This document shows, piece after piece, positions 1 to 64,000 of a DNA stretch of 64,000 bases. Every line of letters begins with the position of its first letter. The stretch's first letter is position 1. The notes under the pieces are model-generated. The model was not told where the DNA came from. It searched no databases and saw nothing but the letters and a program-made list of their open reading frames with translations. This DNA is from Opitutaceae bacterium (GTDB taxonomy: Bacteria > Verrucomicrobiota > Verrucomicrobiia > Opitutales > Opitutaceae): positions 1 through 64,000 of the forward strand of contig JANQSC010000028.1 in assembly GCA_028284235.1 (NCBI GenBank), written 5' to 3'. Made by a program: the position numbers and the translations under genes.

Positions 1-111
1 GCTTACTTGCGTCACACGGCCGACTTTTGCGCGGCGTTGTTCGAAGCGAGCGACGAGGCATTCGCGCGGCGGACGACGGAAAGCGCGTTTGCGTTCTACG
101 GCTTGAAGTAG
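1..111 (+). CDS. C-terminal end of a TatD-like hydrolase (5' truncated)
   Basis: Frame 1 is open from the first base to a TAG at 109-111 and encodes 36 residues. The tail AYLRHTADFCAALF followed by a region ending in TTESAFAFYGLK resembles the end of TatD-family metal-dependent DNases, where a helix near A-Y-V-x-H leads to a T-x-x-N-x-x-x-x-F motif (here TTESAFAFYG, with Ser in place of Asn). Only the last helices are inside the window, so the metal-binding residues cannot be checked. The gene converges on ptsH, 16 bp away. Confidence 0.45.
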   Translation, partial: AYLRHTADFCAALFEASDEAFARRTTESAFAFYGLK

Positions 112-127
112 GCCTTGTTCGGGGCGC

Positions 128-427
128 TTACTTTTCGTCGAACTTGGAGGCGAAGAGCTGTTCGAGCTCGTCTAGAGCCGCGCTGGCGTCGGCGCCTGAA
201 GCGATGGCCTTAATCTCGGACCCTTTGCCGGCGGCGAGCATCATAAGCCCCATGATGGACTTTCCATTCACTTGCTCGTCGTCTTTTTCGAAAAACATCT
301 CGCTCTTGTACTTGTTGGCGGCGCGGACGATCATGGCAGCGGGACGAGCGTGAATGCCCATTTGGTTTTGCACCAACAGGGTTCTTTCCGCGGATTGTCC
401 TTCTGGATGGAGGTTTGCTGAGTCCAT
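128..427 (-). CDS. ptsH: Phosphocarrier protein HPr
   Basis: This is a 99-residue HPr-family protein. The active-site motif MGIHARPAA is present, with the phosphorylated histidine at about residue 26, and the regulatory-serine motif NGKSIMGLMML places Ser at about residue 57. In PTS systems HPr passes phosphate from enzyme I to EIIA; in bacteria with HPr kinase the serine is phosphorylated for carbon control. The ATG at 427 is chosen over an in-frame TTG at 439 because a GAAG ribosome-binding-like stretch lies just upstream of it. No sugar EII genes lie nearby, which fits a regulatory (PTS-Ntr-like) role, but that is inference. Confidence 0.9.
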   Translation of the reverse strand: MDSANLHPEGQSAERTLLVQNQMGIHARPAAMIVRAANKYKSEMFFEKDDEQVNGKSIMGLMMLAAGKGSEIKAIASGADASAALDELEQLFASKFDEK

Positions 428-524
428 TGTCGGCTTCAAATACAGTTATTAGCTGCATAACAAGCGATAATTGAGAAATTTGCGAGTTCACAAATGGGCC
501 CGTCCGGGTTTTTATGCTCGAAAT

Positions 525-1271
525 ATGCTAGCGATCATTGCTCCCGCCAGACTCGCGTCGACTCGATTTCCCGAGAAGCTGCTCCACCCGATTCACGGAA
601 AACCGCTTATTCTCTGGGTGGCGGAACGGCTGCAGGAGCAAGCGCCCGATATTCCCCGCTATTTCGCGGTGGACGATACGAAGTTGGAAAAGACGCTGCG
701 CGACGCGGGGCACGAGGCGATCATGACGCGGGTAGACCATTCGTGCGGGACGGACCGATTGGCCGAGGCGAACGAGACGATCGGGGCGGATCGAATCATC
801 AACGTGCAAGGCGACGAGCCGCTCGTGACTGGCGGTCAAATTCGAGCGTTGGAGCGTATGCTGGCCGACGGGGCCCAAATGGCGACTTTGGCGACGCCGT
901 TCCATTCGCGCACGGATTTTCTCGATCCAAATCAGGTAAAGGTGGTTCTCGACGGTCGCGGCCGGGCCCTTTATTTTTCCAGGGCGCCGATTCCACACGA
1001 CCGGGATGGATTCGAGTCGTTCGACGACGATTGGGTGGAGCGTTCGCCGACTTACCGGCATTTAGGCTTGTACGCTTACCAGGCGGATTTTTTGAGAACC
1101 TATTGCGGACTGCCGGAGGGCGCGCTGGAGCGAATTGAAAAGCTGGAACAGCTACGCGTATTGGAGAGTGGATACGCGATTCAAGTCGATATCACCGATG
1201 AACCTTCGATCGGAATCGATACTCCGGCGGATGCGGCTCAGTTCGAACGCGAACTGAAGCAAAACGCGTGA
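525..1271 (+). CDS. kdsB: 3-deoxy-manno-octulosonate cytidylyltransferase (CMP-KDO synthetase)
   Basis: The 248-residue product matches KdsB in length and motifs. It activates KDO with CTP for lipopolysaccharide inner-core synthesis in the cytoplasm. The nucleotide-binding N-terminus [14 protein letters not shown] spans residues 7-20 and the metal/substrate motif VQGDEP spans residues 94-99. The ATG at 525 is chosen because [10 protein letters not shown] is the usual family start; the reading frame extends upstream to 471, but that part has no family similarity. Presence of KdsB implies a Gram-negative outer membrane with KDO-containing LPS, consistent with the TonB receptor and Pal lipoprotein in this window. 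Confidence 0.93.
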
Positions 1272-1293
1272 CGAGCTAGCTGGATTGTGGCGA

Positions 1294-2460
1294 TCAGGCG
1301 GGGGCGCTGGCGTGCGTTGTTACCAGATCGTAGAACTTCGCGAAGTTGGGGTTCGCGTCGGTTGGCCCGGGGCCCGCTTCGGGATGGTACTGGACGGAGA
1401 AGACGGGTTTCCCTTTCAGTCGAATGCCGGCGATTGTCTGATCGTTCAGATTGATCTCCGTGATCTCCGCTCCGGCCTCCGCGAGTCCTTCCTCCGAAGT
1501 GGCGAATCCGTGATTGTGAGCGGTGATGGCGACGGAGTCGCTTTCGAAACTCTTGATCGGCTGGTTGCCGCCGCGGTGCCCGAACTTGAGCTTGTAGGTT
1601 TTCGCTCCGATAGCGTGGGTGATAATCTGGTGGCCGAGGCAGATGCCGAATGTCGGATACTCCTCGATTAGCGCTCGTACGGTTTCGTGGGCGTAGGTGA
1701 CGGCTTCGGGGTCGCCCGGGCCGTTGGAAAGGAAAACGCCTTCGGGTTCGATGGCTTTGATTTCGTCGACCGACGCGGTTGCGGGGAATACGTGAACGTC
1801 GAAGCCGTGGTGGGCGAGTTCGCGGAAAATGGATTGCTTGGCGCCGAAGTCGAGGGCGGCGATACGGAAGACGCGCTCTCTATTTACGGGGCCGCGGATT
1901 TCAGAGCCCGCCGGGTTGTAGGGCCAGTTGTCGGATTCGGGAAGCGTGTAGCGGTAGGGCTCGGAGCAGGTTACCTCTTTCACGTAGTCGGCGCCGACGA
2001 TGCCTTTCCAGTCCTTGGCTCGCTGAACGGCTTCCTCGTCGGAAATGTCTTCCGTGCTCAGGCAGGCTTTCATGGATCCGTGGACGCGAAGCTTCTTCGT
2101 GAGGGCGCGGGTGTCGATGCGCTCCAGACCGGGGATTCCGTTTTGCTCGAGATATTCGTCGAGCGTGATGTGGCTGCGCCAGTTGCTGGCGATCGGGCTG
2201 AGCTCGCGGACGAGGAACCCCCGCACCATTGGGCTCGGGGCTTCGTTGTCTTCGAGATTGACGCCGTAGTTGCCGATCATGGGCGCGGTCATCGCCACGA
2301 TCTGGCCGAAGTAGGACGGATCGGTCAGGATCTCCTGATAGCCGGTCATACTCGTGTTGAAGACCGCTTCGCCTACGACGGTCTTCGCGCTGCCGAACGC
2401 GATTCCGCGGAATATACTTCCATCTTCTAGTGCCAATACGCCTGATCGTGAGTCGCTCAT
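1294..2460 (-). CDS. carA: Carbamoyl-phosphate synthase small (glutaminase) subunit
   Basis: The 388-residue protein is a standard-length CarA. The N-terminal half carries the small-subunit-specific domain (ALEDGSIFRG, FNTSMTGYQEILTDPSY) and the C-terminal half is a class I glutamine amidotransferase. The nucleophile is Cys274 in GICLGHQ, with the catalytic His359 and Glu361 in QYHPE. It hydrolyses glutamine and channels ammonia to CarB for arginine and pyrimidine synthesis. carB is not adjacent in this window. The gene is divergent from the aminomutase gene across about 145 bp. Confidence 0.96.
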   Translation of the reverse strand: MSDSRSGVLALEDGSIFRGIAFGSAKTVVGEAVFNTSMTGYQEILTDPSYFGQIVAMTAPMIGNYGVNLEDNEAPSPMVRGFLVRELSPIASNWRSHITLDEYLEQNGIPGLERIDTRALTKKLRVHGSMKACLSTEDISDEEAVQRAKDWKGIVGADYVKEVTCSEPYRYTLPESDNWPYNPAGSEIRGPVNRERVFRIAALDFGAKQSIFRELAHHGFDVHVFPATASVDEIKAIEPEGVFLSNGPGDPEAVTYAHETVRALIEEYPTFGICLGHQIITHAIGAKTYKLKFGHRGGNQPIKSFESDSVAITAHNHGFATSEEGLAEAGAEITEINLNDQTIAGIRLKGKPVFSVQYHPEAGPGPTDANPNFAKFYDLVTTHASAPA

Positions 2461-2604
2461 ATTGAAAATCGAGAAAAGGTAGTTTACTGAATTGCGCCAA
2501 TCCCTTTTTCTATCTTCCGCAAAATACTGTTGGATAATGCCCCGTCCGCGCAGACGAATCGGGTTCCGAATCGTCTCTATCCAAACGCTTTACCGAAAAA
2601 ACTT

Positions 2605-3786
2605 ATGCCGTACACCGAAGACAGGACCACTTGGTTCGAAGGTCAGGGACTCTGGAGCGAAACTCCGGAAAACCAGTGGAAGGACTGGACCTGGCAGCTT
2701 AGAAATCGCATCACGACGCTGGAGCAACTCGAAGAAAGGATGGACCTGACCGAAGACGAGCGAGCCGGATGCCAGCACGCCAACGAGAAGCTAGCGATGG
2801 CGATCACGCCTTACTTCTTCAATTTGATCGATCGCTCCGATCCCGACTGCCCGATACGCAAGCAGGTCATCCCGCGGTCGGGCGAAATGACGGTGTCGGC
2901 CGAGGAGATGCTCGATCCTGTGGGCGAGGATTCGCATTCGCCCGTTCCCGGTCTCGTGCACCGCTATCCAGATCGCGTTCTTTTTCTCGTGACGGATCGC
3001 TGCGCTGCCTACTGCCGGTATTGCACGCGGAGTCGACTGGTGAGCAATGCCCAGGACTACAATTTCCATCCGGAGTTCGAGCAAGGGCTCAACTACATCG
3101 AATCGCATCCCGAGGTGAGGGACGTTTTGCTCAGCGGTGGCGATCCCTTGCTGCTGTCCGACAAGAAACTCGACTATTTGCTGGGCCGCTTGCGGCAGAT
3201 TCCGCATGTGGAGTTTATCCGGATCGGCTCGCGCATCCCGGTATTCATGCCGCAACGAATCACCGAAAGCTTGTGCGACGTATTCAGAAAGCATGGCCCG
3301 ATCTGGATGAGCATCCACGTGAATCATCCGAAAGAGTGTACGGCCGAACTGAAAGAGGCGTGCGAGCGGCTGTCCTTTGCCGGCGTGCCGTTGGGGAATC
3401 AATCTGTTCTACTTAAAGACGTCAACGACGACACCGACGTAATGAAAGCGCTGATACATCGTTTACTGCGAATGCGCGTACGGCCGTACTACATCTACCA
3501 ATGCGACTTGATAACTGGCAGCGCCCATTTGCGGGCCAACGTGTGCAAAGGTCTGGAGATCATGAAAAACCTCCGCGGCCATACGACCGGATACGCGGTG
3601 CCCCAGTACGTGATCGACGCTCCGGGCGGCGGCGGGAAAGTGCCGATCAATCCGCAGTACATCACCAAGATCGACGACGAGGCGATCCACTTCCGCAATT
3701 TCGAAGGGAAGTTGTTTCGCTATCCGCTCAAAAGCTTCACAATCGACGACGATTGCCGCTGCCACGAGCAGGAGATCGAGTGCTGA
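2605..3786 (+). CDS. Lysine 2,3-aminomutase family radical SAM/PLP protein
   Basis: The 393-residue product has the radical SAM cluster motif C133-x3-C137-x2-C140 (CAAYCRYCTRSR) and the PLP-lysine motif APGGGGKVP with Lys345. A cysteine-rich tail (C384, C386, C393) resembles the zinc-binding end of clostridial lysine 2,3-aminomutase. The family makes beta-lysine or, in relatives, beta-glutamate; related EpmB proteins act on lysine for EF-P modification. No beta-lysine acetyltransferase or EF-P gene is adjacent, so the substrate stays open. The ATG at 2605 (MPYTEDRTTWF) is preferred over an upstream frame extension to 2530. Confidence 0.85.
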   Translation: MPYTEDRTTWFEGQGLWSETPENQWKDWTWQLRNRITTLEQLEERMDLTEDERAGCQHANEKLAMAITPYFFNLIDRSDPDCPIRKQVIPRSGEMTVSAEEMLDPVGEDSHSPVPGLVHRYPDRVLFLVTDRCAAYCRYCTRSRLVSNAQDYNFHPEFEQGLNYIESHPEVRDVLLSGGDPLLLSDKKLDYLLGRLRQIPHVEFIRIGSRIPVFMPQRITESLCDVFRKHGPIWMSIHVNHPKECTAELKEACERLSFAGVPLGNQSVLLKDVNDDTDVMKALIHRLLRMRVRPYYIYQCDLITGSAHLRANVCKGLEIMKNLRGHTTGYAVPQYVIDAPGGGGKVPINPQYITKIDDEAIHFRNFEGKLFRYPLKSFTIDDDCRCHEQEIEC

Positions 3787-3789
3787 GTT

Positions 3790-3830
3790 AAAAAAACAAA
3801 AAAGCGCCGCCGCGGACGCGGCAGCGCTGT
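3790..3830 (-). terminator. Rho-independent terminator of sodA
   Basis: A GC-rich hairpin at 3804-3827 (arms GCGC-GCCGC and GCGGC-GCGC with one mismatch, loop GGAC) is flanked on the left by A-runs, which read as a U-tract after the hairpin on the minus strand. It sits between the convergent aminomutase and superoxide dismutase genes and points toward the dismutase transcript. Confidence 0.8.
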
Positions 3831-3855
3831 TTGAAAATTCGATTGATCGGGAGGG

Positions 3856-4467
3856 CTAGCCGATTGCCGCTTCGTAGTTGGCGTTGGCGGCTTCCCAGTT
3901 GACCACATTCCAGAACGCGGCGATGTAGTCGGGCCGGCGATTCTGGTAGTTGAGGTAGTACGCGTGTTCCCAGACGTCCAGTCCGAGAACAGGAATGCCG
4001 CCATCCATGAGCGGTGAGTCCTGGTTGGGAGTCGAGCAGATGCAGAGCTTGCCGTCCCGCACGCAAATCCACGCCCAGCCGCTGCCGAAGCGCGTCGCTC
4101 CCGCTTTAGCGAAGTCGGCTTTGACGGCGTCGAAGCCTCCCAGGTCCGAACTGATAGCGTCGCCGAGCTTGCCGACGGGTTCGCCGCCGCCGTTGGGTCC
4201 GAGAATGTTCCAGAACAGGCTGTGGTTGGCGTGGCCGCCGCCGTTGTTGCGGACCGCTCCGCGGATCGCTTCGGGTACCGCGTCGAGATCGGAAATCAAC
4301 GCTTCGACCGATTTCGCCGCCAAGTCGTCGTGGCCTTCCAGAGCGCCGTTGACGTTGTTGATGTAGGTTTGGTGATGCTTGGTGTGATGGATCTCCATCG
4401 TGCGAGCGTCGATGTGAGGCTCGAGCGCGTCGTACGCGTAGTTCAGTGCAGGGAGTTCGTATGCCAT
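3856..4467 (-). CDS. Superoxide dismutase (Mn/Fe family)
   Basis: The 203-residue protein is a cytoplasmic-type Mn/Fe superoxide dismutase without a signal peptide. Metal ligands are visible as His27 (in HHTKHH), His82 (in GHANHSLFW), Asp164 and His168 (in [10 protein letters not shown]). The GGGHANHS segment and the overall pattern favour the manganese type, although metal choice cannot be settled from sequence. It converts superoxide to oxygen and hydrogen peroxide. The gene is single, preceded by an AT-rich upstream region and followed by a strong terminator. Confidence 0.94.
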
Positions 4468-4548
4468 AATGATTGATTAGATGTTGCGATTGAGAATGAG
4501 CCGTTTATTAAATAAAGAATATACTTTGTCAAATAAATCTGGTTGGGG

Positions 4549-5061
4549 TTACCGTTTTAGTTTGAAAAAGGTTTGGATGAGTTCGAGGCATTCGTCGTGG
4601 AGGACGCCTTTTTCGATGGCGAGGGTGTGGTTCATTCCTGGATACTCGTTCACGTTGAAGGCTCCTCCAAGTCCGCCCATTTTCGGGTCGGGAACGGCGA
4701 AGACGACGCGTCCGATCCGCGACATGATGGTGGCGCCGGAGCACATGGGGCAGGGTTCCTTAGTGACGTAGAGCGTGGCTTCGTTGAGCCGCCAGTCGTC
4801 GATGGCTTTGGCAGCTTGCGTGATCGCGATCATTTCCGCGTGGGCGGTGGGGTCGTTGATGGATTCGACCTGGTTATGGCCGGACCCGATTACTTCGTTG
4901 TTGTGAGCGATGACGGCCCCGACGGGAACCTCGTTCGCATTCCAAGCGTCGATGGCAAGATTGTAGGCGAGACTCATGAAGAAGACGTCGTCGCGAATCA
5001 GCTGGGACGGGAACCGCTTTTGAAACGGGCAATCGGGAGCGGTTTTAGGCGCGTAAACCAT
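4549..5061 (-). CDS. tadA: tRNA-specific adenosine deaminase
   Basis: The 170-residue cytidine-deaminase-fold protein carries the zinc and catalytic motif TAHAE (His74, Glu76) and the second zinc motif PCPMC (Cys104, Cys107). TadA deaminates A34 of tRNA-Arg(ACG) to inosine. The downstream segment that follows the zinc site (DPKMGGLGGAFN) fits TadA rather than free-base deaminases. The first about 20 residues extend beyond the E. coli protein; an internal ATG at 4977 exists but would remove part of the first helix. Confidence 0.88.
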   Translation of the reverse strand: MVYAPKTAPDCPFQKRFPSQLIRDDVFFMSLAYNLAIDAWNANEVPVGAVIAHNNEVIGSGHNQVESINDPTAHAEMIAITQAAKAIDDWRLNEATLYVTKEPCPMCSGATIMSRIGRVVFAVPDPKMGGLGGAFNVNEYPGMNHTLAIEKGVLHDECLELIQTFFKLKR

Positions 5062-5177
5062 GGGTTGAAGCGTGTGGCGTCATCTGTTTATACTCTTGAC
5101 TAATAATGGAGATATGAAAGACACGATGCTCTTTTAATGCAAGCGCCAGCGCCGATTCGCTGGCTGAAGCGAACCCT

Positions 5178-5450
5178 ATGGCAGACGAAGGTATTCAAGT
5201 TGAAGGCAAAATAGTCGCGGTGCTTCCCGGAACGATGTTTCGAGTGGAGCTCGAGAACGGCCACACTGTCTTGGCGCACATATCGGGTAAGCTTCGCAAG
5301 CATTTTATCAAGATCACCACGGGCGACATGGTGAAGATGGAGATGAGCCCCTACGACTTGGACAAGGCTCGGATTACCTATCGACTGAAAAACAACGCCC
5401 GGCCGAAGAACGCGCCGATCCGTTCGTTTGGCCCGCGCCGCCGTCGCTAG
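5178..5450 (+). CDS. infA: Translation initiation factor IF-1
   Basis: The 90-residue protein is an S1/OB-fold IF-1. The core [20 protein letters not shown] and [13 protein letters not shown] matches the family closely, and the C-terminus carries a basic extension ending in RRRR that makes it longer than the 72-residue E. coli protein. IF-1 occupies the ribosomal A site during initiation. The gene is not in a ribosomal protein cluster here; it stands alone before the recombinase gene. Confidence 0.93.
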
Positions 5451-5511
5451 GCGGGCGGTCTGTCGAATCGAGTCTTGCTGAAGCGCCGCAGGTCGCTTTG
5501 TCTGAGAGACT

Positions 5512-6432
5512 GTGAGTTCACCCCTTCAGGAAGCGATCGAAGCGTACCTCGCGTTCGCGTCTCTCGAAAAGGGGCTTTCCGAGCATACGACCCACGGCTA
5601 TCAGCGCGATCTTAAGCAGTTCGCGGATTTCGTGGCGGATACGCGCGGTAGGGACGATTGGAGAGAGGTAGTCGCCCAGGACGTTTCGGACTGGATTTAC
5701 CAACTGAGCGAAGAGTCGTTTTCGAACGCGAGTTTGTGTCGGAAGCTGAGCGCTCTGCGCACGTTCGCGTCCTATCTGTTACGGGAGAATTGTATTGAAC
5801 GTTCCTTTACAGAATTGGCGACCGGGCCGAAATTGCGGCGCAAGACTCCGGACACGCTTACGATTGCCGAGATAGAGGCGTTGTTAGACGCGCCGGACTT
5901 GACGACGCCGGCGGGACTGCGCGATCGGGCGATCCTCGAGCTTTTGTATTCTTCCGGATTGCGGGTCAGCGAATTGTGCGGCTCTTTGCTCCAGCAGATC
6001 GACATCGCGAGCGGCGCGGTGAAGGTTTACGGGAAGGGTTCCAAGGAGCGAGTGGTTCCGATGGGATTTCAGGCGGTCATCGCGCTTTCTGGATACCTGG
6101 AACAGGGACGTCCACATTTCGTGCGTCGGCATACCGGAAGCGGTTGTTTTCTTAGCAATCGCGGCACGCCGATATCGCGCAAGACGGTTTGGTTTCTATT
6201 AAAGAAGTACGCGGGCAAGGCGGGGATCGAAAAGCCGGTGAAACCGCACGGGTTGCGGCATTCGTTCGCGACGCATTTGCTGACGGGCGGGGCGGATTTG
6301 CGAGTGATACAGGAGCTACTCGGGCACGCGGATATTTCGACGACGCAGATCTACACGTCGGTCGAGTCCGAACGAGTGCGCACTGCCCACGAGGAGTATC
6401 ATCCGCGCAGCAAGAGTAACAGCGCGTTGTAG
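5512..6432 (+). CDS. XerC/XerD-type tyrosine recombinase
   Basis: The 306-residue protein has the size and two-domain plan of housekeeping Xer recombinases: an N-terminal SAM-like DNA-binding domain (about 1-95) and a catalytic domain. The full catalytic set is visible: Arg151 (LRVSEL), Lys175 (GKGSKER), His246 and Arg249 (HGLRH), His272 (GHADIS) and the nucleophile Tyr281 (TTQIYTS). It resolves chromosome dimers at dif. The start is a GTG at 5512 preceded by GAGAG. It lies 2.4 kb outside the tRNA-Lys island and shows core-like base composition, so it is unlikely to be the island integrase. Confidence 0.88.
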   Translation: MSSPLQEAIEAYLAFASLEKGLSEHTTHGYQRDLKQFADFVADTRGRDDWREVVAQDVSDWIYQLSEESFSNASLCRKLSALRTFASYLLRENCIERSFTELATGPKLRRKTPDTLTIAEIEALLDAPDLTTPAGLRDRAILELLYSSGLRVSELCGSLLQQIDIASGAVKVYGKGSKERVVPMGFQAVIALSGYLEQGRPHFVRRHTGSGCFLSNRGTPISRKTVWFLLKKYAGKAGIEKPVKPHGLRHSFATHLLTGGADLRVIQELLGHADISTTQIYTSVESERVRTAHEEYHPRSKSNSAL

Positions 6433-6452
6433 CCGACCGAAAGGCGCTCAGT

Positions 6453-6487
6453 AAAAAAAAATGCCCGCCATGTAACGTAGCGGGCAT
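6453..6487 (-). terminator. Rho-independent terminator of the histone-like gene
   Basis: An 8-bp perfect stem (ATGCCCGC at 6461-6468 with GCGGGCAT at 6480-6487) follows a run of nine A on the plus strand, which is a U-tract on the minus strand. It lies 27 bp after the stop of the histone-like gene. Confidence 0.8.
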
Positions 6488-6514
6488 CGCAAGACTCTGG
6501 ATCTGAGGCGCGAA

Positions 6515-6952
6515 CTAGAAACGGGGAGTTGACGCGTTGACCGCGTTGGGCTTGGCCCGTTCGTTTTCGCCTGCCGACCAGTGAAGATCGTTGATCAGTA
6601 TCTTGTAGTCGAACGCGCTTTTCACGCCCGACATGGTGATGGTCCAGGAATCGGATCCTTTGCACTCCATGGCGATGCCCTTGGTCCAGGAGAGACCAGG
6701 AGCGTCTCCACGAAGGAACAACGCGTTTCCGAATCCAACATCGATCGTGGCTTCGATTACAGTCTTCGACGCCTTTTTGGCTGCTGCTTTCTTGGCCGCT
6801 TTCTTTGCGGGGGCTTTCTTGGGAGCGGCTTTAGCCGCCGCCTTTTTGGCCACCTTGGACGCGGCCGTCTTCTTGGCCGCTTTTTTAGCTACTTTTTTTG
6901 CGGCTTTCTTGGCGGGCGCCTTCGTAGCCGTTTTCTTAGTCGCTTTTTTCAT
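6515..6952 (-). CDS. Histone H1-like Lys/Ala-rich protein fused to a CBM48-like domain
   Basis: The 145-residue product has two distinct parts. Residues 1-66 are almost only Lys and Ala with Pro and Thr (KKAAKK, PAKKA repeats), the pattern of eukaryotic H1 tails and of bacterial Hc1/AlgP-like DNA-binding proteins. Residues about 67-145 form a compact beta-rich domain (GNALFLRGDAPGLSW..., WTITMSG, FDYKILINDLHWS) that resembles the CBM48/AMPK glycogen-binding E-set fold. The tail should bind DNA or RNA non-specifically; a role for the second domain is unknown. It has its own terminator and a structured 5' leader at 6977-7039. Confidence 0.75.
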   Translation of the reverse strand: MKKATKKTATKAPAKKAAKKVAKKAAKKTAASKVAKKAAAKAAPKKAPAKKAAKKAAAKKASKTVIEATIDVGFGNALFLRGDAPGLSWTKGIAMECKGSDSWTITMSGVKSAFDYKILINDLHWSAGENERAKPNAVNASTPRF

Positions 6953-6976
6953 GTGTTCGTTTTCTATTTTATGTCA

Positions 6977-7039
6977 GTACAGATAGGGAACCCGCCATTA
7001 GATGCCGGGCCTTGCCTATGCTTGAAGCGGGTTCTGTAC
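6977..7039 (-). ncRNA. Structured RNA leader with pseudoknot potential upstream of the histone-like gene
   Basis: On the minus strand this 63-nt element ends 24 nt before the start codon at 6952. A 6-bp outer stem pairs 6977-6982 with 7034-7039 (GTACAG/CTGTAC) and a 7-bp inner stem pairs 6989-6995 with 7027-7033 (AACCCGC/GCGGGTT). The bulge between the stems (ATAGG at 6983-6987) is complementary to CCTAT at 7015-7019 inside the inner loop, so an H-type pseudoknot can form. More hairpins lie further upstream at 7111-7134 and around 7136-7153. No known riboswitch class was recognised; the function is unknown. Confidence 0.4.
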
Positions 7040-7156
7040 CACTTTACCGAGAAAAATCAATAAATCTGTTTGCAGGTTCGCGCAACCGTAACCGAACGGG
7101 ATTTTTCTGTCCGACTGAATTTGGTCTCAGTCGGTGCGCTCGATTATGAGCGCCTG

Positions 7157-7186
7157 AAAAAGCCCGGGCTCTGGCGAGCGCGGGCT
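7157..7186 (-). terminator. Rho-independent terminator of the Pal-like gene
   Basis: A hairpin at 7161-7186 (AGCCCG-GCTC pairing with GAGC-CGGGCT around a TGGC loop, one internal mismatch) is preceded on the plus strand by five A, giving a U-tract for the minus-strand transcript. It lies 27 bp after the Pal-like stop codon. Confidence 0.7.
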
Positions 7187-7212
7187 TGAAAGAAAAGGGC
7201 TTGGAAACCTCG

Positions 7213-7773
7213 CTATCGAACGACGAGGAATTCGACTCGCCGATCGTCCGCCATTTGCGCGGCGGAAGCGTTCTCCATCGCATTCAAGTCGCCCTTCGAG
7301 AGTGTCTCGAGCCGCATGGGCGAAGAGCCGAGCGTTTCCAAGTATTGGCGGACGCTCTGGGCGCGCCGGTCTCCGAGGGCGAGATTGTACTCCGGAGTTC
7401 CCCGCCAGTCGCAGTGCCCTTCCGCGATCACGATGTGGCCCGGGTTGCGGCTGAGGTAGTCGGCGACTTGGGTCAGTTTCGCCCGTTCGCTGGCCTTGAT
7501 GCTTGAGGAGTCGAAGTCGAAGTAGACGACTGCCGTGATGATGCCGCGCTCGCCGCGTTCGCCGGTGGCGCCTTGTCCGCCTTCGAGAGGAATCTCGCCC
7601 GGGGCGAGCGTTCCCAAGCCTCCTTCGCTCGCGAAGTCTTCCACGCGTCCGGAGTCGGTCGGGCCGATCACGGTGTCGAGGGGATTGGGGCGGCGGGGCT
7701 TTTTCTTACAGCCGACGAATCCGACTGCGATGGCGACGAGGAGGATGTAAAGGATAGACTTTTTGGAAATCAT
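7213..7773 (-). CDS. Peptidoglycan-associated (Pal/OmpA-like) lipoprotein
   Basis: The 186-residue protein begins with a lipoprotein signal peptide with lipobox VGC at residues 20-22 (Cys22 lipidated). A Gly/Pro-rich linker follows, then an OmpA C-terminal domain from about residue 80: VYFDFDSSSIKASERA, VIAEGHCDWRGTPEYNLALGDRRA and RRVEFLV, matching the peptidoglycan-binding signature. Pal anchors the outer membrane to the wall with the Tol proteins. No tolB or tolQRA genes are adjacent here, so the name pal is not assigned with certainty. Confidence 0.87.
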   Translation of the reverse strand: MISKKSILYILLVAIAVGFVGCKKKPRRPNPLDTVIGPTDSGRVEDFASEGGLGTLAPGEIPLEGGQGATGERGERGIITAVVYFDFDSSSIKASERAKLTQVADYLSRNPGHIVIAEGHCDWRGTPEYNLALGDRRAQSVRQYLETLGSSPMRLETLSKGDLNAMENASAAQMADDRRVEFLVVR

Positions 7774-7856
7774 AGATCTGAGCGCTTCAAATACAATTGA
7801 CTATTCGGGATTGTTTCCGTTCGGCAAGCACTATAAACGGTTGTAGGATAATTCTC

Positions 7857-8702
7857 ATGAATGACAAGGCTTTGGAGGGGAAAACGCGGGTCGCGCTTTT
7901 GGACAATGGTTCATTGAGTCCAAAGTCAATTTTGCAGGGACGGACGCTCGCTCGTCGGTTTGGAGAGCGGGTCGGAATGCCGGTCGACTTGGTTTCGGTC
8001 GCCCACAGCGACCGCGTTCCAGCGGAGGAGCTGGAAGGGGAGCGGGCGTGGACTTGGGCGAGCTATTTGCAAGCGGCCGGCGAGCGGGGAATCGAGTCGA
8101 TCCAAGTCGTTCCGCTCTTTTTCGGGCCGTCCTTTGGACTGAGGAAGGCGCGGTCCGTTGCGGAGAAGTTCGAGGGACCAACTCGCGTGGAATGGGCGGA
8201 CTGCTTGGTGACGCAGTCGGACGCGGACGACTCGCTCGTCGACATTCTTGTTCAAGAAGTGATTCAAGCATTGGATACAAGTCGAGAAGCGCGTTCCCGA
8301 ACGCGTGTTTTATTGGTTGATCATGGCAGCCCGTTTGAAGAAGTGACGGCCTGTCGCGACTGGATTGGGGATCGCATGCGATCCCAATTGGGTTCGCGCG
8401 TGGAATCGGTTGTAGCGTGCTCGATGGAGCGGCGAGAGGGCGAGGCGTACGACTTCAATGAGCCGACATTGGAAGCCGCTCTAAACGAGGCGCGCGCGAG
8501 CGGCGTAAAGGACCTGTTGCTGAGTTACTTGTTTCTCTTTCCAGGGAGGCACGCAGGTCTTGGGGGTGACATCGACGTGATTTGCGCGCAGTCGCGATGG
8601 GAAGACTCCGAACGGATCGGGAAATGCGAATTGCTGGGGTCGAATCCCCAGCTGTTGGAAGTTCTGGATTCGCGCTTGCGGGCGATCGTCGCGGCGGGCT
8701 GA
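7857..8702 (+). CDS. CbiX/SirB-like chelatase-family protein
   Basis: The 281-residue product shows two related halves. The first carries LVSVAHSDRVPAEEL and IQVVPLFFGPSFGLR and the second VLLVDHGSPFEE and LLLSYLFLFPGRHAGLGGDI, like two tandem CbiX/SirB domains in which HG-S and a PLFL-G-H segment form the metal-chelation site. The family inserts cobalt, nickel or iron into sirohydrochlorin-type tetrapyrroles. The second half keeps the histidines (DHGS and PGRHAG); the first half lacks the second histidine (FFGPSFG), so the metal site probably lies in the second half. The ATG at 7857 follows AGGATA. Confidence 0.65.
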   Translation: MNDKALEGKTRVALLDNGSLSPKSILQGRTLARRFGERVGMPVDLVSVAHSDRVPAEELEGERAWTWASYLQAAGERGIESIQVVPLFFGPSFGLRKARSVAEKFEGPTRVEWADCLVTQSDADDSLVDILVQEVIQALDTSREARSRTRVLLVDHGSPFEEVTACRDWIGDRMRSQLGSRVESVVACSMERREGEAYDFNEPTLEAALNEARASGVKDLLLSYLFLFPGRHAGLGGDIDVICAQSRWEDSERIGKCELLGSNPQLLEVLDSRLRAIVAAG

Positions 8703-8756
8703 AATCGGTCGATTTCGGAGGTCGACGCGTTTAGGCTTCGAAACGTAAAAAACTGC

Positions 8757-8785
8757 TTGCCTTTGGATTCGAACGTAGCTGAATA
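8757..8785 (+). promoter_or_regulatory. Putative sigma-70 promoter of tRNA-Lys
   Basis: TTGCCT at 8757-8762 and TGAATA at 8780-8785 are separated by 17 bp and end 24 bp before the tRNA gene, a usual distance for a stable-RNA promoter. Confidence 0.5.
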
Positions 8786-8809
8786 GCGACCTTCTCAATT
8801 TCCGAGAGC

Positions 8810-8886
8810 GGGTCGATAGCTCAATCGGTAGAGCAGTTGCCTTTTAAGCAATTGGTTCTGGGTTCGAGTCCCAGTCGACCCACCAC
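8810..8886 (+). tRNA. tRNA-Lys (anticodon UUU)
   Basis: A full 77-nt cloverleaf including an encoded CCA can be drawn. The acceptor arms are GGGTCGA (8810-8816) and TCGACCC (8876-8882), the D stem is GCTC/GAGC, the anticodon stem GTTGC/GCAAT encloses the loop CTTTTAA with anticodon TTT, and the T arm CTGGG/CCCAG encloses TTCGAGT. The discriminator is A8883 and CCA is 8884-8886. The 3' part of the gene (8863-8883) is the left attachment repeat of the genomic island. Confidence 0.97.
8863..8883 (+). repeat. attL-like repeat inside the 3' end of tRNA-Lys
   Basis: These 21 bp of the T arm and 3' acceptor strand are repeated exactly at 31278-31298. Integration of an element into a tRNA 3' end leaves such a repeat at both ends while the gene is rebuilt at one side. 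Confidence 0.85.
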
Positions 8887-8894
8887 TTTGACGA

Positions 8895-8918
8895 AACCGC
8901 CACGGGGCGGTTTTTTTG
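8895..8918 (+). terminator. Rho-independent terminator of tRNA-Lys (left copy)
   Basis: A perfect 8-bp stem (AAACCGCC at 8895-8902 with GGCGGTTT at 8907-8914) ends in a T-run to 8918, nine bases after the tRNA CCA end. A diverged copy with the same layout follows the right attachment repeat at 31310-31331. Confidence 0.9.
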
Positions 8919-9363
8919 TGTAGGATTCGGATATGTCCGTTCGAATCAATAAAGGTGGTTGAAATTTCAAACTATGGCACGGTTTAACGAGTTTCAGCTT
9001 TCGGCAACGGTCTCTGGATTGGCTTCGAAAATAGTACGAGTGTTCTTCGCCCCGAAAACAGTATCGAGGTCGAGTTGGGCCAATCGCGGAAGTCTCTCAG
9101 ATTAAATCTTCACTGTTTCAGCCAGGTAGGTCGCTAGTTCGTTTACGGTTTTATAGTGTCTCATCGTTTTCTCGGCCATTGGACAACCGAAAACAATCCC
9201 GACGTGATTTAGGTCAGGCAGTTGTCAATCGAATATGGGCCCCCTTGCATTGGAACATCCTCTTTGGGATAGTTGGCTCAACTGTTGCTGAATCTCTGGG
9301 CGCTGGATTGTCTCTTTGAGTATTGGTAGTCACAAAGAAATTTCTGATCAAAAAGCTAGTTAG
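8919..9363. other. Non-coding left end of the island with a possible gene remnant
   Basis: No convincing full gene lies here. On the minus strand 9102-9224 is an open frame without an upstream start, whose last 25 codons (9102-9179, MAEKTMRHYKTVNELATYL...) look protein-like and end in TAA. It could be the decayed end of a gene lost during island formation. Nothing resembling a recombinase catalytic motif was seen on either strand. Confidence 0.3.
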
Positions 9364-9381
9364 TTTGACTGTCAAATTGAA
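9364..9381 (+). promoter_or_regulatory. Operator-like motif copy 1 (before the MBL hydrolase)
   Basis: TTTGACTGTCAAATTGAA; the first 13 bases form a perfect odd palindrome TTTGAC-T-GTCAAA. It is the most symmetric of five related copies in the island and lies 42 bp before the ATG at 9424. Confidence 0.6.
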
Positions 9382-9423
9382 GACAACTTGATGACCGTCG
9401 GGTCTGAGTGCAGTGCTTTTCAA

Positions 9424-10206
9424 ATGTCAGTATCAATTAGATTCTTAGGAACAGCGGCATTCGAAATACTAACTGCGAACGGCAAGCGCGTTTTGATAGA
9501 TCCGTATTTGGATGAGAATGAAGTAAGTCCAATTAAGGTGGATGACTTGGATCACCTTGATTTGCTGCTCGTGACGCATGCCGCATACGACCATCTAGGT
9601 GATGCGGAAAAGATCTTAAGAAAATTCCCCGATCTAAAATTGATATGCGGTGCAGATGTTCGAGGATATTTAATGCACCGGGGTATTGATGGGGATCGAT
9701 TGCGAGCTATTCCCTGGGGGATGATGATCGAAGAAGCTGGTGTAAAAGTCCGCCCAGTAGAATCGAGACACTGGTCATATATACAAACTGAAGATGGACG
9801 GTCTTTTTCCAGTATACCTCTCGGCTTTATAGTGTATGCGGATGACGAAACTGGAATCTACCATGCGGGTGATACTACCATATTTAGTGATCTAAAACTC
9901 ATAGGGGAACTGTACAAACCAAAGGTTGGATTGATTAATGTAGGTGTGCCCGAAGATCATAAGGGGGCAGCACACGGAGTTCCAGTTTATTTGACGGGGG
10001 AAATGGATGCTAAAGAAGGGGCAATGGCCTGCGAATGGCTGGGACTAGACTTTGCAATCCCTTGCCATCACGATAATCCGAAGCTCCCGGAAATTGTAAA
10101 GTTCAATGAGATACTATCTAAGAAGTTTGCAGCGGATCCGACGGCTCCGAAACCAGCAATTCTGTCGCCTGGTGAAACACTGACTTTGGAAGGCGCCAAT
10201 AAGTGA
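9424..10206 (+). CDS. MBL-fold metal-dependent hydrolase (UPF0173/UlaG-like)
   Basis: The 260-residue protein has the metallo-beta-lactamase fold landmarks of UlaG-type lactonases: IRFLGTAAFEI at the N-terminus, DPYLDENE, THAAYDHLGD, HAGDTT and CHHDNP near the C-terminus. In the classic HxHxDH motif the second histidine is Ala here (TH-AA-YDH), so one metal site may be changed. A relative, UlaG, opens L-ascorbate-6-phosphate lactone; a lactonase role in this sugar-acid cluster is plausible but unproven. The ATG at 9424 is chosen because MSVSIRFLG fits the family start; the frame is open upstream to a TTG at 9388. It overlaps the next gene by 4 nt. Confidence 0.75.
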   Translation: MSVSIRFLGTAAFEILTANGKRVLIDPYLDENEVSPIKVDDLDHLDLLLVTHAAYDHLGDAEKILRKFPDLKLICGADVRGYLMHRGIDGDRLRAIPWGMMIEEAGVKVRPVESRHWSYIQTEDGRSFSSIPLGFIVYADDETGIYHAGDTTIFSDLKLIGELYKPKVGLINVGVPEDHKGAAHGVPVYLTGEMDAKEGAMACEWLGLDFAIPCHHDNPKLPEIVKFNEILSKKFAADPTAPKPAILSPGETLTLEGANK

Positions 10207-11234
10207 AAGGGGCCCTAAGAGGTGCACTAGTAGGGTGCGGTTATGCTTCAGGCTTTCATTTGGAGGCTTGGGCGGGGGTTGGAGGCGCGGAGATTGTGGC
10301 GGTAACTAGTCTCAATCTAGCTGATGCCCAATTAAGAGCGGATGAATTTGGAATTGCGAATACGTACTCTTCGTTCCACAAAATGCTTGATGTTGAGAAA
10401 CTCGACTTTGTTGATATTGTGACGCCGCCCAATTCTCACTTGGAACTTATCAAGGCTGTAGCTGATCGAGGCATTGCAGTACTATGTCAAAAACCGATAG
10501 CTTCTTCAATGAAGGAGCTAGACGAAATGATCGAGTACTGCGAAAAATCAAATGTTCGATTTATGGTTAATGAGAATGGTCGGTTTCAGCCCTGGTTTCG
10601 TAAGATTAAAAGTCTGGTGGATGACAAGGCAATTGGCAATTTGTTCTACGCGAAAATCGAATCTCGAAGTCGTGCATCGCTTGCGGATGGCGGATTTTCA
10701 AGGTCCTTTTTTCATAAAATGCCACAGTTGATAACCTACGAGTTGGGGGTTCATTTTTTAGATACCTTCCGGTATTTGTTTGGGGAGGCGGAACATATTT
10801 ATTCTCAGATGGCACGAATAAGTGATACGATTGAAGGAGAGGACGTAGCGTTTGTTGCTATGAAGCAAGGTAAAATCATGTCGCTGATCGATATGTCCTG
10901 GGCTTCGCAACCTGTTTTTGACGAAAGTAAGAAGGTGAGCTGGTGCAATTGTCGTTTGGAAGGTGATCGCGGAACCATCATTCTTCATGAAGATGGAACA
11001 CTGATATTGAATACTGGGATCGATGAAGAAAAGTTCGTATTCGGAGGGAATTCGGAAATGCTCGGTTACCGTGGCGCGTTGGAGCACTTCGTTTATGGTC
11101 TGCGGTCCGGTTTTGTGTTCGAAACTGAAGGTGATCAGACGCGTAGAACATTGGAACTCGTGTTTGGGGCTTATGATTCAGCCAAAAACAATAGGTTGTA
11201 TCGTGTTGGTGAGGACAAAAATAGGCTAAATTGA
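10203..11234 (+). CDS. Gfo/Idh/MocA family oxidoreductase (first copy)
   Basis: The 343-residue protein has an N-terminal Rossmann domain (ALVGCGYASGFH, residues 8-19) and the family C-terminal domain. The catalytic EKP lysine motif appears as QKP (Gln96-Lys97-Pro98), and the G-x-H-x-x-D motif is GVHFLD (His184, Asp187). Members oxidise sugars, inositols or sugar acids with NAD(P). The GTG start at 10203 overlaps the stop of the MBL hydrolase by 4 nt, so the two are translationally coupled and probably act in sequence (oxidation to a lactone, then ring opening), which is inference. Confidence 0.82.
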   Translation: MKGALRGALVGCGYASGFHLEAWAGVGGAEIVAVTSLNLADAQLRADEFGIANTYSSFHKMLDVEKLDFVDIVTPPNSHLELIKAVADRGIAVLCQKPIASSMKELDEMIEYCEKSNVRFMVNENGRFQPWFRKIKSLVDDKAIGNLFYAKIESRSRASLADGGFSRSFFHKMPQLITYELGVHFLDTFRYLFGEAEHIYSQMARISDTIEGEDVAFVAMKQGKIMSLIDMSWASQPVFDESKKVSWCNCRLEGDRGTIILHEDGTLILNTGIDEEKFVFGGNSEMLGYRGALEHFVYGLRSGFVFETEGDQTRRTLELVFGAYDSAKNNRLYRVGEDKNRLN

Positions 11235-11266
11235 GTTACAATATAATAATTTTTTATAGAGGTAGT

Positions 11267-12241
11267 ATGAAAAATACAAATTATAAAAGTAAAAGGCAAT
11301 TTTTTAGTTCGAATATGGTCTTTAGGCGGATCATATTCTCAGTGCCTCTCTTATTTGGTTTGTTCGCATGGTGTAATCCAGTTTCTGATACGAATTTAGA
11401 AAAATCTATCGCGAACGTGGGAGCAAAGATCTATTCCGATCGCGACTATACAATAGCTTCGATTCCAGGTTTCCTGGAAGGTGGAGTGAGCTTGCTTAGT
11501 CGTAATGCGGATCGGGAAAAAGTCGGTGAAGGAACTCTTGGGTACGCTACTTTAAGCAGAGAATCGGATGTTTATGTCGCATTTTTATATCCGAGGCTTC
11601 CGCGTTCCTATTCTGCATTTAGGAGCACTGAATTGCGGATTCAAATTAAAGGGTATTTGGGGAAGGAACGGCATTATCATGTTTGGGAAGCCATGCTTCC
11701 TGTGGGGGTCCACACTTTTAGTGGAGTGAACTCCCAGGGTGCCTATGGCTTTATCGACAGTCCGTTTTTCCTTTTTGAAAAGGGGAAAAACGTTGAAAAT
11801 CAGCGAGAAGAGAATTGTCGCATTTCTAGGGGTTTCGGGAGAGGGTCTCTGTTTTATTTTGATAGAGACTATGTAATATCCACTATTCCCGATAAGCTGG
11901 TCGGGTTGTCTGTGGGTATGACACAGAACAATGACAAAATGCGCCCTGATTCACAAATCGAAGATCTGTATCGATTCTCGCTTGCGGAAAAAACAAAGGT
12001 ATATTTGGCTACTGATACGGGAGGTGTACCCTCGTGGCTAAGGAGTTATAAAATGCTCTCTGGCAATAAAAGGATCCGGGTGAATTATCCAGTGAATAAG
12101 GAGAAGCCTGCTCGCACGCAGTACTTTAGTTTGTTTAAGAAAAGAGCTTTCGAGGGAGAGAAAATAGAGTTTGGGTATCCGACAGATTCCTTAGGCTCGA
12201 GCAAGAACTTGTATATCGTATTTGTGATTCCGGTCGATTGA
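11267..12241 (+). CDS. Secreted protein with two tandem DRDYTI-type domains
   Basis: The 324-residue product starts with a basic N-terminus and a hydrophobic segment (IIFSVPLLFGLFAW), a likely signal peptide. The mature part holds two related units of about 140 residues. Each opens with a matching signature, YSDRDYTIASIPGFLEGG in the first and YFDRDYVISTIPDKLVGL in the second, followed by a strand of the form VYVAFLYPRLP or VYLATDTGGVPSWL. Such DRDYT...IP units occur in secreted polysaccharide-processing proteins of this phylum in my recollection; the role is unknown. The ATG at 11267 follows GAGGTAG and is preferred over the upstream extension. It is the last gene of the first forward unit. 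Confidence 0.6.
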   Translation: MKNTNYKSKRQFFSSNMVFRRIIFSVPLLFGLFAWCNPVSDTNLEKSIANVGAKIYSDRDYTIASIPGFLEGGVSLLSRNADREKVGEGTLGYATLSRESDVYVAFLYPRLPRSYSAFRSTELRIQIKGYLGKERHYHVWEAMLPVGVHTFSGVNSQGAYGFIDSPFFLFEKGKNVENQREENCRISRGFGRGSLFYFDRDYVISTIPDKLVGLSVGMTQNNDKMRPDSQIEDLYRFSLAEKTKVYLATDTGGVPSWLRSYKMLSGNKRIRVNYPVNKEKPARTQYFSLFKKRAFEGEKIEFGYPTDSLGSSKNLYIVFVIPVD

Positions 12242-12245
12242 TTGT

Positions 12246-13292
12246 TCATTTGCTGAGATCGGATGAGCCTATTTCCCTTAAGGTTTGTCCGTCTTTCCAG
12301 CCACCATTGATCATTAACAGCTGTGGATGTTCTGGCAGTCCAAACTCGTTTCTCATAAGGGCTCCCGCTAGTTGGTTGGTGGCGCATTCTCCGACTTGTT
12401 TGGCATTTTGCGCTATTCCCGCGCAATCTGGGTAGTTCTCTGCGTCTAGCAGCGCGAATCCAAAGTCGGATGGCTGTTGGAGGCCTACGTTCTCTAGGAT
12501 ATCGGCTCCCTTTAGTCGATCACCAAGTAGTGCATCTGGCTTGTGTTTCAGAAACCATGAGGAGAATGCGGCTTCGTCTAATTCTCCAATAAATTCCGGG
12601 ATCTGGTGCTTTTTGGGGATGCTATTTCTGTAGACTAGATAGGCGCTTTGCCACAATTTACGTGTTCGCTCATCATTGTCCGGTTTTAGGAAAAATCCAA
12701 TTCGTTTATAGCCGTAAGCCTGAAGTTTTCTCAATGCCAGTCCAGCACTGGCGTAGTGGTTGCAGCTGACTCGATGGGTTTCTGGTTTGTCAAAGCTGAA
12801 GCCAATGCTCACAGATGCGTATTTTGGCCAATCAAGTTCGAGCTGAGCATGTGGTACAAACCCTGGAGCTATAATTAATCCACGGATACCCCGATTGAAT
12901 AGGGTGCGGTTGATGTTTTGCTCGGTGGCTCCTTCGGCTGCCATCGAAAAGGTATCTAAGCGATAGCCAAGCTCCTCGGCCCTTTCATTGGCGCCTTGAT
13001 AGAACTCGCGAAATGTAGTGATTTTCCACCATTCATCGCGACTGGAAAAGGGTGTAAGGTATCCAATCGTCTCGCTCGCCTTCGTATTGCGTTGACACTG
13101 GAGGTAGCTCATCAGTCGAGCAACTTTTGGGTCTGGGGTATATCCACGCTTTTTAGCATGCTCCTGGACTCTTTTACAGGTTTCGGGAGATATTCGCGGA
13201 TCGTTTTTGAGGCTCATCGAAACGGTAGTTCTCGATACTCCGAGCTCTTGAGCGATTTGCCGCATATTCGGGCGTTTCGATTTTTTAGGCAT
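12246..13292 (-). CDS. LacI-family transcriptional regulator
   Basis: The 348-residue protein has a LacI helix-turn-helix at about residues 10-30 (MRQIAQELGVSRTTVSMSLKN) with the hinge-proximal YTPDPKVARLMSYL, then a periplasmic-binding-like effector domain (GLIIAPGF, VSIGFSF, IGFFLKPDNDERT, LLGDRLKGADIL). It should bind a sugar-related inducer and repress the island genes. It is divergent from the symporter gene across about 310 bp that contains operator copy 2, and converges with the preceding forward unit with 4 bp between them. Confidence 0.92.
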   Translation of the reverse strand: MPKKSKRPNMRQIAQELGVSRTTVSMSLKNDPRISPETCKRVQEHAKKRGYTPDPKVARLMSYLQCQRNTKASETIGYLTPFSSRDEWWKITTFREFYQGANERAEELGYRLDTFSMAAEGATEQNINRTLFNRGIRGLIIAPGFVPHAQLELDWPKYASVSIGFSFDKPETHRVSCNHYASAGLALRKLQAYGYKRIGFFLKPDNDERTRKLWQSAYLVYRNSIPKKHQIPEFIGELDEAAFSSWFLKHKPDALLGDRLKGADILENVGLQQPSDFGFALLDAENYPDCAGIAQNAKQVGECATNQLAGALMRNEFGLPEHPQLLMINGGWKDGQTLREIGSSDLSK

Positions 13293-13354
13293 GGGGGTTG
13301 GACAGTAAACTAGAATTATTGCTAAAGTTTCAGTGTAATTGGGCCTGAATGGTG

Positions 13355-13372
13355 TTTAACTGTCAAATTGAA
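13355..13372 (+). promoter_or_regulatory. Operator-like motif copy 2 (lacI-symporter divergent region)
   Basis: TTTAACTGTCAAATTGAA, placed 63 bp before the lacI start on one side and 230 bp before the symporter on the other. Read on the minus strand it contains a consensus -35 box TTGACA, so it could also overlap the lacI promoter and allow autoregulation. Confidence 0.6.
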
Positions 13373-13512
13373 AAGGAATTGCGAAGGCTTAGGGTAATCT
13401 ATCGATTGATCCATATCTGAAATGATGGTTCATTTTGTTTGGTCATGCATTCAATGACGGTTTTATTTTAAAAACAGTCAATCGTTTCTGTATTGCATAA
13501 CGCATTCGTGAT

Positions 13513-13540
13513 TTGAAAACAATATCTACAAATATACGAT
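13513..13540 (+). promoter_or_regulatory. Possible promoter of the symporter operon
   Basis: TTGAAA at 13513-13518 and TACGAT at 13535-13540 are separated by 16 bp, in an AT-rich stretch 62 bp before the symporter start. The rest of 13293-13601 holds operator copy 2 and a weaker look-alike, AAAACAGTCAATCG at 13471-13484; no gene is seen there. Confidence 0.3.
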
Positions 13541-13601
13541 AGGTTAACTCTAAATAAAGGCGAGGGAAATGAGGAATTGATGATAATTTATTTTTGAATG
13601 T

Positions 13602-15668
13602 ATGTTAGGATTAAGTATAATAGATCTGGCAGTGTTAATTGTCTATTTTGGGGTCGTATTAGCAATAGGGTATTGGGCGAGAAGCCGTATACATAATCAA
13701 GAAGATTTTTTTCTTGGAGGTAGGAGGTTTGGTAAGCTAATTCAGACGTTTGCAGCATTTGGGCAAGGTACTTCATCGGAAAGCGCTGTTGGTGTAACGA
13801 CTACTGTATACTCGAATGGTGCATCTGGGATATGGTCCAGTCTTCTGTATATATTTGCGGCTCCTGTGTATTGGATGACTTCCCCTTGGTATCGAAGACT
13901 GCGTCTTCTTACGTTGGGGGATTTCTTTTTTGAGCGATACCAGTCTCGACGAATGGCGATGACTTACTCAGTGTTTGCGGCAATTGGATCAATGGCAGTC
14001 GTTGCCATTGGGGTTGCGGCCATGAGTAAAACGGTTGTGGCTTTAACGCCAAAAAGCTTGGATGAATTGAGCTTTGAAGAGCGTGTGGAGCATGACTTGG
14101 GGCGCGAACTGCTCAACTTAGAGGCACTCGATTATGGTTCTTTGACTGCGGAGAATAAGTCTCGAATAGCGGAGTTGCAGAAAATTGATCCGAAAGTCGC
14201 TTTTTCGCATGTCAACGAAGTGGGCCTGGTCATATTTGTATCAATAATTGTAGTGCTCTATGGAATCATGGGGGGGTTGCATGCAGCATTTCTGACCGAC
14301 CTACTGCAAGGAGGGCTAATAATTATACTATCAGTTCTGCTGCTTCCCTTTGCAATGGTTAAGGTGAATGCGTTCTACGGAGGAGAGTCAGCTTGGACTG
14401 CTTTTGGAATTGTGAAAGAACAATTGCCGGAGGCCTCTTTGAAACTTTTTGGATCTGCCTATACGGTGGACTTTACTTGGTACTATATAGTAAGTCTATG
14501 CATTATGGTAACGTTGAATGTAGCGATCCAACCAAACCAGTTGGTTGCTATCGGTTCTGCTAAAGACGAATATTCGGCACGATTTGGGTTCGTGGCAGGA
14601 AACTTTATGAAAAGGGCAGTTACTGTACTTTGGGGGATTTTTGCACTCTTTGCGATCGTTCTTTACGAGGGGACACTTCGTAATCCGGACCTGGTGTGGG
14701 GCTATGCAACGTTGGATCTACTCGGCTCGCTCAATGTCGGTTTGGTTGGCTTGATGACTGCGTGTCTGTTGTCTGCATTGATGTCTACGGCCGACTGTCA
14801 TATGATTACCGCTTCGAGTTTGTTAACCAATAATGTTTACGGTGAATTGTTCCCGGGAAAAGAAGAGAAGCACTACCTAGTAGCTGGCCGAATATTCGGA
14901 TTACTCGTTATTTCTGGTGGAGCTTGGTTGGCGGTTTCTTTTAGCGATATTCTATCGATGTTGAAGTTCCTTTGGGGGTTTTTTAGCGTGTTTGCCCCGA
15001 GTTTCTGGTTGGGTATGGTTTGGCGGCGGGCAAGTGCCAGGGGAGCCTGGTGTTCCATAGGGGTTGGCGCGATGGTGTTCGTTCTTCTTCCGGCGATTCT
15101 GCCCTCAACGTTTTCCAGTTTGCGTTACAATGAGGATTTGCTCGTTGAAACGCCGGCTAGGGTGTTTGAGCGGAGTACGAGTGAATCTTCAGCTGAACAG
15201 CAACAGATACCTGGAAAATCAGTGTATTGGAGTGATGGAATTGGCTTCGATAAAGAGGGTGTTCTCCGAGGAAAGGGGATGTTCAATTTGGAGCTTTGGC
15301 TGATAAGTCGATTCGGCTTTGACTTGTCTAAAAACAGCTATGCGATCAACGAAACACTCAGGAATTGCGCCCGGATATTATTACCCTTTGGAGTTTTGTT
15401 GTCTATCAGTTTTTTCGGACGAAATAGGCTATCAAATGGCATGGAGCGGTTTTTTGCGAAAATGAGAGTGCCAGTTGTTGTAGATCGTGAAGAAGATCGT
15501 CACCTTCTCGAGCTTGCCTACGAAAGCGCCAATTCTAATCAACAAATTAAGCTTTTTCCGGAAAGTGAGTGGGAGTTTAAGCGTTGGAATAAAGAGGATG
15601 CGTGGGGATTCGTTGTCAGTTGCTTGGCCGTAGTTTGTATACTGGCGAGTTTACTCGTTATTCTGTAA
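13602..15668 (+). CDS. Sodium:solute symporter family (SSS) transporter
   Basis: The 688-residue integral membrane protein has the SSS plan: first helix VLIVYFGVVLAIGYWA, then NQEDFFLGGRRFGKLIQTFAAFGQGTSSES, typical of the substrate and sodium-binding region, and more than ten hydrophobic segments. A hydrophilic insert at about residues 145-200 (LDELSFEERVEHD...) and another at about 510-570 make it longer than typical family members. The SSS group imports sugars, inositols or acids with sodium. It heads a run of forward genes (isomerase, lactonase, dehydrogenase, fusion protein) and is the likely uptake step of the island pathway. Confidence 0.88.
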   Translation: MLGLSIIDLAVLIVYFGVVLAIGYWARSRIHNQEDFFLGGRRFGKLIQTFAAFGQGTSSESAVGVTTTVYSNGASGIWSSLLYIFAAPVYWMTSPWYRRLRLLTLGDFFFERYQSRRMAMTYSVFAAIGSMAVVAIGVAAMSKTVVALTPKSLDELSFEERVEHDLGRELLNLEALDYGSLTAENKSRIAELQKIDPKVAFSHVNEVGLVIFVSIIVVLYGIMGGLHAAFLTDLLQGGLIIILSVLLLPFAMVKVNAFYGGESAWTAFGIVKEQLPEASLKLFGSAYTVDFTWYYIVSLCIMVTLNVAIQPNQLVAIGSAKDEYSARFGFVAGNFMKRAVTVLWGIFALFAIVLYEGTLRNPDLVWGYATLDLLGSLNVGLVGLMTACLLSALMSTADCHMITASSLLTNNVYGELFPGKEEKHYLVAGRIFGLLVISGGAWLAVSFSDILSMLKFLWGFFSVFAPSFWLGMVWRRASARGAWCSIGVGAMVFVLLPAILPSTFSSLRYNEDLLVETPARVFERSTSESSAEQQQIPGKSVYWSDGIGFDKEGVLRGKGMFNLELWLISRFGFDLSKNSYAINETLRNCARILLPFGVLLSISFFGRNRLSNGMERFFAKMRVPVVVDREEDRHLLELAYESANSNQQIKLFPESEWEFKRWNKEDAWGFVVSCLAVVCILASLLVIL

Positions 15669-15689
15669 TTTAAATACTGATTGTTTTAT

Positions 15690-16565
15690 ATGAAATTGGG
15701 TGCAGCATGTTATGGATTCCGTGAACAGACTGTTTCGAATTATTTCGAGATCGTAGCAAGTCTTGGGCTTAGATATGTGGAGGTGCCTCTTTACTGGCAA
15801 GTGATTGAGGATCCAAAAAGGCAATTTAACTATAGGAAAACTGAGGGAATACAGGCTCTGCTTGACTGTGCCGAAAAAGCTAATGTAAAAATTGCAACAG
15901 GAGTTACAAATTGCGTTCTTGCACTGAATGCTACTCATAAAACTGGAACAGTAGATAAGAGCAACGTAGCATTTGGATTAGCTTGGGCAAAACGATCAAT
16001 TGATATTTGCGAACAGCTTGACGTGAAAATATTACGTGTTATGGAACCGAATGTCTGGCCGCACGAGCTAGATTTTGCTTCGGATTGGATGAAAGAATGC
16101 GGCAGGGTATTGGGTGAACTTGGCGAATACGCTGTCGACAAGGGGGTTGTGGTTGCGGTTGAGAATTACGGCCTTACATCAGCGCAAGTTGAAGAAATAC
16201 TGGTTGCGGCTAATAGTCAAAATGTTGGCACTTTGTATGATCCATGTAATTACTATCGCATTGGCGAAGATCCTTTAGAGGCGTTGAGACGATTGAGGGA
16301 GCGAATAGTTTATTGCCATTTAAAAGATGCAAAACGAAATAGCGGGGTCGATCCGAATCTATTATTTGAAGGTTCTAGATGGGCCCCTTCATTTGCAGTT
16401 GGAGAGGGGGAAATTGATTGGCAGCCAATTGTTTCTGAACTAACAGAATTCTTTTGCGGATATGTATGTATTGAATATGAGGATCACAAAGATGTGGTTC
16501 GTGGGATGAAGTCGAGTCTCGATTATTTCAAACGACAATCTAGTTGCACCGCATCAAGAGTTTAG
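15690..16565 (+). CDS. Sugar phosphate isomerase/epimerase-like TIM barrel
   Basis: The 291-residue protein belongs to the xylose isomerase-like/AP endonuclease 2 superfamily. Metal-site landmarks appear in order: VAVENYG (Glu ligand), LYDPCNYYRIG (Asp region), VYCHLKDAK (His ligand), GEGEIDWQPIV and CIEYED (Glu ligand). Family members isomerise or epimerise ketoses, dehydrate keto-inositols (IolE) or act on hydroxypyruvate. With neighbouring Gfo/Idh enzymes a 3-keto-sugar or keto-inositol substrate is plausible. The ATG at 15690 (MKLGAACYGFRE) is taken rather than the frame start at 15681. It follows the symporter by 21 bp. Confidence 0.82.
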   Translation: MKLGAACYGFREQTVSNYFEIVASLGLRYVEVPLYWQVIEDPKRQFNYRKTEGIQALLDCAEKANVKIATGVTNCVLALNATHKTGTVDKSNVAFGLAWAKRSIDICEQLDVKILRVMEPNVWPHELDFASDWMKECGRVLGELGEYAVDKGVVVAVENYGLTSAQVEEILVAANSQNVGTLYDPCNYYRIGEDPLEALRRLRERIVYCHLKDAKRNSGVDPNLLFEGSRWAPSFAVGEGEIDWQPIVSELTEFFCGYVCIEYEDHKDVVRGMKSSLDYFKRQSSCTASRV

Positions 16566-16568
16566 CAT

Positions 16569-17474
16569 ATGGCGGCGATATCTTTAATCGCAAACGGTTT
16601 GTGCAAGCCAGAAGGGCCGATCTGTCTCGAGGATGGGAGTTGGGTCGTGACTGAGATGGGGGCTGGTTGCCTGACGTGGATAAATGAAAACGGATCTTTG
16701 AGAAGACGAATCGCCGTAACAGGACGACCTAATGGGATTGCACTTGATTGCGATGGCGCTCTTTGGGTTGCGGAGTCTAGGTTCCCGTCACTATTGAGAG
16801 TGTCACTAAACGGTGAAGTCGATGAAGTTTCGGTGGGTAGCGATGAATTGGACTTTTTATGGCCAAATGATCTTTGTATTGGTCCCGACGGGGCTTTGTA
16901 TATTACAGACTCTGGTGTTCTGCTAAACGATTTTGAGGGAAAAGGTTTGCCTAGTGAAAAAAGAGCTAAAAAAATAGACGGAAGGATTTTTCGTTTCGAT
17001 ATAGAAAATGGAAGGTGTGAGTGCTTAACTCGCGGTTTGAGGTTCGCGAATGGAATAGCATTTGACGCTTCTAATGCATTTGTTTACGTATCGGAAACTC
17101 TGACTGGTAATATATATCGATACCGTTTTTATGGTAGTGGTGGGCTAGGATCAAGGGAACTGTTTGCTAATGTTATGTCCAGACCGATATCGGAATGGGA
17201 CAAAATTGCGGGACCAGATGGAATGGCATTTGATGAGAATGGAATGCTCTATGTTTGTGTATTGGAACAGGGAGATGTCACTATCGTAGACCCGAATGGT
17301 GATATTCTGGAACGCGTGCCACTTGTCGGAAATTTCCCCACGAACATTGCGTTTGGTGGTGGAGATCGTTCTTTCGCGATTGTGACTGAAGTGCAACGGG
17401 GGGAGTTGCTAAAGATTCAAGTTGGAGCGCGCGGGCTACCTTTAAACAGAACCGCAGAGAGTACAAATACATGA
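16569..17474 (+). CDS. SMP-30/gluconolactonase/LRE family protein
   Basis: The 301-residue six-bladed beta-propeller has the family metal ligands: Glu15 in KPEGP, the Asn of LRFANGIAF and the Asp of AGPDGMAFD; WPNDLCIGPDGALYITD gives a further blade motif. These enzymes hydrolyse sugar lactones such as gluconolactone, using a divalent metal. There is no signal peptide, so it acts in the cytoplasm, where it would open a lactone made by one of the two Gfo/Idh dehydrogenases. It starts 3 bp after the isomerase stop and is clearly in the same operon. Confidence 0.88.
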   Translation: MAAISLIANGLCKPEGPICLEDGSWVVTEMGAGCLTWINENGSLRRRIAVTGRPNGIALDCDGALWVAESRFPSLLRVSLNGEVDEVSVGSDELDFLWPNDLCIGPDGALYITDSGVLLNDFEGKGLPSEKRAKKIDGRIFRFDIENGRCECLTRGLRFANGIAFDASNAFVYVSETLTGNIYRYRFYGSGGLGSRELFANVMSRPISEWDKIAGPDGMAFDENGMLYVCVLEQGDVTIVDPNGDILERVPLVGNFPTNIAFGGGDRSFAIVTEVQRGELLKIQVGARGLPLNRTAESTNT

Positions 17475-17478
17475 TGTA

Positions 17479-18564
17479 ATGGCGAATAAATTGCGCATAG
17501 GAATCATCGGTGCTGGAAAAGTCGCTACATTGCATGCTAAAGCTATAAAATCATCGAAGCACTTTACTCTAGTGGGGATTTGCGGTGGAAATTCACGGAG
17601 GACTAAGACTTTGGCAAACTTGTTCCAAGTGCCCGCGTTCACTGATATAGGAGTATTCATCGATAAATCAAAACTAGACGTTGTATCTGTGTGCACTCCT
17701 CATCCTCTGCATGCAATTACAAGCGTCCCGTTTTTGGAGAAAGGCGTGCATGTAATAGTAGAGAAACCAATGGCTACCTCGGTGAAGGATTGCGATATTA
17801 TGATCGAAGCTTCAAAAAAAGGCGGTAGTATATTGGGAGTGATTTCGCAACGTCGCTATTTTGCTCCATGTATGAGGATTAAGAAGGCTGTTGAAGATGG
17901 TCGTATTGGGAAGCCGATAATTGGCACTGTTAATATGTATGGGTGGCGGGACAAGAGATATTACTCAAGCGATGCTTGGCGCGGAACATGGTCTGGCGAA
18001 GGTGGTGGAGTACTTGTAAACCAAGCGATTCACCAGCTCGATTTGCTTCTTTGGTATATGGGCCCCCCCGTTGAGGTATTTGGAATTTGGGACAATTTAA
18101 ATCATCCTTACATTGAAGTTGATGATACAGCGGTTGCGGTGATCAGGTTTGCGAGTGGGGCTCTTGGTAGTGTTGTAGTAAGCAACTCTCTGAACCCGCC
18201 GTTGTACGGGAATGTGAGAGTGCATGGCGATAATGGATCGAGCTTGGGTGTGATAACAGATTCTGGGGAGATGTTTGTAGCGGGTGTTAGTGAAATGTCA
18301 TCTCCTCCTTTGAATGATTTGTGGCTGGTCCCTGGGCAGGAGTGCCCACTATCAAAGTGGGCCGAAGTAGATCATCAGTATTTTAAACAGTTTCCAGAGT
18401 CCGAGCATTACCATCGCATGCAACTCGATGATTTTGCTCATTCGATAGCGTCGGGGGAGAGTCCAGCGGTATCTGGTGCGGATGGTAGGAGGGCTGTAGA
18501 GCTTATTTCCGCAATCTATGAGGCGAACCAAACAAAAAATTTGGTCAAAATAGAGGGATCGTGA
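17479..18564 (+). CDS. Gfo/Idh/MocA family oxidoreductase (second copy)
   Basis: The 361-residue protein has the Rossmann motif GIIGAGKVA (residues 8-16), a canonical EKP motif (Glu95-Lys96-Pro97 in IVEKPMAT) and the family signature NQAIHQLDLLLW (Asn181, His185, Asp188). Unlike the first copy it keeps the standard EKP triad. It is NAD(P)-dependent and likely oxidises a sugar or inositol carbon. It begins 4 bp after the lactonase stop, so dehydrogenase and lactonase are made together, an arrangement that suggests dehydrogenation to a lactone followed by hydrolysis. Confidence 0.88.
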   Translation: MANKLRIGIIGAGKVATLHAKAIKSSKHFTLVGICGGNSRRTKTLANLFQVPAFTDIGVFIDKSKLDVVSVCTPHPLHAITSVPFLEKGVHVIVEKPMATSVKDCDIMIEASKKGGSILGVISQRRYFAPCMRIKKAVEDGRIGKPIIGTVNMYGWRDKRYYSSDAWRGTWSGEGGGVLVNQAIHQLDLLLWYMGPPVEVFGIWDNLNHPYIEVDDTAVAVIRFASGALGSVVVSNSLNPPLYGNVRVHGDNGSSLGVITDSGEMFVAGVSEMSSPPLNDLWLVPGQECPLSKWAEVDHQYFKQFPESEHYHRMQLDDFAHSIASGESPAVSGADGRRAVELISAIYEANQTKNLVKIEGS

Positions 18565-18618
18565 TTGAATCCTAAATAAGCAATTATGTTTCAGCGTACC
18601 TGAGTGTAAGGATATTTT

Positions 18619-20844
18619 ATGACGATCCGGATTATGGTTTCTGCATTAAAAATTGAGACTATTTGTAAATATTTATGTATAAATACTTGCTCACTATTAT
18701 TTCACGTTTTGTTATCAATTGGATTGTGTTCGTCAATATTGAGTGCTCAAGAAATTGAGGATCCAAGTCAAAATATAAATTTTGCCGAACATATTGCACC
18801 TATAGTCTATGAGAACTGTACTCCGTGTCACCGTTCTGATGGGGTCGCTCCATTTCGTATTTCTAGCTATCAGGATGTTAGACGGCGTTCTAGACAAATA
18901 TCAGATGTCGTAGCGTCAAAATATATGCCACCTTGGAAGCCAGATGCTGGGTACGGACCAAAAGTCATTGGGGAGCGACGACTAACAGATGAGCAAATAA
19001 AACAAATTCAAGCCTGGGACGAAACTGGTGCGAAACCCGGAGATTTAAGTAGGGCTCCTGAGGCGCCTCAATTTTCAAGTACCTGGCAACTGGGGCAACC
19101 AGATCTTATTGTTTCCCTTGGGGAGGATTACTTGCTTCCAGCTGAAGGGAGCGATGTTTATCGGAATTTTTCTATCCCCTTACAGCTTAGTAAACGAAAA
19201 TATGTTCGCGCCTTGGAGTTTTTGCCCCGTTCTCAGCTAGTTATTCATCATGCTGTTATAATGGTGGATCAGACTTCAGGTTCAAGGGATCGTGATGCTC
19301 TTGATCCAGCGCCTGGGTTCGATGGAATGGGTTTCGGAAGCTCCTCAGTTCCTGATGGGCAGTTCGTGGGCTGGACACCAGGCCAAGATCCGTTTGTCTC
19401 TTTTCCGGGAACTGCATGGAAAATCGAACCAGGTTCGGATTTAGTAATCGAACTTCACATGCTGCCTTCGGGCAAAGTTGAAACTGTTAATCCCAAGATT
19501 GGATTCTATTTTACTGATACTCCTCCTGAACGACCTACTCAAGTGATCTCACTCCGTCAGTTTGAAATTGATATAGCTCCAGGAGAATCTAATTATATGG
19601 TGGAACAGGAGTTCGTTGTTCCAGTCGATGTTGAGGTGCTGGGAGTGTATCCTCACGCTCACCTATTGGGTAAGGAGCTGAATGTCTTCTCGACGTTTCC
19701 GGATGGTAGCAAGAATTGGCTTATCCGGATTTCTGATTGGGACTTTAATTGGCAGGCGGACTATCGATTTGAAGTACCAATGAGGATACCAAGCGGTTCT
19801 AAAATCCACATGAGCTACCGTTATGATAATTCTTCTGATAATATCAGGAACCCTAGTACTCCACCTAGGAGGGTGAAGGGTGGCTGGAAATCCACTGATG
19901 AGATGGCGGAGGCAACTATTCAGCTGATGCTCCAGAATGAGCAGGGGGTTCACGCAATTCGTGAAGCTCAGGCAGCATACGATGTTAATGCAGCAGGAGG
20001 ATTGTCGCTCTACGCATATAATTTGGGGACGTACTTTGACCTTCAAGGAGTCTTGGAGAAGGCGGCGGATATGTATTCACGCGCGATTCGAGAAGATCCA
20101 AATTTCGCAAGCGCTCTATATAGGTTAGGTTATGTGTTGGAGCGCATGGGGCATTTTGAAGCAGCTCAAGACCGGTACACAAGTGCTATTGCGATTAGGC
20201 CGGAAATGACCTCGCCGTATCTTGGTCTCGCAAGAATTTACTTTCAAAAAGGCTTTCGTACGTTGGCGAAATGGGAGCTTGAGAAAGTGCTTGAGTGGGA
20301 AGACTATAACTTTGAAGCCCGTGTAAGTCTGGCTAGAATTTTTGCCGATCAATCTAAGGAGGGTGACGCAGTTCAGTTGCTCAAACTAGGACTTGTTTAT
20401 CACAGTGAAAATCCATACTACCATATGGAGTTAGGCAAGCTTTACTATTCTCGCCGGGAATTGGATCAGGCTCTAGAACACCTTCAATTTGCCTACGAAA
20501 AAGAAGTTGTCCAGGATCGCCCGTTGTCTCAATCGGATTTGCACAAGCTCAGATCCGAAGCTTTGTTTTCCATTGGGCTTGTTTTTGAGGCTAAGCACGA
20601 ACTTGTACAGGCTCTCGAATACTACGATAGGGCTATCGCTGAGATGGCTCATCACGTTAATGCTCACTTGGCTTCGGCTGATCTTATGCTGAGAATGGGA
20701 AATCGAATCGGGGCTGCAGATCGTCTAAAATTATTTCTTGAAATTCCGCATGTATTAAGGCCATCGACTGAGGAGATTGTTGCTTTTGGAAAGGGGCAAG
20801 AGTGGAATGTTCTCCTTTATAAGGCAGGAGTTATTTCTCGATAG
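18619..20844 (+). CDS. Exported cytochrome c - copper monooxygenase-like - TPR fusion protein
   Basis: The 741-residue protein has four parts. Residues 1-43 form a signal peptide. Residues about 50-140 form a cytochrome c domain with one heme site C67-TP-C70-H71. Residues about 160-430 resemble copper type II ascorbate-dependent monooxygenases (PHM/DBM): paired His210-His211 (IHHAVIM), His280 (ELHMLPSG), His346-x-His348 (YPHAHLLGKE) and a candidate methionine ligand Met429 (STDEM). Residues about 455-740 are tetratricopeptide repeats. The layout suggests a periplasmic heme-copper enzyme with a protein-interaction tail. It follows the second dehydrogenase by 54 bp; its link to sugar use is unknown. 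Confidence 0.8.
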   Translation: MTIRIMVSALKIETICKYLCINTCSLLFHVLLSIGLCSSILSAQEIEDPSQNINFAEHIAPIVYENCTPCHRSDGVAPFRISSYQDVRRRSRQISDVVASKYMPPWKPDAGYGPKVIGERRLTDEQIKQIQAWDETGAKPGDLSRAPEAPQFSSTWQLGQPDLIVSLGEDYLLPAEGSDVYRNFSIPLQLSKRKYVRALEFLPRSQLVIHHAVIMVDQTSGSRDRDALDPAPGFDGMGFGSSSVPDGQFVGWTPGQDPFVSFPGTAWKIEPGSDLVIELHMLPSGKVETVNPKIGFYFTDTPPERPTQVISLRQFEIDIAPGESNYMVEQEFVVPVDVEVLGVYPHAHLLGKELNVFSTFPDGSKNWLIRISDWDFNWQADYRFEVPMRIPSGSKIHMSYRYDNSSDNIRNPSTPPRRVKGGWKSTDEMAEATIQLMLQNEQGVHAIREAQAAYDVNAAGGLSLYAYNLGTYFDLQGVLEKAADMYSRAIREDPNFASALYRLGYVLERMGHFEAAQDRYTSAIAIRPEMTSPYLGLARIYFQKGFRTLAKWELEKVLEWEDYNFEARVSLARIFADQSKEGDAVQLLKLGLVYHSENPYYHMELGKLYYSRRELDQALEHLQFAYEKEVVQDRPLSQSDLHKLRSEALFSIGLVFEAKHELVQALEYYDRAIAEMAHHVNAHLASADLMLRMGNRIGAADRLKLFLEIPHVLRPSTEEIVAFGKGQEWNVLLYKAGVISR

Positions 20845-21047
20845 ATTATTGAAGGACAAATGAAATCTTCTACGGACTGATTACGAGAGTGGATCTCTTT
20901 GTTTTGAACGATACTGTGATGAGTGTTTTTCCGATGGGTAGAGGATTGTAGGAGCATCTATCGAGCAGGCATGGCATTTCCCTTGAGACGTAATTCGTGT
21001 TTCGTACAGAGATTCATACTGCTTGAATACGTCCGTTGAAAAAAACA
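20845..21047. other. Non-coding spacer after the fusion gene
   Basis: About 200 bp with no convincing reading frame and no clear terminator hairpin. It leads to operator copy 3. Confidence 0.3.
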
Positions 21048-21062
21048 TTTAAACTGTCAAAT
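21048..21062 (+). promoter_or_regulatory. Operator-like motif copy 3 (before the beta-propeller gene)
   Basis: TTTAAACTGTCAAAT, sharing the core ACTGTCAAAT with copies 1 and 2, and lying 55 bp before the ATG at 21118. The left arm carries one extra A, so the dyad is weaker than in copy 1. Confidence 0.5.
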
Positions 21063-21117
21063 AACTTAAATTGGAAGATATTTGAGTTTGTTTAACTATA
21101 TCTCTAATTCTAGAAAC

Positions 21118-22449
21118 ATGAATAGGAGACAGTTTTTAGCCCGATCTTCATCCGGCATAATTTTCAGTAGTTTGCCTTTTGGTGTTTTAAGTGCTCGTGC
21201 GAGTTATTCTGACAAAAAAAGGATAGAGTTCGAACCCTATCGTTCTGGGAAGACAATGGGAAAGATTCTAAAAATAACACCTGATGATGGGTTTTACGTC
21301 CATACTTATTACGATATTTGCCCATTTAGTCCTTCGGGAAAATATGTTCTGGTGACTAAGCTTCCCTTTCAGGGGAAAAGTCCTGTAATGGGGGATTTAG
21401 CGAAGGTTTGTTTAATCGATTTGGAAGAACAAACGATTAGAACGATTTATACTACGAAATGTTGGGGATTTCAGGTTGGAGCAAATGCTCAATGGGGTGT
21501 AAATGATAGATTTGTTTACACTAATGATATTTTAACTGATCGGGCAGTGTGTGTGCGAATTGATCTGGAGACGGGAGATGTGCTAGCATACGATGGACCG
21601 AAATATGATATAGCGCCGGATGCTTCGTGCGTGATTAGTCCGTCGCTAGAGTTGATGGACTACACGCAAGGTGGTTATGGAGCCCCAAGAAATCCGGGAA
21701 AAAGCTATAGGTTGAGTCCTGGAGCGGCGAGTGATGAGGGAATTTGGAAAACAGATCTCGTGTCAAAGGAAACGAAGCTGTTTCTAAGTCTTGAATCAGC
21801 ATCAAAAAGTTTGAGTAAACCGGAATTTTATGAGGGTGGGACATTCTACTTTTGGCACAGCAAGTTTAATCGACAAAACACAAGGATTATGCAAGTTGTT
21901 CGTTGTATATTTCCGAAAGATGTGGTTGATCGAGTGCCAGAAAAAATGGGGCGTAATCCGTCTGTTATTACGTTAGATGTTGATGGTAAAAACATTAAAG
22001 AAACAGTGACTGAAAAACAGTGGGAAGCGGGAGGACATCACCCGAATTGGCATCCTGATGGAGAGCATATAGTCATGAATCTCGTACCATTCTGGTTAGG
22101 CGATTCTACTCTCAGGTTTTGCAAAATGAAGTATGACGGGTCTGATTTTAGTATCATGAGCAATAAGTATGAAGGTAGTGGCCATCCTTCAGTTGATATC
22201 ACTGGAAAGTATTTGTTGTCTGATGCTTACCCGCATGAGAAATTTGCAAATGATGGTGAAGTGCCTATTAGGCTAATTGACTTAGAACTCGATCATGAGG
22301 AGCATATATGTAGTGTGTTTATCGATGTAAAAGGTCCAAGGTGTGATTCTCACCCCGTGTGGAGTAGGGATTCAAAAAAGGTGTGTTTTAATGGGGCCCC
22401 TGGGGGAAATAGGCAAGTATTCATCGCGAATTTAGAGGGTGTTTTGTGA
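21118..22449 (+). CDS. Tat-exported beta-propeller protein, oligogalacturonate lyase-like
   Basis: The 443-residue protein opens with a twin-arginine signal (MNRRQFLARSSSGI), so it is exported folded. The rest shows repeated TolB/WD-like strands: CPFSPSGKYVLV, HHPNWHPDGEHIVMNL, GHPSVDITGKYLLSD and SHPVWSRDSKKVCFNG. The histidine-rich HHPNWHPDG and GHPSVD stretches recall the metal site of oligogalacturonate lyases (PL22), which split short pectin fragments, but the similarity is fold-level and the activity unproven. The ATG at 21118 is chosen so that the RR motif sits at the N-terminus; the frame is open to 21082. It stands alone between operator copies 3 and 4. Confidence 0.55.
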   Translation: MNRRQFLARSSSGIIFSSLPFGVLSARASYSDKKRIEFEPYRSGKTMGKILKITPDDGFYVHTYYDICPFSPSGKYVLVTKLPFQGKSPVMGDLAKVCLIDLEEQTIRTIYTTKCWGFQVGANAQWGVNDRFVYTNDILTDRAVCVRIDLETGDVLAYDGPKYDIAPDASCVISPSLELMDYTQGGYGAPRNPGKSYRLSPGAASDEGIWKTDLVSKETKLFLSLESASKSLSKPEFYEGGTFYFWHSKFNRQNTRIMQVVRCIFPKDVVDRVPEKMGRNPSVITLDVDGKNIKETVTEKQWEAGGHHPNWHPDGEHIVMNLVPFWLGDSTLRFCKMKYDGSDFSIMSNKYEGSGHPSVDITGKYLLSDAYPHEKFANDGEVPIRLIDLELDHEEHICSVFIDVKGPRCDSHPVWSRDSKKVCFNGAPGGNRQVFIANLEGVL

Positions 22450-23208
22450 TAGAGAACTTAGTTGCGAGGTCTCAAAGCTGTGTTGTTCCTTTTGATTCCG
22501 ATCATCCAATGCGTATCTGAGTGGATAAGGAAATTGAACCTTCTTCGATGGGTAGCTATCTGTTTCTCGTATGATTGATCACGGTTTTGTTGCTCCCGGT
22601 GGGTGAACCGGGTCGTAGGGATTAAGTTGTAAAGGCCGATAGCTGTTGGTATTGAGTGATTTGCGTGATTGCTGTGGGTTTGTTGATGTTAGTGCGGTAG
22701 AGCATAGATTTTTTGTTAACGGAAGGGGCGATGATTCTGTCTCGTTAGTTAGGAATGCGAAGGCTCGTTAGAATTTTGATCCGTTTGCGTATCAGCATTT
22801 CCCGTCGTGATTTCGAGGTGTAAAAGCGACTTGTTAAGAGCTTAGGGGTCGGTTGTTGGGGGTGGTTAGTAATCACACCCCCCCCCAGCAGCCACAACGG
22901 ACTAGGTGGCGAGTCGATTCACTAAACTGTCAAACTGAATAGAGGTTGAGGACGGAGCTTACGCCTTCAATAGTCTATTGCAAGAGGTGAACAGATTGAG
23001 AAAATCTAAGATGAGATATAGCTTCATTCAATTTATAATATTATGCGCTAGAATTAATAAGTTATTTTTTAGAATTACGAACAGTAACTTTTTGTAAGAT
23101 AAAAATAGAAAATAATTATAAGGAGAAAATTGTAATAGGTACTTTGTTATTGCATCGAGAAGTTGTTGTTAATGACAAAGAAACACTGTACTGAATAACT
23201 AACTACGA
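22450..23208. other. Long intergenic region before the TonB receptor
   Basis: About 760 bp without a convincing gene. It holds a 9-C homopolymer at 22878-22886 whose bases pair with a G-rich stretch near 22857-22863 (GGGGGTG/CACCCCC hairpin), then operator copy 4 at 22922, then a very AT-rich leader of about 270 bp. A strong Shine-Dalgarno-like AAGGAG at 23120-23125 is followed only by TTG-TAA, not by a gene start. Confidence 0.4.
22922..22939 (+). promoter_or_regulatory. Operator-like motif copy 4 (before the TonB receptor)
   Basis: CTAAACTGTCAAACTGAA, matching copies 1 and 2 across most of 18 positions and lying 270 bp before the receptor start, a distance similar to copies 2 and 5 from their genes. 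Confidence 0.55.
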
Positions 23209-26200
23209 ATGAACAACCCACAAAGAACCCTACCAATGAAATTGTCGTATGTAACGATGTTTGATGACTCGAAAATTGCTAGATTTAGGATTTTGAAAAA
23301 TTTCCTGAATCTATTTACTATAATCAGTGTAGTAACAGCAAATACAATTATAACAGCTCAAGATTCGGATGACGAAGTTTTTGTGCTTTCTCCATTTGCA
23401 GTAGAAGCCGGTGAAGATGTTGGATATGTAGCGACTAGTACACTGGCGGGTACGCGTATTAAGACGGAGATGAAGGATCTGGCAAATTCTATTACGGTAG
23501 CGACCAGACAGATGATGGATGACTTAAATGCGAACGACGGAGCGGAGCTGTTCCAGCATTTAGGTAACCTTGAGTCAGGAGGAATTGATGGAAACTATTC
23601 AGGTACGGATACAAGCGCGTCCTATATTAACCACACTTTGCCATCCCGTGATCCATCTACCGCTAATCGTATTCGTGGATTGGCTAGTGCAGATAACACG
23701 CGCAATTTCTTTGCTACGGGAATCACTTTTGATGGTTACAGCGTTAGTCGTGTTGATGTTAACCGAGGAGCCAACTCCACTTTATTCGGTCTTGGCTCTC
23801 CGGGGGGGATTATCAATCACCAATCAGTAGGAGCGATTTTTGATGATACAAATCAAATTGGTCTAAATTATGGTTCGTTTGGATCGCATCGAATTACTAC
23901 GGATATCAATAGGGTTTTGCTCGAGGACAAGCTAGCTGTTCGTTTTGCCGGCCTCTATGAGCAGCGAGAGTGGAGGCAAGAGCCGACGTTCGATCGTGAC
24001 AAGAGAGCGTTGATCGCGTTGAATTTTAAGCCAAGTGAACGTGGCAATTTTAAATTGAGCTACGAAAGTGGAGCGATTGATGCCCGTAGACCCCGTCCGA
24101 ATGGACCTGCGGATACGTTAACTCGTTGGTGGGAGCCTCAGTCTATCGACCCAGAAACTGGCCAGCGTATTACGCATAATCCTCTAGTCGATAATTTTCG
24201 TGATATAGATAGGGATGTTTTGAGGGCGCCAGGTTACTGGTTCTCTTACACTGGAGTTTTGTATGACTATGATTCAACAGGAGAATCGTCTCATGCGCAA
24301 CTTGCTTGGTATCTAAACTTCCCTTCGAGGGATGAATCTGGTCTCTCATTCCAGTCAAGCCTAATATCGCTAACTATGGGTGAGCAGTACTATCCTTCTG
24401 CAACTGCTGCGGCGAATGGCATCGAGCACGGGAGTTTCTGGGGAAATGCAGAGGTGTTGGATCGATCGATTTTCGATTATGTGAATCATTTAATCGATGG
24501 CCCAAACAAGGGGGAGTGGGAGAATTTCAATGTAATTAACGCTTCGTACGACCACAGCTGGCAATTTAACTGGGGCCATGCCGGTGTTGAGTTGGCGTTT
24601 GCTGATGAGAGTGTTTATCGCGCGTATTTCGATACGTTTCCTCGTGTTCGTGGATATGCTCTTAACATTGATTTGAATACTCATCGACAGGATGGATTTG
24701 AAAACCCAAATTTCGGCCGCGCGTTCATGGCAGGGGAAGTCGATCGGAATGATACCTTTAATGATCGTAAAACACTGCGCGCAACGGGATTTACAGAAGT
24801 TGACTTCACCCGTTCAGACAATCGTTTCGTCAATTGGCTCGGTAGGCAGCAGACAACGGTGTTCGGACAGGACTATGTTAGGGATAGTTTTGGTATGAGC
24901 AGTGGTAACCGCATGCACGAGGACTATATCCGAGAGGTTACTGGCGGAACGAATCTAAACCAGAGAATTGGTCAAGCCAGAATATACGTTGCGCTCAGTC
25001 CGGATTTGTCGAACCGCGATTCTCCGGTCGGAGCGAACATACAGCCGGTAGACTACTTGCTTGATGATACTGAAACCACTGGATGGAGATTCACCGGTGA
25101 CAGTATAGAGACTGGAATTCCAGCAATGGTATATGATGTGAGGAATGATTTTGAAACTGCGCGGATGCTCGCGGATAGTGTAAATCTTACTCGATCTAAT
25201 ACAAATTCACTCGCACTGGTTCACCAGGGCCGGTTTTTTGATGGTGGGTTAGTTGCTACTTATGGAGCTCGGAATGATCGTGTTCGAAATTACGGGCATA
25301 CAGGTATCACGAGAAATGCCTTTAACTTGATTGATGTTCCATCTCTTGAATTGGGCGCCGACCCAAATCAGTACTTTGAGGCCAACACCCAATCCTTAGG
25401 ATTGGCGTTGCATGTGGACAATTATGTAAATCTGCCCGGGGGTCTGGGGCTGAGCTTCCATTGGGGCGAAGCTGAGAACTTTCAAATTGTTAATCCCAGG
25501 ACGGACATTTTTGGAAATCCCATTGCGCCGCCTGGCGGAGACACTGTGGACAAGGGGTTCACGGTTAGTTCGAGGGATCGAAAACTGATTGCGAGGTTCA
25601 ACTGGTACGAATCGAACTCTACTAATACTGACTTCAGGCTTTTTCCTTTTACGCAAAACACTGATAGGCTTGTTGTTCAATACAACACTCAGGAGGAGCG
25701 GGACGCGGCCGGATGGCAAGGCCCTCCAGACTCTTACAAAGAGCTTACGAACTGGACAATTGTCGATGCGCCCGAGAGTATCAGCGGCCAGAGAGTTGAG
25801 CAGGTGGGAGCGCCTCCGATAAGCGATACTCAGTCGACATCGTCTGAAGGAATGGAACTGGAGGTCACCTTTTCACCAAATCAAAATTTGACGACTTCAT
25901 TCAATGTCGCGAGACAAGAGGCTTCTCGCAGCAACATTGGTCCGGCGCAGAAGGAGTACATCGCGTTAAGGAGCCCAGAATGGATTGATGGGGCCGGTAG
26001 AGTGTTGATAGCGGACAATTCTAATCAAACAGTAAATGTTCGGATCTTTGACAGTTTGTTAAATCAATTGAATTCGGCCCTTTCTAGGGAGGGTCAGCTA
26101 GTTCCTGAACTGGCGGAGTGGCATGCTAATTTTCTCGCGAATTACCGTTTCGACGACGATTCGCCGCTGAAGGGCTTCAATTTCGGTGGATCTCTCAATT

Positions 26201-26502
26201 GGATTGACGAGAAAGCGCTCGGCTATCCTATAGTCGAAGTGCTTTCAGAAAATGGAAGAACTATTGAGGTTCCGGATCTTGCAAATCCTTGGATGGACGA
26301 GGCTCGAACTCGATTGAACTTATTTTTCGGATACAAAAAGAGACTGAACGATAAGATTGACTGGAGATTGCAGCTCAACCTAAACAATGTCCTCGAAAGT
26401 GGTGAGGCGGTCACTGTTGGTGTTCAGCCGGATGGTCGTGCGCGTTCTGCTGTTTGGCGAGAGGGTATTACCTATAATCTACGATCAACATTCGATTTTT
26501 AG
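23209..26502 (+). CDS. TonB-dependent outer membrane receptor
   Basis: The 1097-residue protein has an N-terminal export region to about residue 50 (ending near TIITAQ), the lead-in VFVLSPFAVEAGEDVGYVA followed by TLAGTRI, a plug domain (ITVATRQMMDDL, RIRGLASADNTRNFFATG, VDVNRGANSTLFGLGSPGG) and a long beta-barrel ending in an aromatic C-terminus (RSTFDF). It imports a large or scarce ligand across the outer membrane using TonB energy. The LSPF...TLAGTR signature is typical of receptors expanded in Opitutae. With a sulfatase and an FG-GAP protein downstream, a poly- or oligosaccharide ligand is likely. Confidence 0.93.
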   Translation: MNNPQRTLPMKLSYVTMFDDSKIARFRILKNFLNLFTIISVVTANTIITAQDSDDEVFVLSPFAVEAGEDVGYVATSTLAGTRIKTEMKDLANSITVATRQMMDDLNANDGAELFQHLGNLESGGIDGNYSGTDTSASYINHTLPSRDPSTANRIRGLASADNTRNFFATGITFDGYSVSRVDVNRGANSTLFGLGSPGGIINHQSVGAIFDDTNQIGLNYGSFGSHRITTDINRVLLEDKLAVRFAGLYEQREWRQEPTFDRDKRALIALNFKPSERGNFKLSYESGAIDARRPRPNGPADTLTRWWEPQSIDPETGQRITHNPLVDNFRDIDRDVLRAPGYWFSYTGVLYDYDSTGESSHAQLAWYLNFPSRDESGLSFQSSLISLTMGEQYYPSATAAANGIEHGSFWGNAEVLDRSIFDYVNHLIDGPNKGEWENFNVINASYDHSWQFNWGHAGVELAFADESVYRAYFDTFPRVRGYALNIDLNTHRQDGFENPNFGRAFMAGEVDRNDTFNDRKTLRATGFTEVDFTRSDNRFVNWLGRQQTTVFGQDYVRDSFGMSSGNRMHEDYIREVTGGTNLNQRIGQARIYVALSPDLSNRDSPVGANIQPVDYLLDDTETTGWRFTGDSIETGIPAMVYDVRNDFETARMLADSVNLTRSNTNSLALVHQGRFFDGGLVATYGARNDRVRNYGHTGITRNAFNLIDVPSLELGADPNQYFEANTQSLGLALHVDNYVNLPGGLGLSFHWGEAENFQIVNPRTDIFGNPIAPPGGDTVDKGFTVSSRDRKLIARFNWYESNSTNTDFRLFPFTQNTDRLVVQYNTQEERDAAGWQGPPDSYKELTNWTIVDAPESISGQRVEQVGAPPISDTQSTSSEGMELEVTFSPNQNLTTSFNVARQEASRSNIGPAQKEYIALRSPEWIDGAGRVLIADNSNQTVNVRIFDSLLNQLNSALSREGQLVPELAEWHANFLANYRFDDDSPLKGFNFGGSLNWIDEKALGYPIVEVLSENGRTIEVPDLANPWMDEARTRLNLFFGYKKRLNDKIDWRLQLNLNNVLESGEAVTVGVQPDGRARSAVWREGITYNLRSTFDF

Positions 26503-26579
26503 GTTAAGGAATCTACTGACTAAACCAAATTGGGGATTCCGTGCGTGTGCTCGGTGTCCCCAACAATTAATATTCAGGA

Positions 26580-27776
26580 ATGCTGATGATTAAGCGACTT
26601 GCTATGTATCTCCCTGTTTTTGCTTTCATTTTTATTTTTCAATTGATAGCTTTGGGAGACGAATTCGAATTTAGACACCATTTTGCCGATCCAAATTTGC
26701 CGGGAGACGCCTACGGTCAAACATCTCTTGTAGATATTGATAGAGATGGGGACTTGGATTTCGTCACGGGAAGAAGGGGTGGTGATATTTACTGGTATGA
26801 ATATAAGAGTGCGGATACTTGGGTAAGACATCTGTTGGGCGTAGAGTCTGCATCGGATGTAGGTGGAGCCTCATGCGATATTGATGGCGACGGGTGGGTC
26901 GATTTTGTTACCGGGGGTGTTTGGTATCGGAATCTTGGACGATCGAGAAATTTTATCTTTACACGGCACGTCTTCGACGAATCGCTTGAGGCTGTACACG
27001 ACCTAATTATCGCAGATGTAAATGGTGATGGTATAGATGATGTAGTGACCATGTCGGATCAAAATAGTTTAAGGTGGTATCGAGTTTCAGATGATCCGTT
27101 CAGTAGCTGGCATAAGACTGAAATAGGCGAATCGGTTCATGCGGGTATAACTTCCGGGGACATTGATGGTGATGGCGATTTGGATATAGTCAGGAGCAAT
27201 GCTTGGTTCGAGAATGGAGGAGCGGGTGAATCGTGGACCAAACATGTAATCTCTGCTCCTTGGGGTAGAGACATGATTGAGCATCAAAGAAACGCCACGA
27301 TGACGCAAGTTCTGGATGTCGATGGGAATGGGCGACTCGATATTCTTCTAGTAGAGTGTGAAAATAGAGGAGCTAGGATCGCATGGCTATCGGCTGGAAT
27401 CGATCCGCGAGACGAATGGCACGTTTATGAGCTGACTCCTGCGGGGGAGGTTTTGGGAGCACTGCATTCGCTGAAGGTCGCGGATTTTAACGATGACGAT
27501 TTGCTTGACTTTGTCACGGTGGAGATGGAGTGGGTGCGAGGGGCGAAGTCCCCGCGATGGTGGCTTTTTGTAAACCAAGGCGAAGGAGAATTTGTACCTG
27601 AGGTTATTTTGGATGCGAATCTTGGTGGGCATGAAACTGAGATTGGGGATGTAGATGGAGATGGAGACCTTGACCTTTGTTCAAAACTCTGGCGGCCGAT
27701 GGAGGACAATGGAAACGGAGGGGCAAACCATTTCAGTTTTCTTGAGAACTTGAAACGTCAAAAAGGAAATCGTTAA
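26580..27776 (+). CDS. Secreted FG-GAP/VCBS repeat protein
   Basis: The 398-residue protein has a signal peptide (hydrophobic core LPVFAFIFIFQLIALG) and at least seven calcium-binding DxDxDG-type loops, among them DIDRDGDLDFV, DIDGDGWVDFV, DVNGDGIDDVV, DIDGDGDLDIV, DVDGNGRLDIL and DVDGDGDLDLC. Together they form an integrin-like beta-propeller. Such proteins occur beside polysaccharide-degrading enzymes and may bind glycans at the cell surface; no enzyme motif is seen. It lies 77 bp after the TonB receptor and 2 bp before the sulfatase, so the three are likely co-transcribed. Confidence 0.88.
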   Translation: MLMIKRLAMYLPVFAFIFIFQLIALGDEFEFRHHFADPNLPGDAYGQTSLVDIDRDGDLDFVTGRRGGDIYWYEYKSADTWVRHLLGVESASDVGGASCDIDGDGWVDFVTGGVWYRNLGRSRNFIFTRHVFDESLEAVHDLIIADVNGDGIDDVVTMSDQNSLRWYRVSDDPFSSWHKTEIGESVHAGITSGDIDGDGDLDIVRSNAWFENGGAGESWTKHVISAPWGRDMIEHQRNATMTQVLDVDGNGRLDILLVECENRGARIAWLSAGIDPRDEWHVYELTPAGEVLGALHSLKVADFNDDDLLDFVTVEMEWVRGAKSPRWWLFVNQGEGEFVPEVILDANLGGHETEIGDVDGDGDLDLCSKLWRPMEDNGNGGANHFSFLENLKRQKGNR

Positions 27777-27778
27777 GA

Positions 27779-29218
27779 ATGACCTGGGTTTTTGAGGCTG
27801 AAGACTCTGTTGTGGCTAAAATTGGAATGTTCTGTTTAACAGTTGCCGTTGCTACTGCTGAAGTGACTGTAGTTGCAAAATCGGAGCAACGCCCAAATGT
27901 GATTTATGTTCTGGCGGATGACCTCGGCTACGGGGATTTGTCCTGCTATGGACAGAGAAAGATTGAAACTCCAAACATCGATCGACTTTCGGAAGAAGGA
28001 ATTCGGTTTGTAAACTACTACTCGGGCAGTACGGTTTGCAGCCCTTCACGTGCGGTGTTGATGACAGGTCAGCATACTGGTCGAGTCTATTTGCGAGGGA
28101 ATTTGAAAGGAGAGTTAGGAGCGGAGCTAGATCCGAAAATGCGAGTACTCCCGGAGTTGTTCAAAGAGGCAGGTTATGTGACAGGCGCATTTGGCAAATG
28201 GGGGTTAGGTCAAACGAACACGGATGATGCGCAGAATCCGCTAGTCCATGGTTTCGATCAGTTTTTTGGTTGGAAGAGCCAAACACTTGCCCACACTTAT
28301 TATCCATCTACTCTTGTAGAGAATGGAAAGGAGATTGAGCTTGAGGAGGGCACTTATGCTCATGATCTAGTGATGGAGAAGGCGTTCGCCTTTATCGCAG
28401 AAAGTGCTCGATCAGATAGACCATTCTTTTGCTATATCCCAACTGCAGTGCCCCACGCAGCGATGCATGCTCCAGCGGAGTTGCACGAGAAATGGAGATC
28501 GCGTTTTCCTCAGTTTGAAGAATTGATAGGGGAATACGACGCTCTTGACGAATATTGTCCTGACGTTCAAAACCCGATTGCTGCTTATGCGGCAATGATC
28601 GAGAATCTGGACAATCAGATTGGGAAGATCTTGGATCTTTTGAATTCGTTAAGTTTGGATGAGAAAACTCTAATCGTCTTCACTAGCGACAATGGGCCGC
28701 ATAGAGAAGGTGGGCATGATCCAATATTCTGGAACTCGAATGGCGAGCTCCGCGGATTCAAGCGGGACCTGTATGAAGGGGGCATTCGCAGCCCAATGTT
28801 GGCCCGATGGCCGGGCGTGATTTCAGCGGGATCCGAAACAACTCATATTAGCGCATCCTGGGACGTGTTGCTGACGATGGCTGAGCTACTTGGATTGAAG
28901 GTTCCAGAGCAGTCCAATGGAGTATCGTTTATGCCCACTCTGGAAGGTAAGGCTGGCGAGCAAAAGCTGCATTCGTACTTGTATTGGGAATTTTGTATTG
29001 GCCCCGCGCAGGAACTGGTGTCGCAAGCTGTCCGTGTCGGAGAGTGGAAAGCCGTGGTTGAAAAGGGAAAATCGCTGGAACTCTATAATTTGAGAGAAGA
29101 TCCCGGGGAAACGATGGATCAATCGGAGCGTCATCCAGAGATCGTGACTCGGATTGAGGCGATGATGAGCGATGCGAGAATTCCGTTGACGGCCGAGTCG
29201 CGCAAACGGGAATTGTAG
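27779..29218 (+). CDS. Type I (formylglycine-dependent) sulfatase
   Basis: The 479-residue protein is an alkaline-phosphatase-fold sulfatase. The modification motif C87-S-P-S-R91 (VCSPSRAVLMTGQHTGR) gives the active-site formylglycine. Metal ligands include Asp47-Asp48 (VLADDLGYGD) and Asp-Asn in FTSDNGPH, and GKWGLG keeps the catalytic lysine segment. It should remove sulfate esters from a glycan. Secretion is likely: an internal ATG at 27827 begins a short signal-like stretch (MFCLTVAVATAEV). It needs a formylglycine-generating enzyme, and one is encoded at 49487-50461. Confidence 0.9.
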   Translation: MTWVFEAEDSVVAKIGMFCLTVAVATAEVTVVAKSEQRPNVIYVLADDLGYGDLSCYGQRKIETPNIDRLSEEGIRFVNYYSGSTVCSPSRAVLMTGQHTGRVYLRGNLKGELGAELDPKMRVLPELFKEAGYVTGAFGKWGLGQTNTDDAQNPLVHGFDQFFGWKSQTLAHTYYPSTLVENGKEIELEEGTYAHDLVMEKAFAFIAESARSDRPFFCYIPTAVPHAAMHAPAELHEKWRSRFPQFEELIGEYDALDEYCPDVQNPIAAYAAMIENLDNQIGKILDLLNSLSLDEKTLIVFTSDNGPHREGGHDPIFWNSNGELRGFKRDLYEGGIRSPMLARWPGVISAGSETTHISASWDVLLTMAELLGLKVPEQSNGVSFMPTLEGKAGEQKLHSYLYWEFCIGPAQELVSQAVRVGEWKAVVEKGKSLELYNLREDPGETMDQSERHPEIVTRIEAMMSDARIPLTAESRKREL

Positions 29219-29538
29219 TGAATGCTGATGCGGCAATTTGAGGCCTGATAAATGGTACGAAGATGTCTCAAGCCCGAAATAGTTATCAACGAGTTATTCT
29301 CCATATTGAATCTAGTTTTCGCAAGTGAGGCCGCTTTTGGAAATAGTGCCAATAAACATACTTGATGCGTGTTGCTCGTTGATTTCTTCGCTATGTTTTA
29401 TCGTTTCTTTTCGCCGTGGAAAGCTGCGTGTTTCTTTGGAGGCCTCTTCGTGGCTGAGAGGTTTTGGCTCAGCTTTGTAAGCATAGACTACAATGGTCAG
29501 AAGAATTGTCATGCGTCTGGTCCGCGACCTGCTAGCGA
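29219..29538. other. Non-coding region after the sulfatase
   Basis: About 320 bp with only short frames on both strands. Hypothetical frames here have no start signal or family likeness and are not accepted as genes. Confidence 0.3.
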
Positions 29539-29551
29539 TTTAACTGTCAAG
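29539..29551 (+). promoter_or_regulatory. Operator-like motif copy 5 (before gluconokinase)
   Basis: TTTAACTGTCAAG, the shared 12-base left portion of the motif, 270 bp before the kinase start. The right-hand TTGAA extension seen in copies 1 and 2 is lost. The rest of the leader to 29820 is very AT-rich and holds no gene. Confidence 0.45.
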
Positions 29552-29820
29552 CGATCATTGATTTGGCTTTTAAAAATGAATCTGGTTGGGTCTATCGCTG
29601 CGAGCGGAAAGTAGCGAATCTGCATTTGTTTGTTAATAACTAGTTCATATGTTTAGAGTTGCTAATTCCGATTTTTAAAAAACATATTGTGTAATAATAA
29701 ATGATTTATTATATATTTTAAATATAATTAAACTCGATAAATTAAAATTTATTATTTCTCGTTAAGGCGAAGTGTATTCATTGATTTTCAATGCCATGTT
29801 TTTTTAAAAATAATCGTGAT

Positions 29821-30306
29821 ATGATATATGTTTTTATGGGAGTATGTGGTTGTGGAAAAACTACGATAGGTATGGAATTCGCTCGCAGGATGGGGATTCA
29901 GTTTTTTGACGCTGATGATTTTTATCCAAACGAGAACATTGTTAAAATGAGCAAGGGGTATCCTCTTACTGATGAAGATCGCGTGGGCTGGCTAAAAACA
30001 CTAGGCGAGAGTATAGGTAAGTGGAGTTTGGACGGTAGCGTAGTATTAGCGTGTTCGGCATTGAAAAGGTCTCATCGAGAAACCCTTGAATTGAAAGGCA
30101 GGAACAAAGTAGTTTACGTATTCCTTGATGGAGCAACTGAGCTGCTGAAACAGCGAATCTCCAATCGAGTAGATCATTTTATGAAAGAAGAAATGCTATC
30201 AGGTCAACTAGATGAGCTTGAACGACCAGAAAATGCATTGAGAGTAGAGATAGATCGACCGGTGGCGGATGTTGTGTCTTTTATAGTGAAAGAACTCTAT
30301 CGTTAG
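29821..30306 (+). CDS. Gluconokinase-like sugar acid kinase
   Basis: The 161-residue protein matches GntK-type gluconokinases in length. It has a P-loop GVCGCGKTT (residues 7-15), the substrate segment FDADDFYPNENIVKMSKGYPL followed by TDEDRVGWL, a SALKRSHR loop and the FMKEEMLSGQLDELERP lid region. It would phosphorylate gluconate or a related aldonate to the 6-phosphate. This gives the island a final activation step after dehydrogenase and lactonase. The ATG at 29821 (MIYVFMGVCG) is the family-like start; the frame is open upstream to 29791. Confidence 0.88.
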   Translation: MIYVFMGVCGCGKTTIGMEFARRMGIQFFDADDFYPNENIVKMSKGYPLTDEDRVGWLKTLGESIGKWSLDGSVVLACSALKRSHRETLELKGRNKVVYVFLDGATELLKQRISNRVDHFMKEEMLSGQLDELERPENALRVEIDRPVADVVSFIVKELYR

Positions 30307-31277
30307 AGAGATTTAGATCTTACGGATCTCCCATGGAACAATAGAAGGAACTCCATTGGATAGGCAATTCACGATGAAGCGCATTTTTCAAAGACCAGGC
30401 TGAGTTGTTCGCCTTCATCTGAACCATTCGCGCGCGTAGGGCTGTTCACCTGTGTAAGTTGGGAGGAACCTCGGTAGGCTGGCACATTTTTGCTGAATCG
30501 GTTCTCGACGAACGAGAAAAGTCGACTGTCGATTGAGAGGACGCGATGTTCAACCGAGCGGATGATCCGCGTCTCGCTCGAGACCGCATGGGCTTGTGTA
30601 TGGAAGAAATCTCCCGCGGGTGCAGCATCAGCCTCCTTGCTTTTACTGCTAGAGGAGTAGGGGCGCGGGCATCAAGTAGACCCGGCCGTGTTCGCGCCTT
30701 GGCAAAAGCCCCTCTATGTGGGGTCTCGGCGAATTTCCGCTCGGCGCTGCCCTGTTCCGGGATCCCAGTCTACCGTCGGCTTGGGGTGAACGGTTGGGGT
30801 CTTCGCTTACGGGTTCGAGCCTGTGCCAAAGGGCAAGCTTCTGTGGGAGACAGAGATCGCCCGTGCTTGGCGGGAGTATCCGACACTCGATAGGCGGCCG
30901 CGGAGTTGCGTTCTCTGGGCTTCGGGGCCACCAAGTCCAGCGCGACCGCTTTGAGGAAGGGCTGTGCAGTTCTGGAGGCGGCAGGATCTGTCAGAGCTTC
31001 CCCTAGGAAGGGGGCCGGGCATCAGACTTTGTTTTGTCTGGATTCGAAATAGCGCTTGCGATCGTTTGCTCTCAAGTGATCGAGTTTGCAGATGAAGTGA
31101 TTGAGTTGGCGATTACTAGAAGCAGAACGTTAGGAACATCTTACTAGGAGACCAGGGGTGGAGCTTTCAACTGCTTATTTGCCGTTCGGGTTCGAGGGTC
31201 GTGAGGATGTGGCGCAACTCATTGATAGAATTATTAAATTGTTCTTATTCAGGTATTTGTGATGAATTCGAATAATA
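30307..31277. other. Right end of the island: non-coding, with a GC-rich block and a gene remnant
   Basis: No full gene is supported. From about 30450 to 31020 the sequence is strikingly GC-rich compared with the AT-rich island, with frames open on both strands but of poor protein character; short inverted repeats such as CCCC-TCTATGT-GGGG near 30711 suggest RNA structure or a repeat unit. At 31134-31262 a start-less frame encodes 42 residues that look protein-like (PGVELSTAYLPFGFEGREDV) and end in TGA. It may be the decayed tail of a gene lost from the island. Confidence 0.35.
31134..31262 (+). pseudogene. Possible C-terminal gene remnant next to the right attachment repeat
   Basis: A 42-codon frame with no start codon in a useful place (a TAG stops the frame just before it) ends at 31262, 15 bp before the attachment repeat. 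The residues VELSTAYLPFGFEGREDVA then QLIDRIIKLF have normal protein composition. An upstream frame over about 31060-31145 (CSQVIEFADEVIELAITRSR) could be a frameshifted neighbour. The family was not recognised, and no recombinase motif is present. Confidence 0.25.
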
Positions 31278-31298
31278 GTTCGAGTCCCAGTCGACCCA
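31278..31298 (+). repeat. attR-like repeat of the tRNA-Lys 3' end
   Basis: Exact 21-bp copy of 8863-8883 (T arm plus 3' acceptor strand and discriminator A), without the CCA that follows the left copy. It marks the right end of the island. Confidence 0.85.
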
Positions 31299-31309
31299 AT
31301 ACTTCGTTG

Positions 31310-31331
31310 AAACCGTTGCTGGGCGGTTTTT
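31310..31331 (+). terminator. Diverged second copy of the tRNA-Lys terminator
   Basis: AAACCGTT at 31310-31317 pairs with GGCGGTTT at 31322-31329 (two G-U pairs), followed by T residues. Position and loop length relative to the attachment repeat match the terminator at 8895-8918, so similarity between the two ends continues about 30 bp past the 21-bp exact repeat. Confidence 0.6.
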
Positions 31332-31567
31332 GGTGTTTACAGGGGTGGTTTGCTCGCCAATGGCTACAAATGTAGGAACAAACAGGGAAATTGGCGATTT
31401 TTAGCAACCAAACTCATTTGGGGGGCGTACTAATTAGCGTAATAAATGAATGCGAACACGAAAGCGAGCGTCTAAGGAGGCGTCTCTAGTTTGGGTCTGG
31501 TTTTCCGGAGGAAACTCGGCGAAAACGGAGGAGCTCGGTTTGGAATTGGATTGCGAGGGATATTTTG

Positions 31568-31592
31568 GGAACTTTAATTAAACAGAAACGTC
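31568..31592 (+). promoter_or_regulatory. Possible ECF-type promoter before the sigma factor gene
   Basis: GGAAC at 31568-31572 and CGTC at 31589-31592 are separated by 16 bp, the spacing and boxes of many ECF sigma promoters. It ends 17 bp before the ATG at 31610, which would allow autoregulation with a very short leader. Confidence 0.35.
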
Positions 31593-31609
31593 AGAAAGGC
31601 CACATTGCT

Positions 31610-32212
31610 ATGTCAACGAAAGCTCAAGAAGTAGCCCTGGATAAAGCGCTAGTCGCTCGGTTTAAGGCGGGCGACGAAGCCGCCTTTGAGGAAATGGTCA
31701 GCCGCTACTGGGATCGCATCTACGCGATGGTGCTTCAGTTGCTGCGGAATTCGCAAGACGCGGAGGAGGTGACGCAGGACGCCTTTATTCGGGCTCACCG
31801 CGGGCTCGAGAATTTTCGAGGCGACTCGAGCTTTTCGACTTGGCTTTATCAGATCGCCACGAATCTGGCTCGCAACCGGTATTGGTACTGGTGGCGTCGC
31901 AAGCGGGACAAGTCGATCTCGTTCGACCAAACGGTTGGAGGCGACTCCGATACGACTTTGGCCGAGATCTTCCAGGCTGATGTCGCGACGCCTCAGGACG
32001 TAGCGGTCACTAATGAATTTCAAGAACGGGTTTCCGCCGCGATGGAGACTTTGAACGACAAGCACCGCGAAGTGCTCGTGTTGAGAAACGTGAAGAGCCT
32101 TTCTTACGACGAGATCGCGGTTGAGTTGGGGATCAGCATCGGGACGGTCAAAAGCCGTATCGCCCGCGCTCGCGAGAGTCTTCGAGACCGTCTCGGCAAT
32201 GAACTTTTATGA
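31610..32212 (+). CDS. ECF-type RNA polymerase sigma factor
   Basis: The 200-residue protein has sigma region 2 (FEEMVSRYWDRIYAMVLQLL, DAEEVTQDAFIRAHRGL, FRGDSSFSTWLYQIATNLARN) and region 4 (LNDKHREVLVLRNVKSLSYDEIA then LGISIGTVKSRIARARESL) and no region 3, as in ECF sigma factors. The ATG at 31610 follows AGAAAGG; the frame is open back to 31565 but without family likeness. The next gene overlaps by 4 nt and looks like its anti-sigma factor. It is the first core gene right of the island. Confidence 0.9.
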   Translation: MSTKAQEVALDKALVARFKAGDEAAFEEMVSRYWDRIYAMVLQLLRNSQDAEEVTQDAFIRAHRGLENFRGDSSFSTWLYQIATNLARNRYWYWWRRKRDKSISFDQTVGGDSDTTLAEIFQADVATPQDVAVTNEFQERVSAAMETLNDKHREVLVLRNVKSLSYDEIAVELGISIGTVKSRIARARESLRDRLGNELL

Positions 32213-32910
32213 ATAGTCAGCGTTTCACTGAATTACTGAATCTCTATTTGGATGACGAGATTTCGCCGCAAGATCTTGGGGATCTTATGGCGGAAACGCG
32301 TCGCTGCGAAGATCGTCAGAGACTGTTTGTAGATTATTGCCGGATACACAAAGCGTGTGTGTTGCTCGGCGACCCGTCCGACCGGAAAGGCCGAAATCGT
32401 TCGTTAAGGCAGGTGGTGTATGCGCTGGGAGGATTGGCCGCTGCGTTTGCCTTGCTCGGAATGGCGGGCCGAAACTTGGTTCCGCTTTTCAATGACGCGG
32501 GACCGCAACCCGTGGCGATTCAAAACAACGCGGAGTCTGGCAATACGGTGTTCTTCCCGGAAATGGCTTCCGCGGAAGTAGCGACTCCTCGGTTTATGAG
32601 GACCGGCGCTCCGTATCAGATCGACTATGTCGGGCTTGCGGCGCGGCCGGTTTCCAGTCGCGACCGCCTTGCGGAATGGAACGATCGAGTGATTCTTGAT
32701 CGCGAGCGAAGCGACTTCGGGCTGAAACTTGATGGCTTGTTCGCGGAAGACTTGCTCGAGTTCGGGGCCTTGCCGCTCCAGGACGATCCGTTCAACGCGA
32801 TCGACGGCGCGACTTCGGCATTCGGAGGCGATACGTTAAAAGCCGCGTTTTCGCCGGCGAGTTCGATTGGCGTGGTCTCTAGCCAGGATAGCCGCAGCAA
32901 CTTGAAGTAA
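32209..32910 (+). CDS. Probable membrane anti-sigma factor
   Basis: The 233-residue protein begins with LLNLYLDDEIS, and a following helical segment contains CEDRQRLFVDYCRIHKAC, a layout like the N-terminal sigma-binding domain of anti-sigma factors, although the classic HxxxCxxC zinc motif is not intact. A single hydrophobic segment at about residues 66-84 (VVYALGGLAAAFALLGMAG) is a membrane helix, and the remaining 145 residues would face the periplasm. The start codon overlaps the sigma factor stop by 4 nt (ATGA), typical of sigma/anti-sigma coupling. Confidence 0.7.
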   Translation: MNSQRFTELLNLYLDDEISPQDLGDLMAETRRCEDRQRLFVDYCRIHKACVLLGDPSDRKGRNRSLRQVVYALGGLAAAFALLGMAGRNLVPLFNDAGPQPVAIQNNAESGNTVFFPEMASAEVATPRFMRTGAPYQIDYVGLAARPVSSRDRLAEWNDRVILDRERSDFGLKLDGLFAEDLLEFGALPLQDDPFNAIDGATSAFGGDTLKAAFSPASSIGVVSSQDSRSNLK

Positions 32911-32934
32911 CGCGACTCGCCGCTGCTTGGGCGA

Positions 32935-33540
32935 TCAGCCGAGAGCGGATTTTATTAGCGCTTCCGTGCTGGTGTTGGGGCCGAGCGCGTCCATCGCTTT
33001 GGCAATGGCTTTCTGGGCGTCAGACTGTTTGTATCCGAGCGCCTGCAGGGCCAGGACGGCGTCCTCCGTTTTGTTGGCGTCCGCGGAACTGGGAAGATCC
33101 GATTCGCGGGGTTGAGGAGAAACGGCGAAAAGAAAACCCGCGAGCTTGTCCTTAAGTTCGATTATGATCCGCTCTGCAGTTTTTTTCCCGATTCCGGGGG
33201 TCTTGGCGAGGAGGGGAGCGTTCTCGGCGGAAATGGCGGCGATCAGATCCGCGAGCGGCAGTTTGCTCATCAGGCTGATCGCGACTTTCGGTCCGACTCC
33301 GGACACTTTTTCCACAACCAGGGCGAAAAAGTCGCGCTCGTCCTCGGTCCAAAAGCCGTACAAGGCTTGGGAATCTTCCCGGTAGACTGCGTGCGTGTGC
33401 AGGCTCACGGGCTCGCCGTTCTTTGGCAATTTTTCAGCGGTTGTGACAGGAACGTTGACGGCGTAGCCGAGACCGCCGGCCGAAATCGTGGCGGAGATCG
33501 GACTTGCTTTGAGCAAAGTGCCTTCGATCAGTACGATCAT
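32935..33540 (-). CDS. ruvA: Holliday junction branch migration protein RuvA
   Basis: The 201-residue protein has the three RuvA domains: the N-terminal OB fold (MIVLIEGTLLKASP, HTHAVYREDSQALYGF), paired helix-hairpin-helix motifs (VSGVGPKVAISLMS and TPGIGKKTAERIIIELKDKL) and a C-terminal UBA-like domain (DAVLALQALGYKQSDAQKAI). It binds Holliday junctions and recruits RuvB. It starts 2 bp after the dapB stop, in an operon read dapA-dapB-ruvA. Confidence 0.95.
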   Translation of the reverse strand: MIVLIEGTLLKASPISATISAGGLGYAVNVPVTTAEKLPKNGEPVSLHTHAVYREDSQALYGFWTEDERDFFALVVEKVSGVGPKVAISLMSKLPLADLIAAISAENAPLLAKTPGIGKKTAERIIIELKDKLAGFLFAVSPQPRESDLPSSADANKTEDAVLALQALGYKQSDAQKAIAKAMDALGPNTSTEALIKSALG

Positions 33541-33542
33541 CG

Positions 33543-34274
33543 CTACTTGAGTCCGAGCACGTCGCGGATCGAGTAGACGCCGGGCGATTTGCCGACCACC
33601 CACTCGGCAGCGCGCACGGCCCCGCGGGCGAAGATTTCTCGACTGGACGCTTTGTGGGTGAGTTCGACGCGCTCGCCCGCGTCGGCGAAGAGCACGGTGT
33701 GGTCGCCCACAACGTCCCCTCCTCGAAGCGAATGCATGCCGACCTCGCGCTCGCCACGTTCGCCTGGGACGCCTTCGCGTCCGTGCTGCAAGTCGTCGTA
33801 GCTGAGATTGCGCGGCCCGAGAACGGACTCTGCCAGCATCAAGGCCGTTCCGCTGGGCGCGTCCTTCTTCATGCGGTGATGCATCTCCAGAATTTCCGCG
33901 TTGTAGGAGAGTGGCAAAATGTCGGCGGCTTTTTCGGTGAGGTAGCAAAGCAGGTTGACGCCAATCGAAAAGTTGCCCGCCCAAACCGTGGGGACCTTCG
34001 CGGCGATCGCGAGCAGTTCCGCCCGCTCTTCCTGGGTGTGGCCGGTTGTGCCGCAGATGATCGGCTTGCCCAGAGCGACCGCGGATTCGAATACGCCGCG
34101 AGTCGCGGTGTGGAAAGAAAAGTCGATGACGACGTCGGAATCGGCGAGGGCAGCGTTGAGATCGTCGCCAAGGTCGACTTTGCCGGTGATGGCGTGGCCG
34201 GATGTCGTAGCGGTCTCGGCGATCACGGCCCCCATACGACCTTTGAATCCGTTGATGCAAATGTTGATGCTCAT
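33543..34274 (-). CDS. dapB: 4-hydroxy-tetrahydrodipicolinate reductase
   Basis: The 243-residue protein carries the nucleotide-binding start ICINGFKGRMG, the GTTGHT segment and the catalytic EMHHRMKKDAPSGTAL motif of DapB. It reduces hydroxy-tetrahydrodipicolinate with NAD(P)H in lysine and diaminopimelate synthesis. The ATG at 34274 is the family-like start; upstream in-frame sequence belongs to the dapA end. It lies between dapA (2 bp upstream) and ruvA (2 bp downstream). Confidence 0.95.
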   Translation of the reverse strand: MSINICINGFKGRMGAVIAETATTSGHAITGKVDLGDDLNAALADSDVVIDFSFHTATRGVFESAVALGKPIICGTTGHTQEERAELLAIAAKVPTVWAGNFSIGVNLLCYLTEKAADILPLSYNAEILEMHHRMKKDAPSGTALMLAESVLGPRNLSYDDLQHGREGVPGERGEREVGMHSLRGGDVVGDHTVLFADAGERVELTHKASSREIFARGAVRAAEWVVGKSPGVYSIRDVLGLK

Positions 34275-34276
34275 GA

Positions 34277-35200
34277 TTAGATGGATGCGGTTGCGGCGCG
34301 TGTTTCGAGCGCGGCGGTTACTTGAGCGAAGGTGTCGAGCACGACAGAGCGGTTTTCGGCGCTGATCTCGCACAAGGGAAGGCGTACGCGATCGCTGCTG
34401 AAAATGCCGGCTTTCTTCATGCAGAGCTTTACAGGTACGGGGCTCGGTTCGATGAATAGATCGCGAAAAACTGGATACAAAGTCTGATGTAGTTTCGTAG
34501 CTCCGCGCAAATCGCCGTCCAAGGCGGTGTTCACGAGTTCCGTCACTTCCGCCGGAAACAGGTTGGACGCCACGGAGATGACCCCTTCCGCTCCGGAGGC
34601 GATAAACGCGAGCGTCAATCCATCGTCGCCGCTGAGCACGGTGATTTCGTCTCCGAGGGCGCGCTTCAGTTCATCGACGCGGGCGACGCTTCCGCCGGAT
34701 TCCTTGATATGGCGGATATTGGGGTGTTTCGCGACGAGGCGTTCGACAGTGGCGACTGAAATGTCGACGATGCAGCGCCCGGGGATCGAGTAGAGCACGA
34801 TCGGCTTGTCCGTTTCCTGAGCGATGGCCGAGAAGTGCTGAAAGATCCCTTCTTGAGTCGGCTTGTTGTAGTAGCCGGTAACGTGGAGAACGCCGTCCGC
34901 CCCGGCTTGATCGGCGTGACGCGTCAGGGAGATCGCTTCGCGTGTCGAGTTGGAGCCGGCGCCGGCGATGACCGGGACGCGCTTTTGGGCGGCTGCGATG
35001 ACGATTTCGACCACTTCGCCGTGCTCCTCGTGGTTGAGGGTAGGCGATTCACCCGTCGTACCCACGGGGAGCAAGGCTCCGATTCCGTCGCTAATTTGCC
35101 GTTCGACAAACTGCTCCAGATCGCGTTTCGCGAGCGTTCCGTCCGGGTTGAAGGGCGTCGCCATGGCGGTGATTGATCCGGTGAAACGTTGGGCAGTCAT
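34277..35200 (-). CDS. dapA: 4-hydroxy-tetrahydrodipicolinate synthase
   Basis: The 307-residue TIM-barrel aldolase has the pyruvate-binding GTTGESPTL motif (residues 47-55), a YYNKPTQEG segment and the Schiff-base Lys166 in IRHIKESGG. It condenses pyruvate with aspartate semialdehyde, the first committed step to lysine and diaminopimelate. The Tyr of the usual YNVPGRT appears in YSIPGRC. The ATG at 35200 (MTAQRFTGSITAM) is chosen over the longer frame to 35260. It heads the dapA-dapB-ruvA operon. Confidence 0.95.
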   Translation of the reverse strand: MTAQRFTGSITAMATPFNPDGTLAKRDLEQFVERQISDGIGALLPVGTTGESPTLNHEEHGEVVEIVIAAAQKRVPVIAGAGSNSTREAISLTRHADQAGADGVLHVTGYYNKPTQEGIFQHFSAIAQETDKPIVLYSIPGRCIVDISVATVERLVAKHPNIRHIKESGGSVARVDELKRALGDEITVLSGDDGLTLAFIASGAEGVISVASNLFPAEVTELVNTALDGDLRGATKLHQTLYPVFRDLFIEPSPVPVKLCMKKAGIFSSDRVRLPLCEISAENRSVVLDTFAQVTAALETRAATASI

Positions 35201-35313
35201 AATTCGTCGCAGTGTAGATTGAAGGTTTCGAGTTCCAAGACGATTTAAATAGCCGGTCAACTCTTAAGGCAAATACCCACTAGAATTATCAAAACTCAGT
35301 CAAAAACGAGCTT

Positions 35314-36417
35314 ATGTCCCTAGAAATTTTCGACGAACTGCTTTTGCTCGCCGTTCAGAACGGCGCGAGCGACATTGTGATCAAGTCAGACAAGCCTGGA
35401 TTGCTTCGGATCAACGGCGGTCTGGAAGAGGTGGACATGCCTCCGATCGACGGCGAGGACGCGCTGGCCTTCGTCGAGGAGAGCCTCCCTTCGAATTTCC
35501 GCGAAGTTTGGGAAATGGAAGGACAAGTCGACTTTGCCTATTTTCTCGAGCAAGCGGGTCGCTTCCGCGTGAACGCGTTTTTGCAGCGCGGATCGGTCAG
35601 TCTGGTCTTCCGCCATATCAAGAGCAAGATCCCGACCTTCGAGGAGCTCAATCTGGACAAGGAAACGCTGGCCCAATTCGTGGAGGCGAAAGACGGCATC
35701 GTTCTTCTGTGCGGAGCGACCGGATCGGGCAAGAGTACGACCATGGCCTGTATGCTCAATCACCTGAACCAGAGCGCGGAGAAGCACGTGGTGACCTTGG
35801 AGGACCCGATCGAGTACAACTTCATCGACAACCAATGCGTTTTTAACCAGCGCGAGATTGGTATCGACACACCGAATTTCAAAAAAGCGCTGCGGGCCGT
35901 GCTTCGTCAGAATCCGGACATCATCCTCATCGGGGAGATGCGCGACGCCGACACCTTCGACACGGCAATGGCGGCGGCTGAAACGGGCCACTTGGTTTTC
36001 ACCACGCTCCACGCGGCGAGCGCCCAGCAGGCGATTCTTCGCTTGTTCGAGTACTTCCCGCCTGAGAAACACGAGTTGGTGCGGCGAAAGCTGTCGGAGT
36101 CTTTGCGCGGCGTGATCGTGCAAAAGCTGATTCCGTCGCTCGAAGGCGACAGCCGCGTTCCCGCCCAGGAGATCATGGTCGCAGACTCGGTCGTTCAAAG
36201 CACGATTAAGGAAGGCAAGTTCGACAAGATCCAATCGCTGCTCGACGTTTCGCCGGAAACGGGTTCGCGCTCCTTTAACAAGGAGCTGTTCCGACTCGTA
36301 AAGGACGGTTTGATCAGCAAAGGCGACGCCCTCAAGAACTCGCCGAATCGTCAAGCGCTCGACATGAACTTGAAGGGCATCTTCTTGAGCGAAGGCAGCC
36401 GCATCATAGGAAACTAA
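35314..36417 (+). CDS. PilT/PilU-family type IV pilus retraction ATPase
   Basis: The 367-residue ATPase has the PAS-like N-terminal domain and a C-terminal secretion-ATPase domain with Walker A GATGSGKST (residues 134-142), an Asp box (VTLEDPIEY), Walker B (QNPDIILIGEMRD) and the His box (ETGHLVFTTLHAASA). Such proteins disassemble pili for twitching or DNA uptake. No other pilus genes are adjacent, so PilT and PilU cannot be separated here. Its last 14 bases overlap the end of the convergent hemA gene. Confidence 0.9.
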   Translation: MSLEIFDELLLLAVQNGASDIVIKSDKPGLLRINGGLEEVDMPPIDGEDALAFVEESLPSNFREVWEMEGQVDFAYFLEQAGRFRVNAFLQRGSVSLVFRHIKSKIPTFEELNLDKETLAQFVEAKDGIVLLCGATGSGKSTTMACMLNHLNQSAEKHVVTLEDPIEYNFIDNQCVFNQREIGIDTPNFKKALRAVLRQNPDIILIGEMRDADTFDTAMAAAETGHLVFTTLHAASAQQAILRLFEYFPPEKHELVRRKLSESLRGVIVQKLIPSLEGDSRVPAQEIMVADSVVQSTIKEGKFDKIQSLLDVSPETGSRSFNKELFRLVKDGLISKGDALKNSPNRQALDMNLKGIFLSEGSRIIGN

Positions 36418-37456
36418 CGAGTCCGCGGCTTACGAGTACCTGCCAGATCGACTCGGATTTCTGGGCGGCGATCGCTTCGCTGCTTTTTATGGCGGCGCGT
36501 CGTTCGCTCAGATTGTCTTCGGCGATTCGAGCGAGATCGTCGAGATTGTATAGATAGACGTCTTCGAGGTCCTCGCAACGTGGGTCCAGATTTCGGGGGA
36601 GGCCTAAGTCGATAAGGAAAAGCGGTCGGTTTTTTCGCTGGGCGTGAGCGGCTTTGAGAGCGTCTCGCGTCAGAAGCGGGGACTCCGTTTCGGTGGAAGC
36701 GATAACGATGTCGTATTTGCCAATGTACTCCGCAAGCTCGTCGACGAGAAGCGGTTCGCCTCCCCATTCGCTCGCTGCCGCTTCCGCTCGTTCCCGAGTA
36801 TGGCTGGCGAGCCCGAACTGCTTGGCGCCGCGGCTGCGCATTGCCTTGGCGGTTTTTCCGCCGATTTCGCCGGTTCCGATAATCAAGGCCGCGGCGTTCT
36901 CCAAGCCGCCGAAAATTTTGAGGGAAAGATCGACCGCGACATTCGAAATGTTGATCTGGCCCTCGCCGATCGGAGTGGAATGGCGAATCAGCTTCGCCGC
37001 CTGAAAACCCTTTTGGGTCATTCGATTGATCAAGGCTCCTGCGTATCCAAGGTTTTGGCACATGGCGTAGGCGCTTTTGACTTGTCCGAAAATTTCCGCC
37101 TCTCCGGTGATTTGGGATTTTAGTCCGGCGGATACTTCGATCAGGTGGCGAATCGCGTCCTGGCCCCCGTGGATCTGGGCGTGGTCGCGAAGGGAATCCG
37201 CATCGGTCTTGTAAAACGTTCCCAGGGCGTCGATGACGGCGGATTCGCTGTTGGGAACACCGACGGTTTTCGCGTAGAGTTCGAAGCGATTGCAGGTGTT
37301 GAGGATGAGGGATTCTTCAATTCCGTTGCGGGCGTGGAGGGACTTGTAGAGGGCGCGGATTTGGGGTTCGTCCAGAGCGTAGCGTTCCCGTTCCTCCATG
37401 GGAACGGTTTCGTGGTTGATCGTGACCAACAGAAGCTCGCCTGATTGTGCGCTCAT
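36404..37456 (-). CDS. hemA: Glutamyl-tRNA reductase
   Basis: The 350-residue protein has the active-site Cys55 in NTCNRFEL, the tRNA/glutamate-binding segment LIEVSAGLKSQITGEAEIFGQVK and the NADPH-binding GTGEIGGKTAKAM. It reduces Glu-tRNA to glutamate-1-semialdehyde, the first step of C5 heme synthesis. It is somewhat shorter than E. coli HemA at the C-terminal dimerisation domain. It overlaps the upstream ccsA-like gene by 4 nt, a pairing common because both serve heme and cytochrome assembly. Confidence 0.95.
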   Translation of the reverse strand: MSAQSGELLLVTINHETVPMEERERYALDEPQIRALYKSLHARNGIEESLILNTCNRFELYAKTVGVPNSESAVIDALGTFYKTDADSLRDHAQIHGGQDAIRHLIEVSAGLKSQITGEAEIFGQVKSAYAMCQNLGYAGALINRMTQKGFQAAKLIRHSTPIGEGQINISNVAVDLSLKIFGGLENAAALIIGTGEIGGKTAKAMRSRGAKQFGLASHTRERAEAAASEWGGEPLLVDELAEYIGKYDIVIASTETESPLLTRDALKAAHAQRKNRPLFLIDLGLPRNLDPRCEDLEDVYLYNLDDLARIAEDNLSERRAAIKSSEAIAAQKSESIWQVLVSRGLVSFL

Positions 37457-38316
37457 AACTGCTCGGAGGGCGGGCGAACGGAGGATTCGTCGAGAGGATC
37501 GTCGAACGAGCGATCAACGGCCTCGAGCGAAAGTAGGGCGACGGTGAATACCGCTATGCAGGCCCAGGAATACTGTTTGTAGGACAAGGACTGCCGAAAG
37601 CGGAGCAGAAGGAGAGTTCCGTAGGCGAGCCATACTGCGATGGTCGTGCCCAGTTTCGGAAAATTGACGGACTCCAGGTCTTTGGTCCAGTAGACTGCTC
37701 CGATCGCCAAGGAGCTGGAAAGGATGAAGAAGCCGACGTTGAGCAGCCGGAGGTTGATATTGGCGAGCTCGGCGATGGAGGGCATGAAAGGAAAGAAGCC
37801 GCCCATCTTCTTTTGCTTCAGGCTCCGGCTTTGCAAAAGGTACATCGAAGAGGTCAAGGCGAGAACGCCGAATACGCCGTAGCTGAAAAGGGCGAGCGCG
37901 GCGTGGGTTTCGATCCAGGGGGAGTCGCCGAATATCGGCGTCCGGTTCGGGCTGTCCCAGGCGGGAATCGAAAGCGAGAGAATGGAGAACAGCGTGGCGA
38001 AGGTGGACGTGAACATTCCCAGGAAGCTCACGCGGAATGCGGGCCCGACGAATATATACAAGGCGATCGCCGACCAGACCATGAATTGCACGAGTTCGAA
38101 TCGATTCGACAAGGGGCAACCGCCGTATTGCAGGCCGCGGGCGTAGAGGCCGATCGTTTGCAAGATCCAGCCAAAGCTCACCAGCACGAGCGTGTAGCGT
38201 CGCGGGGCGTTGCGGCGCAGCTTCAGGGCGCTGTAGGTCCCGAGTCCGGAAGTGACCGCGAAGACGACGGTGGCCAGGAATATCCACTGGCGATCTTCTA
38301 GTCCGAGCAAGCTCAT
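37453..38316 (-). CDS. CcsA/HemX-like cytochrome c biogenesis membrane protein
   Basis: The 287-residue protein has about eight hydrophobic helices. The conserved heme-handling segment WIETHAALALFSYGVFGVLAL places the histidine in a membrane-edge helix, as in CcsA/HemX proteins, and the tryptophan-rich motif of true CcsA is only partly kept (YWTKDLESVNF). It is encoded directly upstream of hemA with 4 nt overlap, the usual place of hemX. It may either deliver heme to apocytochromes or regulate HemA. Confidence 0.8.
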   Translation of the reverse strand: MSLLGLEDRQWIFLATVVFAVTSGLGTYSALKLRRNAPRRYTLVLVSFGWILQTIGLYARGLQYGGCPLSNRFELVQFMVWSAIALYIFVGPAFRVSFLGMFTSTFATLFSILSLSIPAWDSPNRTPIFGDSPWIETHAALALFSYGVFGVLALTSSMYLLQSRSLKQKKMGGFFPFMPSIAELANINLRLLNVGFFILSSSLAIGAVYWTKDLESVNFPKLGTTIAVWLAYGTLLLLRFRQSLSYKQYSWACIAVFTVALLSLEAVDRSFDDPLDESSVRPPSEQL

Positions 38317-38344
38317 TGCGGGGGCAGGCGAAGGTTAGCGAGCC

Positions 38345-38443
38345 TTACTTGCGTTTGGTGGCTTTCTGCTCCCGCTCTTTCTTGCGGGCCAAATAGGCTT
38401 TGCGCCGGATGCGTTTGGTTTTTTTGCGATGTTGTTGTCCCAT
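38345..38443 (-). CDS. Very small basic protein (32 residues)
   Basis: An ATG-to-TAA frame of 33 codons encodes MGQQHRKKTKRIRRKAYL followed by ARKKEREQKATKRK, with about half basic residues. I recall similar short MGQQ...-starting basic proteins in related genomes, possibly ribosome or RNA associated, but cannot confirm this. It has no overlap with other genes and its own ATG, 98 bp upstream of the ccsA-like gene's end region. It is too short for most gene finders. Confidence 0.55.
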   Translation of the reverse strand: MGQQHRKKTKRIRRKAYLARKKEREQKATKRK

Positions 38444-38566
38444 GGTAGCTGTTTCGCGGCGAACCGCGATTTGGTTGCGAATAATTAGGGTCGCCCCCCC
38501 TGGGGCGTCAAGTCGGGAAGGTGTTCCTGGTCGCCGATAGGCGTTGACCTATTGCTTTTCTGGCAA

Positions 38567-38638
38567 AAACGCGCCGGGACGGCACGTTCCACGAGAGATC
38601 GAGTGAAGGAAGGTGGAACGCGCCGTCCCGGCGCGTTT
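38567..38638 (-). terminator. Long hairpin terminator of the thi-apaG operon
   Basis: Two 26-bp arms (38567-38592 and 38613-38638) pair with only one G-U position around a 20-nt loop. On the minus strand the hairpin starts 3 bp after the apaG stop and ends in a five-U run. The strongly repeated CGCGCCGGGACGGC core also suggests a REP-like repeat recruited as a terminator. Confidence 0.7.
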
Positions 38639-38640
38639 AT

Positions 38641-39036
38641 CTAGCTGGACTGGTCGGGCAGACGCATGGAGAATCGCGGGATGCGCGTGTGGACGCGGTT
38701 GCCGGACTCGTCCACTCCGTGGAAGCTCCCGATCGCCGAGGCTTCCGTGGCCGATATGTGAAAACTATTGTAGGAAAACGACTCGCCCGGAGCGAGGTCC
38801 GGTTCCTTGCCCACGATCTTGTCGCCCTCGATTACTAGTTTCTCCCCGTTGCTCGAGGTGACGATCCACTTGCGTCCGAGCAGCTTGACGCGTCGGTCCG
38901 AGCGATTGTCGATGGTGAGAAAGTACACGAAAACATGGGGCGTTTCCTGCGGGGCGTTGAAACTGCCGTAGTGGTACTCGAGCTTGTCGAGCGTGACGGT
39001 GAGACCGTCGAGCAACTGGGAGTCGGAGTCGTTCAT
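38641..39036 (-). CDS. apaG: ApaG-domain protein
   Basis: The 131-residue protein is a stand-alone ApaG domain: VFVYFLTIDNRSDRRVKLLGRKWIV, the GKEPDLAPGESFSYNSFH segment and GSFHGVDESG near the C-terminus match the fold. In E. coli ApaG is linked to cobalt/magnesium resistance and lies with ksgA and apaH; here it lies 6 bp after thiS and is probably co-transcribed with the thiamin genes. Its biochemical role is unknown. Confidence 0.88.
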   Translation of the reverse strand: MNDSDSQLLDGLTVTLDKLEYHYGSFNAPQETPHVFVYFLTIDNRSDRRVKLLGRKWIVTSSNGEKLVIEGDKIVGKEPDLAPGESFSYNSFHISATEASAIGSFHGVDESGNRVHTRIPRFSMRLPDQSS

Positions 39037-39042
39037 GCAAGC

Positions 39043-39243
39043 TCAGCCGCCGGCCACGATTTTCACGATTTCCAATCGGTCGCCGTCTTCGAGAATGGTG
39101 TCGGCAGCTTCGGAAGGCGATAGCGCTTCTCGATTGCGTTCGACGACGACGAGTCCGACTTGATGTCCAATTGTATCTAGGAAACGGGGAAGCGTGCAGG
39201 CGTCCTCGATTTCGAATTCGGTGTCGTTGGCGATGATCTTCAT
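39043..39243 (-). CDS. thiS: Sulfur carrier protein ThiS
   Basis: The 66-residue ubiquitin-like protein ends in the Gly-Gly tail (KIVAGG) that is adenylated and thiocarboxylated. It supplies sulfur to ThiG for the thiazole ring. It overlaps thiH by 4 nt, ATG over the thiH stop. Confidence 0.92.
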   Translation of the reverse strand: MKIIANDTEFEIEDACTLPRFLDTIGHQVGLVVVERNREALSPSEAADTILEDGDRLEIVKIVAGG

Positions 39244-40505
39244 TTTACGGATACAGGGTTCCTGTCGACCGTCTTGCTCTCGAGTTCGGTGAAACGCTTA
39301 GATGGGTGAGAGCCGAGCTCTTCAGTGGGATGGTCGAAGAGCGCTTGATCGAAGTCTTTCCAAACGGGGTCGTATCCCGCGGAGCGGATGGCTTCCGCGA
39401 CGACGGCGGGCGGCCGTTCGTCGGCGATGTGAAACTGCTCGCCAGGCTGCTCGCCGGCGGGCGTGAAACTGGTTTCGTCGAAACTACTGTAGCCGCCGGG
39501 CTCGGTAGAAGAGCCTGCGCTCATGGAAGTGACGCCGAGCGGAATCAGTCCGTCGCGCAGGGATGCGGGTTCGCGCGTGGACAAGGTGATGCCGGCGTGG
39601 GGCGCGAAGATTCGAAACGCAGCGATTAGTTGCACGAAATGGTGGTCGCGCAGGAATTCGACTTGTTCGAACTCGCCTGCGGCGGGTCGCATTCGAGGCA
39701 TGCTGAGGGCGACTTGCGCTTTCCAGCAATTGCGGAGCAAGTGCTGCGTGTGGGCTGCGAGCGAAACCGCTTCCTGTCGCCAGTCGTGGAGGCCGAACAG
39801 GGCGCCGATTCCAAGTCGACGAAATCCGGCCTCGTAGGCTCTCTCCGCAGTGTCCATGCGCCAATGAAAGTGTTTCTTAGGGCCGGCGGTGTGGAGCGAG
39901 CGGTAGGTGGATTCGTCGTACGTTTCCTGGTAGACGATCAGCGCTTCGCAGCCGGAGTCGACCAAGGGTTGGTAGCCGTCGGCTTCGAGCGGGCCGAGTT
40001 CGAGCGCGATGCTCGGAAATCGTTTGGCCAAGCGCTGTATGACCGATTCCACGTATCCATTCGAAACGTACTTCGGGTGCTCTCCGGCGACGAGTAGTAT
40101 CGAGCGGAATCCTTGGTCTGCCAGGAGGGCGGCTTCCGACTCCACGTCGTCGATTGACAAGGTGATTCGAGGAATGTCGTTGTGGCGGGAGAACCCGCAG
40201 TAGCGACATACATTGACGCATTCGTTCGACAAGTAGAGCGGGGCGAACATTCGAATAGTCTTGCCGAAGTGCTTTTGGGTGACGCGTTGCGAAAGCCGGC
40301 ACATCGGTTCCAAGTAGGCCTCGGCCGCGGGCGATATCAATCGGGCGAACTCCTCGAGCGAGTCGGTTCGGCCTCGGTCCAAGATACGTTCGACATCGCC
40401 TCCGGTCGTCTGGCTCGAGATCTCCTGAAATCGGGTTGCGTCCAAGTTTCTAAACACCGTGGAGAAACGATTCGTATCGAATGGACTGGAGCTGGATGAA
40501 CGCAT
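39240..40505 (-). CDS. thiH: 2-iminoacetate synthase (tyrosine lyase)
   Basis: The 421-residue radical SAM enzyme has the cluster motif C96-x3-C100-x2-C103 (CVNVCRYCGFS) and ThiH-type landmarks GEHPKYVSNGYV, SMPRMRPAAGEF and STREPASLRDGLIPLGVTSMSAGSST. It cleaves tyrosine to dehydroglycine for thiazole formation, which needs anaerobic-type chemistry, instead of the oxidase ThiO. It sits between thiG and thiS in the same operon. Confidence 0.93.
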   Translation of the reverse strand: MRSSSSSPFDTNRFSTVFRNLDATRFQEISSQTTGGDVERILDRGRTDSLEEFARLISPAAEAYLEPMCRLSQRVTQKHFGKTIRMFAPLYLSNECVNVCRYCGFSRHNDIPRITLSIDDVESEAALLADQGFRSILLVAGEHPKYVSNGYVESVIQRLAKRFPSIALELGPLEADGYQPLVDSGCEALIVYQETYDESTYRSLHTAGPKKHFHWRMDTAERAYEAGFRRLGIGALFGLHDWRQEAVSLAAHTQHLLRNCWKAQVALSMPRMRPAAGEFEQVEFLRDHHFVQLIAAFRIFAPHAGITLSTREPASLRDGLIPLGVTSMSAGSSTEPGGYSSFDETSFTPAGEQPGEQFHIADERPPAVVAEAIRSAGYDPVWKDFDQALFDHPTEELGSHPSKRFTELESKTVDRNPVSVK

Positions 40506-40550
40506 AGTTTGGATACGATTAGCGTCGATTGTTCTTTCAGTTCAACACGC

Positions 40551-41345
40551 TTATGCGTCGAGGAACGCGGTCAATGGACTGCTGGCTTCGGCTCGAACCG
40601 ACTTGGCTCCCAGGCCGATTTCGTAGGCTTCCCTTCCGGCTTCGACCGCTTTTGCAAACGCGCGAGCCATGCCGCTAGGGTCGTTAGCGATGGCGATGGC
40701 GGTATTGATCAGAACTGCATCCGCGCCGATTTCCATGGCTTCCGCGGCGTGGGACGGGGCGCCAATTCCTGCGTCGACTACGACGGGGACGCGCGCTTGC
40801 TCGATGATTATCTCGATTTGAGAACGTGTATCCAATCCGCGGTTGCTTCCGATTGGGGATCCGAGGGGCATGACGGTGGCGGCGCCCGCGTCTTGGAGTC
40901 GCTGGGCGAGGACGGGATCGGCGTTCATGTAGGGCAGAACGGTGAAGCCTTCTTTGACGAGGATTTCCGTGGCTTTCAGCGTCTCGACCGGATCGGGCAG
41001 CAAGTAGTTCGGGTCCGGGTGGATCTCGAGTTTCACCCATTGGGGGAGTCCGGCGGCCGCGGCGAGTCGGGCGACGCGAACGGCTTCGTCGGCGTCCATG
41101 GCTCCGGAAGTGTTGGGGAGAATGAGGAAGCGTTCGGGGTCGAGGTAGTCGAGAATGTCGGCGAAGGGGTCGGCGCTGGACTGCAGGTTGGCCCGTTTGA
41201 GAGCGACTGTCACCAGGCCGGAGCCGGAGGCGACGAGGGCGTCTTTCATGACATCGTTGGAGCTGAATTTGCCGGTGCCGACAAGCAGTCGCGAATCGAA
41301 GGAGCGATCTCCTATGGTGAGCGTAGTTTGCGGATGGGATGTCAT
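40551..41345 (-). CDS. thiG: Thiazole synthase
   Basis: The 264-residue TIM-barrel protein has the Schiff-base lysine Lys105 in [17 protein letters not shown], and GTGKFSSN and [21 protein letters not shown] match ThiG. It joins DXP, dehydroglycine and ThiS thiocarboxylate into the thiazole phosphate. It is the first gene of thiG-thiH-thiS-apaG. No TPP riboswitch was seen in the 120 bp upstream. Confidence 0.95.
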
Positions 41346-41468
41346 TGATTTCTTGAAATATCATATCGCACCCGGATTGGGGCAATTCAATTAGAAAAGG
41401 GGCGACCGAGTGATAATACGGGCGCGAAAAGAGTTGATTGCGGCGAGCCGGGCGGCGGTACTTTGCCT

Positions 41469-42887
41469 ATGTCAAAAACGGCCTTGATCGCGACGCGGGA
41501 CGAATCGGGAGTGGATGCGTTTTCCGCGGCGTTGTCGGGTCGCTGGGGATACCGATTGCTTGGATTGGAAGGGGTTTGCGGGTCCGATCTCGAAACGATC
41601 GACTGGGAGGGCGCCGGTCGGATGCTCCGCGCGGGCGAGGTCGATTTGCTAGTAGCCAATTTTTACGATCCTGCCCAAGCGGGGCGGGAGTTCCTCTCGT
41701 GGAGAAGCGCTCTCAAAGCGTTCGATCACGAATTGGTGGATCTCATTCGACTGGCTGCGCGGCAACCGAGCGCGATGGCGGTGCTTGGAAATCCCAAGGC
41801 GTATGTGGAAGCGGAGCGTCTTTTGGCGGAGAATGACGGAGGTTTGACTTCTGGATTTCGGATGGAACGGGCTTGCGCGGCCCTTCACGCGGTCTCCCGT
41901 TTCGACGCGACCGTTGCCCAATACGTGGAAACTCAAGGAGGGGAGGCGCCGGATTTGGACGCGCTCGCGGGGTTTCCAAAAACCCTAAGCTACTCCTGGA
42001 GACGCGGCGTTTCCTTGTCTGAAGGAGAAACGGGACGGCAAAAGGCGGCTTTGTACGGAAGTTTTGAAGATCATTTGGAAGTCGTGTCTGGGCCCGAGCT
42101 GGACTACCGGTCAATCGCGGACTCGTCGCTGGCGGCGTTTATCATCGGCGAGTTTGAGAAAGCGACGGCGGTATTCGTTCGCAAGGGCGTCGTGGTCGCG
42201 ATGGCGAGTGGCCGGTCGGCGGAAGAATCGGCGCTCGCGCGGGTGTTGAACGGCGCTGGGGTCGAACTTCGAGGAGCGACGCTGGCGGTGAACGAGTCGA
42301 TCGGAACGGCGGAGATCGCTGAATTGGAAAGTCGTGGCGTCGCGACGGTAATCGCCCCTAGTTTTCTGGGCGATTCCGAGGAGTCGAACCTGCGTCGACT
42401 CGCGGCGCGAGAAGGTCTGGGGTTCGAGGCGCTGCATGAATTGAGATCCGTGGTGGGCGGGGTTTTGATTCAGGATCGGAACCGGGTGGCGGTGAATCCG
42501 TTTTCATGGCGCTTGCCGAGCGCCAATCAGCCGCGGGTTGAAGACTGGGACAACCTCTTGTTCGGCGTGAAACTCTCACGGCACTTGAGGTCAAGCGCCT
42601 GCGTTGCCGTGGGGGACGAGCGATTGCTTGCGCGAGCCGAGGGAATGGTCCGTCAAACGGACTTCGAGCGGCTTGTGACCGGCAGCGATCGAACGTTGGA
42701 AAACGCGGCGCTTGTGTTTGACGAGGATATCTCCGAACCCGTTGCCCTCGAACGGGCCCATTCGCTCGGTTTTCGGGTTGTAGCGCATCCGGGATTGGAC
42801 GTGACGACTGAAAGCGAATTAGTGGAGTCCGCGAACACCCTGGGGCTCGCCCTGGTGGCGACCGGCGTGTCATTCACCCGATTCTGA
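41469..42887 (+). CDS. PurH-like protein lacking catalytic motifs
   Basis: The 472-residue protein follows bifunctional PurH from end to end. The N-terminal MGS-like part has KTALIATRDESGVDAFSAAL and VDLLVANFYDPA, then RFDATVAQYVE. The C-terminal AICAR transformylase part has LSYSWRRGVSLSEGETGRQ, VATVIAPSFLG and a final GVSFTRF, matching PurH counterparts. But the RYGENPHQ motif is SEGETGRQ (about 184-191), and the KHANPCG region is VFVRKGVVV (about 235-243). Loss of these residues argues for a pseudoenzyme or a new activity. It is divergent from thiG. The ATG at 41469 is used; a TTG at 41463 is in frame. Confidence 0.75.
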   Translation: MSKTALIATRDESGVDAFSAALSGRWGYRLLGLEGVCGSDLETIDWEGAGRMLRAGEVDLLVANFYDPAQAGREFLSWRSALKAFDHELVDLIRLAARQPSAMAVLGNPKAYVEAERLLAENDGGLTSGFRMERACAALHAVSRFDATVAQYVETQGGEAPDLDALAGFPKTLSYSWRRGVSLSEGETGRQKAALYGSFEDHLEVVSGPELDYRSIADSSLAAFIIGEFEKATAVFVRKGVVVAMASGRSAEESALARVLNGAGVELRGATLAVNESIGTAEIAELESRGVATVIAPSFLGDSEESNLRRLAAREGLGFEALHELRSVVGGVLIQDRNRVAVNPFSWRLPSANQPRVEDWDNLLFGVKLSRHLRSSACVAVGDERLLARAEGMVRQTDFERLVTGSDRTLENAALVFDEDISEPVALERAHSLGFRVVAHPGLDVTTESELVESANTLGLALVATGVSFTRF

Positions 42888-42929
42888 CGTTTCTCTCGCC
42901 GGGGAGCTGGTCTAAATTCGAAAATTGCA

Positions 42930-44333
42930 ATGGCGGATGGCTTGGTCTTGATTGCGGGCATGTTCGATCCTATCGAGAAATTGAAAGAGCATTTGCGCCA
43001 CGCGAGCGTTTCCACGGATTCCGACTTTAAAGAGGGAATGGCGGGTTCGCGTTCCTTTTTGTCGACGCTTTTTTCCGAAATGGGACTGAGTGTTGAAATC
43101 GTGGATACGGATCTACATCCGATCGTATTGGCCAAGCGCGAGGGCGATTCCGCATGGCCTCATGTGATTGTCTACGGGCACTACGACGTGCAGCCCGCGG
43201 ATCCGCTCGGGCTTTGGGAAACAAAGCCATTCGAGCCGGAGGTGAGGGACGGGCGGATTTACGCTCGCGGGGCTGCGGACAACAAAGGGCCGCAAATGGC
43301 TCACATCGCCGCGGTTTCGGAGTTGCTGGATGAGAATCCGGACTTGCCGCTGCGGATTACGTTTTTGATCGAAGGGGAGGAGGAGATCGGAAGTCCGAGT
43401 TTGCTTCCGTTTCTAGAAAGCCGTCGCGAAGAGCTAGCGGAGGCGGACTTGGTATTGCTCTCGGATACAGTGAGCCCGTCTGCGGATCAACTGGTCGTGA
43501 CGGTTGGTTTGCGAGGCATTGCCGTGATGGATGTGGAATTCGAAGGTCCGAACAGCGATCTCCATTCGGGTTTGCATGGAGGGGCGGTTTATAATCCTGT
43601 GCAGGCTTTGTGCGAAGTCTGTGCTTCGCTCCACGACGCCGACAACCGAGTGACGGTTCCCGGTTTCTACGAAGGGGTAACCGAGGTGGAGGATTGGGAG
43701 CGCGAAGAATTGGACCGACTCGGTTCGGACGAGGGGAGTTACCGACAGTTTTTGGGTCTCGACCACTTGCATTCATTAAAAGGATACACGTCATTTGAGG
43801 CGATCCGCTATTTGCCGACGCTCGAATTCAATGGAATCGGAGGTGGCTACCAGGGTGAAGGGAGCAAGACGATCGTACCGGCTAAAGCGATGGCCAAGAT
43901 TTCGTGTCGGCTGGTCGGCAATCAGGACCCGAAGATTGTGGGTGAACGCGTGAAGCAGGCGATCTTGGAACGCGTCCCCAAGGGAATAACCGCCCGCGTA
44001 ACGATGGGGCATCAAGGAGCGCCTTATATGGTCGTCCCGCCCGGGAAGCCGAATTCGCCGGCGGACGCGCCGCAGCGATTGAACGACGCGTTTCGGGCAA
44101 CCGAACGGGCCATTACCGAGGAGTTCGACAAGCCTCCTTTGTTTTTGCGAGAAGGAGGCAGCATCCCGATTATCGCCGATATTAAACGGACGCTCGGTTT
44201 GGATTCCGTCATGATCGGACTATTCCTGCCCGAAGACAATTTGCACGCGCCCAATGAAAGTATGGATCTCGACGTCTTGAAAAAAGGGATACGGGTTTCT
44301 AAGAGAGTGTTGAACTCGTTGGCTTCGGAATAG
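42930..44333 (+). CDS. M20-family metallopeptidase (dipeptidase-like)
   Basis: The 467-residue protein has the M20 di-zinc landmarks YGHYDVQPADP (His, Asp), GAADNKGP (bridging Asp) and EGEEEIGS (catalytic and metal Glu). A dimerisation domain insert (LRGIAVMDVEFEGPNSDLHSGLHGG) is typical of the cytosolic nonspecific dipeptidase and succinyl-diaminopimelate desuccinylase branch. It likely cleaves dipeptides. A second ATG at 42960 is possible. It follows the PurH-like gene by 42 bp. Confidence 0.86.
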   Translation: MADGLVLIAGMFDPIEKLKEHLRHASVSTDSDFKEGMAGSRSFLSTLFSEMGLSVEIVDTDLHPIVLAKREGDSAWPHVIVYGHYDVQPADPLGLWETKPFEPEVRDGRIYARGAADNKGPQMAHIAAVSELLDENPDLPLRITFLIEGEEEIGSPSLLPFLESRREELAEADLVLLSDTVSPSADQLVVTVGLRGIAVMDVEFEGPNSDLHSGLHGGAVYNPVQALCEVCASLHDADNRVTVPGFYEGVTEVEDWEREELDRLGSDEGSYRQFLGLDHLHSLKGYTSFEAIRYLPTLEFNGIGGGYQGEGSKTIVPAKAMAKISCRLVGNQDPKIVGERVKQAILERVPKGITARVTMGHQGAPYMVVPPGKPNSPADAPQRLNDAFRATERAITEEFDKPPLFLREGGSIPIIADIKRTLGLDSVMIGLFLPEDNLHAPNESMDLDVLKKGIRVSKRVLNSLASE

Positions 44334-44356
44334 TATTGCGCAAACTATACCGTAGT

Positions 44357-44382
44357 TGGCAGACGGATTGATTTGTCTGCCA
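44357..44382. terminator. Possible bidirectional terminator between convergent genes
   Basis: TGGCAGAC (44357-44364) pairs perfectly with GTCTGCCA (44375-44382) around a 10-nt loop. It lies between the M20 peptidase and the convergent Asp-box gene; the T-run after it is weak. Confidence 0.4.
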
Positions 44383-44398
44383 TACGCTGTGTTTTGTG

Positions 44399-46828
44399 TT
44401 AGTGATACAAGTAGAGAGTGCGGTTAATGAAACAGTTCTCCTCACCGCAAATTTGCTCGGACCAGTGAATAGTCAACTCTAGGCCGGAGTCCGAGGTTCC
44501 CGAGATTGTCGCTCCGCATTCGACTTCCACCTGGCAAGTGGAATCCACCTTTCGAGTTAGCCCTATCTCAAGTGTTTTCGGGTCGATTGAGCCTGTGAAT
44601 ACGCTTCGCTCAGGGTCGCCGGACTTTTCGATGCGATCGATTGTAATACTGTCGTCGGCAAGCCAATTGAGTTGATAGCTTACTCGTTCGTGTTCCAGGT
44701 TTTGACTGGAGCAGTTACCGTTGCTGACGAGCTCCGTATTCAGATTGCCGGTCCACAGTCCTGAAAAATCTAAACCGGGTCCAACGGAAATACGATGAAA
44801 TTTCGCTTGGGAGGAGAGTTCGGGTTTCAAATCGAGGGACGCTTGTATGAGTTGGCTGCCTTCTTGCGGAAGAATCAGACTTTCGTTCCATTTTTCAAGG
44901 TCGTCACTGGTTTCGTGGTAGATTGTGATTTTAGTCGGGTCGGAATGGTAAGTGGACACATTTAAGAAACGACCGTTTTCTATCCGTGTTTGAATATTGG
45001 GTACGGAACTGATGGGATCCGCGTAGATTTGGCCTCGGGCGCCAATCGCCAAAATGCGGTTCTCAAATTCGACCATGTTTTCGATCCAAAAAATATCGTC
45101 GACTAACACTTTGTTTTCGACCCAGTTTTCTCCGTCGTAAGTGGCGTAGAGATTGCCTTTCCAATCCGCTAAGAATAGACCTGATTCGAACTCGAAGAAG
45201 CGATAGTATGGGTCGCTGTTTACATCGAAGAACGGTTCCTCTACGGGGAACCAGTTGTCGCCGTTGTTCGAAGCATGCACTCGATCGTTGATGACCATGA
45301 AGTGTTTGCCTTTGAAAGTTGCGTAGCTTTTCTGAATCTCCTCTTCGCCGGGCGATTTGCGATTAGTCCATGTGAGTCCATCTTCAGATCGAAGATCCGG
45401 AGCTGCCATCTCGGTCGTAAGAATAAACTCCCCATCCTCATAGCGGAGACTTGATGCGAATCCTTCTGCAGTTGTGGCGGAGGATTGCCATTCCGAAGTG
45501 GAGTTCAAAACGCGCATCAGAATTCCGTTGTTGAACGCGAATAGGATGTCGTTGGCGGAAATGATGTGGGATATGTCGCCAGGGAGAATGGGAATGTCTT
45601 CTGCGGGTTCCCAATTGCTCCCGTTTTCGCTCGAATAGAAATCTGAAGTGAGGATATTTCGCCTATAGAAATTTCCTTTGTGCGCGAAGGGTAGAGAGTT
45701 ACTACCGTCCGGATCGGCGGTTCGCCAAGAAATGAGATTCGTGGAGAATTCCAGTCCTCGAGCGAAATCCCGGGCGACAACGCCCTTGTTATCAATGAAC
45801 GCGTATTCGGCTGCTCCGGTGCCGGACTGAGAATTCGTATTGTTGTACCAACGTTCGCCGTCTGAGGAGTGCATCAAGAAGCCTTCGCCTCCAACGACGA
45901 CAATCCGTTCTTCGCTCGAGGTTATCGATTTCAGTCCGACTCCCATGGGTAGAATACAGAGGTTTAAGAGACTGCCTTGCCGGTCGGAACGAAATATTCC
46001 TCCACTTTCGTGAGCTAGGATGTAGTAGTGGTTTTTGAATGACGCGATGTCGTGAAGCCGTTCGCCGCCAGGATCTCGAACGATGTCCCATGCAGTTCCG
46101 TTAGTAGATCGCAGAATCACTCCATCGTAGCCTACTATTACAAACTCGTCATCGGCGAAAATAACTCTGGTTAGGTCGGAGGTCACGCCACTGGAGCGAA
46201 CTGTCCAATTTTCTCCATCTGGGCTGGTGAGAATTGTCCCAAAGGAACCGCATATAACAAAGAGTCCCTTGGCGAAAACGATCGAGTCGCCACGACTTCC
46301 GGGCAAATTTATAACGGGCCCTCCTTCCGCTCCATCTGGTAGGCGCCACACGCGGCCCGCGGAGATGAGGATAAGTTGGACTCCGTTGCCGTACGCGCCA
46401 TCTTTGTATCCCTGATTCGAAGTCACATCGGGAGCGACCCATTCAGACGGATGTTCAGCGGACATAAAACTACTTCCCCAAACACTGTAGTTGAATGCGT
46501 ACCAGCCATTCTCGGAGTGGGTGATTCGATTGATAGCGAACCCGGGTTGGTTGTTAGACGCGATCTGATCGGTCTCCCAATTCACACCGTTACTCGATAT
46601 TGCGAATCGTGAACTTTCTCCGGCTGCGACGAATTGCGAACCATCGTAAGCGACTGTGTTGTATCGGATCAGCGACTGCTCCTCTCCGATAGGCATCCAC
46701 TCTTCCTGGGCAGGCAATGCTGCAATCGCCAGACAGTTGATCGCTATGAAAGGCGCGAATCGAACACAACGATCAAAGGTCACTGCGGAAAAGAAGTCGA
46801 AAAGCGCTACTAGATTTGAGCAATACAT
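44399..46828 (-). CDS. Secreted Asp-box (BNR-like) beta-propeller protein
   Basis: The protein of about 809 residues begins with a signal peptide ending near ALPAQ and carries about ten Asp-box-like repeats of the S-x-D/N-G-x-x-W type: SSNGVNWE, SPDGENWT, STNGTAWD, SSDGERWY, SSENGSNWE, SEDGLTWT, SNNGDNWF and others. Such repeats form sialidase-like or Ycf48-like propellers. No sialidase catalytic residues were traced, so a glycan-binding or scaffold role is as likely as an enzyme. The C-terminal 180 residues form a separate beta-rich region. The ATG at 46828 is preferred to a GTG at 46879. Base composition looks slightly lower in GC than flanking core genes. Confidence 0.65.
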   Translation of the reverse strand: MYCSNLVALFDFFSAVTFDRCVRFAPFIAINCLAIAALPAQEEWMPIGEEQSLIRYNTVAYDGSQFVAAGESSRFAISSNGVNWETDQIASNNQPGFAINRITHSENGWYAFNYSVWGSSFMSAEHPSEWVAPDVTSNQGYKDGAYGNGVQLILISAGRVWRLPDGAEGGPVINLPGSRGDSIVFAKGLFVICGSFGTILTSPDGENWTVRSSGVTSDLTRVIFADDEFVIVGYDGVILRSTNGTAWDIVRDPGGERLHDIASFKNHYYILAHESGGIFRSDRQGSLLNLCILPMGVGLKSITSSEERIVVVGGEGFLMHSSDGERWYNNTNSQSGTGAAEYAFIDNKGVVARDFARGLEFSTNLISWRTADPDGSNSLPFAHKGNFYRRNILTSDFYSSENGSNWEPAEDIPILPGDISHIISANDILFAFNNGILMRVLNSTSEWQSSATTAEGFASSLRYEDGEFILTTEMAAPDLRSEDGLTWTNRKSPGEEEIQKSYATFKGKHFMVINDRVHASNNGDNWFPVEEPFFDVNSDPYYRFFEFESGLFLADWKGNLYATYDGENWVENKVLVDDIFWIENMVEFENRILAIGARGQIYADPISSVPNIQTRIENGRFLNVSTYHSDPTKITIYHETSDDLEKWNESLILPQEGSQLIQASLDLKPELSSQAKFHRISVGPGLDFSGLWTGNLNTELVSNGNCSSQNLEHERVSYQLNWLADDSITIDRIEKSGDPERSVFTGSIDPKTLEIGLTRKVDSTCQVEVECGATISGTSDSGLELTIHWSEQICGEENCFINRTLYLYH

Positions 46829-46975
46829 GATCTTGTCTGAATCACAGAGAAACGTACCCGAAAGGGGATGGGAATTCACCTAGTGGGGAAATGCGGACCT
46901 AGAATAAACGCTTAGGTGAACTAACCGTGCAACGACTATTTCGTGTTTTTGTCCGGCGAGACCTAAGTCTGAAAC

Positions 46976-48124
46976 TCAGGATCGCCTCCGATAGCTTTGC
47001 ATCGTGTCGAAGATCGACTCGCGCAGGTCGAACAGACATCTGCGCACGTCGATTTGCCAGTCGTCCTTTTTTTCCTGGACGGAACCGGCCGCTTCCAAAG
47101 TGGCAATCGTGAGGTGCAAGAGATGGAGGGAGCGTTTGAGGGTGGCGACGATGAATCCGGGTTCGGGATCCACGCCTTCGGCGACTTCTTCGAGGGCGGC
47201 GATCAATTTGCTCACCGTGAGCTGGGAGTGCCAAAGGAGCTGATTCCAAGGGTTGCTGCTTTCGTCGTTCAACAGTTTGCGGGACTCGGTTTCGAAGAAT
47301 ATCCGCGAGGTGATATCCATCATCTCGGAGATTAACGGGTGATTGGGGATATACTCGTCCGAGGAATCGGGGCCGTCTTCGAAAAGACCGGGTTCGCTTT
47401 CGTCCCATGATTCTTCTTCCGTCTCGGGTTCGTCCACGTACTCGATGCTTTCCACTTCCCAGCCCATCGCTTCGGCGACGAGTTCCTCGCAGTTGGGCTC
47501 GTCTCCGTACTTTTCAAACAACTCCATAAGCATGTCGCTATGGGCGTCGGACTTTTGCAAGAAGGCTTCCCATTGAAACTCGTTCATTTCTCTGGCCGGG
47601 GGTAGAGGGTCGGTGTCCGGCTCGATCGCTGCGGCCAGATTGTCCATGAAGTCGAACATGGCTTGTTGGTTTTTGAGGCGTTGCTCGATTTCCTCGTTCG
47701 CGGTCAACGTCCATTGCGGCAAGGTCACCTTCCAATCGTAGTCGGTGGTCTCGATCAGTACGCGTCCGTTGCGTTCGCTGAACCACTCTATGTAGAGGCA
47801 ATTTCCGATCGTGTAGGGCGGTTTTCCTTTGGGGAAGGTTCCGACGACGTTTTCGGGATCGACGGGGATTTTGACTTTTTTCGAGGCGGTGATGTCGCCG
47901 ACGACTCCGTCTTGGCAAATGTCGAAGCCGGAGTAGTCGCCTTCGACCGGTTCTGGATTTTCGAATACAAGCGTGGCGCCGGCGAGGTCGCGGTAGCAGT
48001 TTCCTTTCAAATTCAGCTCGATGGGAGTGTTTAGACCCTTGAGCCAGAGGAAGCCGGTGACCTGGTTGGGTATTTGGTTGCGAATTTCTCCTTTGATGAC
48101 GTTTCGATCAATGCGCCAAGCCAT
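46976..48124 (-). CDS. Conserved hypothetical acidic protein
   Basis: The 382-residue protein was not recognised. The N-terminal half (MAWRIDRNVIKGEIRNQIP, LWLKGLNTPIELNLKGNCYRDLAGATL) looks like a beta-rich domain; it ends near residue 155. A highly acidic stretch (about residues 225-265, many Glu and Asp) and a helical C-terminal third (SRIFFETESRKLL, LLHLTIATLEAAG) follow. No signal peptide or membrane helix is seen. The gene starts divergently from the M20 deacylase gene. Confidence 0.6.
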   Translation of the reverse strand: MAWRIDRNVIKGEIRNQIPNQVTGFLWLKGLNTPIELNLKGNCYRDLAGATLVFENPEPVEGDYSGFDICQDGVVGDITASKKVKIPVDPENVVGTFPKGKPPYTIGNCLYIEWFSERNGRVLIETTDYDWKVTLPQWTLTANEEIEQRLKNQQAMFDFMDNLAAAIEPDTDPLPPAREMNEFQWEAFLQKSDAHSDMLMELFEKYGDEPNCEELVAEAMGWEVESIEYVDEPETEEESWDESEPGLFEDGPDSSDEYIPNHPLISEMMDITSRIFFETESRKLLNDESSNPWNQLLWHSQLTVSKLIAALEEVAEGVDPEPGFIVATLKRSLHLLHLTIATLEAAGSVQEKKDDWQIDVRRCLFDLRESIFDTMQSYRRRS

Positions 48125-48237
48125 TGCCGAACAAGTAGGTGTCGTTTTGACGCGCTGTCAACCGCGTGGTGGAGTTTGGGCGGGATTAGGCTTCGGGTAT
48201 TGATTCGGGCGAGTCGAGCGCTAGGGTTTCAGGCGCC

Positions 48238-49356
48238 ATGAGCGAGTGTCTTGATCTTCTTAAACAGCTAGTGTCGATCCCGAGCGTGAATCCCGCCTAT
48301 GGGGGACCCGGCGAGGCCGAAGTGGAGGCCTTTGTGACTGCCCGCTTGCGCGACGCGGGAATCGAGTTTCGAACTCAAGAAGTGCTGCCGGGCCGAAACA
48401 ACGTGGTGGCTCGCATCGGTCCTGCGGACGTGCCGGCGGTGTTGCTCGACGGCCACATGGATACAGTCGGAGTGGATGGCTGGGCGGTGGGCGAGAGTCC
48501 GTACACGCCGGTCGAGCGGGACGGAAAACTCTACGCCCGCGGTTCGTGCGACACGAAGGCGAGTCTGTCGGTGTTTTTGACTTTGGCCGAGCGTTTGTCG
48601 AGCCGGTCGGGAGCGATGAAGCGGGCGCTGGTATTTGCCGCGACGGCCGACGAAGAGTCGGCCCAGTTGGGAGCGTACAAGTTGGCAGAGTTATTCGAAG
48701 AGCTGAATGTAAACGCGGCAATTACCGGCGAGCCAACGGGGAGCGCTCTGATAACGAAGCACAAAGGAGCGTGCCGCTACCGGATTGAAGCGACGGGAAA
48801 GGCGGCGCACGGGTCAACGCCTGAATTGGGGGAGAATGCGATATACAAAATCGCTCGGATTACGGAAAAGCTGAGTCGGTACGCGGAGTTGTTGTCGAAG
48901 GAGGAGTCGCTTGGGTATATTGAAAAAGGCAGTCTCAATGTCGGCAGAATTGGCGGGGGGATCGGATTTAATATCGTGCCGGACCAGTGCGGCATCGAAG
49001 TGGACCGGCGTTTGGGCGTGCTCGAGAACATGGAGGAGTCGCGCGTGGCGATCGACTCGATTGTCGAAGGCGAGGAAGGCGTGAGCGTATCCACTTTTCT
49101 AGAGCGCCCGGCATTGAATACCGACAACGAAAGCTGGTTTCCTCAAGCGATGCGGGACGCCGCTTCGATGGCGGGCGAGGAAACCGCGTTTGGCGAAGTC
49201 GCGTTCATGACCAATGGGGTCGCTTATGCGGAGGCGGGTGTACCGACGGTCGTTTTCGGGCCGGGGAGCATCGAGCAAGCTCACAAAACGGACGAGTACA
49301 TTGAGCTGGGCGAGATGGAGCGTTCACTGGCGATACTTGAAAAGTTGTTCATTTAG
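48238..49356 (+). CDS. M20-family deacylase (ArgE/DapE-like)
   Basis: The 372-residue protein has the di-zinc M20 motifs DGHMDTVG (His, Asp), ARGSCDTKAS (bridging Asp) and ADEESAQLG (Glu), plus a dimerisation domain (AHGSTPELGENA). Length and motif wording fit acetylornithine deacetylase or succinyl-diaminopimelate desuccinylase; the lysine pathway genes dapA and dapB lie 13 kb away. The substrate cannot be chosen from sequence alone. Confidence 0.84.
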   Translation: MSECLDLLKQLVSIPSVNPAYGGPGEAEVEAFVTARLRDAGIEFRTQEVLPGRNNVVARIGPADVPAVLLDGHMDTVGVDGWAVGESPYTPVERDGKLYARGSCDTKASLSVFLTLAERLSSRSGAMKRALVFAATADEESAQLGAYKLAELFEELNVNAAITGEPTGSALITKHKGACRYRIEATGKAAHGSTPELGENAIYKIARITEKLSRYAELLSKEESLGYIEKGSLNVGRIGGGIGFNIVPDQCGIEVDRRLGVLENMEESRVAIDSIVEGEEGVSVSTFLERPALNTDNESWFPQAMRDAASMAGEETAFGEVAFMTNGVAYAEAGVPTVVFGPGSIEQAHKTDEYIELGEMERSLAILEKLFI

Positions 49357-49486
49357 AGGAGCGTTCGTGAGCGAGTTCGGGTTAGCAAGGCCCCGCTACC
49401 ACTGTAGAGCGAATCTCGAGCGGGCCTTGGGTTGACAAGCGGACGGGGGCCGGGCGAATATCGAGCGTCTTCTCTTTCTTCAACCG

Positions 49487-50461
49487 ATGGTATCAAAAAC
49501 GAATCCTGGCTGCTGCGCTCCGTCGAATACGGGATCGAGCTGTGGTGGCGAATCCGAGAAGCGCACGGAAACGCCGCTAGGAAAAGCGCCGGATTTCGGA
49601 AGTCGAGACGGCATGGTTCGGATTGAGCCGGGCGCGTTCTTGATGGGCACCGACAGCGACGAGGCCTGGGAAGCGGACGGCGAAAAACTGGTTCAGTCGA
49701 TCGAGTTGGACGCGTATTGGATTTCCCGTTGCTGCGTCACGAATCGCGAATTCGCCGCGTTCGTCGACGACACGGGCTTCGTCACCGAAGCGGAGCGTTT
49801 CGGGTGGTCTTATGTCTTTCATATCCTCCTTCCAAAATCGACTTTGAAGCGGCTCAAGCCGCAGAATGTACAAGGGCTCGAATGGTGGTACGGCGTGCAA
49901 GGGGCGTGTTGGAAGAAGCCGGAAGGGCCGGGTTCGAATATCAAGAAGCGCTTGGACTACCCGGTCATTCACATCAGCTGGAACGACGCGCTCGCTTATT
50001 GCCAGTGGAAGGGGCACAGACTTCCGACGGAAGCGGAGTGGGAGAAGGCGGCTCGCGGCGGGCTCGAGCAGAAGATGTACGCATGGGGCGACGAGCTCAC
50101 GCCGGACGGCAAACACCGTTGCAATATCTGGCAGGGCCAGTTTCCGACGAGCAACACAGCGGAGGACGGTCATGTCGGTCCGGCTCCGGCCCGATCATTC
50201 CGGGCGAACGGGTTCGGTTTATACAATGTAGCGGGCAATGTCTGGGAGTGGTGCCATGACTGGTATTCGCCGACCTGGCGGCTCACTCACGACGGGCCCA
50301 ACCCCGAGGGGCCGGAATCGGGAGACCGCCGGGTAATGAAAGGCGGTTCCTACCTGTGCCATAACAGCTATTGCAATCGCTACCGGGTCGCGGCGCGAAC
50401 GTCCAACACGCCCGACTCGTCCACGGGCAACATCGGTTTTCGGACGGCGATGGACGACTAG
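49487..50461 (+). CDS. Formylglycine-generating enzyme
   Basis: The 324-residue protein is a SUMF1-type FGE. The substrate-binding cysteine pair Cys291 and Cys296 lies in GGSYLCHNSYCNRYRVAARTS, which matches the human enzyme active site closely, followed by NTPDSSTGNIGFR. The core FGE fold begins at about residue 43 (MVRIEPGAFLMG). It oxidises the sulfatase Cys to formylglycine, so it should activate both sulfatases in this window (27779-29218 and 63464 on). The first 40 residues are Cys- and Ser-rich (NPGCCAPS). Confidence 0.93.
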   Translation: MVSKTNPGCCAPSNTGSSCGGESEKRTETPLGKAPDFGSRDGMVRIEPGAFLMGTDSDEAWEADGEKLVQSIELDAYWISRCCVTNREFAAFVDDTGFVTEAERFGWSYVFHILLPKSTLKRLKPQNVQGLEWWYGVQGACWKKPEGPGSNIKKRLDYPVIHISWNDALAYCQWKGHRLPTEAEWEKAARGGLEQKMYAWGDELTPDGKHRCNIWQGQFPTSNTAEDGHVGPAPARSFRANGFGLYNVAGNVWEWCHDWYSPTWRLTHDGPNPEGPESGDRRVMKGGSYLCHNSYCNRYRVAARTSNTPDSSTGNIGFRTAMDD

Positions 50462-50477
50462 GCCACGTGGCCTAGTC
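50456..50477. repeat. 22-bp perfect palindrome shared by two stop codons
   Basis: A perfect 22-bp dyad with 11-bp arms (GACTAGGCCAC and its complement) contains the TAG of the FGE gene and, on the other strand, the TAG of the receiver/coiled-coil gene. Both genes end with the same Asp-stop codon pair inside it. It may act as a compact transcription stop for both directions. Confidence 0.6.
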
Positions 50478-52133
50478 CGTAGACGCGCTGCGGCCGATGC
50501 GGAGCGGTCCGCGGTTCCCTTTGCGGCGGCGCGGCGGCTTGTTCCAAGTCTTTGGCTCGAACTTGTCGTCTGCGGCCGCTTTAGATTCCGATTCGGCGGT
50601 GGCGTCATCGCTGGCTTTGGCCGCTTTCGGTGATTCGCTCTCGCTCTCGGGCTCGTCCTCGGTCTTTTTGTCGCGGGAAGCGTGTTTCGGCAAGGCGCGT
50701 TCTTCCTGGTCGATCGAGCTTTGCATCCGTTTTAGCTGGTCTTCGAACTGCTTGAGCTCGGACTGCTTGGTTTGGAGTTCCTCGATGTCTTCCTGGAAAT
50801 TCTGTTTGGCCTGTTCGAATTGGCGGAACTCCTCCTTGAAGTTGGCTTGGTCGACTTGGAGTTTGAGCTGCTCCTCTTTGACCTTGTTCTGCAGTTCGCG
50901 GAGAGAGACTTCGGCGTCCTTCTTGTTGACTTCGATTTCGCGCTGGCGCTTTTCGAATTGGTCGTCGAAGGCTTTCTGGCTTTCGTCCAGTTTATCGGCC
51001 TTCTCTTTCAGCTTGAAGCTCTCCATGTCGACGAGACGCTTCGCTTCCGCGAGCTCGTCCAGTTCAGGATTGGAAGCGCGCAACTTGATTTCGTTCTCAA
51101 GCGTCTCGATTTCCTTGGCGCGCTGTTCGAGGATGAACTCCTTCTCGGCGATGGACTCGTTGGCGTTTTGCAACGACTCCTGTAGCGACTTGATTTCCTC
51201 TGCGTGGTCGTCGGACTGGGAGGAAGCGACCTTGGCTTGCTCCAGATCTCGATTGAGATCGGTGATCTGCGCTTCCAGATCGAGCCGAGTGGCGTTCCAT
51301 TCCAGCTGAGCGGCGTCGAGTTTCTCCTGAAGTTCGGACGCTTTTTCGTCGGTGGTCGGAATTCCGTTTTCCTCGGCCTCGAACTGACGGGCTTCGAGGT
51401 CGGCCAGCATGACTTCCGCTTCCGCCTTTTGCTTGGCGATGCGGGCTTCGCGTTCTTTCAGTTTCTTTTCGCGCTCCTCCAGATCGGTGATCCGTTCGAC
51501 GGTTTCCGCCGACGCGCCGCCGGTTTCGTCGCTCCGCTTTTTAATTTCGGCGAGAAGGGTCTCGGACTTCGCGTTGCTTTCCAGAAGCTTCTGGTTGCTT
51601 TCCTCAAGCTCCGTGATTTTGGCGATGGCTTCTTCGAGGTCTGTTTTGAGTTTTCGAGATTCCGCTTCGTCGGCGTTCGCCTTGGAAGGGTCGTTTTTCT
51701 TAAACAGGGCGGAAAGGGCTTGCTCGACTTCGACCATGTCTTCCCAAGTGACGTCGTCGTCTTCCGTCTCGTTGTTGAAAAACTCGTTGGTCGCTTCGAA
51801 TACGCGCTTCAAGTTCGACGGCTCGTCAATGATGTCTGTAACGCCGGAGCGGATACACTCGATGACGTCGTCGAGTTCGTGATCGTCGGACAGCAGGAAG
51901 ACGGGCAGCTTCGGCTGGTTCTCCTTGAGCTTGGACACCAAGCCCAATCGGTTGCGGTTTTCTGGCAGGGCCCGATCGGTTATGGCGAGGTCGTAGTGCT
52001 CGCTCTGAACGGCGTCCATAGCGGATTTCGCGTCCGAATGAGCGCTGATGCGATAGCCGGTGCCTGAGAGGAGAAACGACAACGCCTTTGCGTCCTCCGA
52101 GTCGTTTCTGACAATTAGTATTTTTTCGTTCAA
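50472..52133 (-). CDS. Receiver-domain protein with a long coiled coil
   Basis: The protein of about 553 residues has an N-terminal response-regulator receiver (EKILIVRNDSEDAKALSFLL, HYDLAITDRALPEN). The phospho-acceptor Asp is present, but the usual Thr/Ser and Lys switch positions read FLLSDD and DIIDEPS, so the conserved Lys-Pro is Glu-Pro and signalling may be altered. Residues about 155-480 are continuous heptad-like coiled coil rich in Glu, Lys and Leu. The C-terminal tail is Ser/Glu/Lys-rich and ends with a basic RRRKGNRGPLRIGR patch. The start is a TTG chosen so that the receiver begins with NEKILIV. It could be a cytoskeletal or scaffolding regulator. Confidence 0.7.
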   Translation of the reverse strand: MNEKILIVRNDSEDAKALSFLLSGTGYRISAHSDAKSAMDAVQSEHYDLAITDRALPENRNRLGLVSKLKENQPKLPVFLLSDDHELDDVIECIRSGVTDIIDEPSNLKRVFEATNEFFNNETEDDDVTWEDMVEVEQALSALFKKNDPSKANADEAESRKLKTDLEEAIAKITELEESNQKLLESNAKSETLLAEIKKRSDETGGASAETVERITDLEEREKKLKEREARIAKQKAEAEVMLADLEARQFEAEENGIPTTDEKASELQEKLDAAQLEWNATRLDLEAQITDLNRDLEQAKVASSQSDDHAEEIKSLQESLQNANESIAEKEFILEQRAKEIETLENEIKLRASNPELDELAEAKRLVDMESFKLKEKADKLDESQKAFDDQFEKRQREIEVNKKDAEVSLRELQNKVKEEQLKLQVDQANFKEEFRQFEQAKQNFQEDIEELQTKQSELKQFEDQLKRMQSSIDQEERALPKHASRDKKTEDEPESESESPKAAKASDDATAESESKAAADDKFEPKTWNKPPRRRKGNRGPLRIGRSASTD

Positions 52134-52397
52134 AACGTGCCTGGGTGTTAGGATTGTTGCGGGGCGATATTTCGCCTGTGTTTTACACGTCAATTTCGAA
52201 GGCTCGCTGAATTCTCCCAGTCGGGTTTTACACTAATTATACGTCTGATTAACGGGTTCGAGACCGCTTGAAATTCCCGGCGCGCGGATGGCGCCGAATT
52301 GAGGGTCGGTTCGATCGATTGTCGACGCTCGGGAAGTCCTTCAAAGGAAGGACGATAGGCGGACCGGGAGCGGGGCTGGCCCGGGGAGTGGATTCGG

Positions 52398-53450
52398 CTA
52401 GGTGCGAGCGCTTTGGCCGAGAACGGTTTGCTGGTAGAATTCGCGCAGAACGCGGTTGCGCTCGCGTTCCCGGCTGGCTTGGTCGACTTCCTCCCGGGTG
52501 TATTGCCGCTCGTTGCGGGACATGATTCGCCGCATTTTGAGGAGCGCCATATTTTGCAACTGTCGCACCCGTTCTCGAGTAATCCCGAAAATCCGCCCCA
52601 CTTCTTCGAGCGTCAGCGGATCGTCCTGCTCAATGCCGAAACGGAGCTTTATGATCTCCGACTCGCGGTCCTCGAGCGCCGCGAACATGTCGGAAAGGTC
52701 GCCGCGCATCGATTTGGCGTGTAGATTCTCAAATGGGGAAAGAGCGTTTTCGTCTCCCACGATGTCGCCAAACTCGTTTCCGGGCGTGGCGTCGTTCAGC
52801 GGCGCGTTCAGCGATGCGGGTCGAGCGCTGACGGATTTGAAATGGGCTACCTTGTTGGGAGGGATGCCGAGTTCTTCGCCGATCTCCTCGTTGGTCGGTT
52901 CGCGTCCCAGTTCTTCGGCGAGAAGTCGAGACGTTTTCCGGATGCGCGACACTTTGTCGACGAGATGGACTGGAAGCCGGATGGTTTTGCTTTGATTGGC
53001 GAGGGCTCTCCGGATCGACTGTTTGATCCACCAGGATGCGTAGGTGCTGAGTTTTCCGCCTTTGTTGGGGTCGAAACGTTCGACGGCTTTGACCAGGCCA
53101 ATGTTCCCTTCGCTGATCAAGTCCATGAGGGGAAGCCCGAAATCCTTGTAGTCGTAGGCGATCCTCACGACGAGCCGGAGATTGGCTTTGATCATTAGAT
53201 TTCGCGCGTGCCGGTCGCCTTTTTGGATCAGCGCTGCTAGTTCGGCTTCCTGCGTGGGGACAAGCAGCGGGATTTTGCCGATTTCGGTCAAATAGCGCTG
53301 CAGCGAATTCCGTTCCAACGGCTCGTGAGATTCCGTGTCAGTCGAACGCTCGGCGCTCGCGGTTTGTATGGGAGAAGTGGATATGCCTCGACTTTCACGT
53401 AGAGCATTTCGCTGCCTAGGCTTTCCAGCCATATACGCAGGGGTATTCAT
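52398..53450 (-). CDS. Primary-like sigma-70 family RNA polymerase sigma factor
   Basis: The 350-residue protein has sigma regions 1.2 (SLQRYLTEIGKIPLL), 2 (ANLRLVVRIAYDYKDFG, DLISEGNIGLVKAVERFDP, FSTYASWWIKQ-like STYASWWIKQSIRRAL), 3 (PTNEEIGEELGI) and 4 (LEDRESEIIKLRFGI then TLEEVGRIFGITRERVRQLQ). The short N-terminus and lack of a large region 1.1 fit a group 2 (RpoS-like) or short group 1 sigma. The ATG at 53450 is used because an AAGGGGGA ribosome-binding site lies before it. Confidence 0.92.
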   Translation of the reverse strand: MNTPAYMAGKPRQRNALRESRGISTSPIQTASAERSTDTESHEPLERNSLQRYLTEIGKIPLLVPTQEAELAALIQKGDRHARNLMIKANLRLVVRIAYDYKDFGLPLMDLISEGNIGLVKAVERFDPNKGGKLSTYASWWIKQSIRRALANQSKTIRLPVHLVDKVSRIRKTSRLLAEELGREPTNEEIGEELGIPPNKVAHFKSVSARPASLNAPLNDATPGNEFGDIVGDENALSPFENLHAKSMRGDLSDMFAALEDRESEIIKLRFGIEQDDPLTLEEVGRIFGITRERVRQLQNMALLKMRRIMSRNERQYTREEVDQASRERERNRVLREFYQQTVLGQSART

Positions 53451-53616
53451 CTCGTGGATTCCCCCTTCGCGGGTGGACTTAATGGGAAGGGACAAGCTGG
53501 AAAACGACTCTGTTTTGGCATCGCGTGAGAGAGAGCAATTCAATCGAAAATTAGGTTTTCCCAGGTCGAAAGTGGAGGCGAAAAACCGCGCTCGCCGCGG
53601 ACACACTCGAATTATT

Positions 53617-53636
53617 AGACTATTTATAAATAGTCT
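53617..53636. promoter_or_regulatory. 20-bp perfect palindrome upstream of the sigma factor gene
   Basis: AGACTATTTATAAATAGTCT is a perfect dyad located 33 bp after the trpE stop and 167 bp before the sigma factor ATG. It could be an operator for a dimeric regulator of the sigma gene or an AT-rich terminator of trpE. Confidence 0.45.
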
Positions 53637-53668
53637 GCTAATCCAGTGCTTGGATTCGGTTGTCTCGT

Positions 53669-55168
53669 CTAGAACGACTCAGCGACAGCGACCGCTTTGA
53701 ACAAGGCGGAGGCTTTGAAAATCGTCTCTTGGTATTCGGATGCGGGATCGGAATCCGCGACGATTCCCGCTCCGGCTTGGATAACGACTTTGTTGTCGGT
53801 GACCATGGCGCTTCGGAGCGTGATGCAGGAGTCTAGGTTTCCGTTGTAGCTAAAGTAGCCGAGAGCTCCGGAATAGAATTCGCGCTGGTCGGGCTCGCTT
53901 TCGGAGATGATCTGCATGGCCCTGATTTTCGGGGCCCCGCTGACGGTGCCGGCCGGAAAGGTGGCTCGCATGAGATCGAACGCATTTCGGTCGCCGGCGA
54001 TGGTTCCTTCGACTTGCGAAACGATGTGCATGACGTGGGAGTAGCGTTCAACAATCATGTAGTCGGGAACGGATACAGTTCCATACTCGCACACCCTTCC
54101 AATGTCGTTTCGGGCGAGGTCGATAAGCATTAGGTGTTCCGCTTTCTCTTTCTCGTCCGCGAGGAGGTCTTTTTCGAGGGCGAGATCCTCTTCTTCGCTC
54201 TTCCCGCGATGCCGGGTGCCCGCAATGGGGCGAATCTCCACTTTGTCGCCCGTCAATTTGACATGGACTTCTGGAGACGCCCCGACGATGGCGAAGCCTT
54301 CGGCCTCGAGAAGGAACATGTAGGGAGAGGGATTGACGGTTCGGAGCGCGCGGTAGAGATCGAGCGGAGTGCGATCGAAGTCTTTTTCGAATCGCTGACT
54401 GAGCACGACCTGGAATATGTCGCCGGCTCGAATGTACTCTTTTGACTTGTCGACGAGCTCCATGAAGTCCTCTTTGACGAAATTGCCATTGGGGATTTGG
54501 ACGCCGGAAGGGGCGCTGAGGGAAACAGGAGTCGCTTTCCCAGGCTGGTTTAAAGTGGATCGCAGGAGTTCGAGTTCGTCGAGCGCGGCTTGATAGGCGT
54601 CGCGTGGAGCGTCGAACGCGTCCAGCCGAGCGTTGACGAGGAGTCGGATGGTTTGTTTGGCCCGATCGAAAATCACCATGGAGTCTGCGAGCATGTAGTA
54701 GCTGAGCGGGGACTGGTGGCAGTTTCGCGCCGCTCGCGGGACCGTGGGCTCGACGCGGCAAATGTATTCGTAAGAGACATACCCGACCGCGCCGCCGGTG
54801 AATGGCGGCAGCTCTGGAAAGTCGATGGGCTGGTATTGGGCGATCTCTTCTTCGATCAAGCTGAGCGGGTCTTCCGGCGTTGGGATTTCGATCGTCTCTT
54901 TTCCGGTCTCTTCGATTGTCGTGGTGTCCCACTCGCTTTTGAAAATCTTGCGCGGTCGGCAGGCGATGAAGGTGTATCGGGAGAGTCGCTCTCCGCCTTC
55001 GATCGATTCGAGCAGGAAGGCGGGGCTATTGGACTTGAGTTTCGAGTAGGCGGTGACCGGCGTTTCGAGATCCGCGATCATATCCGCGTAGACAGGAATG
55101 AGATTCCCTTGGCCAGCGAGGGCTTCGAATTGCTCGAGAGAGAGATTGGGCTGTAGCGGATTGGGCAT
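53669..55168 (-). CDS. trpE: Anthranilate synthase component I
   Basis: The 499-residue protein has the tryptophan-feedback motif LLESIEGGERLSRY, the chorismate-binding domain segments VLSQRFEKDFDRTPLDLYRALR, RPIAGTRHRGKSEEEDL and DLARNDIGRVCEYGTV, and GTVSGAPKIRAMQII. With TrpG it makes anthranilate from chorismate. trpG is not adjacent. The retained LLES motif predicts inhibition by tryptophan. Confidence 0.95.
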   Translation of the reverse strand: MPNPLQPNLSLEQFEALAGQGNLIPVYADMIADLETPVTAYSKLKSNSPAFLLESIEGGERLSRYTFIACRPRKIFKSEWDTTTIEETGKETIEIPTPEDPLSLIEEEIAQYQPIDFPELPPFTGGAVGYVSYEYICRVEPTVPRAARNCHQSPLSYYMLADSMVIFDRAKQTIRLLVNARLDAFDAPRDAYQAALDELELLRSTLNQPGKATPVSLSAPSGVQIPNGNFVKEDFMELVDKSKEYIRAGDIFQVVLSQRFEKDFDRTPLDLYRALRTVNPSPYMFLLEAEGFAIVGASPEVHVKLTGDKVEIRPIAGTRHRGKSEEEDLALEKDLLADEKEKAEHLMLIDLARNDIGRVCEYGTVSVPDYMIVERYSHVMHIVSQVEGTIAGDRNAFDLMRATFPAGTVSGAPKIRAMQIISESEPDQREFYSGALGYFSYNGNLDSCITLRSAMVTDNKVVIQAGAGIVADSDPASEYQETIFKASALFKAVAVAESF

Positions 55169-55244
55169 GGGCGAGTCCGTCGGTAGTATCGCCGCTACGC
55201 TAAGAGCGGATAGGGGCGTGTCTATGAAATTCGAGCGCGAGCGC

Positions 55245-55760
55245 TTATCCGGAATCCGAGTTGTCTTCGAAGTAGTGAGCGAATGGCGGCGCGGACTGCT
55301 CGCCGTAGTAGCGGAGGTAGGCGTCCCAGTTGGCGAGCTTGGATCGGTCGCGTGGGTTGCCTCGGGCGATCATCCGCTGGCGCCTGACTTCAGGCTGGGC
55401 CGTAATGTAGTAGGCCTCCACTGGGCTGTCGATTTCGCGGGTGATTGCGTCGAGCCAGTCGGGCTCTTGGAATTCTCGAGTGAATGGTCCGACGATAACG
55501 ACGGAGGTGTGAGCGAGGTTCTCTTGGGCCGTTTGCAGCATCGTCTGGTAGATTGGTTCCCGAAACGCGGCTTTGAACGTGGCGCTGTCGCGATCCTCGG
55601 GATCTTCCCCGGCGAGGGCGAGTCCGGCTTGGACGATCGGTTCGGACACCGTGTCGATGTCGAGAAAAGCCGCTTTAAGTCGGGCCGCGAGGCGCCGGCC
55701 GAAGACACTTTTGCCCGAGGCCGGGGGGCCGGCGACAATGTGCAGCGTGTGCGGTTTCAT
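55245..55760 (-). CDS. Zeta-toxin/kinase-like P-loop protein
   Basis: The 171-residue protein has a Walker A GPPASGKS (residues 10-17) near the start and a segment VVIVGPFTREFQEPDWLDAI, the layout of small P-loop kinases and zeta-toxin-like proteins. A substrate motif is not recognised. No antitoxin partner lies next to it, so a metabolic or nucleotide kinase role is more likely than toxin function. The ATG at 55760 is chosen because MKPHTLHIVAGPPASG is a natural start. Confidence 0.6.
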   Translation of the reverse strand: MKPHTLHIVAGPPASGKSVFGRRLAARLKAAFLDIDTVSEPIVQAGLALAGEDPEDRDSATFKAAFREPIYQTMLQTAQENLAHTSVVIVGPFTREFQEPDWLDAITREIDSPVEAYYITAQPEVRRQRMIARGNPRDRSKLANWDAYLRYYGEQSAPPFAHYFEDNSDSG

Positions 55761-55782
55761 TGTTGGAGTTGGATGGGTTCCG

Positions 55783-57291
55783 TTACTCGCTAGACGCATC
55801 CGTTGGAAGGGTCGGCCTTCGGGAGCGCCATTCCTGGAAAAGCGAGTAGCCGAGGAACAAGACGGAGATCGTGGTGAACGTCGCGGCAATGGGCTGCGTG
55901 ACCATGGGCGCGAACGAGCCTTCCGACATTTGCAGTCCGGAGCGTAGTTCCGCTTCCATGATTCCGGCGAGCACGTAGCCGATGACAAATGGTCCGAGCG
56001 GAAACTTGGCTCGATCGAGGAAGTAGCCGACGACGCCGAACCCAATGACGACCCAAACGTCGAACATGCGGTTGGAGGGGCCGTAGGCGCCGATCATGCA
56101 GAAAGCGAACACGATGGGGATGAGGTAGGCCCGGTTGATATTGATGACTTTCGCCAAGTGGCGGGCGGAGAACACCATGATGAGGAACATGACGATGTTG
56201 GCGACGATGTATCCAGTCATCAACGACCAGACGAGGTCGCCGTTGGTTTGAAAGAGCAGCGGCCCGGGCTGCACCTGGTGCATGATCATGGCTCCGAGAA
56301 GAATCGCGTCGACCGGAGCGCCGGGAATCCCCATCGTGATCAACGGGATGAGGGCGCCGCCGGCGTTGGCGTTGTTGGCCGATTCGGCGGCGACGATTCC
56401 TTCCTCGTGGCCCGTGCCGAATTTCTTGGGGGTCTTGCTGAATGTCTTAGCGATCCCGTAGGCGACCATGGACGAGATGCTTGCGCCGATGCCGGGGAGG
56501 ATGCCCACCCAGGTTCCGATGCACGATGAGCGGACGATGTTGAGGGAGTGTTTCTTCCACTCGCCAAACTTGGGAAAGAGACGCTCGGTTTTGGACATGG
56601 CGATGCTGATGCCCTTCTTGTTGATTTCGAGCGCGTCCTTGATGATCTGGCTCATTACGAAGATTCCCAGAAGGACGGGGAGGAGGTTGAATCCGTCGTC
56701 GAGCGATTCGAAGCCGTAGGTCAGCCGTAGTTGTCCGTCGGATTCGTTCAGCCCCGGCATAGCGGCCATGAGTCCGAGCATCGCGGCCATCAGTCCCTTG
56801 AGCATGGAGCCTTGCGTGATAGAAGCGATGAGGACCATGGCCATGAGGACCATGGTGAAGTACTCCCAGGGACCGAATTTGTGGGCGAAGTCGGACAGCG
56901 GAGGCGCAAGCGCGATCAGGAATACGCCTGAGATGATCCCGCCGAAAAGCGACGCGCCGATTCCCAGGCTGAGCGCTTTGCCGGGAGCGCCGTTTTGCGC
57001 CATGGGATAGCCGTCCAGCGTGGTCATCATCGCGGAAGGAGTTCCGGGCATTTTCAAGAGCGTGGCGCTGATGAGCCCGCCGCTGACGGAGCCGACGTGC
57101 ATTCCCATCAGGAGCAGAACGGCGTTTGTGCTGCTGTCCATGGAAAACGTGAGCGGCACGGTGAGGGCCATGAGCATTCCGCCGCCGAGCCCGGGAATGG
57201 CTCCGACGAAAATCCCGCCGGCGACTCCGACTACGATCCAGAGCAACGGGTAGGGGCTGAGAACGTGTTGAAAGGCGTCTAGTATTTCCAT
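55783..57291 (-). CDS. tctA: Tripartite tricarboxylate transporter, large membrane subunit
   Basis: The 502-residue protein has about twelve hydrophobic helices and the TctA signatures AIPGLGGGMLMAL, ILPGIGASISSMVAYGIAK and GIPGAPVDAILLGAM. It forms the channel of a sodium- or proton-coupled uptake system for citrate or other carboxylates. It lies 13 bp after tctB in the tctC-tctB-tctA operon. The ATG at 57291 (MEILDAFQHVL) is family-like; longer frames are not. Confidence 0.92.
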   Translation of the reverse strand: MEILDAFQHVLSPYPLLWIVVGVAGGIFVGAIPGLGGGMLMALTVPLTFSMDSSTNAVLLLMGMHVGSVSGGLISATLLKMPGTPSAMMTTLDGYPMAQNGAPGKALSLGIGASLFGGIISGVFLIALAPPLSDFAHKFGPWEYFTMVLMAMVLIASITQGSMLKGLMAAMLGLMAAMPGLNESDGQLRLTYGFESLDDGFNLLPVLLGIFVMSQIIKDALEINKKGISIAMSKTERLFPKFGEWKKHSLNIVRSSCIGTWVGILPGIGASISSMVAYGIAKTFSKTPKKFGTGHEEGIVAAESANNANAGGALIPLITMGIPGAPVDAILLGAMIMHQVQPGPLLFQTNGDLVWSLMTGYIVANIVMFLIMVFSARHLAKVININRAYLIPIVFAFCMIGAYGPSNRMFDVWVVIGFGVVGYFLDRAKFPLGPFVIGYVLAGIMEAELRSGLQMSEGSFAPMVTQPIAATFTTISVLFLGYSLFQEWRSRRPTLPTDASSE

Positions 57292-57304
57292 GTCGCGGTG
57301 GCGC

Positions 57305-57781
57305 TTATTGCGGGAGGTCCATGTAGAACACTTCGGTGAACAAGTACTGCCCGCCCACACCGAAGACGATGGCGATGATCCCGCTGAACAACACCGTCCG
57401 CTTGTCGAAGCGGGACAGCAAGGCGCTCAGGGTGATGATGAAAAGAATGGTGGCGATGCGAAAGCTCAGGAGCCCGAATTGCATCGAGAGAATATAGAGA
57501 ATCGGGACGCCGACTGCGTAGAGCGCGAATAGCGGTTCTTCTTTGAAGGGTTTTTCTTTCGATCCGGCGGGCGACTTGAGCGACAAGAGGGCTCGGGCTG
57601 CGATTGCCAGCGCGAGGGCGATAATGATGTACGCGGCGTATTTTGGGAACGCGGCAGATCCGACAGGATCGAAAAACGGGGGAGGAATGGAGCGTGTTCC
57701 CCAGATTATCACTACGGCGAATAGAACGAGGGCGGCGCAGACGACTAGGTCTAGGATTGGGTTGCGGGATTTTGAGGGCAT
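57305..57781 (-). CDS. tctB: Tripartite tricarboxylate transporter, small membrane subunit
   Basis: The 158-residue protein has four hydrophobic helices and matches TctB in length and position between tctC and tctA; TctB sequences are poorly conserved, so the call leans on context. The first helix LVVCAALVLFAVVIIWGTRS fits. Confidence 0.8.
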   Translation of the reverse strand: MPSKSRNPILDLVVCAALVLFAVVIIWGTRSIPPPFFDPVGSAAFPKYAAYIIIALALAIAARALLSLKSPAGSKEKPFKEEPLFALYAVGVPILYILSMQFGLLSFRIATILFIITLSALLSRFDKRTVLFSGIIAIVFGVGGQYLFTEVFYMDLPQ

Positions 57782-57790
57782 TTGCGTTGA

Positions 57791-58789
57791 TTAGCGTTGA
57801 CGCGCTTTGGCAACGAGCGGAGCGACCCGCTCGCTCAGTGTATTCAAAAATTGGTTGATCTCGTCCGGCTCGCCGAAGTGGTTGTTGATTCCGAGCGAGT
57901 TGAACTCCTCCTTTATTTCAGGAAGCGCCATCACTTGCTTCAGCGCGTTGGCGAGGTATTCGATTCGATCGGGGGGTGTTGCTTTCGGGGCGATCCAAAT
58001 GCGGGCGTCGTGCATGACCAAGTCGATTCCGAGTTCCTTGGCAGTCGGAATGTCGGGAAAGTGCTGCGAGCGTTCTTCCGACAGCATGACGAGCGGTTTT
58101 AGTCCGGTGCTTCCAAATTTTATAAACTCGAGGAGCGAGAACAAGGACATGTCGGTGTGTTTCCCGAGGATCGACGCGAGCCGTTTGGAGCCGCCGCCGG
58201 TTTGCACGAAATTGAATTCGATCCCGGCGGCCTCCGAGAACATCAGGGGAGTGAAGTGGACGGGGAGACCGATGTTGGTCGCGACCTTTACCGAGCGTGG
58301 ATTTGCTTTTGATCGAGCGATAAGCGTCTCGATAGTGTTGTACGACGAGCTGTCGAGAGCGCCAAGAGCGAGTTCTGAAAAGCCGGTGCGGCCGATGATC
58401 TGGAAATCGCTGTGGTCGTAATTGACGATCCCCATCGTTTTCGAGGTTACGATCCCCGGTGTCCAGAGCCCGATAGTGTATCCATCAGGTGGGGACTCTT
58501 TGATTTTGCGCGTCCCGAGGGTTCCGCCGGCTCCGGGCAGGTTCAGGATGACGGTTTTCTCTGGAATTATATCGTGCTCCCGCAACGCTCGTTGGAATAT
58601 TCGAGCGAGCGTATCGACTTCGCCGCCGGTATTGGTGGGAATGATAATTTTGATGGGCTTGTCGGGATAGTCGGGATGAGCGCTGGGGGAAAACAGAATG
58701 AGACTCGCGACGAGGCTTCCGAGCAAGCGGAGAAAGAGGCTGGAATGTCGGGGGCGCCGATTCGCAGTGGGGTCGTTACGGGATCGCAT
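57791..58789 (-). CDS. tctC: Tripartite tricarboxylate transporter, periplasmic binding subunit
   Basis: The 332-residue protein has a signal peptide (LLGSLVASLILFSPSAH) and Bug-family features: PIKIIIPTNTGGEVDTLARIF, LPGAGGTLGTRKIKESPPDG with GYTIGLW, and FPDIPTAKELGID. Bug proteins capture carboxylates for TctAB. It is the first gene of the operon, 9 bp before tctB. Confidence 0.9.
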   Translation of the reverse strand: MRSRNDPTANRRPRHSSLFLRLLGSLVASLILFSPSAHPDYPDKPIKIIIPTNTGGEVDTLARIFQRALREHDIIPEKTVILNLPGAGGTLGTRKIKESPPDGYTIGLWTPGIVTSKTMGIVNYDHSDFQIIGRTGFSELALGALDSSSYNTIETLIARSKANPRSVKVATNIGLPVHFTPLMFSEAAGIEFNFVQTGGGSKRLASILGKHTDMSLFSLLEFIKFGSTGLKPLVMLSEERSQHFPDIPTAKELGIDLVMHDARIWIAPKATPPDRIEYLANALKQVMALPEIKEEFNSLGINNHFGEPDEINQFLNTLSERVAPLVAKARQR

Positions 58790-58903
58790 CGAGGGAGGGT
58801 TGAAGGTAAGGAGTTTGATTGTTACGAGATCATTCGGCCCTAATAAATGGGGTCAACCGGATTTTCGAGTTCACTTTAAGATCGTGTTGGTGAAACTGCT
58901 GGG

Positions 58904-59662
58904 ATGGCTAGCGAGGATTATCCAGTCACATTCAAGGGAAAAACGGCGATCGTTACCGGCGCGACGCGCGGAATCGGCAAGGCGATCGCCGATCTGCTCT
59001 GGGAGCTGGGAGCGCATGTGATATACACGGGACGGGCCCGGTTTTCCGAGTCCGGCGCGGGAGAGCGGCGCGACTATTGGCCACTCGACGCCGAGAGCGA
59101 CGAAAGCGTGGACGCGTTTCAAACGCGAATGCTCGATCTGCCTCAACTCGATATTTTGGTGAACAACGCTGGGACGAGCGTTGTCGATGCTATCGACGCG
59201 GTGGACGACGCGGATTGGAATTCGGTGCTGACGGTCAATTTAACCGCGCCGATGAAACTCATGCGCGCGGCGTCGAAGATCATGAAAGACGCTCGAAACG
59301 GAGGTCGGATTCTCAACGTGAGTTCGCTCTTCGGGGTGATCGCCCGCCCGAATCGTCACGCCTATACCGCGTCGAAATCCGCCTTGTCGGGGTTGACGCG
59401 TTCGGCGGGGCTCGAATTGGCTCCGGAGGGGATTCTGGTTAACGCGATTGCGCCAGGCTTTATTTTGACGGATTTGACGCGGAAGATGCTCAGTGTCGAG
59501 CGGAGGAAGAGTCTCGAGGAGATCGTTCCAATTGGACGCATGGGCAATGAGGAGGAAATCGCCAAGTTCTCGGCATTTCTGGTTTCGGACGCCAATACTT
59601 ATCTCGTTGGGCAAACCGTTACCGTCGATGGGGGCATGTCAGTGAGCCCCGGTTTCGCTTGA
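58904..59662 (+). CDS. Short-chain dehydrogenase/reductase
   Basis: The 252-residue protein is a classical SDR: cofactor motif TGATRGIGKA, NNAG (DILVNNAGTS), a Ser in NVSSLFG, the catalytic Tyr-x3-Lys in YTASKSAL and the C-terminal GQTVTVDGG. It would reduce or oxidise a carbonyl with NAD(P). The substrate is unknown. Its TGA overlaps the next start codon by one base. Confidence 0.88.
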   Translation: MASEDYPVTFKGKTAIVTGATRGIGKAIADLLWELGAHVIYTGRARFSESGAGERRDYWPLDAESDESVDAFQTRMLDLPQLDILVNNAGTSVVDAIDAVDDADWNSVLTVNLTAPMKLMRAASKIMKDARNGGRILNVSSLFGVIARPNRHAYTASKSALSGLTRSAGLELAPEGILVNAIAPGFILTDLTRKMLSVERRKSLEEIVPIGRMGNEEEIAKFSAFLVSDANTYLVGQTVTVDGGMSVSPGFA

Positions 59663-60846
59663 TGCAGCTGACGGAAGAATTGAAGGCGCGTATCCGGGCC
59701 TTCGCCAGCGAGTCGCCCGAGTCTATCGCGTTGAAAGCGATGCAATATCCGGACCTGCCGATCGCGTTCATCGCCCAGCAAGTCAAGGCGCGCCAACGTA
59801 TCCAGAAAAAACTGCCAACCTGGCAAGCCAACGAAGACATTGTGTTTCCGGACAGTTTGGCGTTGGAGCAGTGCTCGTCGGAGTCGGTTGCGAAACACAA
59901 GGCGAGTCTCCTCGCGGGTGAATCGCTCGCGGACTTGACAGGCGGCTTTGGGGTCGACGCTTTTGCCTTTTCGGAATCCTTCGATCGGGTTTATCACATC
60001 GAACGCGATCGCGAGCTTTCGAGTATTGTAGCTCAAAATGCGAGAACACTGGGCAAGGACGAGGTGATCCGAGTGATTTCGGGCGATGGACTGGAGTGGC
60101 TGGAGGGTCGTGAGGAAACGTTTGATGTCGTTTACGTCGACCCGGCCCGTCGCGATGCGCGCAGTTTCAAGGTATCCGCCTTGAGCGATTGCGAGCCCGA
60201 TGTAGCCAAGGCGTGGGAGTTTCTCTTGTCCAAGGGAAAGCGCGTCGCGCTGAAGCTCTCGCCCGGATTGGATGTGGATTCGATCTTGAAAGAACTTCCG
60301 GGTATTCGGGAAATACACATTTTATCCGTTCGGAACGAATGCAAGGAGTGCTTTTGTATCGCGGAAAGTGGATACGCGAAAGAGGTGCTGATCGTCTGCT
60401 CGGAACAAGACAAATCGGGCGCTTGGACACGGTTTTCGTTTCTGAGATCGGGAGAGAAAGCCTTGGACGGCGATTACTCCGCGCTCGGCCGCTATTTGTA
60501 CGAACCGAACGCGTCCATTATGAAAGGGGGCGGATTTAAGACCTTTGGGAAGGAGCAGGGTCTTAAGTTAATTCACAAGCGAACGCGGTTTTACACGTCG
60601 GACGACCGGATTAGCGGTTTTCCCGGTCGCGTTTTCGAGGTTTTGGAACGCGGCGAGCTGCGATCGAAAAGCGCGCGGCGTTTGTTTCCCGAATGTCGCG
60701 CGAACGTATTGGCTCGAAACGCGGGAATGAGCAGCGATGCTCTGAAGCGGAAACTGCGACTCGCGGACGGAGGTGATCTATTCGCTATCGGAACGACCGA
60801 TATCTCGGAAAGTCGCGTTCTGCTAAAGTGTCGCCGGGCGGATTGA
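59662..60846 (+). CDS. Class I SAM methyltransferase-like protein with THUMP-like C-terminus
   Basis: The 394-residue protein has a SAM-binding core (LADLTGGFGVDAFAFSESF, HIERDRELSSIVAQNARTLG, DVVYVDPARRD) and an N-terminal helical extension. The DPARRD motif matches the THUMP-domain-like class I methyltransferases, which resemble RNA methyltransferases. The C-terminal third (YLYEPNASIMKGGGFKTF, FYTSDDRISGFPGRVF, ARNAGMSSDALKRKL) fits the THUMP-like domain. The ATG overlaps the SDR stop codon by one base, so translation is coupled. Confidence 0.75.
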   Translation: MQLTEELKARIRAFASESPESIALKAMQYPDLPIAFIAQQVKARQRIQKKLPTWQANEDIVFPDSLALEQCSSESVAKHKASLLAGESLADLTGGFGVDAFAFSESFDRVYHIERDRELSSIVAQNARTLGKDEVIRVISGDGLEWLEGREETFDVVYVDPARRDARSFKVSALSDCEPDVAKAWEFLLSKGKRVALKLSPGLDVDSILKELPGIREIHILSVRNECKECFCIAESGYAKEVLIVCSEQDKSGAWTRFSFLRSGEKALDGDYSALGRYLYEPNASIMKGGGFKTFGKEQGLKLIHKRTRFYTSDDRISGFPGRVFEVLERGELRSKSARRLFPECRANVLARNAGMSSDALKRKLRLADGGDLFAIGTTDISESRVLLKCRRAD

Positions 60847-60891
60847 GCGATTCGAGTTGGCGCTTAGAGGCAATTCGGTTTTTTGGTGAGC

Positions 60892-61401
60892 ATGCAGGAG
60901 GAATTTGAGAAGGCGACGTTGGAGATGGAGTCGTTGATTGAGTCATCGCGATCGGTGATTCTGGCGTCAACGGGCTCTTCGGGCGATCCTCTGGCGAGCT
61001 ACGCCCCGGTCTACTTGGGCGAGGACCGCGTCCTGTACGTTTACATCAGCTCGATGGCGAAGCATACCGCTCAGATTCGTCGATCTGGAAAGGCGAGCGC
61101 GATGTTCATCGAGGACGAGCAAACTGCGGAGAATCTGTTCGCGCGCAAGCGACTGGTTGTCGACTGCGTATCCGAGGTGGTCGAGCGCGACAGCGCGGAA
61201 TGGAATCGCATCATAGCGTCAATGGAACGCCGTCATGGGGAAACCATGACAATGCTCAGGGGTTTGATCGATTTCGACCTCTTTCGCCTCACGCCCAGCG
61301 AAGGTCGCCTGGTTCTCGGATTTGGTCGAGCGTATCGAGTTTTCGGTGAAGGGCTGAAGGAGATCGGCTACGTGGGCGGCGGGGGCCATCGATCGAAGTA
61401 G
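60892..61401 (+). CDS. Pyridoxamine 5'-phosphate oxidase-fold (HugZ-like) protein
   Basis: The 169-residue protein has the split-barrel pattern LIESSRSVILASTGSSGDPL with ASYAPVYL and LFARKRLVVDCVSEVVER, close to HugZ-type proteins that bind heme or flavin and help use heme iron. The ATG at 60892 (MQEEFEKA) is preferred over an in-frame upstream start at 60883. It is 45 bp after the methyltransferase-like gene. Confidence 0.72.
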   Translation: MQEEFEKATLEMESLIESSRSVILASTGSSGDPLASYAPVYLGEDRVLYVYISSMAKHTAQIRRSGKASAMFIEDEQTAENLFARKRLVVDCVSEVVERDSAEWNRIIASMERRHGETMTMLRGLIDFDLFRLTPSEGRLVLGFGRAYRVFGEGLKEIGYVGGGGHRSK

Positions 61402-61407
61402 ATTGAT

Positions 61408-61435
61408 GTAGGGGCGTTGCTTGCAACGCCCCTAC
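61408..61435. repeat. Short palindromic repeat, REP-like
   Basis: Arms GTAGGGGCGTTGC (61408-61420) and its exact complement (61423-61435) are separated by two bases. It lies between the convergent HugZ-like and leuA genes and could serve as a terminator or a dispersed repeat unit. Confidence 0.5.
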
Positions 61436-61443
61436 CGCTTGAT

Positions 61444-63120
61444 TTAAAACCGGCCGTTGATCAGTCGATTGAGGGCGCTGACGACGCCCCGGATGGAAGC
61501 GAGCGCAATGTTGGTGTCGATGCCGGCGCCGTAGCAGCGGGCTCCCGTGGATCGGTTCTTTAGTTGAATGTAGGAGACTGCCTTGGAGTCAGCGCCGCGA
61601 CCGAGTGAGTGCTCGCTATAAGTGAGCAGTTCGAAGTCGTTTATGTCGATCTCTTCAAGGGCGTTGAAGAATGCGGCGATCGGACCGTTTCCGGTGCCAC
61701 GCAGGTTTATGTTTTTGCCACTGAACACAACGACTGCCCACACTTCGACTTCATTGTCGTCGAGGCGTTCGCTTCGAAACTCGATGAGCTCGATTGGCGA
61801 ATCGATTTCGATGTATTCACTCTTAAAGCACGCGTAAACGCCCTCTGGGTTGATCTCTTCGCCTGTCTCGTCGGCAATTCGATTCACTGCTTTGCCGAGC
61901 TCTTTGTGCATTTCCTTGGGCAGATTGAACCCGTACTCCTTTTCCATGACGTACGCCACGCCGCCTTTGCCGGACTGGGAGTTGATGCGGATGATGGCCC
62001 GGTAGTTTCGACCCATGTCTTTCGGATCGATGGGCAAGTAGGGAACTTGCCAGAGAGCGGACGAATCGTCGTCCTGCTGGGCGAATCCCTTTTTGATGGC
62101 GTCTTGATGGGAACCGGAGAAAGCGGTGAACACCAAATCTCCGGAATAGGGCGTGCGCTCGTGCACGTCCATTCGCGTCACGCGTTCGTACATCTCTCGA
62201 ACTTGGTTGAGATTCGAGAAGTCCAGTTGGGGGTGGACTCCTTGCGTGTACATGTTCAGGGCTACGGTAACGATGTCCAAATTTCCGGTACGTTCGCCGT
62301 TGCCAAATAAAGTGCCTTCCACGCGATCGGCGCCGGCCATGAGTCCCAGCTCGGTGGCGGCGATCCCCGTTCCTCGGTCGTTGTGCGTGTGCAAGCTGAT
62401 TGTGGCGCTGTCGCGGCGCGAAAAATGGCGGCAAAACCACTCGATCTGGTCGGCGTGTACATTGGGTGTGAAAAGTTCCACGGTGGCGGGCAGATTCAAG
62501 ATAATCTTGTCCTCCGGCGTCGGTCCCCAAACGTCGGATACCGCTTCGCAGCACTCGAGCGAGAATTCCAATTCAGTATCGCTGAAGCTTTCCGGCGAAT
62601 ACTCCAAGCGGACATGCGTGTCGGGAACGGTGGCAACCAGTTCCTTGACGAGGGTGGCGCCTTCGACTGCGATTTGCTTGATCTCGTTTTTCTCTTTTCC
62701 GAACACGACGCGGCGCTGGAGCGGATTGGTCGAATTGTAGATGTGGACGATGGCGTTTTTGATTCCTTCCAGAGACTCGAAGGTGCGGCGTATCAAGTGT
62801 TCGCGGCATTGGACGAGCACTTGAACGTACACGTCGTCGGGTATCAGCCCATCCGATACGAGTCGACGAACAAAGGCGAATTCCGTTTCCGACGCGGAGG
62901 GGAAGCCGACTTCGATTTCCTTGAAGCCCATATCGACGAGCGTTTTGAACATCTCGACCTTTTCGTCGACGCTCATGGGGATCGCCAGAGCCTGATTGCC
63001 GTCGCGAAGATCGACGCTGCACCAGATTGGAGCGGAGTCGATGACTCGGTTGGGCCACTGCCTGTCGGGCAAGTCGATGACCGGGTAAGGCTTGTATTTG
63101 GTTATGGGCGATTTTTGCAT
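61444..63120 (-). CDS. leuA: 2-isopropylmalate synthase
   Basis: The 558-residue protein is the longer type of LeuA: the catalytic barrel (CSVDLRDGNQALAIPMSVDEK, LHTHNDRGTGIAATELGLMAGA) and a C-terminal LeuA allosteric domain (about 430-558). It condenses acetyl-CoA and 2-ketoisovalerate in leucine synthesis, with leucine feedback at the C-terminal domain. The ATG at 63120 (MQKSPITKYKPYP) is family-like; the frame runs on to 63174. No leucine-rich leader peptide was seen upstream. Confidence 0.95.
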   Translation of the reverse strand: MQKSPITKYKPYPVIDLPDRQWPNRVIDSAPIWCSVDLRDGNQALAIPMSVDEKVEMFKTLVDMGFKEIEVGFPSASETEFAFVRRLVSDGLIPDDVYVQVLVQCREHLIRRTFESLEGIKNAIVHIYNSTNPLQRRVVFGKEKNEIKQIAVEGATLVKELVATVPDTHVRLEYSPESFSDTELEFSLECCEAVSDVWGPTPEDKIILNLPATVELFTPNVHADQIEWFCRHFSRRDSATISLHTHNDRGTGIAATELGLMAGADRVEGTLFGNGERTGNLDIVTVALNMYTQGVHPQLDFSNLNQVREMYERVTRMDVHERTPYSGDLVFTAFSGSHQDAIKKGFAQQDDDSSALWQVPYLPIDPKDMGRNYRAIIRINSQSGKGGVAYVMEKEYGFNLPKEMHKELGKAVNRIADETGEEINPEGVYACFKSEYIEIDSPIELIEFRSERLDDNEVEVWAVVVFSGKNINLRGTGNGPIAAFFNALEEIDINDFELLTYSEHSLGRGADSKAVSYIQLKNRSTGARCYGAGIDTNIALASIRGVVSALNRLINGRF

Positions 63121-63463
63121 GTCTCTATTGGTTGAAAGCAACGAATGAGGAGCGAGTTGGGTGACGCAATACAAAAGGTCGTCCCTGCCAAAAGGCTGTT
63201 TCCCACGAGGAAAATTCTACTGAATTAGGGGGAAGTGTAAATGCGTCCGGACAACTGCTCCTTATCCTAGAAGGAGGTTGTCGAGCTTCGTAAGTCGTAG
63301 AAGGTTCTGGACGGCGACGTTCATTTACTGAAGTAGAACGAGTAGGTCTATCGGCAGAATTGTCAAGCCGCTTAAGGATGTTGGGCGCGCTTCTAGGCTT
63401 GTCAGCGCGAGAATGGTCGCAAGAGTGGGCCGTCTACCCCGACAAACTCAATCAATCCTACTC
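63121..63463. other. Non-coding region between leuA and the second sulfatase
   Basis: About 340 bp holding the leuA leader (reverse) and the sulfatase leader (forward). No RNA gene, riboswitch or clear promoter pair was recognised. Confidence 0.3.
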
Positions 63464-64000
63464 ATGAAAAACAGCGCACTCCTCTCGTTCATTTTACTGT
63501 TAAGTTCTTCTTGTTTCCTCTCCGCTGAAGACCCGCGTCCCAACTTCGTTCTGGTGATGGCCGACGATCAGGGCTGGGGGCAGACGGGCTACTACGGCCA
63601 CCCGGTATTGAAGACCCCGCATCTCGACGCCATGGCGGCGAACGGGCTTCGCTTCGACCGGTTCTACGCGGGAGCTCCAGTTTGTTCTCCAACGAGAGCA
63701 TCGGTGCTGACAGGGCGGGCGAACGACCGAACTGGCGTTTACCAGCACGGGAATCCGCTGCGTTTGCAGGAGCGGCCCTTGCCGAGAGCGTTGCAGGAAG
63801 CTGGATACGCGACCGGGCATTTTGGCAAATGGCATTTGAACGGCGTGCGCGGCCCGGGCGTCCCGATTTTGGGAGAAGATAAGTATCATCCGGGCCGATA
63901 CGGATACGACCAGTGGCTCTCCGTGACTAATTTTTTCGATATCGATCCGGTGATGAGCCGCAATGGCGATTTCGAAGAGTTTCGTGGTGATTCGTCCGAG
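63464..64000 (+). CDS. Type I sulfatase, 3' truncated by the window
   Basis: The first 179 residues are present. A signal peptide ([16 protein letters not shown]) is followed by [15 protein letters not shown] (metal Asp pair) and the formylglycine motif C74-S-P-T-R78 in [15 protein letters not shown], then [10 protein letters not shown] with the catalytic lysine segment. It is a distinct sulfatase from the island copy (CSPTR rather than CSPSR), has core-like base composition and would need the formylglycine-generating enzyme at 49487-50461. The frame runs past the window end. Confidence 0.9.

Follow-up and report, generated by a model that had tools for sequence, protein, structure and literature searches.

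The locus described here raises the question of how a block of low-GC sugar-utilization genes came to lie directly behind an intact tRNA-Lys gene in an Opitutaceae bacterium, and by which route it entered. The window, meaning the whole stretch of 64,000 nucleotides that was analysed, comes from a genome designated G000, which belongs to a genus of 11 genomes (relatives are numbered likewise). The features of the locus are collected in Table 1.

Table 1. Coordinates of the tRNA, repeats, island, cargo and flanking genes in the window.
Feature	Position	Strand	Evidence or remark
Left conserved flank, CbiX-like	7797..8702	+	
tRNA-Lys (TTT), intact, CCA encoded	8810..8885	+	ARAGORN; Rfam tRNA 76.9 bits
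Left copy of 21-bp repeat	8862..8882	+	tRNA positions 53-73, T-arm to discriminator
Island	8886..31277	.	22.4 kb; maximum-likelihood low-GC core 8729-30428
Terminator-like hairpin 3′ of tRNA-Lys (ACCGCC...GGCGGTTTTTTT)	8886..8918	+	read from sequence
Candidate operator TTTGACTGTCAAA	9364..9376	.	further sites at 13355, 21049, 22922, 29539
Metallo-beta-lactamase-fold hydrolase	9388..10206	+	PF12706, E 4.7e-21
Gfo/Idh/MocA oxidoreductase 1	10203..11234	+	PF01408
Protein without Pfam match	11231..12241	+	
LacI-family regulator	12246..13292	-	PF00356
Sodium:solute symporter	13602..15668	+	PF00474
Xylose-isomerase-like TIM barrel	15681..16565	+	PF01261; TIGR04379 (IolE-like below cut-off)
SMP-30/gluconolactonase-type protein	16569..17474	+	PF08450
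Gfo/Idh/MocA oxidoreductase 2	17479..18564	+	IolG-like below cut-off
TPR protein	18619..20844	+	TPR families; N-terminal CxxCH-like stretch read by eye from translation
Protein without Pfam or NCBIfam match	21082..22449	+	signal-like start read by eye
TonB-dependent receptor	23209..26502	+	PF07715
FG-GAP repeat protein	26580..27776	+	PF13517
Sulfatase	27779..29218	+	PF00884, E 1.8e-60
Gluconokinase	29791..30306	+	TIGR01313, 152.8 bits, above cut-off 113.75
GC-rich tail segment	30428..31000	.	in part resembles two places in G010 and one in G009 (65-68%)
Right copy of 21-bp repeat, displaced tRNA 3′ end	31278..31298	+	ATA replaces the CCA of the tRNA
Second terminator-like hairpin, imperfect	31299..31335	+	
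Right conserved flank, ECF sigma factor	31565..32212	+	

A preliminary description of this DNA had claimed that the last 21 bp of the tRNA before its CCA recur exactly at the right-hand end of the island. This was confirmed, since the exact 21-mer has two matches in the 6.13-Mb genome, the two copies listed in Table 1, and its reversed control has none; the right copy lies where it had been placed, while the left copy begins at 8862, one base before the 8863 originally given. The number of exact 21-bp repeats expected by chance in 64 kb is about 5e-4 (N^2/2 x 4^-21), leaving aside the requirement that such a repeat fall on a tRNA 3′ end. Beyond the exact part, a less perfect likeness reaches across the terminator (54 nt, 83%; 8862-8915 against 31278-31331). 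At the right copy, the ATA in place of CCA and the imperfect hairpin fit a displaced tRNA end that is no longer used.

Base composition had likewise been claimed to change at both repeat copies. A two-breakpoint maximum-likelihood model over bases 1-44000 returned the low-GC core given in Table 1, with 44.6% GC vs 57.6% outside and a log-likelihood gain of 372; the repeat borders, taken as breakpoints, lie 21 log-likelihood units under this optimum. The GC and codon-usage profiles that had been proposed as a check bear out the shift, with GC3 values of 0.33-0.49 in 14 island genes vs 0.63-0.77 in 7 flanking genes. The left border is sharp and coincides with the tRNA, as claimed. On the right, the claim holds only approximately, since GC reaches 0.53-0.64 per 100 bp at 30.4-31.0 kb. 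The GC step is found 850 bp short of the right repeat, on its island side, and a GC-rich segment of ~0.6 kb together with ~0.3 kb more separates the low-GC cargo from that repeat. This tail was also considered as a transposon, a reading that was not adopted. A search with it returned nothing but itself from the genome it lies in, a single weak match from G009 and two matches from G010, and its single 115-aa ORF has no Pfam or PHROG hit.

The cargo appears to be a self-contained catabolic set under one LacI-type regulator, its substrate, regulation and protein locations being predicted. This agrees with the earlier proposal of a coherent sugar-acquisition cluster rather than a mix of phage genes. 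The TonB-dependent receptor and the sulfatase would act outside and the sodium symporter inside, and the Gfo/Idh dehydrogenases, the lactonase and the gluconokinase would take part in catabolism. Read from the gene families, a plausible route would lead from uptake through oxidation to a lactone and hydrolysis to an aldonate to phosphorylation. The nearest relatives of the island symporter among 252 family genomes are ~50% identical, and the best relative of the TonB receptor among 372 order genomes (64%) is found in G022. There, the receptor and a TPR gene are adjacent, accompanied by distant sulfatases in the 20 kb examined; the other island genes were not found in these 20 kb, nor was a donor found.

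A motif, TTTRACTGTCAAA, was derived from three island copies. If up to 2 mismatches are allowed, the 64-kb window contains it at five places, or 7 matches when both strands are counted. Shuffled controls gave a mean of 2.4 matches, and 7 were reached in 1 of 100 shuffles. All five places fall in the 3.5 kb of non-coding island DNA, upstream of the genes at 9388, 13602 (together with the divergent LacI gene), 21082, 23209 and 29791. Because the other three copies defined the motif, independent support comes from just two sites, 21049 and 29539. The LacI protein of the island may pair with this candidate operator.

To compare the locus among relatives, the cbiX and ECF-sigma genes were each searched in the same 150 family genomes, including 6 of the 11 of the genus, and their distances were read by hand where the best hits shared one contig and strand. 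Within the genus, the gap measures 22.9 kb in G000, 26.8 kb in G001, 17.3 kb in G002 and 5.8 kb in G010, and the two genes lie on separate contigs in G004 and G005. Outside the genus, the two genes share contig and strand in 27 genomes: 15 show gaps of 1.0-1.8 kb, three of 3.1, 3.9 and 8.8 kb, two of 39 and 44 kb (G117 and G014), and seven of more than 400 kb. In the remaining family genomes, the genes are on separate contigs or opposite strands, or one of them is missing. The flanks are syntenic with relatives, comprising xerC-like, ompA-like and cbiX-like genes on the left and ECF-sigma, dapB and dapA on the right; the names xerC, dapA and dapB are our own presumptive assignments.

The content of the slot differs from genome to genome. 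According to Pfam searches of 10 hand-chosen ORFs, G001 carries sulfotransferase, glycosyltransferase, amidase and sulfatase families, G002 an alpha/beta hydrolase and a protein with a TonB C-terminal domain, and G010 triosephosphate isomerase, transposase-like and IrrE-like proteins. In a pairwise comparison (ORFs of at least 100 aa, E 1e-6) of the slots of G000, G001, G002 and G010 and the element of G003, two cross-slot likenesses were seen, between the window sulfatase and two G001 sulfatases (30-31%) and between a G001 integrase remnant and the G003 integrase; no third was found. The relatives therefore do not carry the same genes at this place; shared genes there were what the preliminary description had named as speaking against an island. 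At this threshold, the slots are unlike. This variable content at one location is seen between species of one genus, each represented by one genome, and not between strains.

An empty tRNA-Lys site had also been expected in close relatives. Near-empty slots do exist in sister genera. Within the genus, where 6 of the 11 genomes were searched for both flanks, a clean empty site was not seen, and none of the genus and sister-genus loci examined was an exact empty site with the tRNA in the same orientation. In all 8 loci fetched from the 15 short slots, the tRNA-Lys of the sister genera lies between the same flanks on the opposite strand, so that these loci are not exact empty sites. Among 80 named ECF loci, from Opitutaceae and Puniceicoccaceae bacteria with Pelagicoccus included, 64 have a tRNA-Lys that precedes ECF and is encoded on the other strand (at 120-406 bp in 55 and at 1.2-3.8 kb in 9), 15 have none in the stretch examined, and one, L125, which is G010, shares the orientation of the window. 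In addition, 52-54 nt of the promoter region of the window tRNA align, reversed, with the corresponding regions of G005 and G007 (83-85%). Relative to the family, the tRNA with its promoter is therefore inverted in G000, G001, G002, G003, G004 and G010.

The same tRNA is associated with integrases in genus-mates. In G003, a 377-aa tyrosine integrase (PF00589, E 1.2e-20; PHROG 'integrase', E 1.2e-45) starts ~100 bp 3′ of tRNA-Lys; 9.7 kb further on, the contig stops in a 24-nt tRNA fragment. An integrase N-terminus, 35% identical, lies directly 3′ of the tRNA in G004 and is interrupted by the contig end, and a 108-residue N-terminal remnant follows the second tRNA copy in G001. A 29-residue stretch after the tRNA of G002 resembles the G001 and G004 ends, its match alone reaching only E 1.4. 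Tandem partial tRNA copies occur in G001 (two, of 46 and 47 bp) and G002 (three, of 45, 47 and 36 bp, the last matching positions 41-76 only), and these tRNA 3′-end repeats separate cassettes; the window holds one cassette only. Of seven element fragments in the genus, six start at tRNA position 30-32 and one, the last of G002, at 41; that of the window starts at 53. The palindrome TAAGTCNCTAATTAATAGAGACTTA follows the tRNA in G001, G002, G003 and G004 and marks the element end behind several tRNA copies; it is absent from the window island. Outside the genus, Pelagicoccus mobilis (G133, record NZ_JAENIL010000075.1) carries an integrase element of ~10 kb at the same tRNA, flanked by a repeat of 75 bp (93%) that includes the terminator, so a terminator after both copies can be normal for an insertion of this type.

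The possibility that the right repeat of the window is a 47-bp copy eroded by simple point decay was examined separately. The 23 nt upstream of it match the tRNA at 8 of 23 positions, a value equalled or exceeded by 24% of random island 23-mers; being no better than random, they led us to reject this origin.

Relatives of the G003 integrase are present in 82 of 252 family genomes. A tRNA was shown at 25 of the best 30 loci; the integrase lies on the tRNA 5′ side pointing away in 20 of these, on the 3′ side in 4 and otherwise in 1. Eleven elements were checked for repeats (eight on the 5′ side, two on the 3′ side, G133 and G030, and G123 with no tRNA seen). Exact repeats of the tRNA 5′ half were found in three of the eight 5′-side elements (G015, 41 bp; G031, 37 bp; G060, 42 bp); the other five had none, four in stretches of ~8 kb or less and G014 over 60 kb. 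On the 3′ side, a repeat is present in G133, while 60 kb of G030 showed none. The 5′-side position is an uncommon polarity, given that the Islander survey counts 5′ fragments in 159 of 3919 islands (PMC4383910).

Searches of 15 ORFs of the window island against Pfam and PHROGs matched no integrase family, and the G003 integrase gave no tblastn match there at E up to 10. More broadly, none of the 15 ORFs received a phage structural, packaging or integration label from Pfam or PHROGs, and several match PHROGs whose function is listed as unknown. A genome scan with PF00589 returned within the window only the XerC-like gene at 5512, which is not part of the island, being a flank gene also present in G001, G002, G004 and G005. 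Elsewhere in G000, the search with the G003 integrase yielded a single match, of 73 residues, on contig C80. Apart from two hits that we label Xer-like, the one integrase hit of full-length size in G000 lies on contig C30 by tRNA-Pro and matches the G003 integrase only at E 5.4.

In view of these data, we consider it probable that the 22.4 kb are horizontally acquired DNA inserted at the tRNA-Lys 3′ end, a hotspot of the genus, most likely by a tyrosine integrase that has since been lost. The repeat, the composition, the variable slot content and the integrases that genus-mates carry at this tRNA are direct observations; the entry of the window island by an integrase is deduced from those neighbours, and the loss of that enzyme is presumed. 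In the proposed course, the DNA would have entered at the 3′ end of the tRNA, its incoming end rebuilding the tRNA and supplying its own terminator, so that the old 3′ end and its terminator would have been displaced to 31278. Later, the integrase gene would have been lost and the right-hand fragment decayed or truncated, which is why the island now looks immobile. Of the integrase-type metabolic island with defined borders that was first proposed, the insertion at a tRNA hotspot is thus supported, while the integrase part is indirect and the right border imprecise.

Counting against this reading are the missing integrase, the repeat start at 53, the missing palindrome, the right GC border and the lack of an exact empty site. 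A different integrase may account for the repeat start, as crossover in the T-stem is common, making up 1836 of 3919 islands in the Islander report (PMC4383910). In the main rival explanation, the fragment at 31278 is left over from an earlier integrase element or array that was truncated by deletion, and homologous or illegitimate recombination, not site-specific integration, brought the sugar cluster into a slot that was already open. Arrays and eroded fragments do occur in genus-mates, such as the last copy of G002, and the shorter window repeat with its other tRNA start position, the missing element-end palindrome and the GC-rich tail between the cargo and the right repeat would all suit such a history. 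However, it requires more events, and a single insertion at the tRNA suits both the left terminator and the low-GC block, which begins within ~160 bp of the tRNA 3′ end and is continuous; we regard this rival as unlikely.

The island could also be a non-autonomous passenger, moved in trans by the integrase of a different element that shared its slot or its cell. The two cassettes that share the G001 slot with only one integrase remnant seen, as well as the integrase-free window island, are in line with this, but the integrase searches of G000 gave, apart from the Xer-like hits, only the 73-residue match on C80 and the C30 hit, and the window repeat starts elsewhere than those of the G003 integrase family, leaving the idea very improbable. 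That the contig is a chimera joined at the tRNA repeat is conceivable for a draft genome of 81 contigs; yet both flanks are syntenic with relatives and both junctions lie within one 79-kb contig, and we give an assembly artefact next to no weight. Finally, there is a slim chance that integrase-less metabolic cassettes like that of the window ride in arrays and that the tRNA inversion in the genus is a by-product of such recombination.

Under the reading preferred here, insertion at the tRNA-Lys hotspot, the window island looks like an ordinary genomic island of a known kind, working in the manner of additive flexible genomic islands. Candidatus Methylopumilus, a host of such islands, belongs to a phylum other than that of the window host. 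Its additive island fGI-2 (Methylophilaceae) lies at tRNA-Lys(CTT), and 79-80% of its proteins are given as of unknown function, whereas most cargo genes of the window island fall in a named family (PMC10872708). In Alteromonas, additive fGI1 and a strain-specific island likewise use a conserved tRNA as cassette target; one island, with metabolic genes, is closed by a repeat that copies the final 52 nt of tRNA-Leu, compared with 21 bp in the window, and host and genes differ (PMC4119200, PMC5217437). Tycheposons, too, carry nutrient cargo beside a tRNA (PMC10872708; named in PMC11389934), but are described with a tyrosine recombinase (PMC10872708), and none was found in the window island. Like the tDNA islands of Islander, the window has an intact tRNA, a displaced 3′ fragment in the same orientation and, at 22.4 kb, a size within 2-200 kb; that tool would nevertheless reject the island, because it requires an integrase gene inside (PMC4383910).

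A literature search with combined terms gave no match for an integrase-linked tRNA-Lys genomic island in Verrucomicrobia. The present locus provides an example of an island that a finder requiring an integrase would miss. With it, a little-studied group of the Verrucomicrobiota gains a mapped integration hotspot that is tied to a testable integrase family. The locus also suggests that regulated pathways for sugar use are exchanged at this hotspot whole, as units.

The tRNA-Lys gene of genome G010 carries a hybrid acceptor end, GTCGGCCTACCA, which resembles that of G005 and G007, while the rest of the gene is of the genus type. This acceptor end is perhaps the footprint of a 3′-end replacement through integration. 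A search near the ECF-sigma gene of G010 found no second tRNA-Lys copy. G010 also contains two places with 65-68% similarity to the GC-rich segment at the island's right end, and G009 contains one. Elsewhere in the window, outside the island, the GC content falls a second time, less deeply, to about 0.50.

Coordinates of the features discussed
Feature	Genome	Position
tRNA-Lys with promoter	G000	window 8703-8885
GC-rich segment	G000	window 30428-31000
Second GC dip	G000	window 44001-47000
tRNA-Lys	G010	L046:14603-14678
17-nt match	G045	L091:3504-3520
Repeat of tRNA 5′ half (integrase element on tRNA 5′ side)	G015	L224:5256-5296

Among the integrase elements on the tRNA 5′ side, the G015 site is paired with locus L225, and loci L240 and L239 are paired in G031.

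Compared with most of the family, the tRNA-Lys of the window and its promoter are inverted between the cbiX-like and ECF-sigma genes. In G045, 17 nt identical to the 3′ end of this tRNA-Lys lie 123 bp downstream of that genome's own tRNA-Lys gene, and may be the scar of a lost element. The cbiX-like and ECF-sigma genes, on the same strand, are separated by 39 kb in G117 (contig C6) and 44 kb in G014 (contig C1), possibly reflecting large insertions into the same slot as in the window.
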